Of a stretch of DNA of 64,000 nucleotides, positions 1 to 64,000 are shown piece after piece. The DNA is from Ulvibacter antarcticus (GTDB lineage Bacteria > Bacteroidota > Bacteroidia > Flavobacteriales > Flavobacteriaceae). Under the pieces are notes generated by a model. The model was not told the origin of the DNA. It saw nothing but the letters and a program-made list of their open reading frames with translations, and did not search any database. Made by a program: the position numbers and the translations under genes. The stretch covers positions 186,001-250,000 of the forward strand of contig NZ_REFC01000014.1 in NCBI RefSeq assembly GCF_003688405.1. The letters are read 5' to 3'. Within the stretch, counting starts at the first letter, position 1; every line of letters begins with the position of its first letter.

Positions 1-1
1 T

Positions 2-478
2 ATTCCCGGATCTGTTGGAGAAACTTCCACACTACTAATATTATTAGGTGCCTTATTCCTGATTTATTCAAAAATTGGAAGCTGGAGAATTATGGTGTCG
101 GCGGTTGTTGGAGCACTTATTATGGGCTTTATCTTTAATAGTGTAGTGGATGCGGGTATAATTACTGAAACTAGTAAATTCTACGGATTAATGAGTACCG
201 AATTCTGGCAACATCTTATAATTGGTGGTTTAGCCTTTGGTATTGTCTATATGGCAACCGATCCGGTAACTGCTTCTCAAACAAATAAAGGGAAATGGAT
301 CTACGGATTTCTAATTGGATTTATTTCTGTCCTTATTCGTGTTTTTAATCCTGCTTATCCGGAAGGTGTAATGTTAGCGATCTTGCTTATGAATGTGTTT
401 GCACCTACGATCGATCATTATGTGATTCAAGGCAATATAAAGAAAAGAATGAAGCGTTTAAAAGTTAAAACAGCGTAA
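2..478 (+). CDS. nqrB: Na+-translocating NADH:quinone reductase subunit B, C-terminal part
   Basis: Partial gene: the reading frame is open from the window edge, leaving the last 158 residues. NqrB is the integral membrane subunit of Na+-NQR, carries a covalently bound FMN, and takes part in Na+ transport and quinone reduction in the inner membrane. The visible part begins with the conserved PGSVGETST segment of the NqrB/RnfD family, followed by several hydrophobic helices and the late motif DPVTASQT. It ends in a basic cytoplasmic tail (KKRMKRLKVKTA). The FMN-attachment threonine lies upstream of the window. The stop is 2 nt before nqrC, so the two are co-transcribed. The call is secure from sequence and neighbours. 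Confidence 0.95.
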   Translation: MPGSVGETSTLLILLGALFLIYSKIGSWRIMVSAVVGALIMGFIFNSVVDAGIITETSKFYGLMSTEFWQHLIIGGLAFGIVYMATDPVTASQTNKGKWIYGFLIGFISVLIRVFNPAYPEGVMLAILLMNVFAPTIDHYVIQGNIKKRMKRLKVKTA

Positions 479-480
479 TC

Positions 481-1230
481 ATGGCAAAGAATACAGATAA
501 AAATAGTTATACGATCATCTTTGCGATTGTAATGGTTTTGGTAGTAGGATCTATCCTCGCCGGACTTGCGCAAGGTTTAAGAAGCACGATCAAGCAAAAC
601 GAACGCTTTGAAAAGATGCAGAATATACTGTATGCAATGGGCGTAAATGATAACGAAGGAGATGGCGATGTGAATTTTATCCCAACTAAAACGGTTGAAG
701 CAGACTTTAATAAGTACGTTAAAAAGCAACTAGTAATCCAAGGTACAGATGTTTCCGAAGATAAAGAGGCTTTTCTTATTGATCTTAATAAAGAAAAGGA
801 GAAAGCAAAAGACCCATCTTATAAAAGAAGATTGCCACTGTTTGTTGGTGAGAAAGAGGGAGAGACTTTTTATGTAATTCCCGTTCGAGGAAAAGGACTT
901 TGGGATGCGATCTGGGGATTTATAGCAATCGATAAAGATTTTGTTGTTCAAGGTGTATTTTTCGATCATAAGGGTGAAACTCCAGGATTGGGAGGAGAAA
1001 TTAAACAACGTTACTTTATGGATGACTTTACAGGGGAGCACATTTTGTCTGGGGAAGCGTTTGAAGGGATTACTGTGGCAAAAGGTAATAATGATCCTTT
1101 AAATAAAGACAAAGACGATAATGAAGTGGATGCATTGGCAGGAGCTACAATAACCGGAGACGGAGTTACAGCAATGATCAAGAAGGATATGAGAATGTAT
1201 TTGCCTTATCTAAAAACTTTAAAACAATAA
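481..1230 (+). CDS. nqrC: Na+-translocating NADH:quinone reductase subunit C
   Basis: 249 residues. NqrC is a periplasmic FMN-binding subunit anchored by one N-terminal helix (about residues 11-33 here). The family attaches FMN by a phosphoester bond to the last Thr of an S/T-G-A-T motif. Here the motif reads L-A-G-A-T-I-T, with Thr223 as the predicted flavin site and Ala220 in place of the usual Ser. The flavin is added by an ApbE-type transferase, and an apbE gene lies at 35285-36292. The segment GETPGLGGEI is typical of NqrC/RnfG FMN-binding domains. Starts 2 nt after nqrB and ends 3 nt before nqrD, so clearly within the operon. Confidence 0.96.
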   Translation: MAKNTDKNSYTIIFAIVMVLVVGSILAGLAQGLRSTIKQNERFEKMQNILYAMGVNDNEGDGDVNFIPTKTVEADFNKYVKKQLVIQGTDVSEDKEAFLIDLNKEKEKAKDPSYKRRLPLFVGEKEGETFYVIPVRGKGLWDAIWGFIAIDKDFVVQGVFFDHKGETPGLGGEIKQRYFMDDFTGEHILSGEAFEGITVAKGNNDPLNKDKDDNEVDALAGATITGDGVTAMIKKDMRMYLPYLKTLKQ

Positions 1231-1233
1231 ATT

Positions 1234-1881
1234 ATGGGATTACTTTCGAAAAAAGACAGTAAGTTAATTTTAGACCCATTGGCAGATGACAACCCAATTA
1301 CCATACAGGTACTGGGAATTTGTTCTGCTCTTGCAATTACAGCACAGCTAAAAGCTTCTATTGTCATGGCCATTTCGGTATTGTTCGTATTGGGTGTTGG
1401 AAACGTGGTAATTTCTTTGATGCGGAATATCATCCCATCGAAAATTAGAATTATTGTACAACTAATTGTAGTTGCAACGCTTGTAATTATTGTTGATCAA
1501 GTACTGAAAGCTTTTGCATATGAACTAAGTAAAGAATTATCTGTATTTATTGGTTTGATTATCACAAACTGTATCATTATGGGGCGTTTTGAAGCATTTG
1601 CTTTAGGAAACGGACCTTGGCGTTCATTCCTTGATGGAATTGGAAATGCCGCTGGTTATGGTGTTATTCTAATCATCGTTGGATTCTTTCGTGAGTTACT
1701 AGGGTCTGGAACATTACTCGGTTTTAAAGTACTGGGAGATCCTATCGCTAAAACAGGATTGTATTCTATTGGTTATGAAAATAACGGATTTATGTTATTA
1801 TCACCAATGGCATTGATCATTGTAGGACTCATAATCTGGGTACAACGTTCAAGAAATAAAGCATTAATTGAAGAAAACTAA
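1234..1881 (+). CDS. nqrD: Na+-translocating NADH:quinone reductase subunit D
   Basis: 215 residues, the usual size for NqrD. Integral membrane protein of the RnfA/RnfE/NqrD/NqrE family with about six hydrophobic helices. Characteristic motifs are ITNCIIMGR (about residues 109-117), including the membrane-embedded Cys of the family that contributes to a 2Fe-2S centre with NqrE, and FRELLGSGTLLG in the loop before the last helices. It forms part of the Na+ and electron path in the inner membrane. It follows nqrC by 3 nt. The 71-nt gap to nqrE is unusually long for this operon and is filled by a 7-bp periodic repeat. Confidence 0.96.
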   Translation: MGLLSKKDSKLILDPLADDNPITIQVLGICSALAITAQLKASIVMAISVLFVLGVGNVVISLMRNIIPSKIRIIVQLIVVATLVIIVDQVLKAFAYELSKELSVFIGLIITNCIIMGRFEAFALGNGPWRSFLDGIGNAAGYGVILIIVGFFRELLGSGTLLGFKVLGDPIAKTGLYSIGYENNGFMLLSPMALIIVGLIIWVQRSRNKALIEEN

Positions 1882-1883
1882 AT

Positions 1884-1948
1884 AGATCTGAGATAATAGA
1901 TGTGAGATATGAGAATCTCAAATCTAAAGTCTAAAGTCTAAAATCTTA
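1884..1948. repeat. Heptamer-periodic repeat between nqrD and nqrE
   Basis: Almost the whole nqrD-nqrE gap has a 7-bp period. Positions 1884-1911 read as four AGATNNN units. After 2 nt, positions 1914-1948 read as five units: AATCTCA, AATCTAA, AGTCTAA, AGTCTAA, AATCTTA. The second block is roughly the reverse complement of the first (AGAT against ATCT), so the transcript could fold into a hairpin just before the nqrE start. Arrays with the same period but other sequences lie at 43602-43636 and 61149-61183. Confidence 0.8.
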
Positions 1949-1952
1949 TAAA

Positions 1953-2696
1953 ATGGAGCACATAGAATTATTTTTCAAATCGATCTTCATAGATAACATG
2001 GTATTTGCAACCTTCCTTGGGATGTGTTCATACCTTGCGGTTTCAAAGAAGGTTACTACTGCAGTAGGATTGGGAGCTGCGGTTATTTTTGTATTGGCCG
2101 TTACCGTTCCTATGAACTGGTTATTGGATCAGTATATTTTACGCGACGGTGCGTTGGCATGGCTTGGACCTGAGTACGCAGAATACGATCTAAGTTTCTT
2201 ATCGTTTATCTTGTTTATCGCTACAATTGCTACAATGGTACAATTGGTAGAGATAATTGTGGAGAAATTTTCACCATCGCTTTATAATTCATTAGGTATT
2301 TTTCTTCCATTGATTGCCGTAAACTGTGCAATTTTAGGAGGTTCCTTGTTTATGCAGTCGCGTGATATCGCAACTTTAGGACTAGCCTTGAATTACGGTG
2401 TAAGTTCGGGAATCGGATGGTTCCTTGCGATTGTTGCTATTGCTGCTATTCGTGAGAAAATTAGATATAGTAATGTACCACCACCTTTAAGAGGGTTGGG
2501 GATAACTTTTATTATTACCGGATTGATGGCGATTGGATTTATGAGCTTTGGAGGAATGCTAACAGGAGGTGACGATGCTGAAGTTTCAGAAGTGCAAACA
2601 GCACAGATTGAAAAAGCTTCCGAAGAAAAGGAAATGATTAACGAAAATACAGCCTCTGTTGAAGCTGTTGAAGTTTCAGAAATAACACAGCAATAA
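1953..2696 (+). CDS. nqrE: Na+-translocating NADH:quinone reductase subunit E
   Basis: 247 residues. Homologous to NqrD/RnfA, with about six transmembrane helices and the conserved [11 protein letters not shown] segment (about residues 113-123), whose Cys pairs with that of NqrD around the membrane 2Fe-2S centre. NqrE is normally about 200 residues. This one has an extra hydrophilic tail of about 45 residues after the last helix, rich in Glu, Ala, Ser and Val, which I do not recognise. It starts after the heptamer repeat and its stop is 1 nt from the nqrF start, so translation of nqrE and nqrF is probably coupled. Confidence 0.96.
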
Positions 2697-2697
2697 T

Positions 2698-4005
2698 ATG
2701 TTTTTAGCAGTAAGCACATTAGGAGTTATTATAGCAACAGTCATCGCCTTTATGGTGCTGACCTTGCTTTTGGTTTCACTTTTATTATTTACAAAGCAGA
2801 AACTTTCTCCGTCCGGTCCTGTAAAGATTACTATCAATGACGAAAAGGTGATCGAAGTGGCCTCGGGAGGTACTTTGCTCACAACCCTAAGTAGTGAGAA
2901 GATATTTCTTCCATCGGCTTGTGGTGGTGGAGGAACCTGTATTCAGTGTGAATGTCACGTACTTTCGGGTGGAGGAGAAGCACTTCCTACAGAAACGCCT
3001 CACTTTAGTAGAAAAGAGTTGAAAGATGGTGCCCGTTTGTCATGTCAAGTAAAAGTAAAACAGGATATGAATATTCATATTCCTGAGGAAGTCTTCGGAA
3101 TTAAAAAATGGGATGCGACGGTAGTAAGAAATTTCAATGTAGCATCTTTCATTAAAGAATTTGTTGTTGAGATCCCTGAAGATATGGGTTATAAGGCAGG
3201 TGGTTATATCCAAATCGAGATTCCTCCATGTGAGATCAATTTCAAAGATATGGACATTACAGCACACCCGGAAGAACATGAAACACCGGATAAATTTCAA
3301 GCCGAATGGGATAAATTCAGCTTGTGGCCATTAGTGATGAAAAATAACGAAACTGTAGAGCGTGCTTATTCAATGGCTTCGTATCCTGCAGAAGGGCGTG
3401 AGATCATGTTGAATGTTCGTATCGCAACTCCGCCATTTGACCGTGCGAAAAATGGATGGATGGATGTAAATCCCGGAATTGCTTCTTCATATATTTTTAA
3501 TCAGAAAAAAGGTGATAAGGTTGTTATTTCTGGACCTTATGGTGAATTCTTCATCAATCCTTCAGAATCAGAAATGTTGTATGTTGGTGGTGGAGCAGGA
3601 ATGGCACCTATGCGTTCACACTTGTATCATCTCTTCAAAACCTTGAAGACTGGTAGAAAAGTGACCTATTGGTATGGAGGTCGTTCTAAGCGTGAATTAT
3701 TCTACTTAGATCACTTTTTACAGCTAGAAAATGAATTCCCAAACTTTAAATTTTACTTAGCCTTGTCCGAACCTATGGAAGAAGACAACTGGAAGGTAAA
3801 AGAAAATATTGATGCTCCTGGAGATGGGTTTGTCGGGTTTATCCACCAAGTGGTAATCGACAACTACTTAAATCTTCACGAGTCTCCGGAAGACATCGAG
3901 TTGTATTTCTGTGGTCCTCCATTAATGAATCAAGCGGTTCAGAAAATGGGAGAAGATTTCGGAATCCCGGACGAGAACATCAGATTTGATGATTTTGGAG
4001 GCTAA
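2698..4005 (+). CDS. nqrF: Na+-translocating NADH:quinone reductase subunit F (NADH-oxidising subunit)
   Basis: 435 residues. Entry point for electrons: oxidises NADH with FAD and passes electrons to a 2Fe-2S cluster. Seen in order: one N-terminal membrane anchor (residues 5-31); a ferredoxin domain with cluster ligands Cys75, Cys81, Cys84 and Cys116 in the family's C-x5-C-x2-C-x31-C spacing; an FAD-binding motif RAYSMASYP; the NAD-binding motif GGGAGMAPMRSH; and the C-terminal CGPPLMNQAV of ferredoxin reductase-like domains. Length is slightly above the usual (about 408) because of an insertion in the FAD domain. Last nqr gene, followed by a strong terminator. Confidence 0.97.
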   Translation: MFLAVSTLGVIIATVIAFMVLTLLLVSLLLFTKQKLSPSGPVKITINDEKVIEVASGGTLLTTLSSEKIFLPSACGGGGTCIQCECHVLSGGGEALPTETPHFSRKELKDGARLSCQVKVKQDMNIHIPEEVFGIKKWDATVVRNFNVASFIKEFVVEIPEDMGYKAGGYIQIEIPPCEINFKDMDITAHPEEHETPDKFQAEWDKFSLWPLVMKNNETVERAYSMASYPAEGREIMLNVRIATPPFDRAKNGWMDVNPGIASSYIFNQKKGDKVVISGPYGEFFINPSESEMLYVGGGAGMAPMRSHLYHLFKTLKTGRKVTYWYGGRSKRELFYLDHFLQLENEFPNFKFYLALSEPMEEDNWKVKENIDAPGDGFVGFIHQVVIDNYLNLHESPEDIELYFCGPPLMNQAVQKMGEDFGIPDENIRFDDFGG

Positions 4006-4032
4006 CTAAGACTCTTATCAAATAAATTTACT

Positions 4033-4066
4033 AAAAGCCGAATACAGACTGTATTCGGCTTTTTCT
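4033..4066 (+). terminator. Rho-independent terminator after nqrF
   Basis: Inverted repeat AGCCGAATACAG (4036-4047) / CTGTATTCGGCT (4049-4060), directly followed by a T-rich run. It closes the nqr operon. Confidence 0.9.
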
Positions 4067-4279
4067 ATTCCTGTTAAAATGTTTTTCATCTATTATGAGC
4101 TATTAAAAAATTGTAAAATATTAGCTTTTAGTAAATAAACCCGTTGTGCACTTTAACATTGTTAATGTATTGGGGTTAATTCAATTTGTTGATTATCAGT
4201 ATGATGAAGAATTTCTGCAGTTAAATTAAAATGCGCAACTGATAAAAAATAAAAAACAACGTTTAATGGTAAATAATAT

Positions 4280-4298
4280 CGATAAAGTGTTACATTTG
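4280..4298 (+). promoter_or_regulatory. Promoter -7 region of the first array gene
   Basis: TACATTTG at 4291-4298 matches the Bacteroidota -7 consensus TAnnTTTG and lies 26 nt before the ATG at 4325. It is overlapped by the 13-mer CGATAAAGTGTTA (4280-4292), which recurs at the same relative place before the subtilase gene (14426-14438). No clear -33 TTTG is seen. The rest of 4067-4324 is AT-rich and shows no other feature. Confidence 0.6.
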
Positions 4299-4324
4299 AA
4301 ACCATTATTTCTAAAACTGTAAAA

Positions 4325-7300
4325 ATGAAAAATGCCCCTATAATTCTTTTTTTAGCGATACTATTTGCTATACCTATCTCTTGTAATGAAAAAGCATCTT
4401 CTTATGATGAAGTCGCTAAACGACCTGAAACAAAAGGAAAAAGAGAACGTTCGGGTCACCCTGAAAAAAATGCTCTTTGGACTCCTGAAGAAGCTGCTAA
4501 TCACCAAAGAAAACTATTAAAAACAGCTCAATTTGCGAGACCCTTTAACCACAATAAGGCGCAGGCTATTACGTCATATGCCAATGGAGCTTTAACCGGC
4601 GAATGGGTAAACAGAGCTCCTAAAAATATGCCTGGTGCATTTAAGTTTGCCGAAATGTTAGATGGTACAGATATCATATATGGAGTTACCTGGAATCATT
4701 ATGTAGGAGAATATAATTCGTCATCTTACATACATAAAGGAACTGTTTATAACCCTACAACTGGAACCGGGGGAGATGATTTTCAAATAATAACTCCAAA
4801 CTGGCCTAACAGATATCAGAATCTGTTCGCATTTCAAATAACTGGTCAAGTACGCTTAGTAGCACAAATAGAGAGTGGACCCGTGTATTACTCTGATGAT
4901 GAAGGTGCAACATGGGTATTAGCCACAGGGCTTCCTGCTGCTACCACGAGTGCTGTAATTAATAGGCAAGATTCCAATAGAATATACGTTACCGAAGGGA
5001 CCACTGTTTATGTTTCTACTGATTTTGGTGCTAGTTTTTCAACGCTCCAAACCTTCCCATCATCACAGAGTTCGTTTTTATATACGCCTAGATATGCTGT
5101 ACAAGGCAATGCTCAAGAGGTTTATTTAGCGCGAAGCGGAAGTTTTTATAAACTGAACGCTGCTAAAACGAATTTTGATTTAAGAGGTACATATACGTCA
5201 TCGCACACAAACTCAGCATTTAGTATAGGCGGTGATGATAGTAAACTATATGTGACCGAAAATAAAAAATACTACGTTTCTACAGATGAAGGAAATAATT
5301 GGACAACAAAAACCCCTAATGGAAATTGGTATGGAGATACAAGCGGACCAATGGATGCAGGTTTCTTTATGGCTGTACACCCTACAAATACTGAGATATC
5401 TCTAGGAGGATATGCAATTCCTGTTATTTCAACAGACGGATTAGATAATGTACAAACAGATCATACGGGTTGGGGTAATTATCAAAACGGTACTAACTTA
5501 TCGGTTGCAGATTATCATAATCGCATTCGATTTAATTACCATCCAGATTTTCAATCTTCTCACTTTTTCTATAATAGTAGTGGTAATATATTGTCTGTTC
5601 GTTGTTCTGATGGGGGAATGTATGTTTCTTATAAAGAATGGACCGATTTTCCAGCTCCAGGAGCAGGTTATAATAATACAGATTATGCAAATGCACATTT
5701 CATCAACATTAATTTATTGAGTACAATTACTCCTTTAGTGTATCGAAAAACAATTTTTACGGGTAGTAATAATCCAGATCATATAAATTTTGCAACTCAA
5801 GATCAAGGATCTCAAAGCATTATACCAGGAACAAGTGGTGATGTTTTAGATTTTTATCAATCAATTGGTGGAGACGGGCAAACAATAGATAGCTATGATG
5901 GTGTTTCTGCTTGGAAGTGGGATTATAACGGTTCTAAAGTTTGGTCTCCCGTTTCAGTGTATGGTAATGGAGGTGCTTTTCAATCAATTGGAGCTATACA
6001 CGGACAGTTTAGCTCTAGTCAAACGGTTGACTTTACGGGAGCTACTGAAATGTACTGGGCACAAACATATATCGATCGTCATAACCCTGATCAAGCCCTT
6101 TGGGTACTTCGGAAAAATTTACACCGTGCAAAGTGGAATGGCACAACATTGACAGGTCTTACGATAACCAAAGGAATTAATCAAGTAGCAGCATTAGCAC
6201 AAGGTAGTGTGAATGCTAATAAATTATATATGCTCCAAGATGGAGATGTTTATATCTCTAATGATAGAGGAAATACTTTTGGTACAGCAATAAACACTCC
6301 TTTTAATAAAACAAATGGAGGTTGGACAAAAGGAGACATTGGAAGTGGAGTAGTGCTTCCAGGTAATGATAATTGGGTTATATTTTGTGGCCCTACTCTC
6401 GGTAATAATGTAGGTTCAATTTTATCGAAAGATGGAGGAACTACATGGATAGATGTTACTGGAGATTATCCAACAGGTGATGATACCCAGACAGGTGGAA
6501 TGGAAGTTACCCCTGATGGGAAATTTGTATTTGCGGGTACAGATATAGGTGCTTTTGTTTTTAATGTGGCTGAAGAAAAATGGTATTCATTATCTGAAGG
6601 TGCTGGGTTTTTTAATACCACAGATGTACAATATATAGCATCAACTAAGACCATGCGATTTGCTTCTTGGGGATCAGGAATACTTGATTTTAAAATTGAA
6701 GAATTAAACCCGGTGTGTTTAAGTGAATCAACAATTGTTCAAAATACAATTTCTATTCATTCTGTAAGTAGCCAACAAACAACTTCTGGAAATGAATCGG
6801 CAGCTAGTGTTTTAGATAATGACTCTAGTACATTCTGGCATACGAAATACAGTGCTCCAGCAGCTGTGTATCCTCATGAAATTGTTCTGGATTTAGGTAG
6901 TGCAAAAGTCATTAAAGCTTTTCGCTATTTACCGAGACAGTCAGGTTCGAATGGTCGAATTGCGAATTATGAAATATATATAACTAATAACACCGGTAAC
7001 TATGGAACTGCGGTTGCAACAGGTACGTGGCCTAATTCTTCTGCCGAAGAATTAGTAACTTTTACTCCAAAAGAAGGAAGATATGTTCGATTAAGAGCTT
7101 TGAGTGAGGTTAATGGTAATAATTGGGCTTCCGCTGCCGAATTAAATATTGTTGAGTGTGAAGCTGGTTGTATCAGTGGATCTACCACATACACTACGGC
7201 AGGTGGTTGGAGTAATGGTGCTCCTAATAGTTCTACCGAAGCTATCTTTAAAGATAGTTACAATACCAGCACTGGAAATATTACAGCTTGTGGATTAATA

Positions 7301-8833
7301 GTAGAAAATGGCGCTGTAGTAACAGTAGGTGCCGGAGAATACTTGTCGGTCGAAAGAAATATAAAAGTAGAAACAGGAGGTTCAATTATTGTGTCACATC
7401 AAGGAAGTGTTGTGCAGGTAGCTGATGACGCAGTTGTAATTAATAATGGAACTATTAATGTAAAATTAACTACTCCAGCGTTGAATGCACGTGACTTTAT
7501 GATTATGGGAAGCCCAATGACTGCTGCTAATAATACAATGTTTAGTGCTTATCAAGTCTTAAATCATACAACGGCGAACTTTACTCCATATGTAGGTACA
7601 CCAGCAGTTGTTGGTGTTAATTTCCACGATCAAGAAAGTAATGACTGGTCTAATTTTGTTGGACAACTAACACCTGGAGAAGGGTATTTAGTACGTCCAT
7701 CATACACCGCAGGAGGAACGTATAACTATGAGTATAATCAAGGTACCTTAAACAATGGAATAATTACATATTCAGCCTTCTTCGGTGATGACAAGGAAGA
7801 CAGTCCGAATGTGATATCCAATCCTTATGCTTCAGCTATTGATGCAACTATGTTGATTGCTAATAACGCGATGATTGATGAAGTTTATTTCTGGGAACAC
7901 TTAACAACTCCAGTTAGTGGAATTCCGGGACCATTAAATGAAAATTTCAACATGGAAGACATTTCGACCTATAATGGTACTATGGGAATCCCTGCTTCAA
8001 ACGATCCGGGAACTTCCACCACGCCTAATGGAGTTATTTCAACAGGGCAAGGTTTTGGAATTAAAGCCAATGCAGGAGGGAATGTAACTTTCAATAACGC
8101 AATGCGCTTAACTACCGGAAATACAACTTTGAGAAGATCGGTACCAAAAGACTTACTTTGGTTAACTGTTCGGGAAGGAGAGTACCATATGGGAAGCACA
8201 GCCGGAATAGGATTCCTTCAAAGTGCTTCGGAAAACCTTGATCCCGGATTCGACACTCAGAAATTAGGAACAGTGGTTTCGTTATATTCTCATTTACCTG
8301 ATGGAAGCGAACAACTAGGTATCCAAGGACGTGAAATATTTGATGATGCAATCACTATCCCAATGGGCTTCTCTACTTTAGTTGACGAAGATGGCGGATT
8401 GCCGTATGTTATCTCAATTTCAGATATGGAAGGAAGTTTAATCGAAGAAGCTACGGTTTATTTGATCGATCACCTCGAAAACACTGTGACCAACCTAAGT
8501 GAAGGTAATTATGAATTTGTCGCAGAGGCAGGAACGTATGACAACCGATTTACACTTCAGTTCGAGTCGTTGATATTGGATGTAAATGCTTCAGAATTAG
8601 ATGCTGTTTCCATATTCCCGAATCCTACTCAAAACACTATAAATATTGTATCTCCAAATGCCGCATTAACAGGTATTGAGATTTTTGATCTAAGAGGAAG
8701 AAGTGTGAAAAGAGTAACAATCACTTCCGAAACAACGCAACGTATAGACATTTCAAATCTTGAGAGTGCCCTTTATTTTGTGAAAATTTCTTCGGAAAAT
8801 GGATTAATTACAAAGCGAATTATTAAACAATAA
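4325..8833 (+). CDS. T9SS-secreted Asp-box beta-propeller protein with discoidin domain (array protein 1)
   Basis: 1502 residues. The N-terminus is a signal peptide, possibly of lipoprotein type (AIPISC, Cys20). Residues about 75-800 form a beta-propeller with repeated Asp-box motifs (S-x-D-x-G-x-x-W/F: YYSDDEGATW, YVSTDFGASF, VSTDEGNNW, LSKDGGTTW), as in sialidase- and sortilin-like proteins. Residues about 810-945 look like an F5/8 type C (discoidin) domain, which usually binds carbohydrate. Residues about 950-1410 (nt 7180-8560) are the module shared by all six array proteins. Residues 1419-1502 are a T9SS type A sorting domain (FPNPTQN, then YFVKI and a basic end KRIIKQ). Substrate and catalytic activity cannot be assigned. 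Own promoter and terminator. Confidence 0.9.
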   Translation: MKNAPIILFLAILFAIPISCNEKASSYDEVAKRPETKGKRERSGHPEKNALWTPEEAANHQRKLLKTAQFARPFNHNKAQAITSYANGALTGEWVNRAPKNMPGAFKFAEMLDGTDIIYGVTWNHYVGEYNSSSYIHKGTVYNPTTGTGGDDFQIITPNWPNRYQNLFAFQITGQVRLVAQIESGPVYYSDDEGATWVLATGLPAATTSAVINRQDSNRIYVTEGTTVYVSTDFGASFSTLQTFPSSQSSFLYTPRYAVQGNAQEVYLARSGSFYKLNAAKTNFDLRGTYTSSHTNSAFSIGGDDSKLYVTENKKYYVSTDEGNNWTTKTPNGNWYGDTSGPMDAGFFMAVHPTNTEISLGGYAIPVISTDGLDNVQTDHTGWGNYQNGTNLSVADYHNRIRFNYHPDFQSSHFFYNSSGNILSVRCSDGGMYVSYKEWTDFPAPGAGYNNTDYANAHFININLLSTITPLVYRKTIFTGSNNPDHINFATQDQGSQSIIPGTSGDVLDFYQSIGGDGQTIDSYDGVSAWKWDYNGSKVWSPVSVYGNGGAFQSIGAIHGQFSSSQTVDFTGATEMYWAQTYIDRHNPDQALWVLRKNLHRAKWNGTTLTGLTITKGINQVAALAQGSVNANKLYMLQDGDVYISNDRGNTFGTAINTPFNKTNGGWTKGDIGSGVVLPGNDNWVIFCGPTLGNNVGSILSKDGGTTWIDVTGDYPTGDDTQTGGMEVTPDGKFVFAGTDIGAFVFNVAEEKWYSLSEGAGFFNTTDVQYIASTKTMRFASWGSGILDFKIEELNPVCLSESTIVQNTISIHSVSSQQTTSGNESAASVLDNDSSTFWHTKYSAPAAVYPHEIVLDLGSAKVIKAFRYLPRQSGSNGRIANYEIYITNNTGNYGTAVATGTWPNSSAEELVTFTPKEGRYVRLRALSEVNGNNWASAAELNIVECEAGCISGSTTYTTAGGWSNGAPNSSTEAIFKDSYNTSTGNITACGLIVENGAVVTVGAGEYLSVERNIKVETGGSIIVSHQGSVVQVADDAVVINNGTINVKLTTPALNARDFMIMGSPMTAANNTMFSAYQVLNHTTANFTPYVGTPAVVGVNFHDQESNDWSNFVGQLTPGEGYLVRPSYTAGGTYNYEYNQGTLNNGIITYSAFFGDDKEDSPNVISNPYASAIDATMLIANNAMIDEVYFWEHLTTPVSGIPGPLNENFNMEDISTYNGTMGIPASNDPGTSTTPNGVISTGQGFGIKANAGGNVTFNNAMRLTTGNTTLRRSVPKDLLWLTVREGEYHMGSTAGIGFLQSASENLDPGFDTQKLGTVVSLYSHLPDGSEQLGIQGREIFDDAITIPMGFSTLVDEDGGLPYVISISDMEGSLIEEATVYLIDHLENTVTNLSEGNYEFVAEAGTYDNRFTLQFESLILDVNASELDAVSIFPNPTQNTINIVSPNAALTGIEIFDLRGRSVKRVTITSETTQRIDISNLESALYFVKISSENGLITKRIIKQ

Positions 8834-8851
8834 CAACATATTCATATTATT

Positions 8852-8889
8852 TAAAAACCGTTTCAGTTTTTCTGAAACGGCTTTTTTTT
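8852..8889 (+). terminator. Terminator after array gene 1
   Basis: Perfect stem CCGTTTCAG (8858-8866) / CTGAAACGG (8872-8880), preceded by an A run and followed by eight T. Confidence 0.92.
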
Positions 8890-8916
8890 AGTTCTATAAA
8901 GCTCTATATAACAGTT

Positions 8917-8958
8917 CCTCCCCTTATTTTAAGGGGAGGTGCCGTAGGCGGAGGGGTC
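8917..8958. repeat. Dispersed palindromic repeat, copy 1
   Basis: 42-bp element: inverted repeat CCTCCCCTT / AAGGGGAGG with a 5-nt loop, followed by TGCCGTAGGCGGAGGGGTC. The copy at 9141-9182 differs at only two bases. I recall this type of element as common between genes of Flavobacteriia. It has no coding potential. Confidence 0.85.
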
Positions 8959-9140
8959 TCTTCGGAAACATTCTCCTCACCGCCACATTTCATTCCTTGC
9001 AGTAAAGCCTTCCTAAGCGACCCTAATCCTTTTATCATCGCGGTTCTTCTGAAGCATTTACAAAAAAATCACTCCTTCTCCTCCTGGAAGAAGGCCGGGA
9101 TGAGGATGTACATTTCTGGGTTCAATCCTCATCAATTCAT

Positions 9141-9182
9141 CCTCCCCTTATTTCAAGGGGAGGTGCCGCAGGCGGAGGGGTC
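9141..9182. repeat. Dispersed palindromic repeat, copy 2
   Basis: Second copy of the 42-bp element at 8917-8958, with C instead of T at positions 14 and 29 of the unit. Same orientation, 224 bp apart. Confidence 0.85.
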
Positions 9183-9237
9183 TTCAGAAAAAAACAAAAT
9201 AAAAATCGATTCATAGGTTACAAAGCCCATTTCAGAA

Positions 9238-9299
9238 ATGACTATTAAATAGACTGTCCGTTTTCCTCGTCGGACTATAATTTTAAACTAAATAGTCAT
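9238..9299 (+). promoter_or_regulatory. Leader hairpin that would pair with the start codon of array gene 2
   Basis: ATGACTATT (9238-9246) is the exact reverse complement of AATAGTCAT (9291-9299), which includes the first two bases of the ATG at 9298. Inside is a second stem GTCCG (9256-9260) / CGGAC (9271-9275). In the mRNA this would place the initiation region in a helix. Whether it regulates translation is inference. Confidence 0.5.
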
Positions 9300-12200
9300 G
9301 AGAACGAATACACTTTTAAAAAAGCAAGTACGCTTAAAGGGAATTATGGGTGCAATTGCAATACTGCTGTTTGCCACATTTCAATTAACAGCACAATCAA
9401 AAACGAGGCAGTATAATCCGAGGATCACCTCACAACAATTTCTGGAGGAACTTATGAGTAATCCTTCGGCAACTAATGAGTATGTCATTACATCACAACA
9501 TACAAGTTCGTTGAGTGGCGTAGAACATACTTACATTCGACAAGCAATCAACGGAATTGAAGTCTATGGAACCGAATCAAGTATGCACAAGGCATCTAAC
9601 GGAGCAACCATTAGAGCTCATGTAAACTTTGTTGCATCCATTGAAAATACGATAGTAAACAGTGCAGCAAGTATTAGTCCCGAAGAAGCTATTCAAGCAG
9701 TGGCAAATCAAATGGGATATACTGTTTTCAATTTGCAACAAAAGGGAAACCTTCGTGGTATTAACCAAAAAGGAGTTTTCAATGGAGGAGGTATTTCTAA
9801 CCGCGACATTCCAGTGAAATTAATGTATTACTATAAGCAAACTGAAGGTACACGATTGGTTTGGGAATTGTCTGTGAATGAAAAAAACACTGCAGACTGG
9901 TGGAATTTTCGAGTGGACGCGGCGACGGGAAAAATTATTGATAAAGACAATTGGACGGTTTCTTGCAATATCACAGGAGATCATAGCGAGGAAGGACATA
10001 ATGCTATGGCCACAAACCTTGAGTTAAAAACATCAAAAATTACAGATAAAATAACAATAGCTGATGTTGGTAAGAAGATAAGTGAAGGAGCTGTTTTAGT
10101 TCCAACCTACAAGGTTTTTCCAATGCCATTTGAAAGTCCTTACGATACTCCAAGGGTTCCTATACCTGCCCCCTCTCACCCTGTAGCTTCTCCCGATGGA
10201 TGGCATACAGTTGGAACTACCACTTATGCCTATACTAAAGGAAATAATATTTCGGCCTTTGATGATGGCGAGGATGATGATGTGGGCACAGAAGCAGATC
10301 ATACTCCGGAATCTGCTCCAGGACTAATCTTCGATTATGCGTTTGAAGCAACTGCAGCAGGACTGCCGGTTTATTTTGCAACAGATCAGTCTGAAGACGC
10401 TGCAATTACAAATTTGTTTTATTGGAATAATATTATACATGATATTACCTATTTATACGGGTTCGATGAAGTAGCAGGGAATTTTCAATCGACTAATTTC
10501 GGCTTAGGTGGTGAAGAAGGAGATAGTGTTGATGCTCAAGCTCAGGATAGTGCAGATCTTGCACCTACTAGTGGTAATCGCTGTAATGCAAATTTTGCGA
10601 CACCGCCAGACGGGGATATCCCCATTATGCAAATGTACATCTGCGATGGGCCAATGTCGCCAGGTTTACAAGATGGTAGTTACGATGCCCTCGTAGTTAC
10701 CCATGAATATGCTCATGGTATTTCTACTAGATTGGTTGGAGGGGCATGCTTCATACATCCTTTTGCCAATGCTGAACAGATGGGAGAAGGCTGGAGTGAT
10801 TTCTTTGGGTATATGCTAACAATGAACGATGATAATTTTGGTTCCGATAGACCTGTAGGAAACTTTTTAAAAGATCTGGGGCCTGTCGGACCAGGAATTA
10901 GACCGGCACCTTATAGTACAGATGGTTCGGTAAATGGTTTTACCTATGGAGATGTAGCCGATGCCGGTTCAATTTCAGTGCCTCATGGTATTGGTTTTAT
11001 CTGGGCGACTATGTTATATGATTTAACTCAGATTCTTATAGATGCATATGGTTTCGATCCAGATCTTCACTCTGGAACTGGCGGAAATAATATTGCACTA
11101 AAACTTGTTATGGAGGGAATGAAATTTACACCCGTAGTTCCAGGTTTTGTAAATGCTCGTGATGGCATCCTAGATGCTGATTTCGCGCTTACAGGCGGGG
11201 AAAACGAATGCTTCATCTGGCTGGCTTTTTCAGGAAGAGGCCTTGGCGTAGATGCCGATCAGGGCTCAACCTTCGATCGTTTTGATGGAATTCCTGGTTT
11301 CGATATGCCCGTGGCGTCGTTCACTCCAAGTCGATTGGAGCTTTGTGTTTCTGAAGGCATCGTAACTGGATTGGGTGGTGGAAGACTAGTTGGAGGTAGT
11401 TATAGTGGCTCTTTTGTAACCAATGCGGGCGACGGAAAGACCTTCGAATTTGATACAGCTACTGCTGGAGTTGGAACACATTCGATAACCTATTTCGACG
11501 CCTGCACTGGAACATCGGCGATGGCTACCATAGAGGTAATTCCCGATACTTTACCGATAGTGATTTGTAAAGATGCCACCGTGACCTTAGATGCTATGGG
11601 AGAAGCTACTATCGAAAATGATGACGTAATAGCAAATATTATCAAAGGAAATGGAAGTTTGGGATATGAAGTTGATGATGAAGGAGTATTTGCTCCCACA
11701 GTGATTGCAGGAACAGTAGTGACGTTAGCTGAAGATTCAGGAACCGGCCCATTACCAATTGGATTCGATTTTTCTTTCTTCGGAATTTCGTACGACGAGT
11801 TTTATATCGCTTCCAATGGTTTCGTATCCCTTACAGGAACAGGTCTGTCAGGTATTCCTTCCTATTCTTCAACTGTTATTCCCAAAGGAAGTCTACCCAA
11901 TGGGATGATTGCCCTTGCATGGACTGCACTAAGCCCACATGTTTCGGGAGTGGTTCAGTATAAAACCGTGGGAACCGAGCCTTTTAGAAAACTCGTGGTA
12001 AGTTATGAGGATGTACCATTTTACCTGTCAGCTAAAAAAGTAACAGTGCAGGTACATCTTTATGAAGGAACAAATATCATCGAGATACATAATACTTTAA
12101 TTGAAAGTGTTGATTTCCCTAAAACCCAAGGAATAGAAAATAAGCTGGGAGACAAAGGCTATGCATCTCCGGGAAGAAACTATACAGAATGGACTGCAGA

Positions 12201-14049
12201 CGAAGACATGGTGATATTTAAACCTATTAGCCCCGGAATGCCTGACAACTGTGGTAGTCCGGTGATCGTCACCCTAAGCAAATCTGACTTCACTTGCGAT
12301 GATATTGGAGTAAATGTTGTGACGGTAACCGTCGATGACGGAATGGGAGGAATTGATACTTGTACGGCAGAAGTTACTGTAGAAGGAACTTCAACCACAT
12401 GGACAGGTAGCTGGAGTGATTCGGCCCCAACATTGGGAAGCAAAGCTGTGTTTAGTTCGTCTTATAGTACTTCGACAGCCGATATAGATGCTTGTTCATG
12501 CGAAATTAATTCTGGAGCCACTATTACTGTGGAAGCCGGAGATTACTTAAATGTAAAACGCAACATTAGTGTTGAAGCTGGTTCAAGTTTAGTTGTTGAA
12601 CATACAGGGAATGTAACCCAAGTTGATGAAGATGTTCTTGTCACGAATGCAGGAACCATTAATGTGAAATTAACAACTCCCGATCTCACAGCTAGAGACT
12701 TTATGATCATGGGTAGTCCGATGAGCACGGAGGATGAAACCGTATTCACCGATGTGTTACCAGCGTATCAGGTGTTAAATCATACTACCGCCGATTTTGA
12801 TCCCTATGTCGGAACACCACCAGTGATAGGGGTAAATTTTCACGATATGGATAGCAACGATTGGTCGAACTTTACAGGAACTTTAAGTCCGGCAGAGGGT
12901 TATTTAGTTCGTCCATCTTATACTTCCAGTGGAACTTACGACTATTTATATGAAGCAGGAACATTGAACACCGGTGTGATTAGCTATGACGCCTATTTTG
13001 GAGATGATAAAGAAGATAGTCCGAACGTGCTTGCTAATCCGTATGCTTCTGCAATGGATGCCACTATGTTTATTGACCAAAATCCAATAGTTGATGAGGT
13101 ATATTTTTGGGAGCATCTTACCACACCTATAAGTGGAATTCCGGGACCATTAACGGAGAATTTTAGTATGGAAGATATTTCGACCTATAATGGAACCATG
13201 GGTATTCCTGCATCCAATGATACGGGAACTTCAACCACACCAAACGGTATTATTTCTACAGGACAGGGCTTCGGAATAAAGGCAAATGCAGCCGGAGACG
13301 TGAGTTTTACAAATGCTATGCGCTTAACAAGTGGAAATACAACGCTGAGAAGACCGGTTGCCAAAGATTTAATTTGGTTAACTGTTAGGGAAGGTGAATA
13401 TCATATGGGAAGTACTACTGGAATAGGTTTCCTTGAAAGTGCTTCGGAAAATTTGGATCCCGGATTCGATACTCAGAAATTAGGAACTGTAGTTTCACTT
13501 TACTCTCACTTACCCGATGGAAGCGAACAATTAGGCATTCAAGGCCGTGAAATTTTTGATTCTGAAATTACTATTCCGATGGGATTCTCAACTTTAATTG
13601 AAGCTGATGGGGGAATGCCTTACGTTATCTCGATTTCGGAATTGGATGGAAGTAATATCGAGGAAGCTACCGTTTATCTAATCGATCACTTAGAGAATAC
13701 AATAACTAATCTTAGCGATGGGAATTACGAATTTCTTTCAGATGCAGGAACTTTTGACAACCGATTTATCCTTCAGTTCGAATCTATCGTTTTGGAGACT
13801 GAAAGTCATGTGTTAGACGAAATTGCGATCTATCCTAATCCAGCTTCAGAAGTACTACAGATCTCTTCGCCAATAGTCCCAATTGAAAAGGTTGAGCTTA
13901 GAGATTTAATGGGAAGAATAATATATTCTGAAAGTTTCAGAAATGAAAATAATGTGAAATTGAATATTTCAACTGAAGCGACAGGAGTATATTTTGTGTC
14001 GGTAATCACTTCCGAAGGAACTATTGTAAAAAGATTGATAAAAAAGTAA
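9298..14049 (+). CDS. T9SS-secreted fungalysin-type (M36) metallopeptidase (array protein 2)
   Basis: 1583 residues. A signal peptide ends near LTAQS (about residue 35); Met17 is an alternative start. An N-terminal FTP-like propeptide (about 40-220) precedes the M36 catalytic domain. The zinc site is H469-E-Y-A-H473-G, with Glu497 in GEGWSDFF as third ligand, so a working secreted endopeptidase is expected. After the catalytic domain come a short Ig/HYR-like piece (ICKDATVTLD, about 750) and a domain with the pattern GFDFSFFG...SNGFVSL. The shared module is about 1033-1495 (nt 12395-13785) and the T9SS sorting domain about 1505-1583. Architecture is the same as the product at 29226-33899, so the two are paralogues. 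A leader hairpin overlaps its start. Confidence 0.93.
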   Translation: MRTNTLLKKQVRLKGIMGAIAILLFATFQLTAQSKTRQYNPRITSQQFLEELMSNPSATNEYVITSQHTSSLSGVEHTYIRQAINGIEVYGTESSMHKASNGATIRAHVNFVASIENTIVNSAASISPEEAIQAVANQMGYTVFNLQQKGNLRGINQKGVFNGGGISNRDIPVKLMYYYKQTEGTRLVWELSVNEKNTADWWNFRVDAATGKIIDKDNWTVSCNITGDHSEEGHNAMATNLELKTSKITDKITIADVGKKISEGAVLVPTYKVFPMPFESPYDTPRVPIPAPSHPVASPDGWHTVGTTTYAYTKGNNISAFDDGEDDDVGTEADHTPESAPGLIFDYAFEATAAGLPVYFATDQSEDAAITNLFYWNNIIHDITYLYGFDEVAGNFQSTNFGLGGEEGDSVDAQAQDSADLAPTSGNRCNANFATPPDGDIPIMQMYICDGPMSPGLQDGSYDALVVTHEYAHGISTRLVGGACFIHPFANAEQMGEGWSDFFGYMLTMNDDNFGSDRPVGNFLKDLGPVGPGIRPAPYSTDGSVNGFTYGDVADAGSISVPHGIGFIWATMLYDLTQILIDAYGFDPDLHSGTGGNNIALKLVMEGMKFTPVVPGFVNARDGILDADFALTGGENECFIWLAFSGRGLGVDADQGSTFDRFDGIPGFDMPVASFTPSRLELCVSEGIVTGLGGGRLVGGSYSGSFVTNAGDGKTFEFDTATAGVGTHSITYFDACTGTSAMATIEVIPDTLPIVICKDATVTLDAMGEATIENDDVIANIIKGNGSLGYEVDDEGVFAPTVIAGTVVTLAEDSGTGPLPIGFDFSFFGISYDEFYIASNGFVSLTGTGLSGIPSYSSTVIPKGSLPNGMIALAWTALSPHVSGVVQYKTVGTEPFRKLVVSYEDVPFYLSAKKVTVQVHLYEGTNIIEIHNTLIESVDFPKTQGIENKLGDKGYASPGRNYTEWTADEDMVIFKPISPGMPDNCGSPVIVTLSKSDFTCDDIGVNVVTVTVDDGMGGIDTCTAEVTVEGTSTTWTGSWSDSAPTLGSKAVFSSSYSTSTADIDACSCEINSGATITVEAGDYLNVKRNISVEAGSSLVVEHTGNVTQVDEDVLVTNAGTINVKLTTPDLTARDFMIMGSPMSTEDETVFTDVLPAYQVLNHTTADFDPYVGTPPVIGVNFHDMDSNDWSNFTGTLSPAEGYLVRPSYTSSGTYDYLYEAGTLNTGVISYDAYFGDDKEDSPNVLANPYASAMDATMFIDQNPIVDEVYFWEHLTTPISGIPGPLTENFSMEDISTYNGTMGIPASNDTGTSTTPNGIISTGQGFGIKANAAGDVSFTNAMRLTSGNTTLRRPVAKDLIWLTVREGEYHMGSTTGIGFLESASENLDPGFDTQKLGTVVSLYSHLPDGSEQLGIQGREIFDSEITIPMGFSTLIEADGGMPYVISISELDGSNIEEATVYLIDHLENTITNLSDGNYEFLSDAGTFDNRFILQFESIVLETESHVLDEIAIYPNPASEVLQISSPIVPIEKVELRDLMGRIIYSESFRNENNVKLNISTEATGVYFVSVITSEGTIVKRLIKK

Positions 14050-14053
14050 TGCC

Positions 14054-14206
14054 ATGAAAAGTTTTAAACGAAGATTATTTGTACAACACAGAAAACTCTA
14101 TAATGAGTTAGCGTTTATAATGATGTCGAAAATTGATGCTTCATTTTATAACGACAACCTTAAACAACTGGAAATTCACACAATGGATTTACTTCGAACC
14201 GCATAA
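14054..14206 (+). CDS. Possible small protein downstream of the M36 gene
   Basis: ATG-initiated ORF of 50 codons starting 4 nt after the stop of the upstream peptidase gene, which would allow translational coupling. The predicted product is basic at the N-terminus (MKSFKRRLFVQHRKLY) with no signal peptide or membrane segment. I do not recognise a family. Such ORFs arise by chance in AT-rich DNA. The position and unbroken frame are the only support. Confidence 0.3.
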   Translation: MKSFKRRLFVQHRKLYNELAFIMMSKIDASFYNDNLKQLEIHTMDLLRTA

Positions 14207-14425
14207 GTTTTATTGTTTTGTTGAAATAAACCCTTTTCATACTATTTGGAGAGGGTTTATTGCATTTATAACGCTAAGATGTTCTTTGGGAGCTGCTAAG
14301 AAAGTGCCAAATTTAATCACTAATATCATTGGCTTTTTTAAAATTCTGACTAATTCTTTGGTGATAATTAAGTGGAGGTTGTTTAGGATATTTTATAATA
14401 ATATCGCTAAAATGTTGCGTATCAA
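14207..14425. other. Non-coding gap before array gene 3
   Basis: AT-rich. Contains an inverted repeat AATAAACCCT (14225-14234) / AGGGTTTATT (14252-14261) that could be a weak terminator or processing site for the upstream gene; there is no T run after it. No other gene is supported. Confidence 0.5.
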
Positions 14426-14444
14426 CGATAAAGTGTTATTTTTG
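14415..14444 (+). promoter_or_regulatory. Promoter of array gene 3
   Basis: TTG (14415-14417), 19 bp spacer, TATTTTTG (14437-14444): a full match to the Bacteroidota promoter TTG-N19-TAnnTTTG, 51 nt before the ATG. The 13-mer CGATAAAGTGTTA (14426-14438) spans the spacer end and the start of the -7 box, exactly as before array gene 1. Confidence 0.7.
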
Positions 14445-14495
14445 ACAATTATCAAATGATGCATAGTTACATTTAACCCCCAAATTTAACCTAGA

Positions 14496-17400
14496 ATGAG
14501 AATTAATTACTTTATTGCCATTGCACTGTTTTGCTTCAGTCTAAACGGTTTTTCACAAAATAATGCTTCAAATAAGTATGCTAAGCAAATACAATCGGTT
14601 ACCGATAGTTACGATCAGGCTAAGTTAGCCGAGCTTCGTGATATCTCTGAGTCAAAGTATTCAGCAAATAAAGGACAGATAGCATCTTATGCATTGTTGC
14701 ATAATGTTCCTGTTCGATATGAAGATGATAAAGGGACTTTATTCGAATTACAGTTTATCGCCGATGATGGAACTCCTATTTACTATCAGACCTATAATGT
14801 TGCAGCTTCTGCTTCTACAAGGGCCAACTATTTGAATAGTGGAGGTGGTCTTGGTTTAAACTTAGATGGAGATGATCTAACGGCTCATGTTTGGGATGGT
14901 GGTTTGGCTAGAACATCACATCAAGAATACGATGGTGCCGGTGGTACAAATCGATTTTCGATAGGTGATGGAACTACCGCACTACATTATCATTCTGCCC
15001 ACGTAACAGGAACTATAATGGCTTCTGGTGTAGTAGCAAATTCTAAAGGAATGGCGCCACGAGCAGATGCAGTGGGTTACGATTGGAACAGTGATGTTTC
15101 TGAAGCAACAACAGCAGCTGCAGCCGGTATGCTTATTTCAAATCACTCATATGGTTATGGCGCTTCAGGTATTCCGGACGAATGGTTTGGTCAATATGGC
15201 TCGGATGCTCGTGACTGGGATCAAATCGCTTACAATGCACCTTACTTTTTAATGATGGTGGCAGCAGGAAATGACGGTGCAGATAATTCTTCTAATGGAG
15301 CTCCATTGGATGGACAGACCGCTTACGATAAACTATCCGGACATGCGACAGCAAAAAACAATATGGTTGTTGCAAACGGACAAGATGCTTCAATTAACGG
15401 AGACGGGAGTTTAAATTCTGTTACCCGTAATTCAGGAAGTAGCGAAGGTCCTACAGATGATTACCGTATTAAGCCCGATATTATGGGGAATGGTACTCAG
15501 CTGTATTCAACTTATGAAACTTCAGATACTGCTTACAATTCAATTACAGGAACTTCAATGGCTTCTCCAAATGTTGCCGGAACCCTGCTTTTATTACAGG
15601 AACATTATGTGAATTTACATGGAAGCTTTATGCTGGCATCTACTTTAAAAGGATTGGCATTGCATACCGCAGATGATGTTGCACCAATTGGTCCCGATGC
15701 ACAAACTGGATGGGGATTATTAAACGCTAAAAAAGCAGCAGAAACCTTAACCACGGCTGCAGCTTCTACAGGAAGTGCTATTGTAAGTGAATTAACACTA
15801 ACGCAAGGACAGACGTATTCTGTTACAGTGCAATCTAACGGAACAGATCCACTTATGGCTTCTATTTCCTGGACAGATCCTGCAGCAGCTATAAATAATG
15901 GAACTAATAGTAATACTCCAGCCTTAATTAATGACCTGGATATCCGCTTAGAAAATGGACCTAACTATACGCCCTGGAAATTAACAGGAGTTACTACCAA
16001 TGGCACCGGTGATAATATTGTAGATCCTTACGAAAGAGTAGATGTTTCAGGTGCTACAGGAACCTATACATTAACAGTAACACACAAAGGTACGCTTAGT
16101 AGTGGGTCACAAAATTACTCACTAATTGTTACCGGAGTTGTAGTATCAAGTACTCCATTAATTGCGTATTCAAATCTTTCCGATGATTTTACAGAAGAAA
16201 GCGATTGTAACTATACAGACATTAATGTTCCCTTATTAATCGCTAAAGAGCCTTCGCAAGATGCAACGGTTACTTTTGCCGTGAATGGTGGAACAGCTAC
16301 CGATGGATTGGATTACGCTATTCAAACACCAACGGTTACATTTCTTTCAGGTTCTCTTGTTTCCCAGAATATGGTTGTAAGAGTCTATCATGATGGTTTT
16401 GTAGAAGGGTCTGAAACAGCAATAATCGATTTTACGGTAAACGCTAACGGAGGAGATGCTATTGCCGATACAAATGCAGACAGCTTCACATTAACGATTA
16501 ATGATGATGATGCCGTTATTACACCGGTTACCACAAATATTATTTTTAGTGAAGATTTTGAAAATTCTCCTTTCGATTTTACAACTTCAGGGAATTCAGG
16601 ATCAGATGTATTTCAGTTTGGAGGCAACGGGAACCTAACAAGTTCTTATTGGAGTACTACAGGAAATTCGAGTAATTTTGCTTTCAGTAATGATGATGCT
16701 TGTAATTGTGATAAAGCGAATGATCTATTAACTACCACAGCATTCAGTTTGGTAGGAAACTACACCTCTGCAACCTTGACTTTCGATCATGCCTTTGCAG
16801 ATATAAGTACCGAAGTAGGTGATGTATTAATTAGTACAGGAGGTGCTTTTACATCTATACTAAATCTTACTAATACTTCTGTAGACAATGGTGGAAGTGT
16901 CTACACGACTCCATGGGTAAACAATAATACAATTAATCTAACCACATATATTGGACAAGCGAATGTAAGAATTCAGTTTCGTTATAATGATGGTGCAACC
17001 TGGCTATACGGAATGGCTGTTGATAATGTAGTGGTTTCTGCGGAAAGCAATACCAATGTTCAAACAGCTGTCAACAGTGGAAGTAGTAATCAAATTCTAT
17101 TGTCCGGAGCGGGAACTGTTTATTCTACCGATGCCGTTTCTGGTGATGTCATGTTGGATATTACAAATAATAATGCCGATGATTATGGTTGTGTAGAAAC
17201 ATTTGTGTCTCGTTCCGGAACAGGAGCTCAGGCATATGATGGCAGTGTATCTCCTGATTTGGTAATGGATAAATCATTTGATGCTATTACTGGAAATTCT
17301 GTTGCTAGTGGGAGTACTTCGGTTACTTTTTATGCTACGGAAGCAGAAGTAGCCGGTTGGGAAACCGCGATTGGTGGAACTGTAGGAGTTTCACGTACAG

Positions 17401-19223
17401 ATCTAGTTGCTGCCAGAGAAGTGGGAGGAAGTATTTCTGAAACTTCTCCACTCTCAATTGGAACTTTTGGAAGTCATGTTACTTTCACAGGTAATTTTAC
17501 AGGAATGGAAGGTACCTTCTATTTCGGTCCTGCAGCTGCCTTTGTGGTAAGTTGTCCTGGAGTTACAAAAACATGGAATGGAAGCTGGAGTCCTACAGGA
17601 GCACCAGGTTCTACTGATACAGTTATAATTAATGCAACTTATAATACTACTACCAATGGAAACCTGGAAGCTTGTAAACTAACGATAAATTCGGGAGCTA
17701 CGGTTACTGTACCTGCATTGACATACATACGAGTGAATGGTGACATAACTGTCGACGGAACCTTAGATGTAGCTCACACAGGAAGTATTGTACAAGTTGA
17801 TGATACTGCGGTAGTACTCAACAATGGATCAATAAATGTAAACTTAACAACACCATCATTAACAGCACGTGATTTTATGATCATGGGTAGTCCAATGTCT
17901 TCGGAAGACGAAACTGCTTTTGTAGATGGAGTACCAGCATATCAAGTGCTTAATCATACCACGGCGAACTTTACTCCTTATGTTGGTTCACCAGCTGTAG
18001 TTGGAGTTAATTTCCACGATCAGGAGAGTAATGATTGGACAAATTTTTCAGGTACTTTAAATACAGCTGAAGGATATTTAGTCCGACCTTCATATACGCA
18101 AAGTGGAACCTATAATTATGTATTCGATCAGGGTACGTTAAACAATGGTGTAATCACTTACGCTGCCTTCTTTGGTGATGATAAGGAAGACAGTCCGAAT
18201 ATTCTATCTAATCCATATGCTTCGGCAATAGATGCAACTATGTTGATTTCCAGTAACGCGATGATTGATGAAGTTTATTTCTGGGAACATTTAACGACTC
18301 CCGTAAATGGAATTCCAGGACCGCTAAATGAAAATTTCAGCATGGAAGATATTTCAACCTATAATGGTACAATGGGAATTCCTGCTTCGAACGATCCGGG
18401 AACTTCGACTACACCAGACGGTGTTATTTCAACAGGACAAGGTTTTGGAATCAAGGCTAACGCAGGCGGAAATGTCACTTTTAACAATGCAATGCGATTG
18501 ACCAGTGGAAATACAACATTAAGAAGACCGGTGGCTAAAGACTTGCTTTGGTTAACAGTTCGGGAAGGAGTATACCATATGGGAAGTACTGCAGGAATTG
18601 GTTTCTTAGAAAATGCAACGTCAGGACTGGATCAAGGATATGATACCGAAAAACTTGGAACTGTCGTTTCATTGTATACTCACCTTCTGGACGGAAGCGA
18701 GCAATTTGGTATCCAAGGACGGGAAGTATTTGACGATGCAATCACTATCCCAATGGGCTTCTCAACCTTAATTACAGAAGATGGTGGATTACCTTATGTA
18801 ATCTCGATCGCAGATTTAGAAGGAAGTCTTATTGAAGATGCTACGGTTTACTTAATCGATCACCTTACGAACACTATTACTAACCTTAGTGAAGGTAATT
18901 ACGAGTTTGTTTCCGAAGCAGGAACTTACAATAACCGCTTTACGGTTCAGTTCGAGTCGTTGATATTGGATGTAAATGCTTCAGAATTGGATACAATTTC
19001 AGTATACCCAAATCCAACTCAAAACATTCTGAATATAGTTTCGCCAAATACTTTATTAACAGGAATTCAAATCTTTGATGTAAGAGGAAGAAGTGTGAAA
19101 AATGTAACAGTCACTTCCGAAGCTAACCAAACTATAGACATATCAAATCTAGAAAGCGCGATGTACTTTGTGAAAATTTCTTCGGAAAACGGATCAATTA
19201 CAAAACGCATTATAAAGCAATAA
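14496..19223 (+). CDS. T9SS-secreted subtilisin-like (S8) serine protease (array protein 3)
   Basis: 1575 residues with a signal peptide ending at GFSQ (residue 21). S8 catalytic domain with Asp134 (HVWDGG), His169 (HSAHVTGT) and Ser354 (GTSMASPNVAG), a complete triad. It is followed by a P-domain-like/jelly-roll segment (about 425-550), a Calx-beta-like domain (about 555-670, GGTATDGLDYA and EGSETA) and a MAM/CUB-like segment starting FSEDFE (about 685-850). The shared module covers about 1018-1488 (nt 17545-18960). The T9SS type A sorting domain is residues about 1492-1575. Likely exported across the outer membrane and cell-surface attached or released. Preceded by a recognisable promoter and followed by a terminator. 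Confidence 0.94.
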   Translation: MRINYFIAIALFCFSLNGFSQNNASNKYAKQIQSVTDSYDQAKLAELRDISESKYSANKGQIASYALLHNVPVRYEDDKGTLFELQFIADDGTPIYYQTYNVAASASTRANYLNSGGGLGLNLDGDDLTAHVWDGGLARTSHQEYDGAGGTNRFSIGDGTTALHYHSAHVTGTIMASGVVANSKGMAPRADAVGYDWNSDVSEATTAAAAGMLISNHSYGYGASGIPDEWFGQYGSDARDWDQIAYNAPYFLMMVAAGNDGADNSSNGAPLDGQTAYDKLSGHATAKNNMVVANGQDASINGDGSLNSVTRNSGSSEGPTDDYRIKPDIMGNGTQLYSTYETSDTAYNSITGTSMASPNVAGTLLLLQEHYVNLHGSFMLASTLKGLALHTADDVAPIGPDAQTGWGLLNAKKAAETLTTAAASTGSAIVSELTLTQGQTYSVTVQSNGTDPLMASISWTDPAAAINNGTNSNTPALINDLDIRLENGPNYTPWKLTGVTTNGTGDNIVDPYERVDVSGATGTYTLTVTHKGTLSSGSQNYSLIVTGVVVSSTPLIAYSNLSDDFTEESDCNYTDINVPLLIAKEPSQDATVTFAVNGGTATDGLDYAIQTPTVTFLSGSLVSQNMVVRVYHDGFVEGSETAIIDFTVNANGGDAIADTNADSFTLTINDDDAVITPVTTNIIFSEDFENSPFDFTTSGNSGSDVFQFGGNGNLTSSYWSTTGNSSNFAFSNDDACNCDKANDLLTTTAFSLVGNYTSATLTFDHAFADISTEVGDVLISTGGAFTSILNLTNTSVDNGGSVYTTPWVNNNTINLTTYIGQANVRIQFRYNDGATWLYGMAVDNVVVSAESNTNVQTAVNSGSSNQILLSGAGTVYSTDAVSGDVMLDITNNNADDYGCVETFVSRSGTGAQAYDGSVSPDLVMDKSFDAITGNSVASGSTSVTFYATEAEVAGWETAIGGTVGVSRTDLVAAREVGGSISETSPLSIGTFGSHVTFTGNFTGMEGTFYFGPAAAFVVSCPGVTKTWNGSWSPTGAPGSTDTVIINATYNTTTNGNLEACKLTINSGATVTVPALTYIRVNGDITVDGTLDVAHTGSIVQVDDTAVVLNNGSINVNLTTPSLTARDFMIMGSPMSSEDETAFVDGVPAYQVLNHTTANFTPYVGSPAVVGVNFHDQESNDWTNFSGTLNTAEGYLVRPSYTQSGTYNYVFDQGTLNNGVITYAAFFGDDKEDSPNILSNPYASAIDATMLISSNAMIDEVYFWEHLTTPVNGIPGPLNENFSMEDISTYNGTMGIPASNDPGTSTTPDGVISTGQGFGIKANAGGNVTFNNAMRLTSGNTTLRRPVAKDLLWLTVREGVYHMGSTAGIGFLENATSGLDQGYDTEKLGTVVSLYTHLLDGSEQFGIQGREVFDDAITIPMGFSTLITEDGGLPYVISIADLEGSLIEDATVYLIDHLTNTITNLSEGNYEFVSEAGTYNNRFTVQFESLILDVNASELDTISVYPNPTQNILNIVSPNTLLTGIQIFDVRGRSVKNVTVTSEANQTIDISNLESAMYFVKISSENGSITKRIIKQ

Positions 19224-19245
19224 ACTCCCTAGTTCATTAAATAAA

Positions 19246-19280
19246 AAGCCTGTGTCGAATTTCTCGATACGGGCTTTTTT
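19246..19280 (+). terminator. Terminator after array gene 3
   Basis: Stem AGCCTGTGTCGA / TCGATACGGGCT with two G-U type positions, flanked by an A run and followed by six T. Confidence 0.85.
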
Positions 19281-19398
19281 GATTTTATGAAACAGTTTTA
19301 TTGAAGGTTTCTAAAAAGGTAATTTCATGTTTAAATAAATTACAGTAAGTTTATATCCTTGATTTTCAGGACTAGCCATTGATAAATTTATTACAATT

Positions 19399-22300
19399 AT
19401 GAAATTAAAAGTACTTATTGCATTTGCATTTCTTGTTTGTTCTTCTCATTTGAATTCCCAGAATTATAAGGTTCTAATGGAAGATAATACTGTGAATTTT
19501 TATGAGGTTGTCAATGAAGCTGAAGCCTATTTCAATTCAATGGATAAGACCGCCAAAGGAAGTGGTTTAAAAGGATTTGAGCGATGGCGGGCAGCCAATG
19601 AGTATAAGTATTATCCTTCGGGACGACGTGATAATGTAGATCCTTTTTTTGTTGAACATTCATACCAGGAATTCCTTAGCACAAATCCAACCAATAATTT
19701 AAACGCTGCTGTTTCAAACTGGAGTGAACTTGGCCCATTTACTATCGACAATATTTCGGGTCACTACTCACCAGGATTAGGCAGGGTAGAAGATTTTTAT
19801 GTGAATCCGGCTAATCCTAATCAATTATATCTTGGCTCGAGAAGTGGTGGTTTTTGGAAATCTATAGATGGCGGTGCTAATTGGACTGGTGGTTCGGTTG
19901 ACTTTTTATTTGCTAGCGGAGTAAATACCATAGCCGTAGCGCCCTCGAATCCAAACACTGTTCTTATTAATATTCGAAACGCTAGAAACGGCTATTCACA
20001 TGGTATCTACAAATCAATAGACGGCGGTAACAGTTGGGCGCTTTCAAATTTTAATCCTACAAATGTTGGGTTCGGAGGTTTGGGAGATTCGTTTCAAATC
20101 AAAAAAATATTTTATCATCCAACGATCGCCAATCTTATTTTTATTGGAACCAACGAAGGATTGTTTAGATCTGACGACAATCTTGCGACTTGGACCAGGA
20201 TTTTAACGGCTGCAGATATTTCAAACATTGCCTTTCATCCTACAGATGCCAACACGATGTACCTTACAAACGAGATTAGTGGTACTCGAAATACCATCTT
20301 AATTTCAAATAATACCGGTCTAAATTTTAGTAATTCGAGCACCATATCAGGGAATTCGAATGCGACGGGATATTTGTCGGTAAGTCCTTCTTGTGTAGAT
20401 TGTGTTTATTTTGCTTCTAGTAATGGAGTGTGGAAATCTACAAATAAAGGTGCGAGCTTTACATTTCTATCTAATCCCGCATCCGGTTGTCACGGAGGTT
20501 TTGTGGTGAGCGATCTTGACGACCAAAATATACTTTATGGATATGTCGATACTGAAATCAGTACCGATGGTGGAGCCACTTTTAATCAGACGAGTTTTTG
20601 GAGTCTTGGTAACTCAGCCCATGGAACAGGAACTAATGAACAAAGATTTGGCTCAACAACTTCTTATGTTCATGCAGATTTGAGAAACGCAAAGGTGGTG
20701 AGTGGTGTGTTTTATGTTGCTAGCGATGGATTTCTTTGCAAAAGTGATGATAATGGTACTACTTGGGATATCCTAAGTCAGGGGACTGCCATTCGTGAAA
20801 ATTATAAACTAGGCGCGAGTCAGTCCAATCACTTTCGATCGATTAGTGGATCACAGGATAATGGGACAAGTATAAAAAAAGAAAATTCTTGGCTAGAGAT
20901 TTATGGAGCAGATGGAATGGAGGGAATTTTCCATCCCTTAAATGACGATTGGGCTATTGGTAGTGTTCAATATGGTGGCAGAATTAGAACTCAGGATGGA
21001 GGTCTCACAGTGGGTGGTGTCTCTCCATCAGGGCAGAGTGGAGGTGGAAATGCCGATTGGGAAGCTCCTTTTGCTTACGATCCCAATAACCAGATGCGGG
21101 TTTATAATTTTAGTCAGTCTGTTTATGTGAGCGAGGATTTTGGATCAACCTGGACGGCGAGCGGAAGCCCAGCTAGTTTTAGTGGGAACATCCAGGATGC
21201 TGCTGTTGCAGAGAATAATTCTAACATTATTATTATTTCTGCAGGTAGCTTTATCGATAAATCAGTAAATGGTGGTGTATCATTCGCGAGCATTAAAAGT
21301 AATTTACCCAATGGAGATATTCGGGACATAGCCTTCGATCCTAATAACGACGATGTGATCATTGTTGTGTATGCTTCATACGAAAATAACGGTGAGAAAG
21401 TTTACAAAACCGTTAATGGAGGGAGTAGCTGGACTAACATTACGCACAATCTGGGAAATATGCCCGTTCAAAGTGTGGTTATCGATCATACTACCGATTC
21501 GAATATCTACCTAGGTGCTGAAATTGGGATATATACCATGCCTATGAATGATACCAATTGGACACTCTACAATACTAATTTACCTAACACAACTATAGAA
21601 GAACTGGAAATAGTGAACGGTTCCAATACGCTAAAAGCAGCTACATGGGGAAGAGGACTTTGGGAAGGTTCGATTGTCGACAGAGCCTCGTACCCGAAGA
21701 TTCTAACCACAAAAATTACAGACCAGCCCTCAGATAACAAGCCCTTCGAAAATATTGATCAGTTTGTAACTTCAACCATTTCATATACGGGAACTTTAAG
21801 CAATGTGTATGTTGCCTGGTCTGAGGATTCTCCTAGCTTCGGAAATGTAATTCCGATGACCAATACAGCTGGTGATATTTGGATATCTGATACTGCTATT
21901 CCTAATTTTCCGATTGGAACGAGGATGTATTTTAAGGTTTTTGCTGAAGGTGGTAGCGGAGATATTTCCGAAACTTATAAGTTTATGTACACTGTGAAAG
22001 CTTTCTCTCATTGCGAAGCTACCGGAAATGGGAGCACGACTTCAGATTATATAAACTCCGTATCTCTAAACGGTTTTGTGAATAATAGTGGAAAAGATGG
22101 TTATACCTATTACGACACAACGCCTATTGAACTGGCGGCAGGTGATTCTTATGAATTAATGATTCAAATGGTAACTCATTTTGCACTTGATGATGCCGGT
22201 GCATGGATTGATTATAATAAGAATGGGGATTTCGAAGCTTCCGAAGCTATCACAATGTCAGCTTATAACAGTTCTCATCAGTCCTTCGGAACTATTGCAG

Positions 22301-24096
22301 TTCCATTTGATGCTGTGCGAGATGAAGTGATTGTTTTACGGACCAGAAATTCCTATTTCGATGCTCCACAACCTTGCGGAAGCGATGCGGGTGAGGTCGA
22401 AGATTACGCGATTATTATTAGAGAGCCATGTTTCGATAAGCCTACCACTAGCTGGGATGGAATTGGTTGGAGTAACGGACCTTTAGCAGCTACTAAAAAG
22501 GCAGTTTTTACCTCTAGTTATAGTACTGCTGCCGGAAGTATTGATGCTTGTTCATGTGATGTTGAAAACAATGCGACCCTTACTATAGCAGCCGATAATT
22601 ATTTAAATGTGGTTGGCGATATCTCGGTTGAAAGTGGCAGTTCTATCATTGTCGAACATACTGCTAATGTCGTTCAGATTGACGATTATGCAACAGTCGC
22701 TAACAACGGAACGATAAATGTAAATGTCACAACACCCGGTTTAACCGCGCGTGATTTTATGATTCTTGGAAGTATGATGACTTCGGAAAACGAAACTGCT
22801 TTTGAAGATGCTTTGCCTGCTTATCAGGTGCTAAATCATACGACTTCAAATTTTCAACCATATGTAGGAACTCCTCCAATTGTAGGGGTTAATTTTTACG
22901 ATCAGGAACAGAATGATTGGACAAATTTCTCAGGTACACTAAATGCAGCTGAAGGCTATTTGGTAAGACCTTCTTATACGCAAAGTGGAAGTTACAATTA
23001 TACATTCGATCAAGGGACACTGTATAATGGAAAGATAGTTTATGTTGCAGATTACAATACCGACAAAGAATCCAGTGCAAATATTCTCTCAAATCCGTAT
23101 GCCTCGGCTATTGACGCGGATATGTTAATCACCGGCAATACGATGATCGATGAGGTGTATTTTTGGGAACATAATACAACTCCTGGAATGGGTGTTCCTG
23201 GGCCTCAAAGTGAGAATTTCAATATGGAAGATATTTCAACCTACAATGGCACTATGGGAATTCCGTCTTCTACCGGTGGAGATACACCAAATGGTATTAT
23301 TGCAACCGCTCAGGGCTTCGGAATTAAGGCCAATGCTCCGGGTGACGTGGTGTTTAAAAATACTATGCGATTGACGAGTGGAAACACCAATCTTAGAAAA
23401 AACATAGATAAAGATCTTATTTGGTTGACTGTTCGTGAAGGGCAATATCATCTTGGAAGTACCACCGGAATTGGATTTCTTGAAAATGCAGGCCCGCAAT
23501 TAGATAATGGTTATGATACCCAAAAATTGGGAACCGTAGTTTCTCTATATACACATCTTGAAGATGGAAGTGAGCAATTGGGAATACAAGGGCGTGAAAT
23601 TTTTAATGATTCAATTACTATTCTAATGGGTTTCTCAACTTTAATTGAATCAGATGGCGGACTTCCATATGTGATTTCGATTTCCGATATCGAAGGAAAT
23701 GCGATTGAAGCAGCAACTGTTTATTTAATCGATCACACCGAAAACACAATTACCAACTTAAGTGAAGCAAATTACGAGTTTGTTGCAGTAGCAGGAACTT
23801 ATAATCATCGATTCACCCTTCAGTTTGTTTCCAGAACATTATCGACGAGCGATTTTGATTTAGCAGATGTTTTAGTATTTCCTAACCCTGCGCAAAACGT
23901 TCTGAATATCGTTTCTCCTAATACCGTACTAACCGGTATTGAGATTTTCGACCTTAGAGGAAGAAGTGTGAAAACAGTGGCAATCACTTCCGAAGCTACC
24001 CAAAGGATTGATATTTCAAATCTTCAAAGCGCCTTGTATTTAGTGAAAATTTCTTCGGAAAATGGATCGATTACAAAACGAATTGTAAAATATTAA
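19399..24096 (+). CDS. T9SS-secreted sortilin-like beta-propeller protein with GEVED domain (array protein 4)
   Basis: 1565 residues. Signal peptide (residues 1-20, ending HLNSQ). A short N-terminal segment NFYEVVNEAEAY...FERW is also present in array protein 5. The propeller runs from about 110 to 760, with repeated Asp-box motifs (KSIDGGANW, KSIDGGNSW, CKSDDNGTTW, KTVNGGSSW) and ends with TWGRGLWEGS. After an Ig-like linker comes a GEVED domain (about 872-1012; DYNKNGDFE and GEVEDYAI). The shared module spans about 1013-1475 (nt 22430-23820) and the T9SS domain about 1485-1565. No catalytic residues can be assigned, so it may be a binding protein or a propeller glycosidase. Confidence 0.9.
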   Translation: MKLKVLIAFAFLVCSSHLNSQNYKVLMEDNTVNFYEVVNEAEAYFNSMDKTAKGSGLKGFERWRAANEYKYYPSGRRDNVDPFFVEHSYQEFLSTNPTNNLNAAVSNWSELGPFTIDNISGHYSPGLGRVEDFYVNPANPNQLYLGSRSGGFWKSIDGGANWTGGSVDFLFASGVNTIAVAPSNPNTVLINIRNARNGYSHGIYKSIDGGNSWALSNFNPTNVGFGGLGDSFQIKKIFYHPTIANLIFIGTNEGLFRSDDNLATWTRILTAADISNIAFHPTDANTMYLTNEISGTRNTILISNNTGLNFSNSSTISGNSNATGYLSVSPSCVDCVYFASSNGVWKSTNKGASFTFLSNPASGCHGGFVVSDLDDQNILYGYVDTEISTDGGATFNQTSFWSLGNSAHGTGTNEQRFGSTTSYVHADLRNAKVVSGVFYVASDGFLCKSDDNGTTWDILSQGTAIRENYKLGASQSNHFRSISGSQDNGTSIKKENSWLEIYGADGMEGIFHPLNDDWAIGSVQYGGRIRTQDGGLTVGGVSPSGQSGGGNADWEAPFAYDPNNQMRVYNFSQSVYVSEDFGSTWTASGSPASFSGNIQDAAVAENNSNIIIISAGSFIDKSVNGGVSFASIKSNLPNGDIRDIAFDPNNDDVIIVVYASYENNGEKVYKTVNGGSSWTNITHNLGNMPVQSVVIDHTTDSNIYLGAEIGIYTMPMNDTNWTLYNTNLPNTTIEELEIVNGSNTLKAATWGRGLWEGSIVDRASYPKILTTKITDQPSDNKPFENIDQFVTSTISYTGTLSNVYVAWSEDSPSFGNVIPMTNTAGDIWISDTAIPNFPIGTRMYFKVFAEGGSGDISETYKFMYTVKAFSHCEATGNGSTTSDYINSVSLNGFVNNSGKDGYTYYDTTPIELAAGDSYELMIQMVTHFALDDAGAWIDYNKNGDFEASEAITMSAYNSSHQSFGTIAVPFDAVRDEVIVLRTRNSYFDAPQPCGSDAGEVEDYAIIIREPCFDKPTTSWDGIGWSNGPLAATKKAVFTSSYSTAAGSIDACSCDVENNATLTIAADNYLNVVGDISVESGSSIIVEHTANVVQIDDYATVANNGTINVNVTTPGLTARDFMILGSMMTSENETAFEDALPAYQVLNHTTSNFQPYVGTPPIVGVNFYDQEQNDWTNFSGTLNAAEGYLVRPSYTQSGSYNYTFDQGTLYNGKIVYVADYNTDKESSANILSNPYASAIDADMLITGNTMIDEVYFWEHNTTPGMGVPGPQSENFNMEDISTYNGTMGIPSSTGGDTPNGIIATAQGFGIKANAPGDVVFKNTMRLTSGNTNLRKNIDKDLIWLTVREGQYHLGSTTGIGFLENAGPQLDNGYDTQKLGTVVSLYTHLEDGSEQLGIQGREIFNDSITILMGFSTLIESDGGLPYVISISDIEGNAIEAATVYLIDHTENTITNLSEANYEFVAVAGTYNHRFTLQFVSRTLSTSDFDLADVLVFPNPAQNVLNIVSPNTVLTGIEIFDLRGRSVKTVAITSEATQRIDISNLQSALYLVKISSENGSITKRIVKY

Positions 24097-24110
24097 TTTA
24101 CCAACTTCTT

Positions 24111-24150
24111 AAAAAAGCCTGAATCAAATTTTACGATTTGGGCTTTTATT
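24111..24150 (+). terminator. Terminator after array gene 4
   Basis: Imperfect stem AGCCTGAATC / GATTTGGGCT preceded by A6 and followed by a T-rich run. Confidence 0.75.
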
Positions 24151-24233
24151 TTTAGTGAAAAGATTCATTGAATACTTTTTGCTATGGATACTTTTTAATC
24201 TTAATATTTAAGTTTAATCACTAACAAAAGCAT

Positions 24234-24240
24234 TACTTTG
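24234..24240 (+). promoter_or_regulatory. Possible -7 box of the lipoprotein gene
   Basis: TACTTTG, one base short of TAnnTTTG, 23 nt before the ATG at 24264. Confidence 0.35.
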
Positions 24241-24263
24241 TATTAATCTTATTAATCTAGAGT

Positions 24264-24677
24264 ATGAGTTTACATTTGATTTCAATTTTCTGCTTTGCGG
24301 CAATTACAGGTTGCCAATCATTATCTATTGGGGATGTTGAAAAAAAGATACTGCCTGCCGGACGACCGGATCAACCTATACTTATGCAATACAGTGCAAC
24401 TGCCTCGATTGCCAAAACTATTACACTTCAAGCTATTAACATAGAGGATTCTGATCAAAAAATGAATATTTCGATTGCGAGACTTCCAGATGGATTGGTT
24501 ATGTCTTCGGAAAATCCTTTGGAGCCGGGAAACTATTACATTAGTGCTACTACAAAATACCTGAATGAATCTTTAGCCAAAGATGTTACTGTTGTTTTCC
24601 ACATCCAGGAAGCATCGAAAGGCACTTTTATTATTAAGAAAAAAGCAACTGTTTTAAGCGTATTTCCGAAGAAATAA
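24264..24677 (+). CDS. Small putative lipoprotein within the array
   Basis: 137 residues. N-terminal hydrophobic stretch followed by a lipobox (AITG-C, Cys17), so it is probably a lipid-anchored envelope protein. The rest has a beta-rich pattern (alternating hydrophobic residues; RLPDGLVMSSENPLEPGNYY reads like an Ig-like or fibronectin-like fold) and ends in a basic KK. I do not recognise a family. It has neither the shared module nor a T9SS domain, so it is the only confident small gene among the six giants. A link to their assembly or secretion is speculation. Confidence 0.7.
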   Translation: MSLHLISIFCFAAITGCQSLSIGDVEKKILPAGRPDQPILMQYSATASIAKTITLQAINIEDSDQKMNISIARLPDGLVMSSENPLEPGNYYISATTKYLNESLAKDVTVVFHIQEASKGTFIIKKKATVLSVFPKK

Positions 24678-24820
24678 ACATAGGCGTTATCGTTAAGATT
24701 TTTCACTTTATAAATCCACAACAGTCCTCTTATTATGTAATTAAATTCAGCATTCATTAATTGAGTAGTGAATGAGTAGTGATTGTTGCATGAATAATTA
24801 GGAAGTAAGAGTAGGATAAT

Positions 24821-24828
24821 TATCTTTG
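24821..24828 (+). promoter_or_regulatory. -7 box of array gene 5
   Basis: TATCTTTG, a full match to TAnnTTTG, 27 nt before the ATG at 24856. No clear -33 element at the usual distance. Confidence 0.55.
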
Positions 24829-24855
24829 CCGCTTAATTTAATTTAAGAAAATATT

Positions 24856-27800
24856 ATGATTAAAAATAACCCTGAATCCCTTCTACTAAAATCCCTAAAA
24901 ATGGGGCTTTTTACGATGGCTTTATTTTTGAGTTTTTTCACTCAGGCACAGTCCACAAGAACTTTAGATTATAAATCTAAAGTTACAGATCAAAACGCAA
25001 ACTTTTACGAGATAGTGACTCAAAAAAGAGCCGAATTTGCTGCAATGGATCTTTCCATTAAGGCGAATAATAAGGCGATGAAACAATTTGAACGATGGGC
25101 TTATATTTGGCAAGACAAAATAAATGTTGATGGTTCTTTTCCAACTGCTTCAAATCAGCTTTTATCTAAAGGTGATTATATTGGGAAGTTAATGGAAACT
25201 CAAGTTGAAAGCAGATCTCCAGAAACAAATCCCTGGACGCAAGTAGGTCCTGTAGATAGACCTTTAGCAAATGGTTATGTTGGTTATCCTGGGAAAGGAA
25301 GAGTAAATGTAATTACAGAAGACCCTTCAAACACTGATATTATGTATGCAGGATCTGCAGCGGGTGGTATTTGGAAAACTATAAACAATGGAGCACTTTG
25401 GTCTCCAAAATCTGATTTCCTAGCAGGTTTAGGAGTTACTGACATCCTTGTTGACCCAACTAACACCGATATTATTTATATGGCGACCGGAGATGAAGAT
25501 GGCGAGCATGTATCCTCAATAGGTGTGTTTAAATCTGCAGATGCAGGAGAAACTTGGGACCCGACAGGTTTAACGTTTAGTTTAGACCAAAATGAATATA
25601 TTAGAGACTTGGCATTTGCTCCGGGGAATAGTGCTAAGATATTTGCATTAACAAATGATGAGATTAGAGTTTCTACAAACAGTGGTTCATCATGGTCACT
25701 AGTTCCAGTGACTTATCCATATTCGCCTTATACTGAAGGTTTTCAAAACATTGTTTTTGACCCTAATGATGCTACGAAGGTTGTGGTTTCTGATAGTTAT
25801 GGTGGATTGTATTTTTCTACAGACGGAGGTGCGAATTTCGCCCTACATGGTACTATAGAAGGACTTAGTAGTGGTCAACAAAAATTGAAAATTGTTAGTT
25901 CTGCCAATGATGACGATTATTTCTATGGTATTCTTGAAGACCAAAGAAGTATGGGTTCAATAACAGAAGAAGCCTCATTCAGAAAGTATAGATATGCATA
26001 TAATAATACAGCAGCAGATTTAATTAGTACCACGACTCTAACAGGATTTAATTCGCAAGGTGGATACAATATAAATATTGCTGTTTCACCAATAAATCAG
26101 TTGAATATTCTTGTAGCTGGTGTTAATGGATTCCGTTCTACAGATGGAGGCGCTTCATTTACTACGCTAATGAATGCGTATAATGAGCCAGCCGGTGTAG
26201 GGTTTTATATCCACGCAGACCACCATCATATATCATTTGTAGGAAATACTGAAATGGTTTTAAATGGTCATGACGGTGGTGTTCACAAAGGGCCTTTTAG
26301 CGCAACTACAGCGACACCTTGGAATGATATTTCAAATACCTTAATAATAACACAACCGTATAATATTGCAGTTACCCAAGAAGCAGGCGGAGATAATTTT
26401 ATGATGGCGAACCAAGATAATGATGGTTTTTCTAAGATAATGCAAGGTGCTGGGCCAAATAAATGGCTTTCAGCGATTGCTGGTGATGGTACTTCAGCAG
26501 GAATAGACATTGTAAATTCGAATATTAGATATCTAGGTGGTACTAATGGACAATTATATCGCGCAGATGCTGGATATGCTGATGGTTATGACCAGGCTAC
26601 TTACATATTAGGATCGAATACTGACGCAGCCTTTGTTTCACAAATGTCTGTACATCCTTCGAATGCTAATATCATTTATGCTTGCCATGGTGACATAAAA
26701 AAATCGATTAATAAAGGAGGGACTGGAATACCAGCAGATTGGACTGCATTAGGTTCAGGCCTTACTGCTACTAAATTTATCGATGTTACTCCAAATGGCG
26801 GATCAATAAGAATTTACACCATAGGTGATGTAGGTACTACCGTAACAGCTAAGCGTAGTGATGACGATGGTGCTACTTGGACAACTATAACACCACCAGC
26901 TGGAGTAACCCTAAATAGTTTTTCTGCAGTGCCAAACTCTTTAACTGTTTACGCTTCGGCAAGTGGATATTCTGCTGGCAATAAAGTATACAAGTCTGTA
27001 GATGGTGGTGTCACTTGGACAAATATTAGTACAGGATTGCCAAACATTATTATAAAGAAGGTTGTTGCAAACAGAACGTCAACAGATGAAACTCTTTATT
27101 TAGGAACAGAATTAGGACCTTATTTTAGAACTAACATTGCAGATTGGTTAAAAATGGGAACAGGTTTACCAAATGTTAGAGTAGACGATTTAGAAATAAA
27201 CTACACGGACAATATACTGTACATCGGTACCTTTGGTCGAGGAATGTGGGGTATATCTATTGCGAATACTTGCCCAGGAGTTACAAAAACTTGGGACGGA
27301 AGCTGGACTCCTGCAGGAGCGCCTGATGCTACCGATACCGTAATTATCAACGCACTATATAATGCAGCGACCAACGGTAATTTAGAAGCATGTAAACTTA
27401 CTATCAATTCAGGGGTTACAGTTACTGTTCCTGCTTCATCATATATCCGTGTGAATGGAGATATATTAGTAGAAGGTACGTTAGACGTGGCACACGCTGG
27501 AAGTATAGTTCAGGTTGAAAATAACGCTGTAGTAACAAATAATGGGAATATCAATGTACAACTTACTACCCCTGCATTAAATGCGCGTGATTTTATGATC
27601 TTGGGGAGTCCTATGACTGCTTCAACTGAAACGACCTTTAATAGTGCGTATCAAGTATTACATCATACTGGGGCAAATTTCGATCCTTATGTAGGTACAC
27701 CGGCAGTAGTAGGAGTAAATTTCCACGATCAGGATAGCAATGATTGGTCAAATTTTTCTGGAACGCTAAATAAGAGCGAAGGATATTTGGTAAGACCTTC

Positions 27801-28932
27801 ATATGTATCTGGTGGAACTTATAATTACACATTTAGTCAAGGAACTTTAAACACCGGTGTAATTTTGAACACCGCTTATTTTAGTGTTGATAAGGAAAAA
27901 AGCCCGAATATTCTTTCGAATCCGTATGCTTCTGCCATCGATGCTGCTTTGTTTATCTCTTCCAATGCTATGGTTGATGAGGTTTATTTCTGGGAGCATT
28001 TAACTACTCCTGCTGTTGGTATCCCGGGACCATTGGGAGAAAACTTTAGTATGGAAGATATATCTACCTACAATGGTACAATGGGACTGCCTGCATCCAA
28101 CGATCCGGGAACTTCGACTACACCTAACGGAATTATTTCAACTGGACAAGGCTTCGGAATTAAGGCTAATGCAGGTGGAAATATCACTTTTAATAATGCG
28201 ATGCGCTTAACAAGTGGAAACACTACTTTGAGAAGACCCGTTGAAAAGGATCTATTATGGATATCGGTTCGTGAAGGTGAATATCATATGGGAAGTACTA
28301 CCGGAATAGGATTTTTAGAAAGTGCTACTGCCGGTTTAGATCAAGGTTACGACACTCAAAAACTTGGAACTGTAGTATCGCTTTATTCACATTTATTGGA
28401 TGGTAGCGAACAACTTGGTATACAAGGAAGAGAAGCTTTCAATTCTGAATTGACTATCCCATTAGGATTCTCTACAATGATTGAAGCTGACGGTGGATTG
28501 CCTTATGTGATTTCAGTTTCTAATCTGGAAGGATCGTTAATTGAAGCCGCCAATGTTTATTTGGTAGATCATTTAGAAAATACTATTACCAATTTAAGTG
28601 AGGGTACTTATGATTTCTTGTCAGAGGCAGGAACATTCAACAATCGATTTACACTTCAATTCCAGGAGTTGGTACTTAGTAATGACCAATCTCAAATGGA
28701 AGATATTTCGGTTTTCCCAAATCCAACACAAGATGTGATCAATATAGTTTCTACCACAACAACAATTACTAAGGTAGAAATCTATGATGTAAGAGGAAGA
28801 TTATTGTTCACTTCAGATGTTAATTCAAACAACGTTACTTCTGTTGACCTGTCTGGATTTGACAGTGCAATATATTTTGCAAGAATCTATTCTAATGATA
28901 ATTCGATAACTAAACGAATCGCAAAAGAATAG
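24856..28932 (+). CDS. T9SS-secreted sortilin-like beta-propeller protein (array protein 5)
   Basis: 1358 residues, the shortest of the six. The signal peptide follows a basic stretch and ends near FTQAQS (about residue 32). The N-terminal NFYEIVTQKRAEF...FERW segment matches that of array protein 4. The propeller extends from about 95 to 800 with Asp-box motifs (KTINNGALW, KSADAGETW, FSTDGGANF, RSTDGGASF, KSVDGGVTW) and ends in TFGRGMWGIS. The shared module follows directly (about 803-1270, nt 27265-28665). Its front part (CPGVTKTW, TNGNLEACKLTINSG) is closest to that of array protein 3. The sorting domain occupies about 1280-1358. No binding or catalytic site can be assigned. Confidence 0.9.
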   Translation: MIKNNPESLLLKSLKMGLFTMALFLSFFTQAQSTRTLDYKSKVTDQNANFYEIVTQKRAEFAAMDLSIKANNKAMKQFERWAYIWQDKINVDGSFPTASNQLLSKGDYIGKLMETQVESRSPETNPWTQVGPVDRPLANGYVGYPGKGRVNVITEDPSNTDIMYAGSAAGGIWKTINNGALWSPKSDFLAGLGVTDILVDPTNTDIIYMATGDEDGEHVSSIGVFKSADAGETWDPTGLTFSLDQNEYIRDLAFAPGNSAKIFALTNDEIRVSTNSGSSWSLVPVTYPYSPYTEGFQNIVFDPNDATKVVVSDSYGGLYFSTDGGANFALHGTIEGLSSGQQKLKIVSSANDDDYFYGILEDQRSMGSITEEASFRKYRYAYNNTAADLISTTTLTGFNSQGGYNINIAVSPINQLNILVAGVNGFRSTDGGASFTTLMNAYNEPAGVGFYIHADHHHISFVGNTEMVLNGHDGGVHKGPFSATTATPWNDISNTLIITQPYNIAVTQEAGGDNFMMANQDNDGFSKIMQGAGPNKWLSAIAGDGTSAGIDIVNSNIRYLGGTNGQLYRADAGYADGYDQATYILGSNTDAAFVSQMSVHPSNANIIYACHGDIKKSINKGGTGIPADWTALGSGLTATKFIDVTPNGGSIRIYTIGDVGTTVTAKRSDDDGATWTTITPPAGVTLNSFSAVPNSLTVYASASGYSAGNKVYKSVDGGVTWTNISTGLPNIIIKKVVANRTSTDETLYLGTELGPYFRTNIADWLKMGTGLPNVRVDDLEINYTDNILYIGTFGRGMWGISIANTCPGVTKTWDGSWTPAGAPDATDTVIINALYNAATNGNLEACKLTINSGVTVTVPASSYIRVNGDILVEGTLDVAHAGSIVQVENNAVVTNNGNINVQLTTPALNARDFMILGSPMTASTETTFNSAYQVLHHTGANFDPYVGTPAVVGVNFHDQDSNDWSNFSGTLNKSEGYLVRPSYVSGGTYNYTFSQGTLNTGVILNTAYFSVDKEKSPNILSNPYASAIDAALFISSNAMVDEVYFWEHLTTPAVGIPGPLGENFSMEDISTYNGTMGLPASNDPGTSTTPNGIISTGQGFGIKANAGGNITFNNAMRLTSGNTTLRRPVEKDLLWISVREGEYHMGSTTGIGFLESATAGLDQGYDTQKLGTVVSLYSHLLDGSEQLGIQGREAFNSELTIPLGFSTMIEADGGLPYVISVSNLEGSLIEAANVYLVDHLENTITNLSEGTYDFLSEAGTFNNRFTLQFQELVLSNDQSQMEDISVFPNPTQDVINIVSTTTTITKVEIYDVRGRLLFTSDVNSNNVTSVDLSGFDSAIYFARIYSNDNSITKRIAKE

Positions 28933-28952
28933 AGTAAACTTAAATTTTTTAA

Positions 28953-28989
28953 AGCCCGTTTTCCATTTTGGAAAACGGGCTTTTTTTTT
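28953..28989 (+). terminator. Terminator after array gene 5
   Basis: Perfect 12-bp stem AGCCCGTTTTCC (28953-28964) / GGAAAACGGGCT (28970-28981) followed by T8. Confidence 0.95.
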
Positions 28990-29225
28990 GCTCAAATTTA
29001 TATCTTCCTGTAGGTCAGTAAACAAAAGTTTTCCTTTCATGAATAATTTTTATCATCAGTTGTAGTGTTCAGAATACTTTTTTAGTATTTTTAAGAGAAT
29101 AGCCATAAGAAATTCCGATATAGAGTTAAAAAAATAGTTGAAACGTAACTATTTTAATCTACGTGCGTGAATACTTACATTTTCAAAAAAACATTTTTAT
29201 TCATATCCCCTTAAAATTATTCAAA

Positions 29226-32200
29226 ATGAAAAGAAAAAATTTTATCGATTATGACAACGTGATCAAGAGAATTATGTTCACCCTGGTCATGACAATTTTA
29301 AGTCTGTCTACTGTTTCTGTTATTGCTCAGAATAATAAACCTGAGAAAAAACAATCTATGACTTCTGAATATTTAGCCCAATTGGTAAAAGAAGGAAAGT
29401 CAGATGATATTGTGATTACTGCAGAACATATTAGTTCTCTCTCCGGAACCCACCATATTTATCTTCTACAAGCTATTAACGGTATTGGTATCAATGGAAC
29501 TGAATCAAGTGTGCATATAGATGCTTCCGGAAAAGTAATAAAGGTAAATAATGCCTTTATAGATCGTCCTAAGTTAATAACTCAAACTACGACTGCGGCA
29601 CTTAGTGCAAGAGATGCGATACTCTCAGTAGCTCAGAAAATGAATTATTCTATCAGTAATCTTCAAGAAGTCAATCGAAAAGGAGGTGTGAACCAAGAGG
29701 TGACATTCAATACAGGAGGAATTTCTAGAATTAACATTCCGGTGAAACTCATTTATCAGCTAACAGAAAATAATACTATCCAATTATCTTGGGAGCTTTC
29801 TATCGATGATGTCAACAGCCCTGAAGATTGGTGGAATTTTAGAGTAGACGCCAACACTGGTGAAATTCTAAGTAAGAATAATTTTATTGCGCAGTGTTAT
29901 TTAGAGCATAGTCATTCGCATGAAGCTTTTATCGGACCTATAAACAAGTCTGAAGAAGCAACTGTTTCCGAAGAAAACTCTACGGCATTAATTGGTACTT
30001 ATAACGTTTTTGCCATACCGGTTGAAAGTCCGAACCATGGTGCTCGAACTTCTATTGTAGATCCTCATTTGGATGGAACAGGTTCACCTTTTGGGTGGCA
30101 TGATACAAATGGTTCAGCAGGAGCAGAATTTACAGATACTAGAGGAAATAATATTGATGCGTTTGGATTTAATACCGGGAATAGAGCGAATGGTGGAGGA
30201 AGCTTAAACTTTAACTTTACTCTGGATCTAAATGCAGGCGCTTTAACGCAAGAAAATGCTGCACTTACCAATATGTTTTATATGGGGAATATTATGCACG
30301 ATGTAACTTATGAATATGGGTTTACTGAAGCTGCTGGAAATTTTCAAGAAAACAATTATGGAAATGGGGGAGCGGGAAGTGACTATGTAGTAGGAGAAGG
30401 TCAAAAAACAGGGCAATGTAATGCTTTTTTTGGCACACCAGCCGACGGAGGTAATCCTACCATGCAAATGTTCATATGCGTATATGGAGGTGCTACCGGA
30501 GATCGTGATGGTGATTTTGATAATGGAGTAATTGCTCACGAATATGGTCATGGTATTTCTAACAGATTAACTGGAGGCCCAGGCACAACCGGATGTCTTG
30601 GTAATCAGGAACAAATGGGTGAAGGTTGGAGTGATTATTTTGGACTTGTCTTAACAATCGAACCTGGTGATGCAGGAACAGATCCTAGAGGAATGGGTAC
30701 TTGGTTGGCCGGACAAGTTTCAACCGGTGCCGGTATTCGATCACAACGTTACGACACCGATACTAATACATACACTTACGATTCTATTAAAACAGAAGTT
30801 GCACCTCATGGGGTAGGGTCTGTTTGGGCAATGATGCTTTGGGAAATGACCTGGGATTTAATTGATGAATATGGTTTTGACCCTGATGTCTATAATGGTA
30901 CTGGAGGAAATAATATTGCTTTAGCATTGGTTATGGAAGGATTGAAATTGCAACCGTGTAATCCTGGATTTGTAGATGGTAGAGATGCTATTCTTCAGGC
31001 CGATTTAAATCTATATGGAGGCGCTAATCAGTGTCTTATTTGGACCGCTTTTGCAGGAAGAGGATTAGGTTTTAGTGCCAATCAAGGATCTACTGGCAGC
31101 AAAAATGATGGAACACAAGCTTTCGATCTTCCACCTGGAAGCGCAGTCTTTGTAGCCGATATCGATACGGTTTGTATAACAAATGGAGTACAAAACGGTG
31201 TTGGCGGTGGTGCACCTGTAGGAGGTACCTATAGTGGGACTGGTGTAACTGATGACGGAAATGGAACTTCTTATACTTTCGATCCAACCGTAGCTGGTGT
31301 AGGAACTGCAAACGTAGTTTATACTGTTTTTGATACTTGTTCTGGTGCAACTGCTAATTTAAATCAAACAATAGAAGTCACAGATGGTATTCCAATTTTA
31401 GTATGTAACGATATTACTGTTACCTTGGACGGTGCCGGAAATGCTTCAATTGTTAATAGTGACGTTGCCAATACTGCACCCGATACTACTCAGTACACCG
31501 TAGATCAGACAGGGACTTTTAGCCCCATCGATATTTCAGGTTCTGCTACCAGTGTCAGTCTTATTGAAGATGGACCTTCCGGCTTATTACCCTTAGGATT
31601 TACTTTTTCTTTCTTCGGAAATGATTTTACAAACTTTTACTTGCAGTCCAATGGATTTTTATCATTCGACAATTCCGGAACTACAGGTAGTGCTTCCTGG
31701 ACGCCGGTGGCAATTCCAAATACCGGTGGACCGAATAATATGATTGCCTACTTTTGGGACGATATGAGCCCACAGTTGGGTGGAACTGTACAATATGCAA
31801 CAATAGGTACTGCGCCAAATAGAATTTTGGTAGTTGACTATATAAATATCAGACAATATAATATTAATGGAACAGGAAATCAGATTACCACTCAGGTACA
31901 ACTTTATGAAGGATCCTCTCACATTGAAGTACATACAACCTCAGCACCAAATGGTGGTGGTTTAAATCGTACACAAGGAGTAGAGAATGCCAATGGCACA
32001 GCAGGATTTTTCGTACCTGGTAGAAACGGGGTGCCTTTCGCACTCACGAACGACGTGGTGAGGTTTATCCCACTTATTACGGAAGCATTGGCAGATAATT
32101 GCGGCAGCCCAGTAACACTTACACTTAGTCAATCCAATTTTACATGTAGAGATATAGGTGTAAATACAGTAACTGTTACAGCAGATGATGGAATTGGCGG

Positions 32201-33899
32201 CATGGCAACTTGTGATGCCATGGTTACTGTGATTGGTGAAACAACGATCTATACCGGAAGTTGGGACAATGGGAATCCCGATGCTGGTAAAAAGGCAGTT
32301 TTCAGCACGAGCTATAATACGTCTATTGCAGATATAGACGCATGTTCTTGTGAGATCAATAATAATGCTACCGTTACCGTGGGTGCAGACGATTATATGA
32401 GTATAGATGGTAATATAACAGTGGATGCGGGATCGTCATTGATCGTAGAACACACAGGAAATGTGGTACAGATTGATGATGCTGCATTAGTCACAAACAA
32501 TGGAACGATTAATGTTCAACTTACTACTCCAGCTTTGAATGCCCGTGATTTTATGATAATGGGAAGTCCTATGACAGCTGATGACGAAAATGTATTTACA
32601 GATGGATTACCGGCTTATCAAGTGTTATTTCACACAACTGCAAATTTTGATCCTTACGTCGGCACACCTCCGGTAGTGGGAGTGAATTTCCACGATCAGG
32701 ATAGTAACGATTGGGCTAATTTTTCAGGAACTTTAAACGCAGGGGAAGGCTATTTAATTCGACCGTCTTTTGCGAATAGTGGTTCCTATAATTACGTCTA
32801 CAATCAAGGTACCTTAAATAATGGTGAAATTTTATATCCTGCCTATTTTGGCGATGATAAAGAAGATAGTCCAAATGTAATTTCGAATCCGTACGCTTCT
32901 GCTATGGATGCTGCTTTATTTATTTCATCCAATGCAATGGTTGATGAGGTTTATTTCTGGGAACATTTAACTACTCCGGCTGGTGGTATTCCGGGGCCAT
33001 TGAATGAGAACTTTAGTATGGAGGATATTTCCACTTATAACGGGACAATGGGTATACCGGCCTCTAACGATCCCGGAACTTCCACCACTCCAAATGGTAT
33101 TATTTCTACAGGACAAGGCTTCGGAATTAAAGCCAATGCAGGAGGAAATGTTACATTCAACAACGCCATGCGCTTAACCAGTGGAAATACCACTTTAAGA
33201 AGACCTGTTGAAAAGGATCTATTATGGATAATGGTTCGCGAAGGTCAATATCATATGGGTAGTACTACCGGAATTGGATTTTTAGAAAATGCGACTGCCG
33301 GATTGGATCAAGGTTACGATACTCAAAAACTTGGAACCGTTGTTTCGCTTTATACACATTTGTTAGATGGAAGCGAACAACTTGGTATTCAGGGAAGAGA
33401 AGCTTTCAACCCTGATATTACTATTCCAATGGGATTCTCAACCTTAATCCAAGCTGATGCTGGATTGCCTTATGTGATCTCTATTTCAGATCTAGAAGGA
33501 ACTTTAATTGAAGAGGCAACGGTGTATTTAATAGATCATCAAGAAAATACTGTTACTAATTTAAGTGAAGCTAATTACACATTCTTATCAGATGCCGGGA
33601 CCTTCAACAACCGATTTACTATTCAGTTTGAAGGACTTGTGTTGGGTACGGTAAATAATACATTGGAAGATATAGCATTGTATCCAAATCCAACTCAGAA
33701 TATGATAACAATTGTATCGCCGGGTATTATGATAGCTAAAGCAGAGGTTTATGATGTGCGCGGAAGAAAAGTGAATGAAGTTTCGTTTGCAAATGAAAAC
33801 GATTATCATCTTGATCTTTCTAACTTAGAATCGGCAATGTATTTTGTGAAAATTTCTTCGGAAAACGGATCAATTACAAAACGAATTGTGAAATATTAA
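29226..33899 (+). CDS. T9SS-secreted fungalysin-type (M36) metallopeptidase (array protein 6)
   Basis: 1557 residues from the ATG at 29226; the open frame extends upstream to a GTG at 29163, but the signal peptide only makes sense from 29226 (KRKNF...VSVIAQ). An FTP-like propeptide is followed by an M36 catalytic domain with zinc motif H438-E-Y-G-H442-G and Glu466 in GEGWSDYF. Then come an Ig/HYR-like segment (VCNDITVTLD), a GFTFSFFG...SNGFLSF domain, the shared module (nt about 32230-33630) and a T9SS sorting domain (nt about 33655-33899). The order of domains is identical to array protein 2. The last 25 residues match array proteins 3 and 4 much better than the middle of the sorting domain does, suggesting gene conversion. 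Confidence 0.93.
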   Translation: MKRKNFIDYDNVIKRIMFTLVMTILSLSTVSVIAQNNKPEKKQSMTSEYLAQLVKEGKSDDIVITAEHISSLSGTHHIYLLQAINGIGINGTESSVHIDASGKVIKVNNAFIDRPKLITQTTTAALSARDAILSVAQKMNYSISNLQEVNRKGGVNQEVTFNTGGISRINIPVKLIYQLTENNTIQLSWELSIDDVNSPEDWWNFRVDANTGEILSKNNFIAQCYLEHSHSHEAFIGPINKSEEATVSEENSTALIGTYNVFAIPVESPNHGARTSIVDPHLDGTGSPFGWHDTNGSAGAEFTDTRGNNIDAFGFNTGNRANGGGSLNFNFTLDLNAGALTQENAALTNMFYMGNIMHDVTYEYGFTEAAGNFQENNYGNGGAGSDYVVGEGQKTGQCNAFFGTPADGGNPTMQMFICVYGGATGDRDGDFDNGVIAHEYGHGISNRLTGGPGTTGCLGNQEQMGEGWSDYFGLVLTIEPGDAGTDPRGMGTWLAGQVSTGAGIRSQRYDTDTNTYTYDSIKTEVAPHGVGSVWAMMLWEMTWDLIDEYGFDPDVYNGTGGNNIALALVMEGLKLQPCNPGFVDGRDAILQADLNLYGGANQCLIWTAFAGRGLGFSANQGSTGSKNDGTQAFDLPPGSAVFVADIDTVCITNGVQNGVGGGAPVGGTYSGTGVTDDGNGTSYTFDPTVAGVGTANVVYTVFDTCSGATANLNQTIEVTDGIPILVCNDITVTLDGAGNASIVNSDVANTAPDTTQYTVDQTGTFSPIDISGSATSVSLIEDGPSGLLPLGFTFSFFGNDFTNFYLQSNGFLSFDNSGTTGSASWTPVAIPNTGGPNNMIAYFWDDMSPQLGGTVQYATIGTAPNRILVVDYINIRQYNINGTGNQITTQVQLYEGSSHIEVHTTSAPNGGGLNRTQGVENANGTAGFFVPGRNGVPFALTNDVVRFIPLITEALADNCGSPVTLTLSQSNFTCRDIGVNTVTVTADDGIGGMATCDAMVTVIGETTIYTGSWDNGNPDAGKKAVFSTSYNTSIADIDACSCEINNNATVTVGADDYMSIDGNITVDAGSSLIVEHTGNVVQIDDAALVTNNGTINVQLTTPALNARDFMIMGSPMTADDENVFTDGLPAYQVLFHTTANFDPYVGTPPVVGVNFHDQDSNDWANFSGTLNAGEGYLIRPSFANSGSYNYVYNQGTLNNGEILYPAYFGDDKEDSPNVISNPYASAMDAALFISSNAMVDEVYFWEHLTTPAGGIPGPLNENFSMEDISTYNGTMGIPASNDPGTSTTPNGIISTGQGFGIKANAGGNVTFNNAMRLTSGNTTLRRPVEKDLLWIMVREGQYHMGSTTGIGFLENATAGLDQGYDTQKLGTVVSLYTHLLDGSEQLGIQGREAFNPDITIPMGFSTLIQADAGLPYVISISDLEGTLIEEATVYLIDHQENTVTNLSEANYTFLSDAGTFNNRFTIQFEGLVLGTVNNTLEDIALYPNPTQNMITIVSPGIMIAKAEVYDVRGRKVNEVSFANENDYHLDLSNLESAMYFVKISSENGSITKRIVKY

Positions 33900-33926
33900 T
33901 TAGTATTTATTTATTGATTTAATCCT

Positions 33927-33960
33927 ACCGCCTTTATTTGGATATGAAGGCGGTTTTTTT
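33927..33960 (+). terminator. Terminator after array gene 6
   Basis: Stem CCGCCTT (33928-33934) / AAGGCGG (33947-33953) followed by T7. It ends the array. Confidence 0.88.
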
Positions 33961-34056
33961 ATGCTTCGGAAATTAAAACGTTTGAAAGTTCAACAGGAAT
34001 AAAGACTGAATCATTCAGATTTAAAATAAAGGAAGTAGAAAGAAGTTATTAATTAT

Positions 34057-34929
34057 ATGAAAAAGCTTCTTTTCCTAAGCTTGATATCCGCCGGCCTAAT
34101 CTATTTGTTCTTTACAAAAGAAGGGAAGGTGATAAAAAATGTGGCAATTTCTGTGATTGCTCCAGTCGAGCATGTGAAAGAGAAAGGTCTTACTGTGATC
34201 GATCGAATTGAAGTGCCCGAGGATTTTACTAGAACTTTGTATCCCGCAAATTCTTTTCAGAACTACATTCAGAATTATAAATTAAAGCCATTTGGAGCGA
34301 AGATCGTCAATTACGATGGTAATGATTATGTCTATCAAAGTGGTCATGTTGGCATTTTTGAACTTGCCGTCCCCGATAACGGGCTTCAGCAATGTGCAGA
34401 TGCTTTGATCCGGATTCGTGCCGAGTATTTATGGGATATGAACCGTAAAGATGAAATAGGTTTTAATTTCACATCGGGACATTACTGCTCCTGGAAACAA
34501 TATGCAGAGGGGTTTCGTCCAAAAATAAATGCTAACAAAGTGAGCTTTCATAAAACCGCCTCGGCAAATAATTCCAAAGAAAATTTTCATCGTTATCTCA
34601 ATCTAATTTTTATGTATTCGGGTACTCAATCCCTTTATGACGAATTACCTAAGATAAAAACTTCGGAAGAACTTCAAGTAGGAGATATGCTCGTTTATGC
34701 CGGAAGCCCCGGTCATATTGTAATGCTTGCTGATATGGCAATCAATTCCGAAGGTGAAAAAATATTTATTTTAGCTCAAGGAAATACACCGGCACAAAGC
34801 GTACATTTGCTGAAAAATTTAAATGATTTGAAGATAAGTCCGTGGTACGAACTAGAAATGAATCAGTATCTCGAAATTCCGACTTATTATTTTAATGACA
34901 CTAAATTTGTGAGATTTAAAGGAATATGA
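34057..34929 (+). CDS. DUF4846-like secreted protein
   Basis: 290 residues. An N-terminal hydrophobic helix (about 3-20) without a lipobox serves as signal or anchor. The body matches what I know of DUF4846: FQNYIQNYKLKPFG, QCADALIRIRAEYLW, HYCSWKQYAEGFRP and a late GHIVMLADMA...ILAQGNTPAQS segment. The last segment, with Cys in the CSWKQ motif and His in GHIV, resembles the Cys-His layout of NlpC/P60-like amidases, but I infer this only from pattern. It overlaps the next gene by 4 nt (ATGA), which indicates an operon with the small protein and apbE. Function unknown. Confidence 0.8.
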   Translation: MKKLLFLSLISAGLIYLFFTKEGKVIKNVAISVIAPVEHVKEKGLTVIDRIEVPEDFTRTLYPANSFQNYIQNYKLKPFGAKIVNYDGNDYVYQSGHVGIFELAVPDNGLQQCADALIRIRAEYLWDMNRKDEIGFNFTSGHYCSWKQYAEGFRPKINANKVSFHKTASANNSKENFHRYLNLIFMYSGTQSLYDELPKIKTSEELQVGDMLVYAGSPGHIVMLADMAINSEGEKIFILAQGNTPAQSVHLLKNLNDLKISPWYELEMNQYLEIPTYYFNDTKFVRFKGI

Positions 34930-35288
34930 GTGAAGAATTAACCGAACAAGAACTACACAACTTGGCGATGAATATCGTTGGAAAGAATTTGGAAGCGTTA
35001 GGATATGAGTTTATGGGAGTAAATTCCAAGCTCAAAAAAGACCCTCAATTTGTAGCTTTAAAAGATAAAATTCTGCATTTCGTTATTGTAAGAGCGGTTC
35101 ATTATCCGAAGGATGCTAATGTATACGATCCCGTTTTTATGCAAACCATAAAGGAGCATGCGCAGAAATTTGAAGCAAAAACGTATTATGCGGGTGTAGG
35201 TCTCGGCCATGGAGGTGACTATGCCTTACCGGTTCTTAAAGATGAAGATTACACCATGGTGTATAACGGATTACAAGAGATCTTATGA
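34926..35288 (+). CDS. Conserved small protein encoded directly before apbE
   Basis: 120 residues, cytoplasmic by appearance (no signal peptide or membrane segment). A mixed alpha/beta sequence with the block KDKILHFVIVRAVHYPKDANVYDP and the segment GVGLGHGGDYALPVLKDEDY. I recall proteins of this type in Flavobacteriaceae next to apbE, some labelled as Na+-NQR subunit F-like, but it has no FAD, Fe-S or NADH motif, so that label looks wrong. Overlaps both neighbours by 4 nt (ATGA at each end), so its translation is coupled to DUF4846 and apbE. A role in NQR maturation is a guess from context. Confidence 0.85.
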   Translation: MSEELTEQELHNLAMNIVGKNLEALGYEFMGVNSKLKKDPQFVALKDKILHFVIVRAVHYPKDANVYDPVFMQTIKEHAQKFEAKTYYAGVGLGHGGDYALPVLKDEDYTMVYNGLQEIL

Positions 35289-36292
35289 AGTATTTAGCGA
35301 CAATTTTAGTGGTTATATGTTTAGTTTCCTGTGAAAAGGAAGAAGTCAAATTCCATGTTTTACAAGGGGAAGCATTTGGTACAATTTATACGATTCAATT
35401 CTTTTCTTCGGAAGAGTTTGAAGTGCAAAAAGGAATCGATTCTGTGATTTATGGAGTCAATAGATCGGTGAGTACTTATATGCCTAACAGCGATATTTCA
35501 AAAGTAAATCGAGGGGATTCAACCCTTGTGATTGATTCAATTTTTAAAGACGTGTTTCGTATTTCTGAAGCAGTGCACAAAAAATCAAATGGTTACTTCG
35601 ATCCTACAATAGGGGTGCTCCGTAACGCCTACGGATTTGGTGATATCAAGGCCTTGAACAAAATAGATGAGAAAGTTTTAGATTCGCTTATGCAATTTGT
35701 TGGTTTCGATAAAGTATCAATAACCAAAAACGGCACCATTAAAAAAGAGAATCCGAATATTTACTTCGACTTTAATGCAGTGGCAAAAGGCTACGGGATT
35801 GATTGTTTGGGAAGATATTTAGAAGCTAATAAGGTTAAAAACTACCTCATAGAACTAGGAGGTGAAATTAGAGCCAAAGGTAAGAATATCTCTAAAAAGA
35901 AACCCTGGATAGCGGGAATTGAATCGATCCATTCAGAACTTGAAGATCGAAACTACGACGCTAAAATTAGACTGGAAAATAAATCGATGGCTTCATCGGG
36001 AAATTATAGAAAATTTAGAACCGATTCGCTTACCGGAAAAAAATATGTCCATACTATAAATCCGCTAACCGGATCTGCCGAACAAAGTGACATTACAAGT
36101 GCTTCAGTAGTTGCTGAAACATGTGCTATAGCTGATGCCTATGCGACTACCATCATGGCTTTAGGATTTGAAAAAGCAAAAGTTTTATTGAAAGATAAGT
36201 TGGAAATTGAAGCTTATTTTACGTATTCAGATAGTTTACATACCGAACAAGTTTATATGACCGATGGCTTCCGAAGATTATTGGTAGAATAA
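35285..36292 (+). CDS. apbE: FAD:protein FMN transferase (ApbE)
   Basis: 335 residues. ApbE transfers FMN from FAD to a threonine of NqrB and NqrC. A lipoprotein signal (CLVSC, Cys16) places it in the periplasm, where NqrC is flavinylated. Family motifs in order: GTIYTIQF near the N-terminus, FDFNAVAKGYGID (the D-x-x-A-x-AKG flavin/metal motif), LIELGGEIRAKG, MASSGNYRKF, HTINPLTG and the metal-site helix ETCAIADAYATTIMALG. All catalytic elements seem present. It is the last gene of a three-gene overlapping cluster. The Nqr genes it serves end 31 kb upstream. Confidence 0.96.
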   Translation: MKYLATILVVICLVSCEKEEVKFHVLQGEAFGTIYTIQFFSSEEFEVQKGIDSVIYGVNRSVSTYMPNSDISKVNRGDSTLVIDSIFKDVFRISEAVHKKSNGYFDPTIGVLRNAYGFGDIKALNKIDEKVLDSLMQFVGFDKVSITKNGTIKKENPNIYFDFNAVAKGYGIDCLGRYLEANKVKNYLIELGGEIRAKGKNISKKKPWIAGIESIHSELEDRNYDAKIRLENKSMASSGNYRKFRTDSLTGKKYVHTINPLTGSAEQSDITSASVVAETCAIADAYATTIMALGFEKAKVLLKDKLEIEAYFTYSDSLHTEQVYMTDGFRRLLVE

Positions 36293-36354
36293 AACAATCA
36301 ATATTATACCCTTAATATATATGTCATTGAGTCGAAGCAGTTTAAAGTGAATGT

Positions 36355-37119
36355 TTATTTTTTACAAACAGGCAATAATTCTCCTTTTGCTAATCGGAAT
36401 TTGTGTATTTCTTTGTCACTTAATTTATTAGTATAATCTACGGCTTCAACCGAAAATCCAATCGATTCCAGTTTTTCGAAATAATCCATTCCATAAACAC
36501 GTACGTGATCGTACTGTCCAAAGATGGCAGCACGCTCTTTAGGGTCTGTGATGTTATCATCTTCAAATGTTTTATCTCTATCAGCCTCATAAGGAACTTG
36601 CAGTATTGCTGTACCTCCTGGCGCCAATACTCTATATAATTCTTGCATCGCTTTGGTATCGTCCGGGATATGTTCTAAAACGTGGTTGCAAATAATATAA
36701 TCGTAAGTATCATCGTGAAAAGGCAGATTACAGATATCTGCTTTCACATCGGCGATAGGTGAATTGAGATCGGTAGTAGTATAATCTAGATTCTTCATTT
36801 TCCTGAAACGCGTATAAAAAGCCTGCTCCGGCGCAAAATGAAGGACCTTTACTTTTTCAGTAAAAAACTTAGTTTCGTTTTTTAGGTATAACCAGAATAA
36901 TCGATGTCTTTCTAATGATAAAGTGCCGGGAGATAATACATTTTCACGTACTTTCTCGTAACCATAAGGCAGAAATTTTCTGAACGATTTACCATCTATC
37001 GGGTCTGTGTAAGTTTCGCCTCTTAAGAAAAATGCGACAAATGGACGTACCAGATAACTCATTCTAATCAATAATGTTCGCGGAATGAGATTCAGAAAAA
37101 ATTTAAAGATTTTATTCAA
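36355..37119 (-). CDS. SAM-dependent class I methyltransferase
   Basis: 254 residues from a TTG start (37119). The first internal ATG is at 37062 (235 residues), but the N-terminal amphipathic part (LNLIPRTLLIRMSYLVRP) looks genuine, so I keep the longer form with doubt. Methyltransf_11-type core: post-motif pattern DVKADICNLPFHDDTYDYIICNHVLEHIPDD and the later GGTAILQVPY. Substrate unknown. It lies 62 nt downstream of map on the same strand and ends a - strand cluster. A TACTTTTG box overlaps the TTG start on this strand (37117-37124). Confidence 0.85.
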   Translation of the reverse strand: MNKIFKFFLNLIPRTLLIRMSYLVRPFVAFFLRGETYTDPIDGKSFRKFLPYGYEKVRENVLSPGTLSLERHRLFWLYLKNETKFFTEKVKVLHFAPEQAFYTRFRKMKNLDYTTTDLNSPIADVKADICNLPFHDDTYDYIICNHVLEHIPDDTKAMQELYRVLAPGGTAILQVPYEADRDKTFEDDNITDPKERAAIFGQYDHVRVYGMDYFEKLESIGFSVEAVDYTNKLSDKEIHKFRLAKGELLPVCKK

Positions 37120-37181
37120 AAGTAAAATTCGTTTTATTTAGAAGAGTCATTTATAGTTTCCGTGAATCTTCGCGAAACAGA

Positions 37182-38000
37182 TTAAAGGACAAGTTCTTTA
37201 GCTCTGAATTCATCTTCCTCGTCACTTTCAATAACCAACGCATCGTAGATATATGCGAAAGTAGAAAGTAATTCGGGTTTACCGTTTACAATTGCAACGT
37301 CATGTTCAAAATGAGCACTTGGCTTTCTGTCTGCAGTAAGAATGGTCCAACCATCATCGAGTTGTTCAATGCGACGTGTTCCTAAATTTATCATAGGTTC
37401 TATCGCAACCGTCATACCTTCGACGAACTTTTTTCCCCGGCCTCTTCGACCGTAGTTTGGCATTTCGGGATCTTCATGCATGGTTTTACCTAATCCATGA
37501 CCTACCAGTTCACGCACAACGCCATAACCATGAGCTTCACAATACTCTTGTATAGCATAACCAACGTCTCCAACTCGTTTTCCTACTTTGAGCTCACGAA
37601 TACCAACATATAGTGATTCCTTGGTAATCTTTAAAAGTTTTTCCACTTCGGGAGCGATCTCTCCTATAGCAAATGTATAGGCATGATCCCCGTAATACCC
37701 ATTTTTTACAGCACCACAATCGATAGAAATAATATCTCCTTCTGCAAATGGTGTGTCATTAGGAATACCATGTACTACTTGAGCATTTGGGCTCATACAC
37801 AGCGTATTTGGAAAATCGTACAAACCTAAAAATCCTGGAACAGCGCCATGATCTCTAATAAATTCTTCTGCGAGTTTATCTAAATAAAGCGAGCTAACGC
37901 CAGGTTTTACTTCTTTTGCCAGCATTCCAAGTGTTTTGGAAACAACAAGAGCACTCTCGCGCATTAATTCAATTTCTTCTAGTGTCTTTACTATGATCAT
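37182..38000 (-). CDS. map: Type I methionine aminopeptidase
   Basis: 272 residues. Removes the initiator Met from nascent proteins in the cytosol. The five metal ligands are all present: Asp94, Asp105, His168, Glu201 and Glu232, and the substrate His77 (VVHGIPN). This corresponds to the E. coli set with an offset of three. ATG start, 9 nt downstream of the HAD gene stop, so co-transcribed with it. A short C-terminal extension (YDALVIESDEEDEFRAKE) is typical of Bacteroidota forms. Confidence 0.97.
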   Translation of the reverse strand: MIIVKTLEEIELMRESALVVSKTLGMLAKEVKPGVSSLYLDKLAEEFIRDHGAVPGFLGLYDFPNTLCMSPNAQVVHGIPNDTPFAEGDIISIDCGAVKNGYYGDHAYTFAIGEIAPEVEKLLKITKESLYVGIRELKVGKRVGDVGYAIQEYCEAHGYGVVRELVGHGLGKTMHEDPEMPNYGRRGRGKKFVEGMTVAIEPMINLGTRRIEQLDDGWTILTADRKPSAHFEHDVAIVNGKPELLSTFAYIYDALVIESDEEDEFRAKELVL

Positions 38001-38009
38001 TGTACTTTA

Positions 38010-38414
38010 TTAAAAAGAAAACCACCCTTTTTTCTTAGGTTTTGTGGCTGCAGGAGACATTTGCCCACCCACAAATTGTTGGTATATTTCCCCCCAGCTC
38101 ATTAAACCGCCAACATTTCTGTCATCGATAAAATAGTCTGCGTTTATTTTTCGGCTATATCGAGGATCAAATACCTCTTCAGGAAAACTTTTGTTAACAG
38201 CATAAAACACTATTCCATTTTCTTTACAAAAACTTACCGCATCATCTAATGCTTTCTCCTTTCTATACGTCCATAGAATTAGTCTGTGACCTTTTTCCTG
38301 AAGTTTTTTAAGGGTTTCAAAGGCAAATAACACGGGCTTTCCAACCTTTGGATATTCATCCTCCACTATGGTCCCGTCAAAATCGACTGCTATGGTATAC
38401 GTTTCATTCATCAT
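38010..38414 (-). CDS. Small HAD-family hydrolase
   Basis: 134 residues. HAD motif I is AVDFDGTIVED (Asp11 nucleophile, Asp13). Motif II/III elements LILWTYRKEK and INADYFIDDRNVG follow. There is no cap domain, as in the small cap-less HAD proteins of Bacteroides. Met1 and Met2 are both possible starts. Probably a phosphatase of unknown substrate. A TAATTTTG box on the - strand (38431-38438) lies 16 nt before the start, so it may have its own promoter. Downstream map follows closely. Confidence 0.85.
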   Translation of the reverse strand: MMNETYTIAVDFDGTIVEDEYPKVGKPVLFAFETLKKLQEKGHRLILWTYRKEKALDDAVSFCKENGIVFYAVNKSFPEEVFDPRYSRKINADYFIDDRNVGGLMSWGEIYQQFVGGQMSPAATKPKKKGWFSF

Positions 38415-38430
38415 GTTCTCTATTGATTGC

Positions 38431-38438
38431 CAAAATTA
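38431..38438 (-). promoter_or_regulatory. -7 box before the HAD hydrolase gene
   Basis: Reads TAATTTTG on the - strand (TAnnTTTG), 16 nt upstream of the ATG. Would drive HAD hydrolase, map and possibly the methyltransferase. Confidence 0.45.
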
Positions 38439-38463
38439 CAAAGAAAATACCGTTTTCAGATAT

Positions 38464-39063
38464 TTATTCGGCGTATGAGTGTTGATAGTCACTGCCGTTT
38501 AAAATGGCTAATATGTCCCTCTCTAATGAATCCTGAGTGTATTCTACAATACGTCCAAGTTCCTTATTATCTTTTTCAAAAATGATGGTGGGTACATATT
38601 GAATGTCAAATCCTTTTTCAAGACCGGCTGGAGTGTCCTTGTCACGAGAAACCGCGATCATTTCAACCGTATCTATGTTGTAATTAGACGCGTTTAAGAC
38701 CTTATAAAGTCCGGGTACTTCTCTCTGACTATCCTCGCACCAGGTTCCCATAAAAACTTTAATACTCACATTTTCAAGAAGTGGTTTTATTAAATCTATT
38801 GCTGTTGTATCGAGCATATGCTCTTTATTACTTTGATTAAACCAAATATCGAATGGTTCCGATTTTAATCCGGCATAATTAATTTTACCTATAAGCATTT
38901 TCGACCCTTCTTCTTCCGGATCATCGACGAGCTTATTCATAGTTTCATTTGATTTTTCCATGTTATTTTCTTCGGAAGTGATTTCGTCTGAGTTCTTGTT
39001 TTCTTTGCCCATATTACAAGCAGTAATGCCAAGAACAGTAATTAATAATAGTAGCTTTTTCAT
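38464..39063 (-). CDS. Thioredoxin-fold lipoprotein with a single active-site cysteine
   Basis: 199 residues. A lipoprotein signal MKKLLLLITVLGITAC (Cys16) is followed by an acidic Asn/Glu-rich linker (about 20-55). The thioredoxin-like core has FMGTWCEDSQREVP where canonical proteins have W-C-x-x-C; only the first Cys is kept. The cis-Pro region reads IQYVPTIIF, as in thioredoxins. So a redox or binding role in the envelope is likely but not a classical dithiol exchange. Gene lies 12 nt after the gpmI stop on the same strand. Confidence 0.85.
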   Translation of the reverse strand: MKKLLLLITVLGITACNMGKENKNSDEITSEENNMEKSNETMNKLVDDPEEEGSKMLIGKINYAGLKSEPFDIWFNQSNKEHMLDTTAIDLIKPLLENVSIKVFMGTWCEDSQREVPGLYKVLNASNYNIDTVEMIAVSRDKDTPAGLEKGFDIQYVPTIIFEKDNKELGRIVEYTQDSLERDILAILNGSDYQHSYAE

Positions 39064-39075
39064 TTTTCTAAATTT

Positions 39076-40590
39076 TTATACAATTGAATGCTGTGTCATT
39101 ACTTTAGGTTTTTCAATTCCCATTAATTTTAAGATAGTAGGAGCGATATCTCCTAAAATTCCGTCTTCAACCGAAGCTATTTCCGGATCAACAATAATCA
39201 CTGGAACCGGATTTGTTGTATGTGCTGTATTTGGTGAACCATCTGGATTACGCATAGTTTCACTATTACCATGATCGGCGATTATAATCGTTGTATAATC
39301 ATTTGCCAGAGCTGCCTCTACAATACTTCGGGTACAAGTGTCTACTGTTTCACAAGCTTTTACAGCGGCTTCAAAAACACCGGTATGTCCTACCATGTCT
39401 GGATTTGCAAAATTAAGGCAAATAAAATCAGCAGTTTTCGCATTGATCTCCGGAATGATCTTATCTCGAATTTCATAGGCGCTCATTTCGGGTTGCAAAT
39501 CGTAAGTGGCTACTTTTGGCGACGGACAAAGAATCCGCTTTTCACCTTCGAACGGCATTTCTCTTCCTCCGTTAAAAAAGAAGGTAACATGCGGATATTT
39601 TTCAGTTTCCGCAATTCGTATCTGCGTTCTCTTATTGCGCTCAAGAATTTCACCGAGCGTGTCCGTAATATTATCTTTGTTGTAGATTACTTTAATTCCA
39701 TCGTATGAATCTTTGTAATTTGTCAGGGTCACGAAATAGAGTGGAAGTTTCTTCATCCCAAACTCAGGAAAGTCCTTTTGAGTGAGTACTTCAGTTAGTT
39801 CTCGACCACGATCCGTTCTGAAATTAAAAAATATTACTACATCTTCTTCAGCAATAGTTGCGAGTGGTAAATTAGCTTCAGTTAGAACAATAGGCTCAAT
39901 AAACTCATCTGTGACTCCTTCTGCATAACTCGCCTCAATACTTTCTACAGCATTTTTGGAAAAGCTACCCTTTCCGAAGACCAAAAGATCATAAACCTTC
40001 TTAACACGCTCCCAGCGTTTGTCACGGTCCATGGCAAAATAACGCCCAACAACCGTCGCCAGTTTCCCTGTGGTCTTCTGCATATGTTCCTGTAAATTGG
40101 CAATATGTCCGGCGCCCGATTTGGGATCTACATCCCGACCATCTGTAAACGCATGAACAAATACATTTTCAAGGCCTTCGCTATGGGCAGCAGTTAATAT
40201 TCCTTTTAAATGTTCAATATGCGAATGCACTCCGCCATCCGAGACAAGTCCGAGTAAGTGAATTTTCTTACGGTTTATTTTCGCATAAGAAAAAGCGTCC
40301 TTTAAAACAGGTTCTTCTTTTAAAATGTTGTTTTGAACTGCCAGATTAATTTTTGCAAGATCCTGGTACACAATTCGCCCTGCGCCAAGATTCATATGTC
40401 CTACTTCACTATTTCCCATTTGACCTTCTGGCAGACCAACGTTCATACCATGGGTAAGCAATTGGGCGTGCGGATATTTTTTATATAAAGAGTCAATAAA
40501 TGGGGTTTCGGCCTGATCAACCGCAGAAACAGATGGATCCTGAGCCATTCCCCAGCCATCCAAAATGAGTAAAAGCACCTTTTTGTTCAT
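39076..40590 (-). CDS. gpmI: 2,3-bisphosphoglycerate-independent phosphoglycerate mutase
   Basis: 504 residues. Interconverts 3- and 2-phosphoglycerate in glycolysis. Alkaline phosphatase superfamily fold with Mn ligands: Asp11 (LILDGWG), nucleophile Ser61 in MGNSEVGHMNLGAGR, NFANPDMVGHTG and IIADHGN. The start is the ATG at 40590, not the upstream TTG at 40638, because the protein then begins MNKKVLLLILDGWG like its family. A - strand box TATCTTTG (40595-40602) lies only 4 nt before this ATG, implying a leaderless or nearly leaderless mRNA. Confidence 0.97.
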   Translation of the reverse strand: MNKKVLLLILDGWGMAQDPSVSAVDQAETPFIDSLYKKYPHAQLLTHGMNVGLPEGQMGNSEVGHMNLGAGRIVYQDLAKINLAVQNNILKEEPVLKDAFSYAKINRKKIHLLGLVSDGGVHSHIEHLKGILTAAHSEGLENVFVHAFTDGRDVDPKSGAGHIANLQEHMQKTTGKLATVVGRYFAMDRDKRWERVKKVYDLLVFGKGSFSKNAVESIEASYAEGVTDEFIEPIVLTEANLPLATIAEEDVVIFFNFRTDRGRELTEVLTQKDFPEFGMKKLPLYFVTLTNYKDSYDGIKVIYNKDNITDTLGEILERNKRTQIRIAETEKYPHVTFFFNGGREMPFEGEKRILCPSPKVATYDLQPEMSAYEIRDKIIPEINAKTADFICLNFANPDMVGHTGVFEAAVKACETVDTCTRSIVEAALANDYTTIIIADHGNSETMRNPDGSPNTAHTTNPVPVIIVDPEIASVEDGILGDIAPTILKLMGIEKPKVMTQHSIV

Positions 40591-40594
40591 GATG

Positions 40595-40602
40595 CAAAGA
40601 TA
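40595..40602 (-). promoter_or_regulatory. -7 box of gpmI, 4 nt before the ATG
   Basis: On the - strand reads TATCTTTG-CATC-ATG. The geometry is the same as for tatA (TATATTTG-CAGC-ATG). Confidence 0.6.
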
Positions 40603-40769
40603 AAAACAAAAACCCGCCTGAGTAAGATCTACATACAAGAAGCGAGATGATTTAGTTTTTATTTAACAAATGAAGGTTGAATTATGAATATTATAGAAAT
40701 TGTAACTTGATAAGACATCACTCAAGGTCTCCATTCAAAGAGATACTTAAAAAACTGCTTTAAAATAAA

Positions 40770-40804
40770 CTCCCTTCCTTCGAAGGAAGGGTAGGGGAAG
40801 GATG
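40770..40804. repeat. Dispersed palindromic repeat related to the 8917/9141 type
   Basis: Positions 40772-40791 form a perfect 20-bp palindrome (CCCTTCCTTC and its complement), followed by TAGGGGAAGGATG. Same plan as the 42-bp repeats: pyrimidine-rich inverted repeat, then a G-rich tail. It lies between gpmI and the M48 gene (40603-40860), which holds nothing else I can identify. Confidence 0.6.
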
Positions 40805-40860
40805 TTTTCAAGCAATTTAATGTGATGCAAAGACGTACATTATTCGTTTTGATATTGCTA

Positions 40861-41622
40861 TTATCCGCCGTATTTCCGAATGGATGCTTCGATATTTTCG
40901 ATACGATTGTCTGGATCGGGATGTGTACTTTGAAATTCGGGAACTCGACTGGGACCGGCCGCATCTTTTAGTATTTGCATAACGCCTATCATTTCCCGCG
41001 GATTGTAACCGGCTTTGAGCATAAAACGAACCCCAAGATCGTCACTTTCCAATTCGTCGCCGCGACCGTTGCCTAACAGTACATTTTGACCAATCCCTGA
41101 AACTAAACCACCGGCATCTGCTCCCACTGAAGCTCCTTGTGAGATAGTCTGCCAGAACTCAGTATTCGCAATCCGTTCGGCCGAATGTCGTCCTAAAACG
41201 TGACCTACTTCATGACCCAATACTCCGGCGAGCTGATCTTCATTTTGTAATTTCGAATACAAGGCGTAGGTAATAAATATTTGTCCGCCGGGAAGCGCAA
41301 ACGCATTGATAGTGTTGGGATCTGCGAGCAGGTGAAAATCATATTGATATGGCGTTTGCTTAGCAATACTATTGTTTACCAATTTTGCGCCAACCATATC
41401 TACATATGCCTGTGCTTCGGCGTCCTGATATAATCCGCCGTATTCCTGTGCCATTTGTGGCGCACTTTGGAGTCCGATTGCTATTTCCTCTTCGGTAGTA
41501 AGTGAGATCAACTGAGATTTACCTGTATAAGGGTTTTCTTCAGTATTAGAGCACTTTTTAAAGAAGGCAAATGCTACGATGGCAAGTCCAATGAATATTC
41601 TTATTTTCCAGCTACCTCTCAT
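40861..41622 (-). CDS. M48 family metallopeptidase
   Basis: 253 residues. One N-terminal hydrophobic segment (about 8-22), followed by KKC (Cys24), so it is membrane- or lipid-anchored. Zinc motif H137-E-V-G-H141 in LAGVLGHEVGHVLGRHSA. The third ligand is expected to be Glu in DELESDDLGVRFM. This is the M48C/BepA-like periplasmic class with NPYTGK and the ALPGGQIFI segment, so outer-membrane protein quality control is plausible. Ends with NRIENIEASIRKY. Separate from gpmI; 29 nt downstream of the M15 gene (stop at 41652), so likely one transcript with it. Confidence 0.92.
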   Translation of the reverse strand: MRGSWKIRIFIGLAIVAFAFFKKCSNTEENPYTGKSQLISLTTEEEIAIGLQSAPQMAQEYGGLYQDAEAQAYVDMVGAKLVNNSIAKQTPYQYDFHLLADPNTINAFALPGGQIFITYALYSKLQNEDQLAGVLGHEVGHVLGRHSAERIANTEFWQTISQGASVGADAGGLVSGIGQNVLLGNGRGDELESDDLGVRFMLKAGYNPREMIGVMQILKDAAGPSRVPEFQSTHPDPDNRIENIEASIRKYGG

Positions 41623-41651
41623 GATTTTCAGTTTTTTGCGTACTAAAGTTA

Positions 41652-42395
41652 CTAAAGTAATTCGGGATTTATATCCAAAATATTCTCGCTTCGATATTTT
41701 CCGATAAAAGCTTCGGAAAAATATTCACTACCGGCAATTTTCTCTTCCTGAAGAATTTTCTGTACATCCAACTTTTTATAAGCGGCGAGCATGGGTATGG
41801 AAACGGGAGCATAACTAAAATGCCAGGGTTCGTATTTAAAACCTTTTCGGTTTGCGTTGTCTGTGTATACTTCATAAAAACCGTAGGTAGCAGCATTTTT
41901 AGTGAGCCAATCTTTTAGTTTACAAAAAGGACCATCTCCATGAAAAAGTTGCGGCTGAAGCACACTTGCAGGTCTGGGTTTTGCATTGGCGTCAATAATA
42001 TCTATGTCGGTACCCCAATGATGACGAGAAGTCCCGGGGATAGTAGAATATTCAATTATCTTTTCGATGGCCGCCATTGGTGAAAGTCCCTGCTTGGTGA
42101 ATTTTTTGTATTTGCCCTCGTAGATCTCTTTCTGTCTCTGGAAACTACGATAAGCAGACACGACTTCTATCTGTATGTTTTCTTCGGAAGCGGCAAGTTT
42201 CATCTTTTGGAAAGCTTCGGAAGTATCTTTTTGCATTTTTGAAGTGTAGGTGTTGCCAACAATGTCTTTGTTTCCTTTTCCAATAAGTTGATCTCTTGTA
42301 AAACTTTCTTGAAAGGACCTAAAAGACAGTTGAGGTAAGATTCCAATTCCTGCTGAAGCTAAAGCCGTAATTTTTATGAATTTGTTTCTGTTCAT
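41652..42395 (-). CDS. M15 family D-alanyl-D-alanine carboxypeptidase
   Basis: 247 residues. VanY-type (M15B) zinc peptidase acting on peptidoglycan stem peptides. Metal-site motifs are SRHHWGTDIDI (His and Asp ligands) and EPWHFSY (catalytic Glu and His ligand); VVSAYRSFQRQKEIY is also typical. The N-terminus NRNKFIKITALASAGIGI looks like a degenerate Tat-type signal, with a basic stretch followed by a weakly hydrophobic, Ala/Gly-rich core, but lacks the twin arginines. Divergent from the GNAT gene (36 nt gap). Confidence 0.92.
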   Translation of the reverse strand: MNRNKFIKITALASAGIGILPQLSFRSFQESFTRDQLIGKGNKDIVGNTYTSKMQKDTSEAFQKMKLAASEENIQIEVVSAYRSFQRQKEIYEGKYKKFTKQGLSPMAAIEKIIEYSTIPGTSRHHWGTDIDIIDANAKPRPASVLQPQLFHGDGPFCKLKDWLTKNAATYGFYEVYTDNANRKGFKYEPWHFSYAPVSIPMLAAYKKLDVQKILQEEKIAGSEYFSEAFIGKYRSENILDINPELL

Positions 42396-42431
42396 TTTAT
42401 ATCTTAGTAACGATTTAAAATTAGTACTATT

Positions 42432-42866
42432 TTGATAGATTCAACAATTTCATTTCGGATTATTCCCGCTAAGGATATATTGATCATCGTTCCTTGGCTT
42501 CAAAAGCTGGGAGAGGGTAAAGTTTCCGAAGTAGATTTAAAAGAAAGAATTCTTGAGATGATAACTCAAAATTATGAGTGTTTAGGGATTTATGATGCAG
42601 AAACATTGATTGGAATTTGTGGGATGTGGTATCAGACCCGTCATTATGCTGGAAGAAGTATTGAAGTTGATCACGTCATAATAGATGAAAAATATCGCAA
42701 TCAAGGTCTTGGAAAACGATTGATGCAATTTGTTTATGATCTTGCTTTGAGTAAAAAATGCAGATGGGTGGAGCTCAATACCTATGTGCATAATTTTCCT
42801 TCACACAAATTTTATTATAACGAGGGATTTGTGGCTAAAGGTTATCATTTTATAAAGGAACTATAG
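42432..42866 (+). CDS. GNAT family N-acetyltransferase
   Basis: 144 residues. Acetyl-CoA binding loop in VDHVIIDEKYRNQGLGKRLM (R-x-x-G-x-G-K/R pattern) and the late WVELNTYVHNFPSHKFYYNEGF segment are typical of GNAT enzymes. Substrate unknown. No ATG is available in frame after the stop at 42408; the only good candidate is the TTG at 42432, which itself overlaps a TATTTTG box. So this is either a leaderless TTG start or a start I cannot place. Confidence 0.82.
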   Translation: MIDSTISFRIIPAKDILIIVPWLQKLGEGKVSEVDLKERILEMITQNYECLGIYDAETLIGICGMWYQTRHYAGRSIEVDHVIIDEKYRNQGLGKRLMQFVYDLALSKKCRWVELNTYVHNFPSHKFYYNEGFVAKGYHFIKEL

Positions 42867-42884
42867 TCAGATTCCATTTTTACA

Positions 42885-43589
42885 TCATAAATTCTCAAGA
42901 ACGGTATCGGTTTCAACTTCAAAAGCTTTTTTTCCTTGCGTGAAAATTCGGGCTTTTAATTCTCCCTTTAATTTTATTGTATCTCCTTTTACTTCTAACC
43001 AACTACCTTCTCTGAGCCCCACAACCGGGATGGTATTTTGAGTATGAAATTCCTGTATTCTGGTTTCTCTGGTTTCCCCCATATGCTTACTGTTCGATTC
43101 AGGATCCAGATAATGCGGATTGATATTAAACGGAACCACTCCCAGGGTTTTAAAAGAGGGAGGATAGACAATTGGCATATCGTTGGTGGTTCGAATATTT
43201 ACTCCGCAAATGTTACTTCCGGCACTAGTGCCCAAATAGGGAAGCCCTTTAAAAATTGCATCTCGCAGAGGTTCTATTAGTTGATGTTGGTATAATTTTG
43301 AAACCAAAACAAAGGTATTTCCACCGCCGGTAAATACACCTTTCGCTTTTAAAAGAGCATCTTTGGGACTATCGAATGTATGAATACCAACAATTTTCTT
43401 GTTAATTTTTTTAAACGCTTCGGAAGCTTTTGCCGTATAATCGTCGTGTGAAATTCCTCCGGGACGTGCATACGGAATAAAAATAATCTCATCAGTTTCA
43501 GAAAAGAAGATTGCAAGAGTTTCCAATAGATAATCCAGATATTTTCCACCAAAGACTGTTGAGGTACTAGCTATAATTAAGTTTTTCAT
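42885..43589 (-). CDS. pepE: Peptidase E (S51, dipeptidase E)
   Basis: 234 residues from the ATG at 43589; a TTG five codons upstream (43604) is less likely. Cytosolic Ser peptidase that cleaves Asp-X dipeptides. Active-site Ser in YLGTSAGSNICG, preceded by FTGGGNTFVL, and followed by the family segments INPHYLD and EFHTQNTIPVVGLREGSW. Length matches the family. Convergent with the GNAT gene, 18 nt apart. Confidence 0.94.
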   Translation of the reverse strand: MKNLIIASTSTVFGGKYLDYLLETLAIFFSETDEIIFIPYARPGGISHDDYTAKASEAFKKINKKIVGIHTFDSPKDALLKAKGVFTGGGNTFVLVSKLYQHQLIEPLRDAIFKGLPYLGTSAGSNICGVNIRTTNDMPIVYPPSFKTLGVVPFNINPHYLDPESNSKHMGETRETRIQEFHTQNTIPVVGLREGSWLEVKGDTIKLKGELKARIFTQGKKAFEVETDTVLENL

Positions 43590-43601
43590 GGGAATCTTTT
43601 T

Positions 43602-43640
43602 CAATAATCAATAATCAATATTCAATATTCAATGAGCAAT
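43602..43640. repeat. Heptamer-periodic repeat upstream of pepE
   Basis: Units CAATAAT, CAATAAT, CAATATT, CAATATT, CAATGAG, then CAATG: a strict 7-bp period of CAATNNN starting 13 nt before the pepE ATG. The remaining gap to 43754 is AT-rich with no other feature I can support. Confidence 0.8.
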
Positions 43641-43754
43641 GTACTACGTCCGTTTTGAAAGAACGGTACTTTCGGATATCATATTAAGTAAATTTAACAA
43701 TACTGCTATAATACTTTAAGATAATTGTAAGAAAACTATGCGTAAATTTATAGA

Positions 43755-44582
43755 ATGAGACAAAAACTACTTTATCTATTTATATTCTTATTGCCATTTA
43801 CTCTCATGGCACAGGACATAGATCGTATTAAAGTAAATGGGAAAGTAAAAGCTCCGGTAGGAGAAGATATTGAGGGTGTTTCGATTTACAATATTTCGTC
43901 TCAACAAGGCACAATTACTAAAGAAAATGGAACCTTCGAACTGGAGGTAGCCGAAAATGACCGTGTCGCAATTACTGCTTTACAATTTTCAACTTTTACG
44001 GTAATTGTGGATAAGGGAGTTATTGATAGCCGGAATATGGGTATATACCTTAATCCGGTCGTGAATCAGCTTGATGAAGTGATTGTGCGTCCTTACGATT
44101 TATCGGGAAATATAATTGCCGATGTGGGAAGGGTTAAAACGATCGAAATAGAATCCAAACTGAATCTGTCGTATGAAACCCTGAATTTTGATTACGAGTT
44201 TGCCGATGACCAGTATAGCGCCATAAGAGGTAATGCAGCACATGACGCATTTCACAATGGACAAGAGCAGTATGGCGGAGATATTTTAGGACTTGTTGCG
44301 GGTGTTTTTAGTTTAATAGTTTCGAAAAAAGAAGTGAAAACGACAGTTAAAGAACAGAATGATGAAATCGAGCTGGTAGGACGTGGATTGCGTCAGCGAT
44401 TTGGTAATGATTTTGTTATTTCAAATTTTGATATTCCGGCGCATTTAGTTAATGACTTTCTTTATTATGTTGAAGAAAATGGGATGCAGCGAGAGTATTT
44501 AAAGGGAAATAACGAAATAGTCCTTTTAGACTTCGTACATCAAAAAAGCATCGAATATAATAAACAGCGTGAAGAAAATTAA
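43755..44582 (+). CDS. Secreted carboxypeptidase-regulatory-like domain protein
   Basis: 275 residues. Signal peptide ending TLMAQD (about residue 20). A CarboxypepD_reg-like beta-sandwich follows (about 25-110): VNGKVKAPVGEDIEGVSIYN and the ENGTFELEV strand typical of the domain as found at the N-terminus of TonB-dependent receptors. It ends with LDEVIVRPYDLSGNI. The C-terminal half is helical and not recognised. No TonB receptor barrel follows. Paralogue of the next gene, with which it overlaps by 14 nt. Envelope location is likely; function unknown. Confidence 0.85.
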   Translation: MRQKLLYLFIFLLPFTLMAQDIDRIKVNGKVKAPVGEDIEGVSIYNISSQQGTITKENGTFELEVAENDRVAITALQFSTFTVIVDKGVIDSRNMGIYLNPVVNQLDEVIVRPYDLSGNIIADVGRVKTIEIESKLNLSYETLNFDYEFADDQYSAIRGNAAHDAFHNGQEQYGGDILGLVAGVFSLIVSKKEVKTTVKEQNDEIELVGRGLRQRFGNDFVISNFDIPAHLVNDFLYYVEENGMQREYLKGNNEIVLLDFVHQKSIEYNKQREEN

Positions 44583-45342
44583 ATTTTGTATTCTATTAAG
44601 CGTTTTGTTTTTTTCCACGTTTATATCTGCACAGACTAAAGTTCTTCAGGCTAAGATTACAAATGATGAAGACGTTGAAGGTATTCATGTTCTAAATACT
44701 ACGTCGCGATACAATGCCATTACAGATGAATATGGAAACTTCTCAATTGGCGTAAAAAGAAAAGATACCCTTGTAATTTCTTCGATTGCTTATTACCCTG
44801 AAAAAATTCCGATAAGTGATGAGATTTTCGATTCCGGATTTCTAACAATTACACTCACCAAACTTATTAACGAGCTGGATGAGGTAGTTTTAGGAAATAA
44901 TTTGTCAGGTAATATAGCGACCGACCTTAAAAACATCAAGACAGAAAAAGACCTCAATTTCGATGATGTCGGAATTCCCGGTTTTAAAGGGATTCCTGAA
45001 GAAAAGATAGTGCCTATCGTGCCTTACTTTGGATTGGCGACAGCGTTAGATATCGAAGCGATGTACAAGCATATTAGCGGCTATTATAAGAAACTAAAAA
45101 TAAAGCGAAAATGGGAGGCTCAAAACATGACAGCAGCTCAGATACTTAGCTTTTACGGACATCAGTTCTTTTTGGAAGCATATAATATTCCGAAGGAAAG
45201 AATGTACGATTTTATGTTGTTTTGTATAGAAACCTCTGACATTCAAGATGATTTTAAAAAAGAGAATTTCGCTAATGTCCTGCAAATTTTAGAATCTAAG
45301 AGTTTAGAGTATCTTTCCAGAATAATTGAACCAAAGGAATGA
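44569..45342 (+). CDS. Secreted carboxypeptidase-regulatory-like domain protein, paralogue
   Basis: 257 residues from a GTG start inside the end of the previous gene (14-nt overlap). Only this start gives the signal peptide MKKIKFCILLSVLFFSTFISAQ. Same plan as the upstream product: a regulatory-like domain (DEYGNFSIGV), the LDEVVLGNNLSGNIA boundary, then an unassigned helical part. In my recollection, pairs of this kind next to a DUF6702 gene and an M1 peptidase gene are conserved in Flavobacteriaceae, suggesting a common envelope function. Confidence 0.85.
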   Translation: MKKIKFCILLSVLFFSTFISAQTKVLQAKITNDEDVEGIHVLNTTSRYNAITDEYGNFSIGVKRKDTLVISSIAYYPEKIPISDEIFDSGFLTITLTKLINELDEVVLGNNLSGNIATDLKNIKTEKDLNFDDVGIPGFKGIPEEKIVPIVPYFGLATALDIEAMYKHISGYYKKLKIKRKWEAQNMTAAQILSFYGHQFFLEAYNIPKERMYDFMLFCIETSDIQDDFKKENFANVLQILESKSLEYLSRIIEPKE

Positions 45343-45399
45343 TATTTGTAACGAAGCATTATTAAAAAAGTCTTACATTAATTAATTCTCCAAATAATA

Positions 45400-45903
45400 A
45401 TGAAAATTTTAAAAGTTGTAACCTTATTATTACTCTTTCCAATTCTAGTGGGAGCTTCAGATCACAAGTTTTATGTAAGCATCACAAAGGTTGAATATGT
45501 TGAAGAAAAGCAAAGCCTTCAGATTATTTCTCAAATATTTATTGATGACATTGAAGATGTGCTGCAACAACGTTATAATCCAGATATTTCTCTAGATACC
45601 AAACGCGAAACAGAAAGCGATGCTTTATATCTAAAAGAATATGTTCTTCAGAAATTAAAAATATGGGTCAATGGCAAGCCTGTAGAATTAAATTATATAG
45701 GAAAGGAATACGAAATCGACATGGTAAAAGTCTATATCGAGGTGACAGGAGTTTCCTCTCTCAAGACATTTGAAGTTGAAAACAAGCTACTAATGGATTT
45801 GTTTGAAGAACAACAAAATATTATTCATTTTAAGGAAAAAGGCAAACGTAAAAGCTTAATTCTGGAAAGAGATAATCCTAAAGGATTGTTAAACTTGAAT
45901 TAA
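45400..45903 (+). CDS. DUF6702-like exported protein
   Basis: 167 residues. Signal peptide ending at VGASDH (about residue 20), then HKFYVSITKVEYVEEKQSLQ, the opening typical of DUF6702 proteins. A beta-rich body follows, and the end is basic (KEKGKRKSLILERD). No catalytic motif. Located 57 nt after the carboxypeptidase-regulatory-like pair and 68 nt before the M1 peptidase, same strand. Confidence 0.82.
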   Translation: MKILKVVTLLLLFPILVGASDHKFYVSITKVEYVEEKQSLQIISQIFIDDIEDVLQQRYNPDISLDTKRETESDALYLKEYVLQKLKIWVNGKPVELNYIGKEYEIDMVKVYIEVTGVSSLKTFEVENKLLMDLFEEQQNIIHFKEKGKRKSLILERDNPKGLLNLN

Positions 45904-45971
45904 ACAATTCTTAAATTCCTAATAAAAAGTATTTTTAGACCCTTATTAAATATAAATCACAAGTAATTATT

Positions 45972-48275
45972 ATGAAATTAACAAAATATATGTTGCTCGT
46001 TGTAGTTCTACTAAGCGCGGGAATGACCTTTGGACAAGAGGAAGAGAAGGTAGAACGTAAACCGGGACACACTAACCAAAACAGGTTTAAGCAGATGTAT
46101 CAGGAGTTTTCTACTCCTAATATGTTTAGAACTGCTAGCGGTGCACCCGGACCAAATTATTATCAGCAGCAAGCTGATTATGTAATGGACATTGTGCTGG
46201 ACGACAAAACTTCGAAACTAAGTGGGTACGAAACTATTACATATACCAATAAGTCTCCGGATGTGTTGGAATATCTATGGGTTCAGCTAGATCAAAATGT
46301 TCGTGCTAAAGATTCTAAAACACCGTTAATTGAAGGAAGTGGCGCTACTCCTGCAGATATGGCTTCAAATTTCGTAACGAATTATATGGGTAGTCCATAC
46401 GATGGAGGATTTAATATCGAGATGGTAAAAGATTCTAAAGGTGGAAATCTTCAGTATACAATCAATCAAACGATGATGCGAGTGGAGATGCCTAAAAATC
46501 TTCAGCCGGGTGAGAAATTCGAATTTTCTATTAAATGGTGGTACAATGTAAATAATCACGTTGTTAACCGTGCCAGAAGTGGTTATGAAGAGTTTGAAGA
46601 TGGAAATAAAGGATATGTAATTGCACAGTTTTTCCCAAGAATGGCAGTTTATAATGATGTTGAAGGATGGCAGAATAGTCAGTTTTGGGGACGAGATGAG
46701 TTTGCTCTTCCCTTCGGAAACTATGAAGTAAACATTACGGTTCCTTCAGATCACATATTGGACGGTACGGGAGTACTTCAGAATAGAAAAGAAGTATTTT
46801 CTAAGCAAATGATGAATCGTTATGAGCAAGCAAAAAAGGCTTATGACAAACCAGTTATTATTGTTACTCAGGATGAAGTGGAAGCAGCTTCGAAAGGATT
46901 TGCTGCAGGAACTAAAACATGGAAATTAAAAGCGGAATTTGTAAGAGACTTCGCATTCGCAACTTCCAGACGTTATATCTGGGATATGATGGCTGTAAAA
47001 ATTGGAAATAAGGACGTAATGGCAGTTTCTATGTATCCTCCGGAAGGAAACCCACTATGGGAAGATTATTCAACCGTGGTAGTGGCTAGTACACTTAAAT
47101 CTTACTCTAGAATGTCATTCGATTATCCTTATAATAAAGCGATTTCGGTGCATGCTAAGAACCAAGGGATGGAATATCCGATGATTTGCTGGAACTACGG
47201 TAGACCGGAAAAAGATGGTAGCTACAGTGAGCGTACTAAATATGGAATGATGAGTGTGATTATCCATGAAGTAGGACATAATTATTTCCCGATGATCGTA
47301 AACAGTGATGAACGTCAATGGACTTGGATGGATGAAGGGTTAAATACTTTCGTACAATATGTGGCCGAACAAGATTTTGGTGAGTGGTACCCGGATGCTA
47401 TTGCACCAAATAAGGAATATCCTTCTAGACGTGGACCGGCGAACAAGATTATAGATTATATGGCTGGGGAGCAGGACGAAATGGCGCCTATTATGACCAA
47501 AGGACTTAACACTTATAATTTTGGAGCTAACGCTTATTCCAAGCCGGCAACCGGACTTAATATTCTTCGTGAAACCATTATGGGTCGTGAGCTTTTTGAC
47601 TACGCGTTTAGAACGTATTCACAACGCTGGATGTTTAAGCATCCTACACCAGAGGATTTCTTCCGTACTATGGAAGATGCTTCTGCAGTAGACCTTGACT
47701 GGTTTTGGAGAGCATGGTTCTATACAACAGATTATACTGATATAGGTGTAAAGGAGGTGAAGAAATTTTATGTGACTTCAAAAATGAACAAGGAAGTAAG
47801 AGAAATGATGGAAGCCAGAGGGATGAAAGAAAGTGATCTTCCGCCATTGGTCTATCTTGTAGACGAGGATAGCGAGGATTTTGAAGAAAGTATGAGAACC
47901 TCAACCTTGGCAGATGTTTCTACCTTGCAACAGTATATTATGGATAATGTACCGGTAGATGATAGAGCGGGTATGAAGAATCCGAACTTTTTCTATGAAG
48001 TTACTTTCGAAAAGCCGGGAGGAATTCCTATGCCAATTATAGCCGAGTACACGTATAGCGACGGTACAACAGAACGTATTACTTATCCTGCTGAAATTTG
48101 GAGAAAGAATGATGCTGCTGTTGGGAAAGTAATTGCTTCGGAAAAAGAAATTACCAAGATCATGGTAGATCCGGACGAAGAAACAGCCGATATCGATACT
48201 TCAAATAACAGTTGGCCAAAACGTAAGAAATTAGGTGAGTTCAATACCTTTAAGCAAAATGTAAAAGGGGATTAA
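45972..48275 (+). CDS. M1 family zinc metallopeptidase
   Basis: 767 residues. Signal peptide ending GMTFGQE (about residue 22). Aminopeptidase N-like fold with zinc ligands His432 and His436 (HEVGHN) and Glu455 in DEGLNTF, an 18-residue spacing as required for M1. The substrate-side motif is the GMEYPM variant of GxMEN. No T9SS domain, so a periplasmic location is likely. Ends with a beta-rich C-terminal region (MPIIAEYTYSDGTTERI). A strong terminator follows. Confidence 0.95.
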   Translation: MKLTKYMLLVVVLLSAGMTFGQEEEKVERKPGHTNQNRFKQMYQEFSTPNMFRTASGAPGPNYYQQQADYVMDIVLDDKTSKLSGYETITYTNKSPDVLEYLWVQLDQNVRAKDSKTPLIEGSGATPADMASNFVTNYMGSPYDGGFNIEMVKDSKGGNLQYTINQTMMRVEMPKNLQPGEKFEFSIKWWYNVNNHVVNRARSGYEEFEDGNKGYVIAQFFPRMAVYNDVEGWQNSQFWGRDEFALPFGNYEVNITVPSDHILDGTGVLQNRKEVFSKQMMNRYEQAKKAYDKPVIIVTQDEVEAASKGFAAGTKTWKLKAEFVRDFAFATSRRYIWDMMAVKIGNKDVMAVSMYPPEGNPLWEDYSTVVVASTLKSYSRMSFDYPYNKAISVHAKNQGMEYPMICWNYGRPEKDGSYSERTKYGMMSVIIHEVGHNYFPMIVNSDERQWTWMDEGLNTFVQYVAEQDFGEWYPDAIAPNKEYPSRRGPANKIIDYMAGEQDEMAPIMTKGLNTYNFGANAYSKPATGLNILRETIMGRELFDYAFRTYSQRWMFKHPTPEDFFRTMEDASAVDLDWFWRAWFYTTDYTDIGVKEVKKFYVTSKMNKEVREMMEARGMKESDLPPLVYLVDEDSEDFEESMRTSTLADVSTLQQYIMDNVPVDDRAGMKNPNFFYEVTFEKPGGIPMPIIAEYTYSDGTTERITYPAEIWRKNDAAVGKVIASEKEITKIMVDPDEETADIDTSNNSWPKRKKLGEFNTFKQNVKGD

Positions 48276-48293
48276 TTCTTAGCATTTTTAAAC

Positions 48294-48340
48294 AAAAAAA
48301 CGCTGCACAATCTAGTATTGCTGCAGCGTTTTTTGTTTTT
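48294..48340 (+). terminator. Terminator after the M1 peptidase gene
   Basis: Stem CGCTGCA (48301-48307) / TGCAGCG (48322-48328), extended by AA/TT pairs, with an A run before and T6 after. Confidence 0.9.
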
Positions 48341-48383
48341 AATATTTTCAAAATAGATTAACAAATTCTGACTTCCGAATTTG

Positions 48384-48391
48384 TATATTTG
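48384..48391 (+). promoter_or_regulatory. -7 box of tatA, 4 nt before the ATG
   Basis: TATATTTG followed by CAGC and the ATG at 48396. The transcription start would fall at or next to the start codon. Confidence 0.6.
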
Positions 48392-48395
48392 CAGC

Positions 48396-48683
48396 ATGAC
48401 TTATCAGGCTATTTCTTTATTTATTAGTGGTGCCGAAATTGGGTTTATACTCTTTGTGGTGCTACTTGTTTTTGGTGCCGACAAGGTTCCGGAAATTGCA
48501 AGAGGACTAGGGAAAGGGATGCGACAAATTAAGGATGCCACCAACGATATTAAACAAGAAATCACTAAAAGTGCCGAAAAACACGATATAGATCTCGACA
48601 TTACTAAAGATGTTCGGAAGGAACTTGATGGGGTTAAAGATGATATAGAGGAAATTACAGGTCCGGTTAAAAGGAAATTTTAA
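48396..48683 (+). CDS. tatA: Sec-independent translocase subunit TatA/TatB
   Basis: 95 residues. One N-terminal membrane helix (SGAEIGFILFVVLLVFG), then the hinge and amphipathic helix with the family motif PEIARGLGKGMRQIK, and a charged C-terminal tail. TatA forms the pore for folded Tat substrates. The TTG at 48381 would give five extra residues but lies upstream of and across the -7 box, so ATG 48396 is preferred. The stop overlaps the next start (TAATG). Confidence 0.92.
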   Translation: MTYQAISLFISGAEIGFILFVVLLVFGADKVPEIARGLGKGMRQIKDATNDIKQEITKSAEKHDIDLDITKDVRKELDGVKDDIEEITGPVKRKF

Positions 48684-49237
48684 TGATTGAAACCCTGAAA
48701 ACTTGGGATCGGGAGTTGTTTGTTTTTCTTAATAACCTGGGAATTGAGCGATGGGATAGTTTCTGGATTTTGGTAACTCAAATAGAAACCTGGATCCCTC
48801 TTTTTATTCTTTTTATTGTTCTTATTTTTTACTATTACAAACCAAAAAACGGCGCTTTAGTCGTTTTATTTATGGTGCTGACTTTTATCGTGACTATCTT
48901 CTTTACCGACTTAGTTAAAGATTTTGTAGCACGTCTAAGACCCAATAATGTGGAAGCCTTAAATGATTTGATAAGGGCACTTCAAAAACCCACAAATCAT
49001 AGTTTCTTTTCAGGACATGCATCATCGAGTTTTGCTGTGACCACCTTTGTAGTATTATCACTTCGAAAGTTCACGAACTGGATTTTCCTTGCTTATTTAT
49101 GGCCAGTTTTATTTGTGACTAGCAGAATTTATGTGGGAGTACATTATCCCAGCGACATATTGGTAGGTGCGTTGGTAGGCACTGCCTTTGCTATGATGGG
49201 GCATTTTCTATGTAAAAGATTTCTTCTGAAGATTTAA
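48683..49237 (+). CDS. PAP2-family membrane phosphatase
   Basis: 184 residues with about five to six membrane helices. Phosphatidic acid phosphatase type 2 signature is complete: KDFVARLRP, SFFSGHASS and SRIYVGVHYPSD. These enzymes act on lipid phosphates such as undecaprenyl pyrophosphate or phosphatidylglycerol phosphate; which one cannot be read from the sequence. Translation is coupled to tatA by a TAATG overlap. Confidence 0.93.
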   Translation: MIETLKTWDRELFVFLNNLGIERWDSFWILVTQIETWIPLFILFIVLIFYYYKPKNGALVVLFMVLTFIVTIFFTDLVKDFVARLRPNNVEALNDLIRALQKPTNHSFFSGHASSSFAVTTFVVLSLRKFTNWIFLAYLWPVLFVTSRIYVGVHYPSDILVGALVGTAFAMMGHFLCKRFLLKI

Positions 49238-49278
49238 AAATTTCATATCTTGATGGAATTAACAAAAACCATCGCATA

Positions 49279-50820
49279 ATGAAAAAAAATATTCTGGGCA
49301 TTTTTGCCTTTGTCTGTATTCTGATGACTTCTTGTACGCAAGATCAATTAGAAAATACTAATGTCTCTTCTGAAGCTTCCGAAGCATCACAGAATAAGAG
49401 CAACACCACACAAACTTCACAGGAGTTATTAAATATTGAACAGATCAATAAAATAATTGATGAGCGCCTCAATACAACGGGTATATTTAGTTGGAAAGAT
49501 GTCTCCGATCAGGTACTTTGGAGTGCTGCAGTGCATGGAAATGAATTTATTACCATCGGATATGGAGCCAAGGGAGAAAGCTTCAGAACTAGTGAAGATC
49601 TACGCCTCACTAATATAAAAAATGACATAATCGCTTTAGTTTCTGAAGTGGAAAGTCTTTCAGAAAAACAACTAATCATTGAAGATGATGCGATTTTGAA
49701 TGTAATCGATGTGCAGTTGAAGTCTTTGGAAACCATTTCAGAATTAAGAAAAAGAAATGATATCCGCTATTTGGAACCAAACGGTTATTCTTTTTATACA
49801 TCTTCCGGGTACTATCCACAGGAATTTTCTTCTAGTGGCTGTAGTAAAGATGGGCAGAATTTAAACAATAATGATTACCGAACGATAGCTCCAAATGCTT
49901 TGATAAGTTGGACATTTGATCAACATAATATCGAGGCAGCATGGGCACATAGTACCGGCGCCGGAATTACCGTGGGCCTTATTGATACAGGTGTTTCTCA
50001 AAGTCAGCCGTATTTGGGAAGTAATTTCAACGATGGGTATAGCAGTGGTAGGAGTATTCAGAAATATGGAACTTTTATCGATTCTCCGTGGTGGTGGTCT
50101 AATAACACAGATGGGCCGCACGATAAATGTGGTCATGGTACTTCAATGGGTTCCACCATTGCTTCTCCCCGGAATGATAATTATATGCCGGTAGGAGTGG
50201 CTTATAATTGTAATTTGGTGTCTTATCGAGCTACAGAAGATGTACTTTTAAATGATTATCACGAACGTAAAGGTGTGAAGAATGCATTAGTGGCTCTTGG
50301 AAATCGCAGTGATGTTAAGATAATCTCTATGTCTGTTGGTTATCCTTGGTCTATTGGCAACGTAAGTGATGGTGTTAAATATGCCTATAATAGAGGGAAA
50401 TTGATTTTCGCTGCTGGTGGTACTTCTACGGCTTTAACTAATTGGTATCCGGTTATTTTTCCTGCAAGTATGAATGAAACCGTTGCTGTAACCGGAATCA
50501 CTGATGATGGAAGCTATCAACAATGCGATACCTGTCATGATGGAAGTGAGATTGAATTTACGGTTGTAATGGAACGAGACAATGATGATGGACGCACTGG
50601 TGCGGTATTAGGATTTTATAATGGCGACAAAAAGTACGTTGGAGGCTCTTCGGTCGCGACCGCAACAACAGCAGGAATCGCAGCTTTGGTTTGGTCTAAA
50701 CATACATCTTGGACTCGAAATCAGGTGCTTAATAAAATGCGACAAAGTGCCGAGTTTTACCCTAACAAGAGTAGTACTAAAGGCTATGGAAATATAGATG
50801 CCTTGCAAGCGGTTCAATAA
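49279..50820 (+). CDS. S8 subtilisin-like serine protease, lipoprotein
   Basis: 513 residues. Lipoprotein signal (LMTSC, Cys19) followed by a Ser/Asn/Thr-rich linker. A pro-region of about 200 residues precedes the catalytic domain with Asp236 (VGLIDTG), His286 (CGHGTSMG) and Ser458 (GGSSVATATTAG). There is no T9SS domain, unlike the subtilase at 14496. Cys residues CQTCH-like (QQCDTCHDG, about 415) may bind metal or form disulphides. The 3' 190 bp of this gene are duplicated, in decayed form, at 52896-53085. Terminator follows. Confidence 0.93.
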   Translation: MKKNILGIFAFVCILMTSCTQDQLENTNVSSEASEASQNKSNTTQTSQELLNIEQINKIIDERLNTTGIFSWKDVSDQVLWSAAVHGNEFITIGYGAKGESFRTSEDLRLTNIKNDIIALVSEVESLSEKQLIIEDDAILNVIDVQLKSLETISELRKRNDIRYLEPNGYSFYTSSGYYPQEFSSSGCSKDGQNLNNNDYRTIAPNALISWTFDQHNIEAAWAHSTGAGITVGLIDTGVSQSQPYLGSNFNDGYSSGRSIQKYGTFIDSPWWWSNNTDGPHDKCGHGTSMGSTIASPRNDNYMPVGVAYNCNLVSYRATEDVLLNDYHERKGVKNALVALGNRSDVKIISMSVGYPWSIGNVSDGVKYAYNRGKLIFAAGGTSTALTNWYPVIFPASMNETVAVTGITDDGSYQQCDTCHDGSEIEFTVVMERDNDDGRTGAVLGFYNGDKKYVGGSSVATATTAGIAALVWSKHTSWTRNQVLNKMRQSAEFYPNKSSTKGYGNIDALQAVQ

Positions 50821-50846
50821 TAATAGTACTTATTGAGTAAAAAAGC

Positions 50847-50880
50847 AAAAGGTTCAGAGGCGTTTTTTCTGAACCTTTTT
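50847..50880 (+). terminator. Terminator after the S8 lipoprotein gene
   Basis: Stem AAAAGGTTCAG (50847-50857) / CTGAACCTTTT (50869-50879), T-rich 3' side. Confidence 0.88.
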
Positions 50881-50921
50881 ATTTGCACATATAGTGCTAT
50901 GAAAAAAAAATACTAGTATAA

Positions 50922-50963
50922 ATAAAACCCTCCTCAAACTGATTATGTTTTGAAGAGGGCTTT
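50922..50963 (-). terminator. Terminator of the - strand cassette, unit A
   Basis: On the - strand: CCCTCTTCAAAAC ... GTTTGAGGAGGG followed by TTTTATT. A one-base bulge in the stem. Confidence 0.8.
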
Positions 50964-50970
50964 AGAGTTT

Positions 50971-52002
50971 TTATCGATTTGCAAACACAACAAAACTAAA
51001 AGCAGAGGCCTTCGGAGCTCCAGCTTCATTGAATATTTTAACTTCAAAACTATTGGCACTTATTGGATTGAAACCGGTCATTTCACCGTTTCCTACAAGT
51101 GTAAATGGTGTAATCATAGGGACTAAATCACCTGCTGAAGCAGCCGAATTATCCAGCGTTATTAAGTAAACTCCAGTCGATGGGTTCGATACAGATGAAA
51201 CCCCATATCCCGTGGTAACACTGACGTCAACCCTTCCAAAAGCAATCGGTAATGAGTTTCCATACATTCTGTTAAGTGCAGGTGATGTAGTTGTTTGAAG
51301 CGCTTCCACATTGCTATTGGTGCTTATAGCTCCAGTACCTAGATTAACGCGCATAGTTTTAGTTCCACCAGACATAAAATCTACTACATCTGAAGCATCG
51401 TTATATCCAATACCCCATCCCGGGAATGCTGGCGAATGCTGTGCGATCATTTTATCAGCGTTACTTGTACCCGATCCATAGATCATAACTGCTCCACTAT
51501 TTTTACTATGTAAAGCTGTAGGAACACTACCCATACGAGTTTCGCCCACGTCTGTTCCATTAAGATCCACTTGTAGCCAAGCATTGATATTCAGCCAATT
51601 AACGTTTGCTAATGAAACTGTATTACCTATTTGTGTAGAAAATACTCCAGTCACATTAGTAACTAAGTTATGAGTCTCATTAAACACTGCTGGTCCCCCG
51701 GCTCCGTCTCTAATCTCAAAATCAACAGTTATGGCAGTATTTGCCATAAGTACACCTCCAGCGTCTCGAGCTACCGCCTGATAATTGATGCGTTCTGCAG
51801 CAGCCAATTTGTTTTGATTCTCTGATACTATAATTGGTTGAGCGTCAAGATCTGAACGATTAGCGGCTTGAAGATCTATTTCTTTTTTAGCCAAATAATC
51901 GGCATTTGATGATTGAGATCCTTCCTGAATATTCTGCGCAAAGACACCTGTGAAAGTTAGTAAAAGTGTTGCGATTGCGATATAAGTTGTTGTTGTTTTC
52001 AT
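50971..52002 (-). CDS. Secreted fibre-like protein with variable C-terminal tip, copy A
   Basis: 343 residues. Signal peptide ending GVFAQN (residue 24). A short linker leads to the segment INYQAVARDAGGVLMANTA, common in flavobacterial exported proteins and tail-fibre-like proteins (beta-sandwich of bacterial surface fibres). A middle region contains AQHSPAFPGWGIGYND and SGGTKTMRVN. The last about 105 residues form a separate beta-rich domain ending FSFVVFANR. Residues 1-240 are nearly identical to copy B (53172-54209), but the terminal domain is only about half identical. No T9SS domain of its own. Five nt downstream of the T9SS protein gene, so the two form an operon. Function unknown. Confidence 0.82.
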   Translation of the reverse strand: MKTTTTYIAIATLLLTFTGVFAQNIQEGSQSSNADYLAKKEIDLQAANRSDLDAQPIIVSENQNKLAAAERINYQAVARDAGGVLMANTAITVDFEIRDGAGGPAVFNETHNLVTNVTGVFSTQIGNTVSLANVNWLNINAWLQVDLNGTDVGETRMGSVPTALHSKNSGAVMIYGSGTSNADKMIAQHSPAFPGWGIGYNDASDVVDFMSGGTKTMRVNLGTGAISTNSNVEALQTTTSPALNRMYGNSLPIAFGRVDVSVTTGYGVSSVSNPSTGVYLITLDNSAASAGDLVPMITPFTLVGNGEMTGFNPISANSFEVKIFNEAGAPKASAFSFVVFANR

Positions 52003-52007
52003 AATAA

Positions 52008-52502
52008 TTAGTCTTTAATAATTTTTACAGTTTTTGATTTGTTAGTAGCACTCTGGACGATGTTTAACACATACATTCCGCTGCTATATGAAGTGAAACT
52101 CAAGGTTTCATTTTCGGATGCACTAAGCAGTTTTTTTTGAAAGATCATTCTTCCGTTTATGTCGTATAACATAATTTCAAAATCTTCTCCTACCATCTCA
52201 TTAAAAGATAAGTTTAGGTAGTCGGTTACTGGATTAGGAAATACCGATGTTTGAATTTCAAGTAAGAAATCCTCAGTATTTAATACGAGTTCTGCTGTCG
52301 CTCCAAGCCAAAAGCCCTGGCCCAGGTTAACTCCGTTCGTAAGGTCGCCAACTGCAGCTTCTCCCGCTGTAAAGCCCAGGGAGTTAGAAGCACCGGTAAT
52401 GGTTGCTCCCGAACTACCTATTACAGTCTGACTCAAACTTTGAGCATAGGAAAAGCCAACTGTGAAAACTGTTAATAGTACGATGTACATTGTTTTTTTC
52501 AT
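52008..52502 (-). CDS. Small T9SS sorting-domain protein, copy A
   Basis: 164 residues. Signal peptide ending SYAQS (about residue 21), a Gly/Ser/Thr-rich segment (SSGATITGASNSLGFTAGEAAVGD) of a type common in small flavobacterial T9SS proteins, then a type A sorting domain from about residue 82 (VFPNPVTDYLNLSF ... YDINGRMI ... SGMYVLNI ... KTVKIIKD). So it is exported to the surface by T9SS. It probably works with the fibre-like protein encoded immediately downstream, since both were duplicated together. Confidence 0.88.
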   Translation of the reverse strand: MKKTMYIVLLTVFTVGFSYAQSLSQTVIGSSGATITGASNSLGFTAGEAAVGDLTNGVNLGQGFWLGATAELVLNTEDFLLEIQTSVFPNPVTDYLNLSFNEMVGEDFEIMLYDINGRMIFQKKLLSASENETLSFTSYSSGMYVLNIVQSATNKSKTVKIIKD

Positions 52503-52573
52503 AATTCACTTTTTAAAGGTTAATACTTATTGATTATTATTTTGCTAAACTAGTTGTGAAATTGTTGAAGCTG

Positions 52574-52589
52574 TGTTACATATGTAACA
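52574..52589. promoter_or_regulatory. Perfect 16-bp palindrome, possible operator
   Basis: TGTTACATATGTAACA, 72 bp upstream of the unit A cassette start. In unit B (54781-54796) it is TGTCACATATGTAACA, with one mismatch in the left arm. Confidence 0.45.
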
Positions 52590-52800
52590 AATGCTTTGAC
52601 TTTTGTATCATCGTTTAATATTCTTAATCGCTGGTATAGCTATTTTAAACAATTAAGAAATTTGCTTCAAAATCTCCAGACAAAGATGCAATGAAGTGTT
52701 AATCTTAACAAGAGTTAAAGGGCTGGTTTTCAAAAAGATAAAAACCTTTAATTGATCGGGCGTATCACCCTTTAGTATGAGGGTAATTCTAAACTTAAAA

Positions 52801-52819
52801 GGGGGTATTACCTCTAAAC
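52801..52819. promoter_or_regulatory. Operator-like element, unit A
   Basis: G-GGGGTATTACCTCTAAAC. Counterparts are at 55008-55025 and 55087-55104. Also nearby is ACCCT-N8-AGGGT (52767-52784). Confidence 0.4.
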
Positions 52820-52895
52820 GATTCAAGTTAATTGCCTGATGTATCTAAATTGCTAATAAGCTTATGTTGTTAGATAGAGTTTACTGTTATCTTGT

Positions 52896-53085
52896 AAAGC
52901 ATGTCGGAGGTTCTTCGGTTGCGACGGCAAGAACAGTGGGAATCGCAGCTTTGGTTTGGTCTAAATATACATCCTGATCTCTAAATCAGATGCTCAATAA
53001 ACTGTGACAAAGTGCAGAGTTTTACCCTAACAAGAGTAGTACTATAGGCTAAGGAAATATTGATGCCTTGTAAACGGCTCAGCGA
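52896..53085 (+). pseudogene. Remnant of the S8 protease gene 3' end
   Basis: Aligns without gaps to 50631-50820, the last third of the S8 catalytic domain. It begins at the catalytic Ser box (GGSSVATA) and runs to the former stop. The frame contains four in-frame stops (TGG to TGA, ATGCGA region to TGA, TAT to TAA, CAA to TAA) and no start. It was carried along when the adjacent cassette was duplicated and has decayed without constraint (about 86% identity by eye). Confidence 0.9.
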
Positions 53086-53103
53086 TTTAAAAAGACAAAA
53101 GAG

Positions 53104-53138
53104 AAAGGTTCAGAAAAATTATTTCTGAACCTTTTTAT
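53104..53138. terminator. Terminator copy in unit B
   Basis: Stem AAAGGTTCAGAAA (53104-53116) / TTTCTGAACCTTT (53122-53134). Derived from the S8 gene terminator; it now lies 34 nt beyond the stop of the - strand fibre-like gene and can serve it, as both flanks are A/T runs. Confidence 0.8.
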
Positions 53139-53171
53139 ATAGACTAATTCCAATTGGAATTAAGGTTGTTT

Positions 53172-54209
53172 TTAATGATTACCATAAACTACAAATGCAA
53201 AGGCACTTGATTGTCCAGCACCACCTACCGTTTGGATATTTACGGTAAATGTATTAGTACCTGTTGGATTGTATCCACAGATCTCTGGAACACCAATTGC
53301 TCCTGTAAAAGGAGTAATCATCACGATTGAGTTGCTGATATTAGTATCATGATTTAATACTATATCATATGTTCCCGCACCAGTATTAGAAACTGAAGTA
53401 ATACCATAACCAGTACTAATTGACCCGCCAGAATCAATACTTCCATAAGCAATAGGCATTGAGTTTCCATATACCCTGTTTAGAGCGGGTGTGGTAGTAG
53501 TTTGTAATACTTCCACATTGCTATTGGTGCTTATAGATCCATTACCTAAATCCACGCGCATAGTTTTAGTTCCACCAGACATAAAATCTATTACATCTGT
53601 AGCATCGTTATAACCAATACCCCATCCCGGGAATGCTGGCGAATGTTGTGCGATCATTTTATCGGCATTGTTTGTACCCGATCCATAAATCATAACAGCT
53701 CCACTATTTTTACTATGTAAAGCTGTTGGAACACTACCCATACGAGTTTCTCCCACGTCTGTTCCATTAAGATCTACTTGTAACCAAGCATTGATATCTA
53801 GCCAATTAACGTTTGCTAATGAAACTGTATTACCTATTTGTGTAGAAAATACTCCAGTCACATTAGTAACTAAGTTATGAGTTTCATTAAACACTGCTGG
53901 TCCACCGGCTCCGTCTCTAATCTCAAAATCAACAGTTACAGCTGTATTTGCCATAAGTACACCTCCAGCGTCTCGAGCTACAGCCTGATAATTGATACGT
54001 TCTGCAGCAGCCAATTTGTTTTGATTCTCTGATACTATAATAGGTTGAGCGTCAAGATCTGCACGATTAGCGGCTTGAAGATCTAGTTCCTTTTTAGCCA
54101 AATAATCGGCATTTGATGATTGAGATTCATCCTGAATATTCTGCGCAAAGACACCTGTGAAAGTTAGTAAAAGTGTTGCGATTGCGATATAAGTTGTTGT
54201 TGTTTTCAT
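53172..54209 (-). CDS. Secreted fibre-like protein with variable C-terminal tip, copy B
   Basis: 345 residues. Paralogue of the product at 50971-52002. The first 240 residues differ at only about ten positions. From ALNRVYGNSMPIAYG onward the sequences diverge strongly, with an insertion (GGSIS) and changed loops, but a common framework remains (TGYG..SVSN, MITPFT, SAF.FVV..N). So the fold of the tip is conserved while its surface is not. Signal peptide and operon position (5 nt after the T9SS gene) are as in copy A. The different fate of the two parts suggests that the tip contacts a variable partner. Confidence 0.82.
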   Translation of the reverse strand: MKTTTTYIAIATLLLTFTGVFAQNIQDESQSSNADYLAKKELDLQAANRADLDAQPIIVSENQNKLAAAERINYQAVARDAGGVLMANTAVTVDFEIRDGAGGPAVFNETHNLVTNVTGVFSTQIGNTVSLANVNWLDINAWLQVDLNGTDVGETRMGSVPTALHSKNSGAVMIYGSGTNNADKMIAQHSPAFPGWGIGYNDATDVIDFMSGGTKTMRVDLGNGSISTNSNVEVLQTTTTPALNRVYGNSMPIAYGSIDSGGSISTGYGITSVSNTGAGTYDIVLNHDTNISNSIVMITPFTGAIGVPEICGYNPTGTNTFTVNIQTVGGAGQSSAFAFVVYGNH

Positions 54210-54214
54210 AATAA

Positions 54215-54709
54215 TTAGTCTTTAATAATTTTTACAGTTTTTGATTTGTTAGTAGCACTCTGGACGATGTTTAACACATACATTCCGCTGCTATATGTTG
54301 TGAAATTCAAGGTTTCATTTTCGGATGCATTAAGCAGTTTTTTTTGAAAGATCATTCTTCCGTTTAAGTCGTATAACATAATTTCAAAATCTTCCCCTAC
54401 CATCTCATTAAAAGATAAGTTTAGGTAGTCGGTTACAGGATTAGGAAATACTGTTGTCTGAATTTCAAGTGAGAAGTCTTCTGTATTTAATACGAGTTCT
54501 GCTGTCGCTCCAAGCCAAAATCCCTGGCCTAGGTTAACCCCGTTTGTAAGGTCGCCAACTGCAGCTTCTCCCGCTGTAAAGCCCAGGGAGTTAGAAGCAC
54601 CGGTAATGGTTGCTCCCGAACTACCTATTACAGTCTGACTCAAACTTTGAGCATAGGAAAAGCCAACCGAGAAAACTGTTAATAGTACGATGTACATTGT
54701 TTTTTTCAT
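54215..54709 (-). CDS. Small T9SS sorting-domain protein, copy B
   Basis: 164 residues, a near copy of the product at 52008-52502, with substitutions such as SLEIQTTVF for LLEIQTSVF and YDLNGRM for YDINGRM. Same signal peptide and same type A sorting domain. Both copies are intact, so both are probably expressed and exported. Confidence 0.88.
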   Translation of the reverse strand: MKKTMYIVLLTVFSVGFSYAQSLSQTVIGSSGATITGASNSLGFTAGEAAVGDLTNGVNLGQGFWLGATAELVLNTEDFSLEIQTTVFPNPVTDYLNLSFNEMVGEDFEIMLYDLNGRMIFQKKLLNASENETLNFTTYSSGMYVLNIVQSATNKSKTVKIIKD

Positions 54710-55007
54710 AATTCACTTTTTAAAGGTTAATACTTATTGATTATTATTTTGCTAAACTAGTTGTGAAATTGATGAAGCTGTGTCACATATGTAACAAATG
54801 GTTTAACTTTTGTGTCATCGTTTAATATTCTAAATAGCTAGTGTAGTAATTTTAAACAATTAAGAAATATGCTTCACAATTTCCAGACAAAGATGCAATG
54901 AAGTGTTAATCTTGACAAGAGTTAAAAGGCTGGTTTTCAAAAAGATAAAAACCTTGAATCGATCGGGCGTATCACCTTTTTGTATGAGGGTAATTCTAGA
55001 CTTAAAA

Positions 55008-55025
55008 GGGGTTTTACCCCTAAAC
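55008..55025. promoter_or_regulatory. Operator-like palindrome 1 before the two-component locus
   Basis: GGGGTTTTACCCCTAAAC; the core GGGGT-TTT-ACCCC is a perfect inverted repeat. 154 bp upstream of the lipoprotein start. Confidence 0.45.
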
Positions 55026-55086
55026 AATTCAAGTTAATTGCTCCCCGTATTTTTTAAGATTATGTACTTTCTTTGTGAAATACTAT

Positions 55087-55104
55087 GGGTTATATCCCCT
55101 AAAC
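55087..55104. promoter_or_regulatory. Operator-like element 2 before the two-component locus
   Basis: GGGTTATATCCCCTAAAC, sharing the CCCCTAAAC end and GGG-N-rich-CCC layout with 55008-55025; spacing between the two is 79 bp. It lies outside the duplicated segment, so its similarity is not explained by the duplication. Confidence 0.45.
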
Positions 55105-55179
55105 TGTTATCGAATAGATGTCCTCACAATTATTAATTAATTATCTCTAACTTTATAGAAACCTTAAAATCATTTGATT

Positions 55180-55668
55180 ATGAAAACTCTGATTAAACCT
55201 CTATTATCAATTTTTAGTGTAACATTATTCTTAATTGTCTTCGCATCCTGTGAGCATCCTGTGCCACCTCCGGGACAGGTCATAAGTTATGAAGAAGCGG
55301 ATGGACTTGAGAATAATTACATTAGCACGAGATATGATACAATAGGACAGATTCTTGGGTATCAGGATACTCGAGAATTCTGGTTCTCTCTAGACACTTT
55401 AAAAAAATATATTGAATACGTAGAGTATGAAGCAGGAGAACGAAACCTGGATAATTTGGGTATTCGCATTTATTTGGCCGCCTATCCTCCATCGCCAAAT
55501 GGGGATGATACTTTTGGATATACTACTGTTTTTCTTACTCCAACTTCTCCGCAAGAGCCATCACCTTTACGGAAAGGTTTCGCTCCAATCCAAGAAAATG
55601 AAGGGAATATAGAAGGAATAAGTCCTTTAAATATGGGACATGGTGGTTTGCCGCCAAATAACTATTAA
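55180..55668 (+). CDS. Putative lipoprotein upstream of the two-component genes
   Basis: 162 residues from the ATG at 55180. Signal with lipobox VFASC (Cys25), followed by a Pro-rich stretch (EHPVPPPGQ). The body has YEEADGLENNYISTRYD and GIRIYLAAYPP, and ends in a disordered Gly/Pro/Asn tail (GHGGLPPNNY). I recall small lipoproteins of this sort next to membrane protein and kinase genes in Bacteroidota, but the function is not known to me. Same strand and only 22 nt before the next gene, so probably the first gene of the signalling operon and perhaps its sensor or target. Confidence 0.75.
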   Translation: MKTLIKPLLSIFSVTLFLIVFASCEHPVPPPGQVISYEEADGLENNYISTRYDTIGQILGYQDTREFWFSLDTLKKYIEYVEYEAGERNLDNLGIRIYLAAYPPSPNGDDTFGYTTVFLTPTSPQEPSPLRKGFAPIQENEGNIEGISPLNMGHGGLPPNNY

Positions 55669-55690
55669 TTAATTTGTTATTTAGAATTAA

Positions 55691-56329
55691 GTGAATACCG
55701 ATAATTTATACAATATCGTAAATGTTTTAGAATTCATAGCTGCAATAGCGGCAACCGTTTATTTCAATAAGTATAAGCATTCAAGTGAAAAGCATTTCTT
55801 ATATTTCTTATGGCTTACGTTCATTATTGAAATTATTGGAGTGATATGCATTTACAATGGAATTGCTGTTGAATGGTTCTATCAAATATTTATGATTATT
55901 TCGTTTTTATTCTACTTTTATTGGTACCACAATATTCTAAGAAAGCGGATTTTTAGAAAGACCGTATACTTAGTGTCCGGTCTTTTTATTATACTTTCGA
56001 TTTTAGCATACATTCTCCCAGAATCATTTGGAAATAGAGCCTATGCTTTCATAGCAGGTTCGATAGGATTATTGGTGTTGACTATGTTTCATTTTTATCA
56101 ACTGCTCAACAGTGATGAAGTGCTTATTGTTAAATACAAATTAAGTTTTTGGATTTCAATAGGACTATTGCTTTTTTACCTAGGAATGGTGCCATTGGCC
56201 CAGCTATCTAAATATTTAAATACTGGAGCTTTGAGTAGGATGATCATTTTACTTAGCTTAAATTGTATTCTTTATGGTTGTTATATAATCGGATTTTTAT
56301 GGACGAAAAAGAAGTACAATCATTTTTAA
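55691..56329 (+). CDS. Multi-pass membrane protein of the two-component operon
   Basis: 212 residues from a GTG start. About seven hydrophobic helices (for example residues 8-26, 36-56, 61-80, 90-110, 113-133, 149-170, 183-204) with short loops. No enzymatic motif. It overlaps the kinase gene by 31 nt. The kinase has only one membrane helix and no input domain, so this protein is a good candidate for the sensing partner; that is inference from gene order. Confidence 0.75.
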   Translation: MNTDNLYNIVNVLEFIAAIAATVYFNKYKHSSEKHFLYFLWLTFIIEIIGVICIYNGIAVEWFYQIFMIISFLFYFYWYHNILRKRIFRKTVYLVSGLFIILSILAYILPESFGNRAYAFIAGSIGLLVLTMFHFYQLLNSDEVLIVKYKLSFWISIGLLLFYLGMVPLAQLSKYLNTGALSRMIILLSLNCILYGCYIIGFLWTKKKYNHF

Positions 56330-57060
56330 TCATTTTTTCAGTAATTGCATTGCTTTTAGCTGTGACGTTGATTCTTCTTTTTATACTTTTTCAGAAAAGA
56401 AAAAATAGGCTTTTAAGAGAACAACGGGAAGCTGAAAACCGATTCAAAGAAGAAATAATTGAAACTCAAATTGAAATAAAAGAGGATACCCTGCGAAACG
56501 TTAGTTGGGAGTTACATGATAATATTGGGCAACTGCTCACTTTGTCTAAAATTCAAATGCAAAACGCCAAAGATAATCCGGAGGCGATTGATGAGGCTAT
56601 AGAAACCTTAGGACAAAGTTTGGACGAGCTTAGAAGCCTTTCAAAAAATATTAACCCCGATACACTTACAAATCTAACATTAGTCGAAGCCCTACAATTG
56701 GAAATAGAACGCTTCAATAGGTTGCGGTATTTGGCTACTTCGATGGAATGCACTGCAAGTTATTTTGCGATAGATCATAAAATAGAAATCATTATATTTA
56801 GAATGTTGCAAGAGTTTTTCACCAATACTATTAAACATTCCAAAGCAACAAAACTTGAAGTAAAAGTTCGCTATTCTGGCAAAACGCTCGAAATCGACGC
56901 CTGCGATAATGGGGTTGGATTCGATGCCAATAAAATTAGTACCTTTAGTGGCATAGGTCTAAGTAATATGATGAACCGCGCCAAGTTGATAAACGCAGAT
57001 GTCCGGATTGAATCTGAACCCGGTAAAGGAACTAAACTTTTTTTTATATATAAAACTTAA
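56299..57060 (+). CDS. Sensor histidine kinase (HisKA_3/NarX-like)
   Basis: 253 residues from the ATG at 56299, which lies inside the end of the previous gene. A single N-terminal membrane helix (about 9-32), a coiled-coil linker (about 35-65), then the dimerisation helix with phospho-acceptor His73 in WELHDNIGQLL. HATPase motifs follow: an N-box-like LQEFFTNTIKHSKA, DNGVGFD and GIGLSNMMNRA, with GKGTKLFF at the end. The family phosphorylates NarL/LuxR-type regulators, fitting the next gene 5 nt downstream. No PAS, TPR or periplasmic domain is present. Confidence 0.94.
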   Translation: MDEKEVQSFLIIFSVIALLLAVTLILLFILFQKRKNRLLREQREAENRFKEEIIETQIEIKEDTLRNVSWELHDNIGQLLTLSKIQMQNAKDNPEAIDEAIETLGQSLDELRSLSKNINPDTLTNLTLVEALQLEIERFNRLRYLATSMECTASYFAIDHKIEIIIFRMLQEFFTNTIKHSKATKLEVKVRYSGKTLEIDACDNGVGFDANKISTFSGIGLSNMMNRAKLINADVRIESEPGKGTKLFFIYKT

Positions 57061-57065
57061 TAATT

Positions 57066-57704
57066 ATGGCATATTCGGTAGTAGTTGTGGATGATCATGT
57101 TTTACTTTCACAAGCAATTGGTTCTTTGGTCGAAGCCTTCGATGATTTCAAAGTTTTGTATTTATGTAATAACGGTCAGGAGCTGATTGATAAATTTGAA
57201 AGTAAGGAAAATATTCCCGACGTCGTTTTAATGGATGTCAATATGCCTATACTAAATGGTATAGAAACCACTGTTTATTTAAAAGATCATTTCCCGGATG
57301 TAAAAGTATTAGCACTTTCTATTGAAGAAGAAGAAAACACCATTCTTAAAATGCTACGTGCAGGTGCAAAAGGTTATCTAATGAAGGATGTTAAAAAAGC
57401 TGAACTCAATGAAGCTCTTTTGGAAGTGATTAATAATGGTTATTATCACACGAATACTATTGCCAGAATATTAGTAGATTCCCTTCGCAATAAAGACACA
57501 GGTATTGCTTCTCTTAAAGAAAGAGAAATTGAATTTATAAAACATGCATGTTCCGAAAAAACCTATCGAGAAATCGCTGATATTATGTGCTTGAGCCCTA
57601 AAACAGTAGAAGGATATCGAGATGTGCTTTTCGAAAAATTAAACCTTAGAAACCGCACCGGACTAGTAATTTACGCAATCAAAAATAAGATTTTTACACC
57701 GTAA
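57066..57704 (+). CDS. LuxR/NarL-type response regulator
   Basis: 212 residues. Receiver domain with the acidic pocket Asp9/Asp10 and phosphorylation site Asp57 (VVLMDVNMP), Thr/Ser and Lys of the switch in LALSIEEEE and GYLMKD. C-terminal LuxR-type helix-turn-helix (about 148-210): SLKEREIEFIKHACSEKT, REIADIMCLSPKTVEGYRD and LNLRNRTGLVIYAIKN. Partner of the kinase immediately upstream. Candidate targets are the GGGG/CCCC palindromes in front of this operon and of the unit A cassette. Convergent with the O-methyltransferase gene, only 2 nt apart. Confidence 0.95.
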   Translation: MAYSVVVVDDHVLLSQAIGSLVEAFDDFKVLYLCNNGQELIDKFESKENIPDVVLMDVNMPILNGIETTVYLKDHFPDVKVLALSIEEEENTILKMLRAGAKGYLMKDVKKAELNEALLEVINNGYYHTNTIARILVDSLRNKDTGIASLKEREIEFIKHACSEKTYREIADIMCLSPKTVEGYRDVLFEKLNLRNRTGLVIYAIKNKIFTP

Positions 57705-57706
57705 AT

Positions 57707-58348
57707 TTACTTCACACGGCTAATGGTAAGTCCGTCTCTAATTGGTAACAACACCGATTCCAACCTCGAATCTGTGTTCAGCATTTTGTTATACCTAATC
57801 ACTGCTTTAGTGTCTTCATCCTGCTCCGAGATTTCTTCCACTACTTTTCCACTCCACAGTACATTGTCGCTTAAAATGACAGCGCCTTTTTTTAACTTCG
57901 GAAGCAGCATTTCAAGATAAGCTGGATAATTATTTTTATCGGCATCTATGAAGACGAGATCGAAGTTTTTTTCTAGCTTCGGAATAATTTCTAACGCATT
58001 TCCTGTGTATTGAAAAATACGATCTCCAAACTCTGAAGCATTAAAATACCGACGTTGAAAATCGTGTAATTCTTCATTGATGTCTATGGTATGCAGCGTT
58101 CCTTCCGAAGCCATTCCTTCTGCAAGACATAAGGCCGAATACCCTGTATAAGTTCCTATCTCGAGAATGCATTGTGGTTTAATTAGTTTCGAAAGCATGC
58201 TCAATACTCGTCCTTGAAAGTGACCACTCAGCATTCGTGGTTGCATTTGCTTCTGCCAGGTTTCCCTATTTAGTTTTTGAAGCAATTCTGGTTCCGATTG
58301 CGAATGAGCCACAGCATAGTTGTCAATTTTTTCAGGTAAAAAGTCCAT
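57707..58348 (-). CDS. SAM-dependent O-methyltransferase (caffeoyl-CoA OMT-like)
   Basis: 213 residues. Methyltransf_3 family: SAM-binding LEIGTYTGYSALCLAEGM, then DLVFIDADKNNYPAYLE with the metal-binding Asp pair, and GAVILSDNVLWSGKV. These enzymes methylate catechol-type hydroxyls in a divalent-metal-dependent way. The natural substrate in this organism is unknown. ATG start; 5 nt from the transporter remnant at 58354. Confidence 0.92.
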   Translation of the reverse strand: MDFLPEKIDNYAVAHSQSEPELLQKLNRETWQKQMQPRMLSGHFQGRVLSMLSKLIKPQCILEIGTYTGYSALCLAEGMASEGTLHTIDINEELHDFQRRYFNASEFGDRIFQYTGNALEIIPKLEKNFDLVFIDADKNNYPAYLEMLLPKLKKGAVILSDNVLWSGKVVEEISEQDEDTKAVIRYNKMLNTDSRLESVLLPIRDGLTISRVK

Positions 58349-58353
58349 ATTCT

Positions 58354-58745
58354 TTAATGAATACCTGCCATCATCTTCTTAATAACAGGTGAAATTAGTA
58401 TGGCAAATATACCTACAATTACACTAATTACTCCAAAACTTGCATACACAGAAACATACGAAAATAACTGTTGTAATACTTCGCCACCGTTTAAAGCAGA
58501 CTCGTGGTTAAGACCAGTAATAGCGGTGACTATATCGCCAAAATAACCTTCAGAAAAAATAGTAGGCTCCCCATTCGAAGCCGAGGTGAGTTTGGCAATC
58601 TTACCTGCAAAGAAATGCCCGTAGAAATTAGCCGAAAACCATACACCCATTATAAAAGCCACATACTTTAAAGGAGATAATTCGGTCACTTTAAACAAAC
58701 AAATAGGAGAGAGGAAGAGTTCTCTCAAAGTGAGTCTCAAATTGC
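58354..58745 (-). pseudogene. 5'-truncated remnant of a POT-family peptide transporter gene
   Basis: About 129 codons that match the C-terminal end of proton-dependent oligopeptide transporters: LRELFLSPICLFKVTELSP, then KYVAFIMGVWF, FYGHFFAGKIAKL and a last membrane helix before the stop. A full transporter has about 500 residues; only the last two to three helices remain. The homology stops around 58745 and no start codon other than TTG is available. The stretch up to the ACMSD-like gene (58819) does not continue the transporter in any frame that I can see. Not expected to be functional. Confidence 0.75.
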
Positions 58746-58818
58746 AATCAGGAGAACCGCACCAATAAACGAAATGAAAATATGTGAAAAGATATAAAAC
58801 TTTGTAACCTCGGTCATA

Positions 58819-59901
58819 TTAGCCCAGAATTCGTTTATAGAGCTTTGCTTTGGCGGCTTCGTCATCACCACACAACCATTGAACTACATTTGTTTCCCAG
58901 ATCGCATCGCATTGATCCTCATTTAAAATCTTACGCTCCAAAGCCAGATCCAATATTTTTCCCGGATACGAAGATTGCACCGCACTTTCCATTTCACCCA
59001 AAGGATAAGGGTCGTCCAGTCCCATTAATACCTGCTTGGAGCCCTGATTCTTTACGAGCAATTCTAAAGAACCGGTATCGTGAACCAAGGTGTCAAAGAA
59101 GATGTTTTTATGTCCCACAGCTCTTCGTGGATGTGTCTTTCCTTCAAATAAATCCGGTCTCCCATCAAATCCCTGAATTCGTCTTCCAAGATTCATCTGC
59201 GCCAACTGCCCCCCATGCGCGAAGCAGGTACGCATATTCGGATATTTATCGGCATATCCATTTAAAGTCAAAAAATGATATGCATCGGCACACTGAGCTA
59301 ACATCCAAATAAGGTGAAAACGCCAGGCCGTATTTTCTAATTTTATAAATTTTTCCCCATCGTACGGATGGATTTCAACGGCAAGATTGTATTTACTAGC
59401 CATTTCAAAAATAGGTTCATTCTCTTCGTCAAAAATGCAACGCCATGTCCCAATAGTGTCCATATAATGCGTTGGCAAACACAATAATTGCATGCCCAAT
59501 TCCTCCACGCATCGTTCCATTTCCCATTGTGCACCTCTTACAAACCCAGGATGCACCACGAATCCGCAAGTAAATTTCGAAGGGTGTTCCCGCTGCACCT
59601 TAGCATTAAAATCGTTCTGAAAACGCAACGCCTGCTTCATTTCTTCAACCCTCAGCCCATTTCCGTATAGTTGCGACAGATTTAAAACCACCGCATGATC
59701 GATCTTAAATCGCTCCATCCACTCCAATTTATCATCAAGGAAGAAACTGGAATCTGTCACAGGTCGACTCCAATCTTTCTGAAGCATAAATTTTCGATCC
59801 TTATCCACCCAAAAAATTTCCTTGTCCTTCATAAACTGCGGAATTTCCTCCGGATAAGGAAGTAAGTGCGAATGACCGTTAATGCGTAGTTTTCGTTTCA
59901 T
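58819..59901 (-). CDS. ACMSD-like amidohydrolase (2-amino-3-carboxymuconate-6-semialdehyde decarboxylase)
   Basis: 360 residues. Amidohydrolase-fold decarboxylase: the N-terminal metal motif is NGHSHLLP (His10, His12). Other expected ligands and catalytic residues are His in AVEIHPYDG, His in CFAHGGQL and Asp in LMGLDDPYPLGE, the last being the family's hallmark near the C-terminus. In the kynurenine pathway the enzyme removes CO2 from ACMS to give 2-aminomuconate semialdehyde. The assignment is strengthened by neighbours encoding an aldehyde dehydrogenase and a RidA-type deaminase, the next two steps. A separate unit from those genes, as 340 bp lie between. Confidence 0.88.
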   Translation of the reverse strand: MKRKLRINGHSHLLPYPEEIPQFMKDKEIFWVDKDRKFMLQKDWSRPVTDSSFFLDDKLEWMERFKIDHAVVLNLSQLYGNGLRVEEMKQALRFQNDFNAKVQREHPSKFTCGFVVHPGFVRGAQWEMERCVEELGMQLLCLPTHYMDTIGTWRCIFDEENEPIFEMASKYNLAVEIHPYDGEKFIKLENTAWRFHLIWMLAQCADAYHFLTLNGYADKYPNMRTCFAHGGQLAQMNLGRRIQGFDGRPDLFEGKTHPRRAVGHKNIFFDTLVHDTGSLELLVKNQGSKQVLMGLDDPYPLGEMESAVQSSYPGKILDLALERKILNEDQCDAIWETNVVQWLCGDDEAAKAKLYKRILG

Positions 59902-60241
59902 ATGTGTTTCCTGATTAACAGGTTTTTTTGTTTCAAAATGTAAAACGCCGTGAACTAAGTAGAATCTCTTTTCGAATAGTTAGTCTTATCTATTGATGGC
60001 ATTTTTGGCGTGCTCTAACAAAGCCACTCATACTTCGGGGCTTCGTTAGATCAGGCTTTCGTCTATATCCCTGTAGTATTCAAAAAGTGAGTTTCACTCT
60101 ACTATATTGGCACTACAGGGGATGCCGCCTCAATCCTTGCCCGAAAGTCTTTACTAACTTCAAAATGCGTCTTTTAAAACTCAGCTAAAGTTACAAACTT
60201 TCTGATTGCTTACCTACTGTCAATAAAAATCCACGTTAGGA
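59902..60241. other. Non-coding gap between ACMSD-like and SDR genes
   Basis: No coding potential. The central part, 60016-60123, carries the nested inverted repeats listed separately. The flanks are AT-rich with no clear promoter box. Confidence 0.6.
60016..60123. repeat. Structured intergenic element with three inverted repeats
   Basis: Hairpin 1: TAACAAAGCC (60016-60025) / GGCTTCGTTA (60039-60048), one mismatch. Hairpin 2: ATCCCTGTAGT (60067-60077) / ACTACAGGGGAT (60112-60123), one bulge. Inside hairpin 2 lies AGTGA-GTT-TCACT (60086-60098). I recall similar layouts (ATCAGGCTTTC...GATGCCGC...CAATCC) between genes of other Flavobacteriaceae, but cannot confirm here. Confidence 0.6.
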
Positions 60242-61027
60242 TTACAAGGACTTGGTACGACCTCCATCTACCGGAAGGTTAATACCATTGATATAGCTTG
60301 CTGCTTCGCTTGATAAAAAGGCCACCGCATTTGCGATTTCACCAGGTTGTGCAAAACGTCTAGCGGGAACGAGACTCTTCATAAATGCACTGGCTTCAGC
60401 TTCTGTTTTATTCATCCTTTTGGCAGCATTTCCCACGATATCATCCAAGCGATCAGTAGCTGTAAAGCCGGGAAGTACATTGTTTACAGTAATTCCAAAT
60501 TGACCCAACTCATTAGCTAGGGTTTTGCTCCAACTTGCAACTGCGCCTCGAATCGTATTACTCACTCCCAGCCCGTCAATAGGCTGTTTTACAGAAGTCG
60601 ATATGATATTGATGATCCTACCAAAATCCTCTTCTTTCATTCCGGGAACGACCGCCTGTACTAATATCTGATTGCAAACCAGATGCTGCGAAAAAGCATT
60701 TGTAAACTCTGAAACATCTGCCGAAAAAATCGGACCCCCTTGAGGACCACCAGTATTATTGAGTAGAATATGAAAATTCTTTTCTTTAACCCGCTGTTCA
60801 ATTTTTAATTTAAGGTCTTCAGGATCATTAAAATCGGCTACAATATAATTGTGTTTCTGTCCGTCTTTAAAAGGTAACTCCAACAAGGTTTCCTTCAGTT
60901 TCTCTTCATTTCTGGCTACCAATGTTATTGTGGCGCCCATCTGAGCCAGTTGTATGGCAGAAGCTTTTCCAATACCGGCGGTACTTCCACAGATAATAGC
61001 ATTTCTATTTTTTAAATCTAAGTTCAT
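60242..61027 (-). CDS. SDR-family oxidoreductase with atypical active site
   Basis: 261 residues. Rossmann dinucleotide motif CGSTAGIGKA (about 13-22) and NNTGG (90-94) are those of classical SDRs, and the end has PVDGGRT. The catalytic Ser143 is present, but the Tyr-x3-Lys pair is replaced by Ser156-x3-Arg160 (VSNTIRGAV). A group of SDRs with such an S-N-x-x-R segment exists, so this is probably inherited rather than a sequencing error. Whether it is an active reductase is unclear. Placement suggests a role beside 2-aminomuconate metabolism. ATG start. Confidence 0.9.
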   Translation of the reverse strand: MNLDLKNRNAIICGSTAGIGKASAIQLAQMGATITLVARNEEKLKETLLELPFKDGQKHNYIVADFNDPEDLKLKIEQRVKEKNFHILLNNTGGPQGGPIFSADVSEFTNAFSQHLVCNQILVQAVVPGMKEEDFGRIINIISTSVKQPIDGLGVSNTIRGAVASWSKTLANELGQFGITVNNVLPGFTATDRLDDIVGNAAKRMNKTEAEASAFMKSLVPARRFAQPGEIANAVAFLSSEAASYINGINLPVDGGRTKSL

Positions 61028-61148
61028 ATCGTTTGTTTTCTTTCTTCATTAATTTTTTCCAAAGTGGCAATGCTCCAAAGTTACATAGAACCAATTTTCA
61101 AATTTTCAGTGTCTAAAAGTTTATCAGTTAATGTGATTTATTAATTTT

Positions 61149-61183
61149 CACTATTCACTATTCACTATTCACTATTCATTATT
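61149..61183. repeat. Heptamer-periodic repeat next to the aldehyde dehydrogenase stop
   Basis: Four CACTATT units and one CATTATT, ending at the stop codon region of the dehydrogenase gene (- strand stop at 61179). Third array of this period in the window. Confidence 0.85.
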
Positions 61184-62630
61184 CATCCTCATACGCGATA
61201 CACACATTCTTAGCCTCAGTGAAAAATCGAAGGGCTTCAAATCCGCCTTCACGACCTACTCCACTATTTTTAGTGCCTCCAAAAGGTGTTCTTAAATCGC
61301 GATTCAACCAGGTGTTGACCCACACAATTCCCACTTCCAGTTTTTTGCTCATACGCATGGTTCGATTAATATTTGTGGTCCAAAGCGTGGACGAAAGCCC
61401 ATATTTTACACTGTTCGCCATTTTTAATGCTTCTTCTTCTCTTTCAAAAGGCATAATGGTTACAACCGGTCCGAAGATCTCTTCTTGATTAACTCTACAT
61501 TGATCATCATAAACTTCGACGATTGTTGGTTCCAAATAATAACCATTTTCAAGACCTTTAACCGTTACTCGTTTGCCGCCATATAAAATTTTTCCACCTT
61601 CTTCTTCTGCAAGTTTAATATAAGATTGTACTTTTTCCATGTGAGACTTGGAGACCAAGGCCCCTATATTGCTAGACGCTTCAAAAGGATCGCCAACTTT
61701 CAGCTCTTTTACTTTAGCTACAAAATCTTTTTTAAATTTCTCGTAAATAGGTTTTTCCACAAAGATTCTACTTCCGCAGAGACAAATCTGACCCTGATTA
61801 GCGAAAGATGAACGAACCGTAACTGCTAACATCTTATCATAGTCGCAATCGGCAAAAATGAGGTTAGGATTTTTTCCGCCAAGCTCCAACGATAATTTTT
61901 TAAACATAGGTGCCGCAGTTCTGGCAATATGTTCCCCTGTTTTAGTGCCTCCGGTAAATGAAATTGCTTTAATTTCAGGATGTTCAATTATTGCTTGTCC
62001 GGCCGTTGGGCCTTCTCCGTGTACTATGTTTAATACTCCTTTTGGTAATCCTGCTTTAGTGCATATTTCACCTAGCAAAAAAGCTGTCATTGGCGTCACT
62101 TCACTTGGTTTAGCAACAACAGTATTTCCTGCAGCGATAGCAGGGGCAATCTTCCATGTGAAAAGATATAATGGTAAATTCCAAGGCGAAATGCATCCCA
62201 CTACACCAATGGGTTGTCGTAAGGTGAAATTCATCGTGTTTAAGCCAACACTTTCATGAGCCTCACTTGAAAATTGTGTGATTGCATTTGCAAAGAATCG
62301 AAAATTACTAGATGCTCTGGGAATATCAACAGTTAACGCCAGACTTAGTGGTTTGCCATTATCCATGGCTTCAGCGTTCGCAAGTTTCAATAAATTATCT
62401 TCAATTAAATCTGCGATTTTGAGCATAATACGACTTCGCTCATCGATGGTGGTATTTGACCATGATTTGAAAGCTTCTTTTGCAGCCACATAAGCCTGCT
62501 CAATATCACGGGCTTCAGACTTTGCAATTTTTGAGTACACCTCTCCATTGGATGGATTGTAATTATCCAACCATTTACCGGAAATTGGTTCACAATAGCT
62601 TCCGTTGATGTAGTTTAGAACCTTAATCAT
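61179..62630 (-). CDS. Aldehyde dehydrogenase (2-aminomuconate/2-hydroxymuconate semialdehyde type)
   Basis: 483 residues from the ATG at 62630; an ATG at 62666 is possible but would overlap more of the esterase gene. Class of NAD-dependent aldehyde dehydrogenases: SPWN (Asn151), Glu249 in LELGGKNP and catalytic Cys283 in NQGQICLCGSR. Closest by motif to 2-hydroxymuconic semialdehyde dehydrogenases, and with ACMSD and RidA nearby it would oxidise 2-aminomuconate semialdehyde to 2-aminomuconate. The 8-nt overlap with the upstream esterase gene shows co-translation. The substrate assignment is from context. Confidence 0.92.
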   Translation of the reverse strand: MIKVLNYINGSYCEPISGKWLDNYNPSNGEVYSKIAKSEARDIEQAYVAAKEAFKSWSNTTIDERSRIMLKIADLIEDNLLKLANAEAMDNGKPLSLALTVDIPRASSNFRFFANAITQFSSEAHESVGLNTMNFTLRQPIGVVGCISPWNLPLYLFTWKIAPAIAAGNTVVAKPSEVTPMTAFLLGEICTKAGLPKGVLNIVHGEGPTAGQAIIEHPEIKAISFTGGTKTGEHIARTAAPMFKKLSLELGGKNPNLIFADCDYDKMLAVTVRSSFANQGQICLCGSRIFVEKPIYEKFKKDFVAKVKELKVGDPFEASSNIGALVSKSHMEKVQSYIKLAEEEGGKILYGGKRVTVKGLENGYYLEPTIVEVYDDQCRVNQEEIFGPVVTIMPFEREEEALKMANSVKYGLSSTLWTTNINRTMRMSKKLEVGIVWVNTWLNRDLRTPFGGTKNSGVGREGGFEALRFFTEAKNVCIAYEDE

Positions 62631-63465
62631 TTTTCTTTTCTTTATAAGACATTCGTTCAAATGCATGGTATACAGCTAGATGGAGAGCGTCTCCGTGATT
62701 TTGTTGCTGTAATAATTCAAAATATAAATTTGAGGATGTGTTTTTTGCTGTCTCTAGTTTGTTCTTTAATCTATAGGCTAAGCGCTCCATCGGTTGTCCC
62801 TCCTTGCCAACAGCTAAGTAAATAAACTTTTTAGAAGTATTTTCTTTAAGTGAATATTTTAGTAAAGATTCGTCATCCCACCACAAACTAGGACTCACAA
62901 TTACATAATTGTTGAAGAGATCAGGTTTTTTAAATAGTATTTCAGTTGCAAGTAATCCACCAAGGGATTGACCAATTAATGTGTTTTGATCATTTACTCT
63001 GTAATTCGAGGTCACTAAAGGCTGAAGTTCTTTTTCAATAAATTCAATGAAGTTTCCAGATTCACCAGCCGTTGGGTACTCTAGTTTATCTTGCATATTG
63101 TTCGATTTATAAGTGAAATCACGGCTTCTATCTATGTTTGAAATACCTACAACAATCGTTTCCGTAATCATATCGATCCAAGAAAATGAAGCAAACTGTA
63201 CTAAACCTGAAATATGTACAAAATCTTCATGTGCAGAGCCATCTAACAAGTAAATGACAGGGTATTTTTTTTCGGAAAGTTCCGAATAACTTATTGGTAA
63301 ATAGATATTAAGTATTCTATTCTCTTTCAATATTTTTGAATAAAATCTTACACTTTCACCAATTGCAAAAGGAACTTTTTCGATACTGACTTTTTGAGTT
63401 TGTGCAAAGATCGATTGAGTAATAATTACTGAAATCAAAATTGATAATGCCAAAATTCGTCTCAT
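62623..63465 (-). CDS. Exported esterase of the esterase D/Fes family
   Basis: 280 residues from the ATG at 63465; the signal peptide MRRILALSILISVIITQSIFAQ begins there. Alpha/beta-hydrolase fold with nucleophile Ser in LIGQSLGGLLA, preceded by YPVIYLLDGSAHEDF and followed by VVSPSLWWDD. The catalytic His is probably in QQQNHGDALHLA. Secreted to the periplasm or beyond. It sits between the RidA-type gene (ends 63473) and the dehydrogenase gene with an 8-nt overlap, which is unexpected for a cytosolic catabolic operon. Substrate unknown. Confidence 0.9.
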   Translation of the reverse strand: MRRILALSILISVIITQSIFAQTQKVSIEKVPFAIGESVRFYSKILKENRILNIYLPISYSELSEKKYPVIYLLDGSAHEDFVHISGLVQFASFSWIDMITETIVVGISNIDRSRDFTYKSNNMQDKLEYPTAGESGNFIEFIEKELQPLVTSNYRVNDQNTLIGQSLGGLLATEILFKKPDLFNNYVIVSPSLWWDDESLLKYSLKENTSKKFIYLAVGKEGQPMERLAYRLKNKLETAKNTSSNLYFELLQQQNHGDALHLAVYHAFERMSYKEKKND

Positions 63466-63472
63466 GATTAAT

Positions 63473-63895
63473 TTATTTCGGTTTGAATGCCATCGCCTTG
63501 ATCTCAATTACGAGATTAGGATGTGGCAACTGGTGCACAGCGACTGTAGTTCTCGTAGGTCCTGTTTCTTTGTCAAAATATTGGGCATAGACTTCATTGT
63601 AACCCGCAAAATCATTCATATTCACTAAAAAAGAAGTGACATCAACGACATCGGCCATAGTCGCTCCTTCTAATGCCAGATAATCCTTAATATTTTCAAG
63701 TACCGCTCGCGTTTGCTCCTTTACATCCAATCGCATCGTTCCCATCTCGTCCACCTTGTGTACACCTGCAAAACTATTGTCCGGCAACCTTGAACTGGTT
63801 CCCGACATAAAAATAAAATCTCCAACTCGTTTAACATGCGGATAGGCACCTCTTGGTGTTGCTTTTCCCTCTACTAATCTGCTTTTGTTTGTCAT
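63473..63895 (-). CDS. RidA-family protein, probable 2-aminomuconate deaminase
   Basis: 140 residues from the ATG at 63895 ([20 protein letters not shown]). RidA/YjgF fold: [32 protein letters not shown], the substrate Arg in [13 protein letters not shown] and the end [12 protein letters not shown]. The [20 protein letters not shown] opening and the overall form fit the 2-aminomuconate deaminases of the nitrobenzoate and kynurenine routes, which release ammonia to give 4-oxalocrotonate. Its stop is 8 nt before the esterase start. A general imine deaminase role is the alternative. Confidence 0.88.
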
Positions 63896-63906
63896 TTTAA
63901 GTTCTG

Positions 63907-63922
63907 CTCGAGCGCAGTCGAG
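63907..63922. repeat. CTCGAGCGCAGTCGAG palindrome-like dispersed repeat
   Basis: Imperfect 16-bp inverted repeat. I recall the complement, with CTCGACTGCGCTCGAG, as a frequent intergenic sequence in Bacteroidota. The rest of 63896-64000 shows nothing else. Confidence 0.5.
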
Positions 63923-64000
63923 ACCTATTTTATTGAACACTAATTATCCCTACAACTGCGCTGGCAGAGCTATTGGAATTTACTTTAAATTGCGCACTAC

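Follow-up and report, generated by a model that had tools for sequence, protein, structure and literature searches.

Why should six consecutive genes of one marine flavobacterium encode giant proteins that begin so differently and end alike? We address this question in Ulvibacter antarcticus, in a window of 64,000 nucleotides, by which we mean the whole stretch of DNA analysed (contig NZ_REFC01000014.1). An earlier note had read from its letters six consecutive giant T9SS cargo genes at 4325-33899 with one common C-terminal module, and the open reading frames, Pfam and BLASTP confirm that reading.

Six heads and one tail

The six large open reading frames all lie on the + strand where the earlier note had placed them; in that of g6, an in-frame GTG (29163) also precedes the ATG at 29226. 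Each gene encodes a head, the module and a type A sorting domain (CTD).

4325..8833, + strand, g1: propeller-like head with F5/8C, module, type A CTD (Pfam)
9298..14049, + strand, g2: FTP propeptide and M36 metallopeptidase head, module, CTD (Pfam, NCBIfam)
14496..19223, + strand, g3: S8 subtilase head, module, CTD (Pfam)
19399..24096, + strand, g4: Sortilin-Vps10 propeller and GEVED head, module, CTD (Pfam)
24856..28932, + strand, g5: Sortilin-Vps10 propeller head, module, CTD (Pfam)
29226..33899, + strand, g6: FTP and M36 metallopeptidase head, module, CTD (Pfam, NCBIfam)

The M36 domain is unmistakable in g2 and g6 (PF02128, E 4e-114 and 9e-126, together with FTP PF07504 and CTD PF18962), and the propeller of g1 is a weak BNR-like match only. 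Within the cluster, only the heads of g2 and g6 (42% identity) and of g4 and g5 (27%) are clearly related, and pairwise comparison of the six proteins found no significant similarity between different head classes. The module, on the other hand, is common to all six, and lies directly N-terminal to the sorting domain in each.

7187..8611, + strand, module of g1, residues 955-1429 (BLASTP and alignment of six copies)
12391..13827, + strand, module of g2 (comparison of six copies)
17565..19001, + strand, module of g3 (comparison of six copies)
22444..23874, + strand, module of g4 (comparison of six copies)
27283..28710, + strand, module of g5 (comparison of six copies)
32241..33677, + strand, module of g6 (comparison of six copies)

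It spans about 475 residues, and the common region reaches about 550 when the sorting domain of about 72 residues is counted in. Over these 550 residues the six tails are 59-77% identical in pairs, far beyond chance (BLASTP E = 0; profile scores 935-993 bits). Among the stretches quoted earlier as invariant, RDFMI(M/L)GS and MEDISTYNGTMG are indeed so, whereas GVNFHDQ, SNPYASA, GQGFGIKAN and LGIQGRE have one or two exceptions each (GVNFHDM and ANPYASA in g2, GVNFYDQ and AQGFGIKAN in g4, FGIQGRE in g3). Fourfold sites are only 34-49% identical among the cluster's tail copies, near saturation, and the protein likeness thus speaks for strong purifying selection on the tail.

A predicted fold and a Flavobacteriaceae family

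AlphaFold2 predicts a single confident all-beta fold for the module (pLDDT 92.8, pTM 0.90), which bears out the idea of a folded unit; its place before the CTD is fixed. This model used an alignment of 92 homologues with g6 as first row (sequence from window:32208-33674); the six window modules alone gave a pLDDT of 35. The whole module has no significant match in the PDB by Foldseek (best E 0.03, TM <=0.15), and the best VIA-align hit has a Z of 5.1 over 83 residues, where values below 8 are non-specific. A viral structure library returned two matches with E <0.001, the better being one uncultured marine phage record (TM 0.51, 17% identity); we found no relative among phage records and viral contigs and therefore claim no phage link. 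Plasmids (PLSDB) gave just two weak matches, in Flammeovirga and Persicobacter.

No model in Pfam or NCBIfam covers the module, and a literature search, mostly of open-access papers, found no account of it or of an nqrF-apbE island. It forms a Flavobacteriaceae family, mostly with several copies per genome, and genomes with a single module gene exist. Among 117 proteins examined, the module almost always stops 74-89 residues short of the C-terminus (contig ends truncate two of them), and the C-termini are type A in 43 of 43 sampled relatives. Near-headless short proteins also occur (for example L085:2555-4465 and L082). The module tends to cluster: in a census of 31 genomes with 166 module genes, 70 lie no more than 10 kb from another, against 5.25 expected, while the other 96, the majority in most genomes, are unclustered. 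A routine linker scattered as single copies, which the earlier note had named as the reading that would count against its own, is rejected by these clustering statistics.

Sorting domain and predicted export

The sorting domain is a known one (TIGR04183/PF18962) and is C-terminal in all six proteins.

8612..8830, + strand, CTD of g1 (PF18962, TIGR04183)
13828..14046, + strand, CTD of g2 (PF18962, TIGR04183)
19002..19220, + strand, CTD of g3 (PF18962, TIGR04183)
23875..24093, + strand, CTD of g4 (PF18962, TIGR04183)
28711..28929, + strand, CTD of g5 (PF18962, TIGR04183)
33678..33896, + strand, CTD of g6 (PF18962, TIGR04183)

All six score 50-57 bits against TIGR04183 (cut-off 23) and also match Por_Secre_tail. 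The module is a unit separate from this domain, and most CTD proteins of the genome lack it. The N-termini, judged by eye, are hydrophobic in all six and are candidate export signals; in five, a Q follows the presumed signal end (TAQ, FSQ, NSQ, QAQ, IAQ), a feature for which a Q-rule has been described (PMC10653852), and that of g1 resembles a lipoprotein signal (PISCNEK). The genome also encodes a PorU sortase (NF033707, 1321 bits, G000:C5:123318-126704). The six proteins are thus predicted T9SS type A cargo, with secretion and processing in vivo likewise predicted.

The earlier suggestion that the module is a surface anchor is doubtful. In F. johnsoniae a sorting domain of about 100 residues alone exports mCherry or sfGFP, and SprB bearing only the RemA CTD is kept at the surface, a partial retention without the module (PMC10994853, PMC12618676).

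A conserved address with variable occupants

The six-gene cluster occupies the interval between nqrF and apbE.

2698..4005, + strand, nqrF, left border of the island (Pfam Fer2/FAD/NAD domains; beside module genes in nine other compared loci)
34057..34929, + strand, DUF4846 protein, between cluster and apbE (domain search, compared loci)
35285..36292, + strand, apbE, right border of the island (domain search, compared loci)

In at least ten other genomes nqrF adjoins between one and three module genes, whose heads are different: two in U. litoralis (G003), reaching apbE, three in L050, two each in L051 and L057, and further ones in L056, L072, L075, L077, L091 and G015. The interval is empty in the congener and many relatives, measuring 480-750 bp in the congener (G001) and in G042. 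Across genomes, the heads found here include M36, M4, M10, S8, sortilin-type, GEVED and ThuA/DUF4832. This is a conserved address with variable occupants. Relatives bear other heads on their own version of the tail there, so that the locus resembles a site at which surface proteins exchange heads in nature.

Discordant histories of heads and tails

That one module bears interchangeable heads, as had been proposed, holds up. In head-matched pairs between genomes, sliding identity drops where head meets tail. For g1 and the U. litoralis gene at the same locus, the head is 62.5% identical over 953 residues and the module 45%; for g5 and a Patiriisocius marinistellae protein the values are 78% and 45%, and for g3 and g6 with their counterparts in other genomes 63% and 50%, and 64% and 46%, respectively. 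Tails of the cluster, on the other hand, resemble one another (59-77%) whatever head they carry, against about 45-50% to tails of head-matched proteins elsewhere. In the tail tree the cluster tails and those of the U. litoralis cluster form separate clades with support 100/100, and 32 positions are fixed inside each set and different between the two. Head-defined tail clades are rejected by the AU test for g1, g3, g4 and g6 (four of five tested); that of g5 is not (p 0.166). GBD_T9SS_assoc proteins (PF23759) also bear the module (C1:141853-145827 in this genome; C38 in U. litoralis) and serve as a vertical control in which, unlike in the cluster, tails track heads (tail clade support 99). Together with the g5 clade, they indicate that exchange is not universal.

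As judged from these comparisons, heads and tails have different histories. This discordance and the variable occupants of the address mean that module and CTD behave as an exchangeable, genome-matched display tail.

Apparently separate transcription units

The earlier note had also proposed one modular machine built from one locus, which several features of the window make doubtful.

8858..8880, + strand, terminator-like hairpin 3' of g1 (consensus match only)
14415..14444, + strand, Bacteroidota-type promoter-like site upstream of g3, TTG-N19-TATTTTTG (sequence)
19243..19279, + strand, terminator-like hairpin 3' of g3, 16 pairs (sequence)
28951..28983, + strand, terminator-like hairpin 3' of g5, 15 pairs, T run (sequence)
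33927..33954, + strand, terminator-like hairpin 3' of g6 (sequence)

Besides the site before g3, TANNTTTG boxes lie 34-35 nt upstream of the ATG in g1 and g5. By sequence evidence only, four genes of the cluster thus have a terminator-like hairpin behind them and three a promoter-like site in front, and the six are apparently separate transcription units. Three of the genome's nine module genes lie outside the cluster, and relatives have none to three at the address. The separate terminators and the three unlinked genes argue against a single machine.

What the shared tail may do

We favour, as probable, an exchangeable head on a plinth or retention tail of about 550 residues, recombined at the head-tail border, with nqrF-apbE as a preferred site of turnover. 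Each gene would yield a protein for secretion in three parts, an exchangeable head at the N-terminus, the all-beta module and a type A CTD. The signal peptide would take it across the inner membrane and the CTD to the SprA/PorV translocon; PorU, as in the known type A pathway, would then cleave off the CTD, so that the mature protein would end, nearest the surface, in the module. There it would most likely be a rigid plinth that keeps the head at a distance from the surface and helps to retain it in the glycan-rich surface layer. Since the tails of one genome resemble each other and its heads do not, recombination at the border may put a new head on a tail already working in that cell. In this clade, nqrF-apbE would be a preferred site at which head-tail genes reside, multiply and are replaced, expanded here to six. 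The data show the shared module, its fixed position before the CTD, its single confident predicted fold, its clustering, the conserved address with its variable occupants and the discordant histories of heads and tails; the plinth or retention role and the recombination route we infer.

Other readings have to be weighed. First, the C-terminal lobe might bind the cell's own exopolysaccharide or LPS and so keep the enzymes in the surface matrix, the tails being genome-specific because surface glycans are. Weak structural matches of this lobe include beta sandwiches associated with carbohydrates, and RemA has been described as a surface lectin that moves (PMC12618676). Furthermore, RemA-HaloTag-CTD(RemA) has a mobile non-helical fraction while SprB with the RemA CTD is immobile (PMC12618676), so that something N-terminal of the CTD matters; however, the RemA effect may stem from its lectin head, and the lobe matches (VIA Z up to 4.5) fall below 8 and are non-specific. 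We regard this reading as unlikely.

Second, the module could be a routine secretion spacer that aids folding or passage of long cargo after CTD docking, clustering being tandem duplication. Its fixed place beside the CTD and the near-headless proteins agree with this, but mCherry-CTD and sfGFP-CTD need no module for export (PMC10994853, PMC12618676), and with nine module genes against about 121 CTD genes most cargo of this genome manages without it, which leaves the idea doubtful.

Third, modules might bind one another, the six heads forming one multi-enzyme surface complex whose tails are alike in order to match. Likeness inside and unlikeness between genomes, the 32 set-specific positions, strong purifying selection and clustering would all be expected; on the other hand, the transcription units appear separate, gene number varies down to a single module gene, and within-genome likeness also follows from duplicating a resident tail, so that we consider such a platform improbable. 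Finally, recent gene conversion, although same-genome tails group together and g3 and g6 share one marginal tract close to the CTD (p 0.002 uncorrected), is very improbable and largely refuted by the saturated silent sites and by the longest exact DNA runs, of just 17-43 nt; a better fit is ancient duplication or replacement, with purifying selection thereafter.

Returning to the exchangeable head and plinth tail, a tentative extension is that nqrF-apbE is one clade's conserved surface-protein island, its tails matched to a common genome-specific partner, which might be the other tails, the shuttle/attachment complex or a glycan of the cell itself. If true, foreign heads could be taken up but would be accepted by a cell only when joined to its own tail. 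With its conserved address, variable heads and genome-matched tails, the locus is a natural experiment on how Bacteroidota equip their surface anew, and it bears on retention or release of type A cargo following CTD cleavage. Its boundary, its confident fold and the census make the module family testable.

Comparison with known systems

The heads of g2 and g6 match NF038113, the model for T9SS-dependent M36 metallopeptidases, strongly (642.5 and 707.8 bits), both under its equivalog cut-off of 885 bits; its 869 positions run from the M36 domain straight to the CTD, with no room for the module. RemA and RemZ of F. johnsoniae, which are PorV/SprA cargo (PMC10994853), have heads that differ from those of the cluster. 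RemA has been described as an adhesin of the lectin type, and Pfam reports no lectin family in our six proteins, which fall outside the RemA type; most heads being peptidases or propellers, a gliding-specific part is not supported. The RemZ cryo-EM structures resolve the CTD only (PDB 8GL8/8GLM/8GLN and 8GL6 for RemZ/RemA), and the text searched in this structure literature does not present the module as a domain. Both proteins nevertheless carry the same module at full length, spanning profile positions 3-476 of 477: residues 574-1033 of 1114 in RemZ (Fjoh_0803, E 4.8e-118) and 898-1355 of 1436 in RemA (E 2.7e-105). A large family, present in model adhesins yet unnamed and without a Pfam or NCBIfam model, supplies in module and CTD a candidate tail for protein display in F. 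johnsoniae, where, as in the cluster, the module immediately precedes the type A CTD.

The six genes and their common module

Six consecutive genes, g1 to g6, each encode a head, a module of about 475 residues and a type A C-terminal sorting domain (CTD) of the type IX secretion system (T9SS); module and CTD together form the tail. Heads and CTDs were assigned with Pfam and NCBIfam:

g1, 4325-8833, + strand: propeller (weak match) followed by an F5/8C domain, CTD
g2, 9298-14049, + strand: FTP propeptide and M36 fungalysin head, CTD
g3, 14496-19223, + strand: S8 subtilase head, CTD
g4, 19399-24096, + strand: Sortilin-Vps10 propeller and GEVED head, CTD
g5, 24856-28932, + strand: Sortilin-Vps10 propeller head, CTD
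g6, 29226-33899, + strand: FTP propeptide and M36 fungalysin head, CTD

The earlier note had described one module shared by all six beneath interchangeable heads, and this is borne out: the common region begins at residue 955 in g1, 1032 in g2, 1024 in g3, 1016 in g4, 810 in g5 and 1006 in g6 and extends to the C-terminus with 59-77% pairwise identity (BLASTP, MAFFT), and the heads, of M36, S8, Sortilin-Vps10 and F5/8C/propeller classes, are dissimilar. A few of the motifs it quoted as invariant have single exceptions. Read by eye, the N-termini of five of the six (g2-g6) show a signal peptide followed by Q. Those of g1 and its Ulvibacter litoralis orthologue are lipoprotein-like (PISCNEK, CTTSCKEDK; window 4325-4400), an unusual pairing with a T9SS CTD. 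Between peptidase and module, g2 and g6 carry a stretch of about 350 residues that is 46-51% identical in U. litoralis M4 and M43 proteins (loci L025:13609-18204 and L026:4028-8470); the U. litoralis M36 protein is without a middle stretch of this type. Judged from these alignments, the region is a second exchangeable segment.

Distribution and clustering

U. antarcticus has nine module copies, six in this cluster and three elsewhere, against about 121 CTD genes above the Pfam cut-off. The module occurs in 29 of 60 relatives (E 1e-15), nearly all Flavobacteriaceae. An even draw of 148 Bacteroidota placed it in 12 Flavobacteriaceae genomes (U. antarcticus included) and in a single further family of the same order, with weak matches in two genomes of other orders; a pattern scan of species genomes confirmed at least 519 loci. 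Heads in 64 relatives include M36, M4, M10, S8, Sortilin-Vps10, LVIVD, GEVED, MAM, Cleaved_Adhesin, LRR and ThuA. The clustering proposed earlier is confirmed: of 166 module genes in 31 genomes, 70 have a neighbouring copy no more than 10 kb away, against 5.25 expected under uniform placement, and nine random CTD genes of the U. antarcticus genome gave a chain of six in none of 200,000 draws.

A parallel cluster is found in Flavobacterium panici, a relative of F. johnsoniae, where four consecutive module genes (locus L120, 2814-21346) have glycine-rich, DUF7507 and DUF5122-propeller heads. Relatives' drafts break inside module genes (U. litoralis, contigs C46 and C24; genome G015, C18/C23; genome G002, C31/C44), so that draft genomes probably give too low a cluster size.

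The nqrF-apbE locus

The six genes sit between nqrF and a DUF4846 gene followed by apbE, and module genes occupy the same place elsewhere.

Module genes at the nqrF address in other genomes
U. litoralis: two module genes, reaching apbE
Altibacter lentus: one S8 module gene
Patiriisocius marinistellae: one Sortilin-type module gene, g5-related
Uncultured Ulvibacter: GEVED and g5-type module genes
UBA4166: M36 module gene
UBA3356: S8 module gene
Flavobacteriaceae locus L050: heads ThuA/DUF4832, M4, M36
Flavobacteriaceae locus L051: heads Calx-beta, M36
Flavobacteriaceae locus L072: head M10
G015: M36 gene, broken off by the contig end

In genome G002, contigs break within the interval; one of the flanking ends carries the beginning of a g2-type head, and the other a fragment of a CTD end. 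The nqrF-apbE gap holds just a 120-residue ORF and no module gene in a congener (G001, 750 bp) and in genome G042 (480 bp). Among 39 genomes with nqrF and apbE on one contig, the interval is below 3.3 kb in 32 and largest, at 31.3 kb, in U. antarcticus. This single address therefore accommodates zero to six module genes with different heads. Within the cluster, terminator-like hairpins lie downstream of g1, g3, g5 and g6 and promoter-like boxes upstream of g1, g3 and g5. The proposal of one machine built from one locus is thus disfavoured, because the genes are likely separate transcription units, copies occur unlinked and gene number varies.

Separate histories of heads and tails

Orthologous or near-orthologous heads elsewhere bear distant tails. 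Against U. litoralis, the g1 head is 62.5% identical over 953 residues and its module 45%, and the g6 head (M36) 64% and its module 46%; the values are 78% and 45% for g5 against P. marinistellae, and 63% and 50% for g3 against locus L076. Sliding identity falls at the head-tail border between genomes and rises there among U. antarcticus paralogues, with module and sorting domain changing together. The U. antarcticus tails group apart from eight U. litoralis tails, each set as its own clade (100/100), and mapping genome of origin onto 94 tails required 52 changes, against 77.6 when shuffled (0 of 200 shuffles as low). Tail trees constrained by head class were rejected in AU tests for g1 (p 9e-5), g3 (1e-31), g4 (3e-4) and g6 (3e-6); that for g5 was not (p 0.166). 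In GBD_T9SS_assoc proteins, head and tail stay together (support 99), so the method is able to detect vertical inheritance. The pattern shown is one of head-tail recombination.

Recent gene conversion as the cause of tail likeness is rejected on the silent sites and on exact DNA runs of at most 43 nt among the six tails. Fourfold sites are 34-49% identical and silent sites near saturation which, with the short runs, makes the likeness old and held by purifying selection. The GBD pair of U. antarcticus and U. litoralis, with 79% module identity, suggests that divergence of the U. antarcticus tails dates from about the time the two species separated, or earlier.

A possible role for the module

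The CTD brings type A cargo to SprA/PorV (PMC10994853), and in P. gingivalis PorU cuts the CTD and joins cargo to A-LPS (review, PMC10202324); PorU is present in U. antarcticus. After this step, the module would be the surface-proximal end of the protein. CTD-only fusions are exported, SprB carrying the RemA CTD is kept at the surface, immobile, and RemA with its own CTD and a HaloTag before it also has a mobile fraction (PMC12618676). The module is thus neither the export signal nor the sole anchor, and the surface anchor proposed earlier is doubtful. The assembly platform put forward in the earlier note is a hypothetical role. We infer that the module may act as a rigid plinth, holding out the head and helping retention in the surface layer, and it could be the stable partner onto which heads recombine.

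Fold and relation to known systems

No Pfam or NCBIfam family covers the module in any of 92 homologues. An AlphaFold2 model built from these is a single confident all-beta unit (pLDDT 92.8, pTM 0.90), with short solenoid-like strands at residues 43-106 and a last lobe at about 337-477. Foldseek found no significant relative in the PDB, and VIA matches were weak (Z <=5.1) and not specific. The distance from module end to C-terminus is 74-89 residues in nearly all of 117 proteins, and C-termini were type A in 43 of 43 sampled. A predicted protein in an uncultured marine phage record (UniProt A0A8D9C8P8, BFVD) resembles the model (Foldseek E 6e-20, TM 0.51, 17% identity) and is possibly misassigned host sequence.

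In the nearly headless proteins at loci L085:2555-4465 and L082:9749-11671, a strip of about 50 residues (FTVGE type) lies between the signal peptide and the module, which is followed by the CTD. A comparable strip is present in the window's 164-aa CTD proteins, which belong to a recent tandem duplication on the - strand (50971-52502 and 53172-54709) of a two-gene unit, the other member being a 343/345-aa protein without a Pfam family; the units share 94.3% DNA identity over 1276 bp, the last 256 bp or so of the larger gene having diverged.

Against the sequences of solved structures, the module profile had exactly two matches, both to F. johnsoniae proteins and over the full module: RemZ (E 5e-118, residues 574-1033 of 1114) and RemA (E 3e-105, residues 898-1355 of 1436). 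The module is itself without a solved structure, because in the RemZ structures the CTD alone is well resolved (PMC10994853). In RemZ and RemA, the module stands in the same place as in g1-g6, preceding the CTD.
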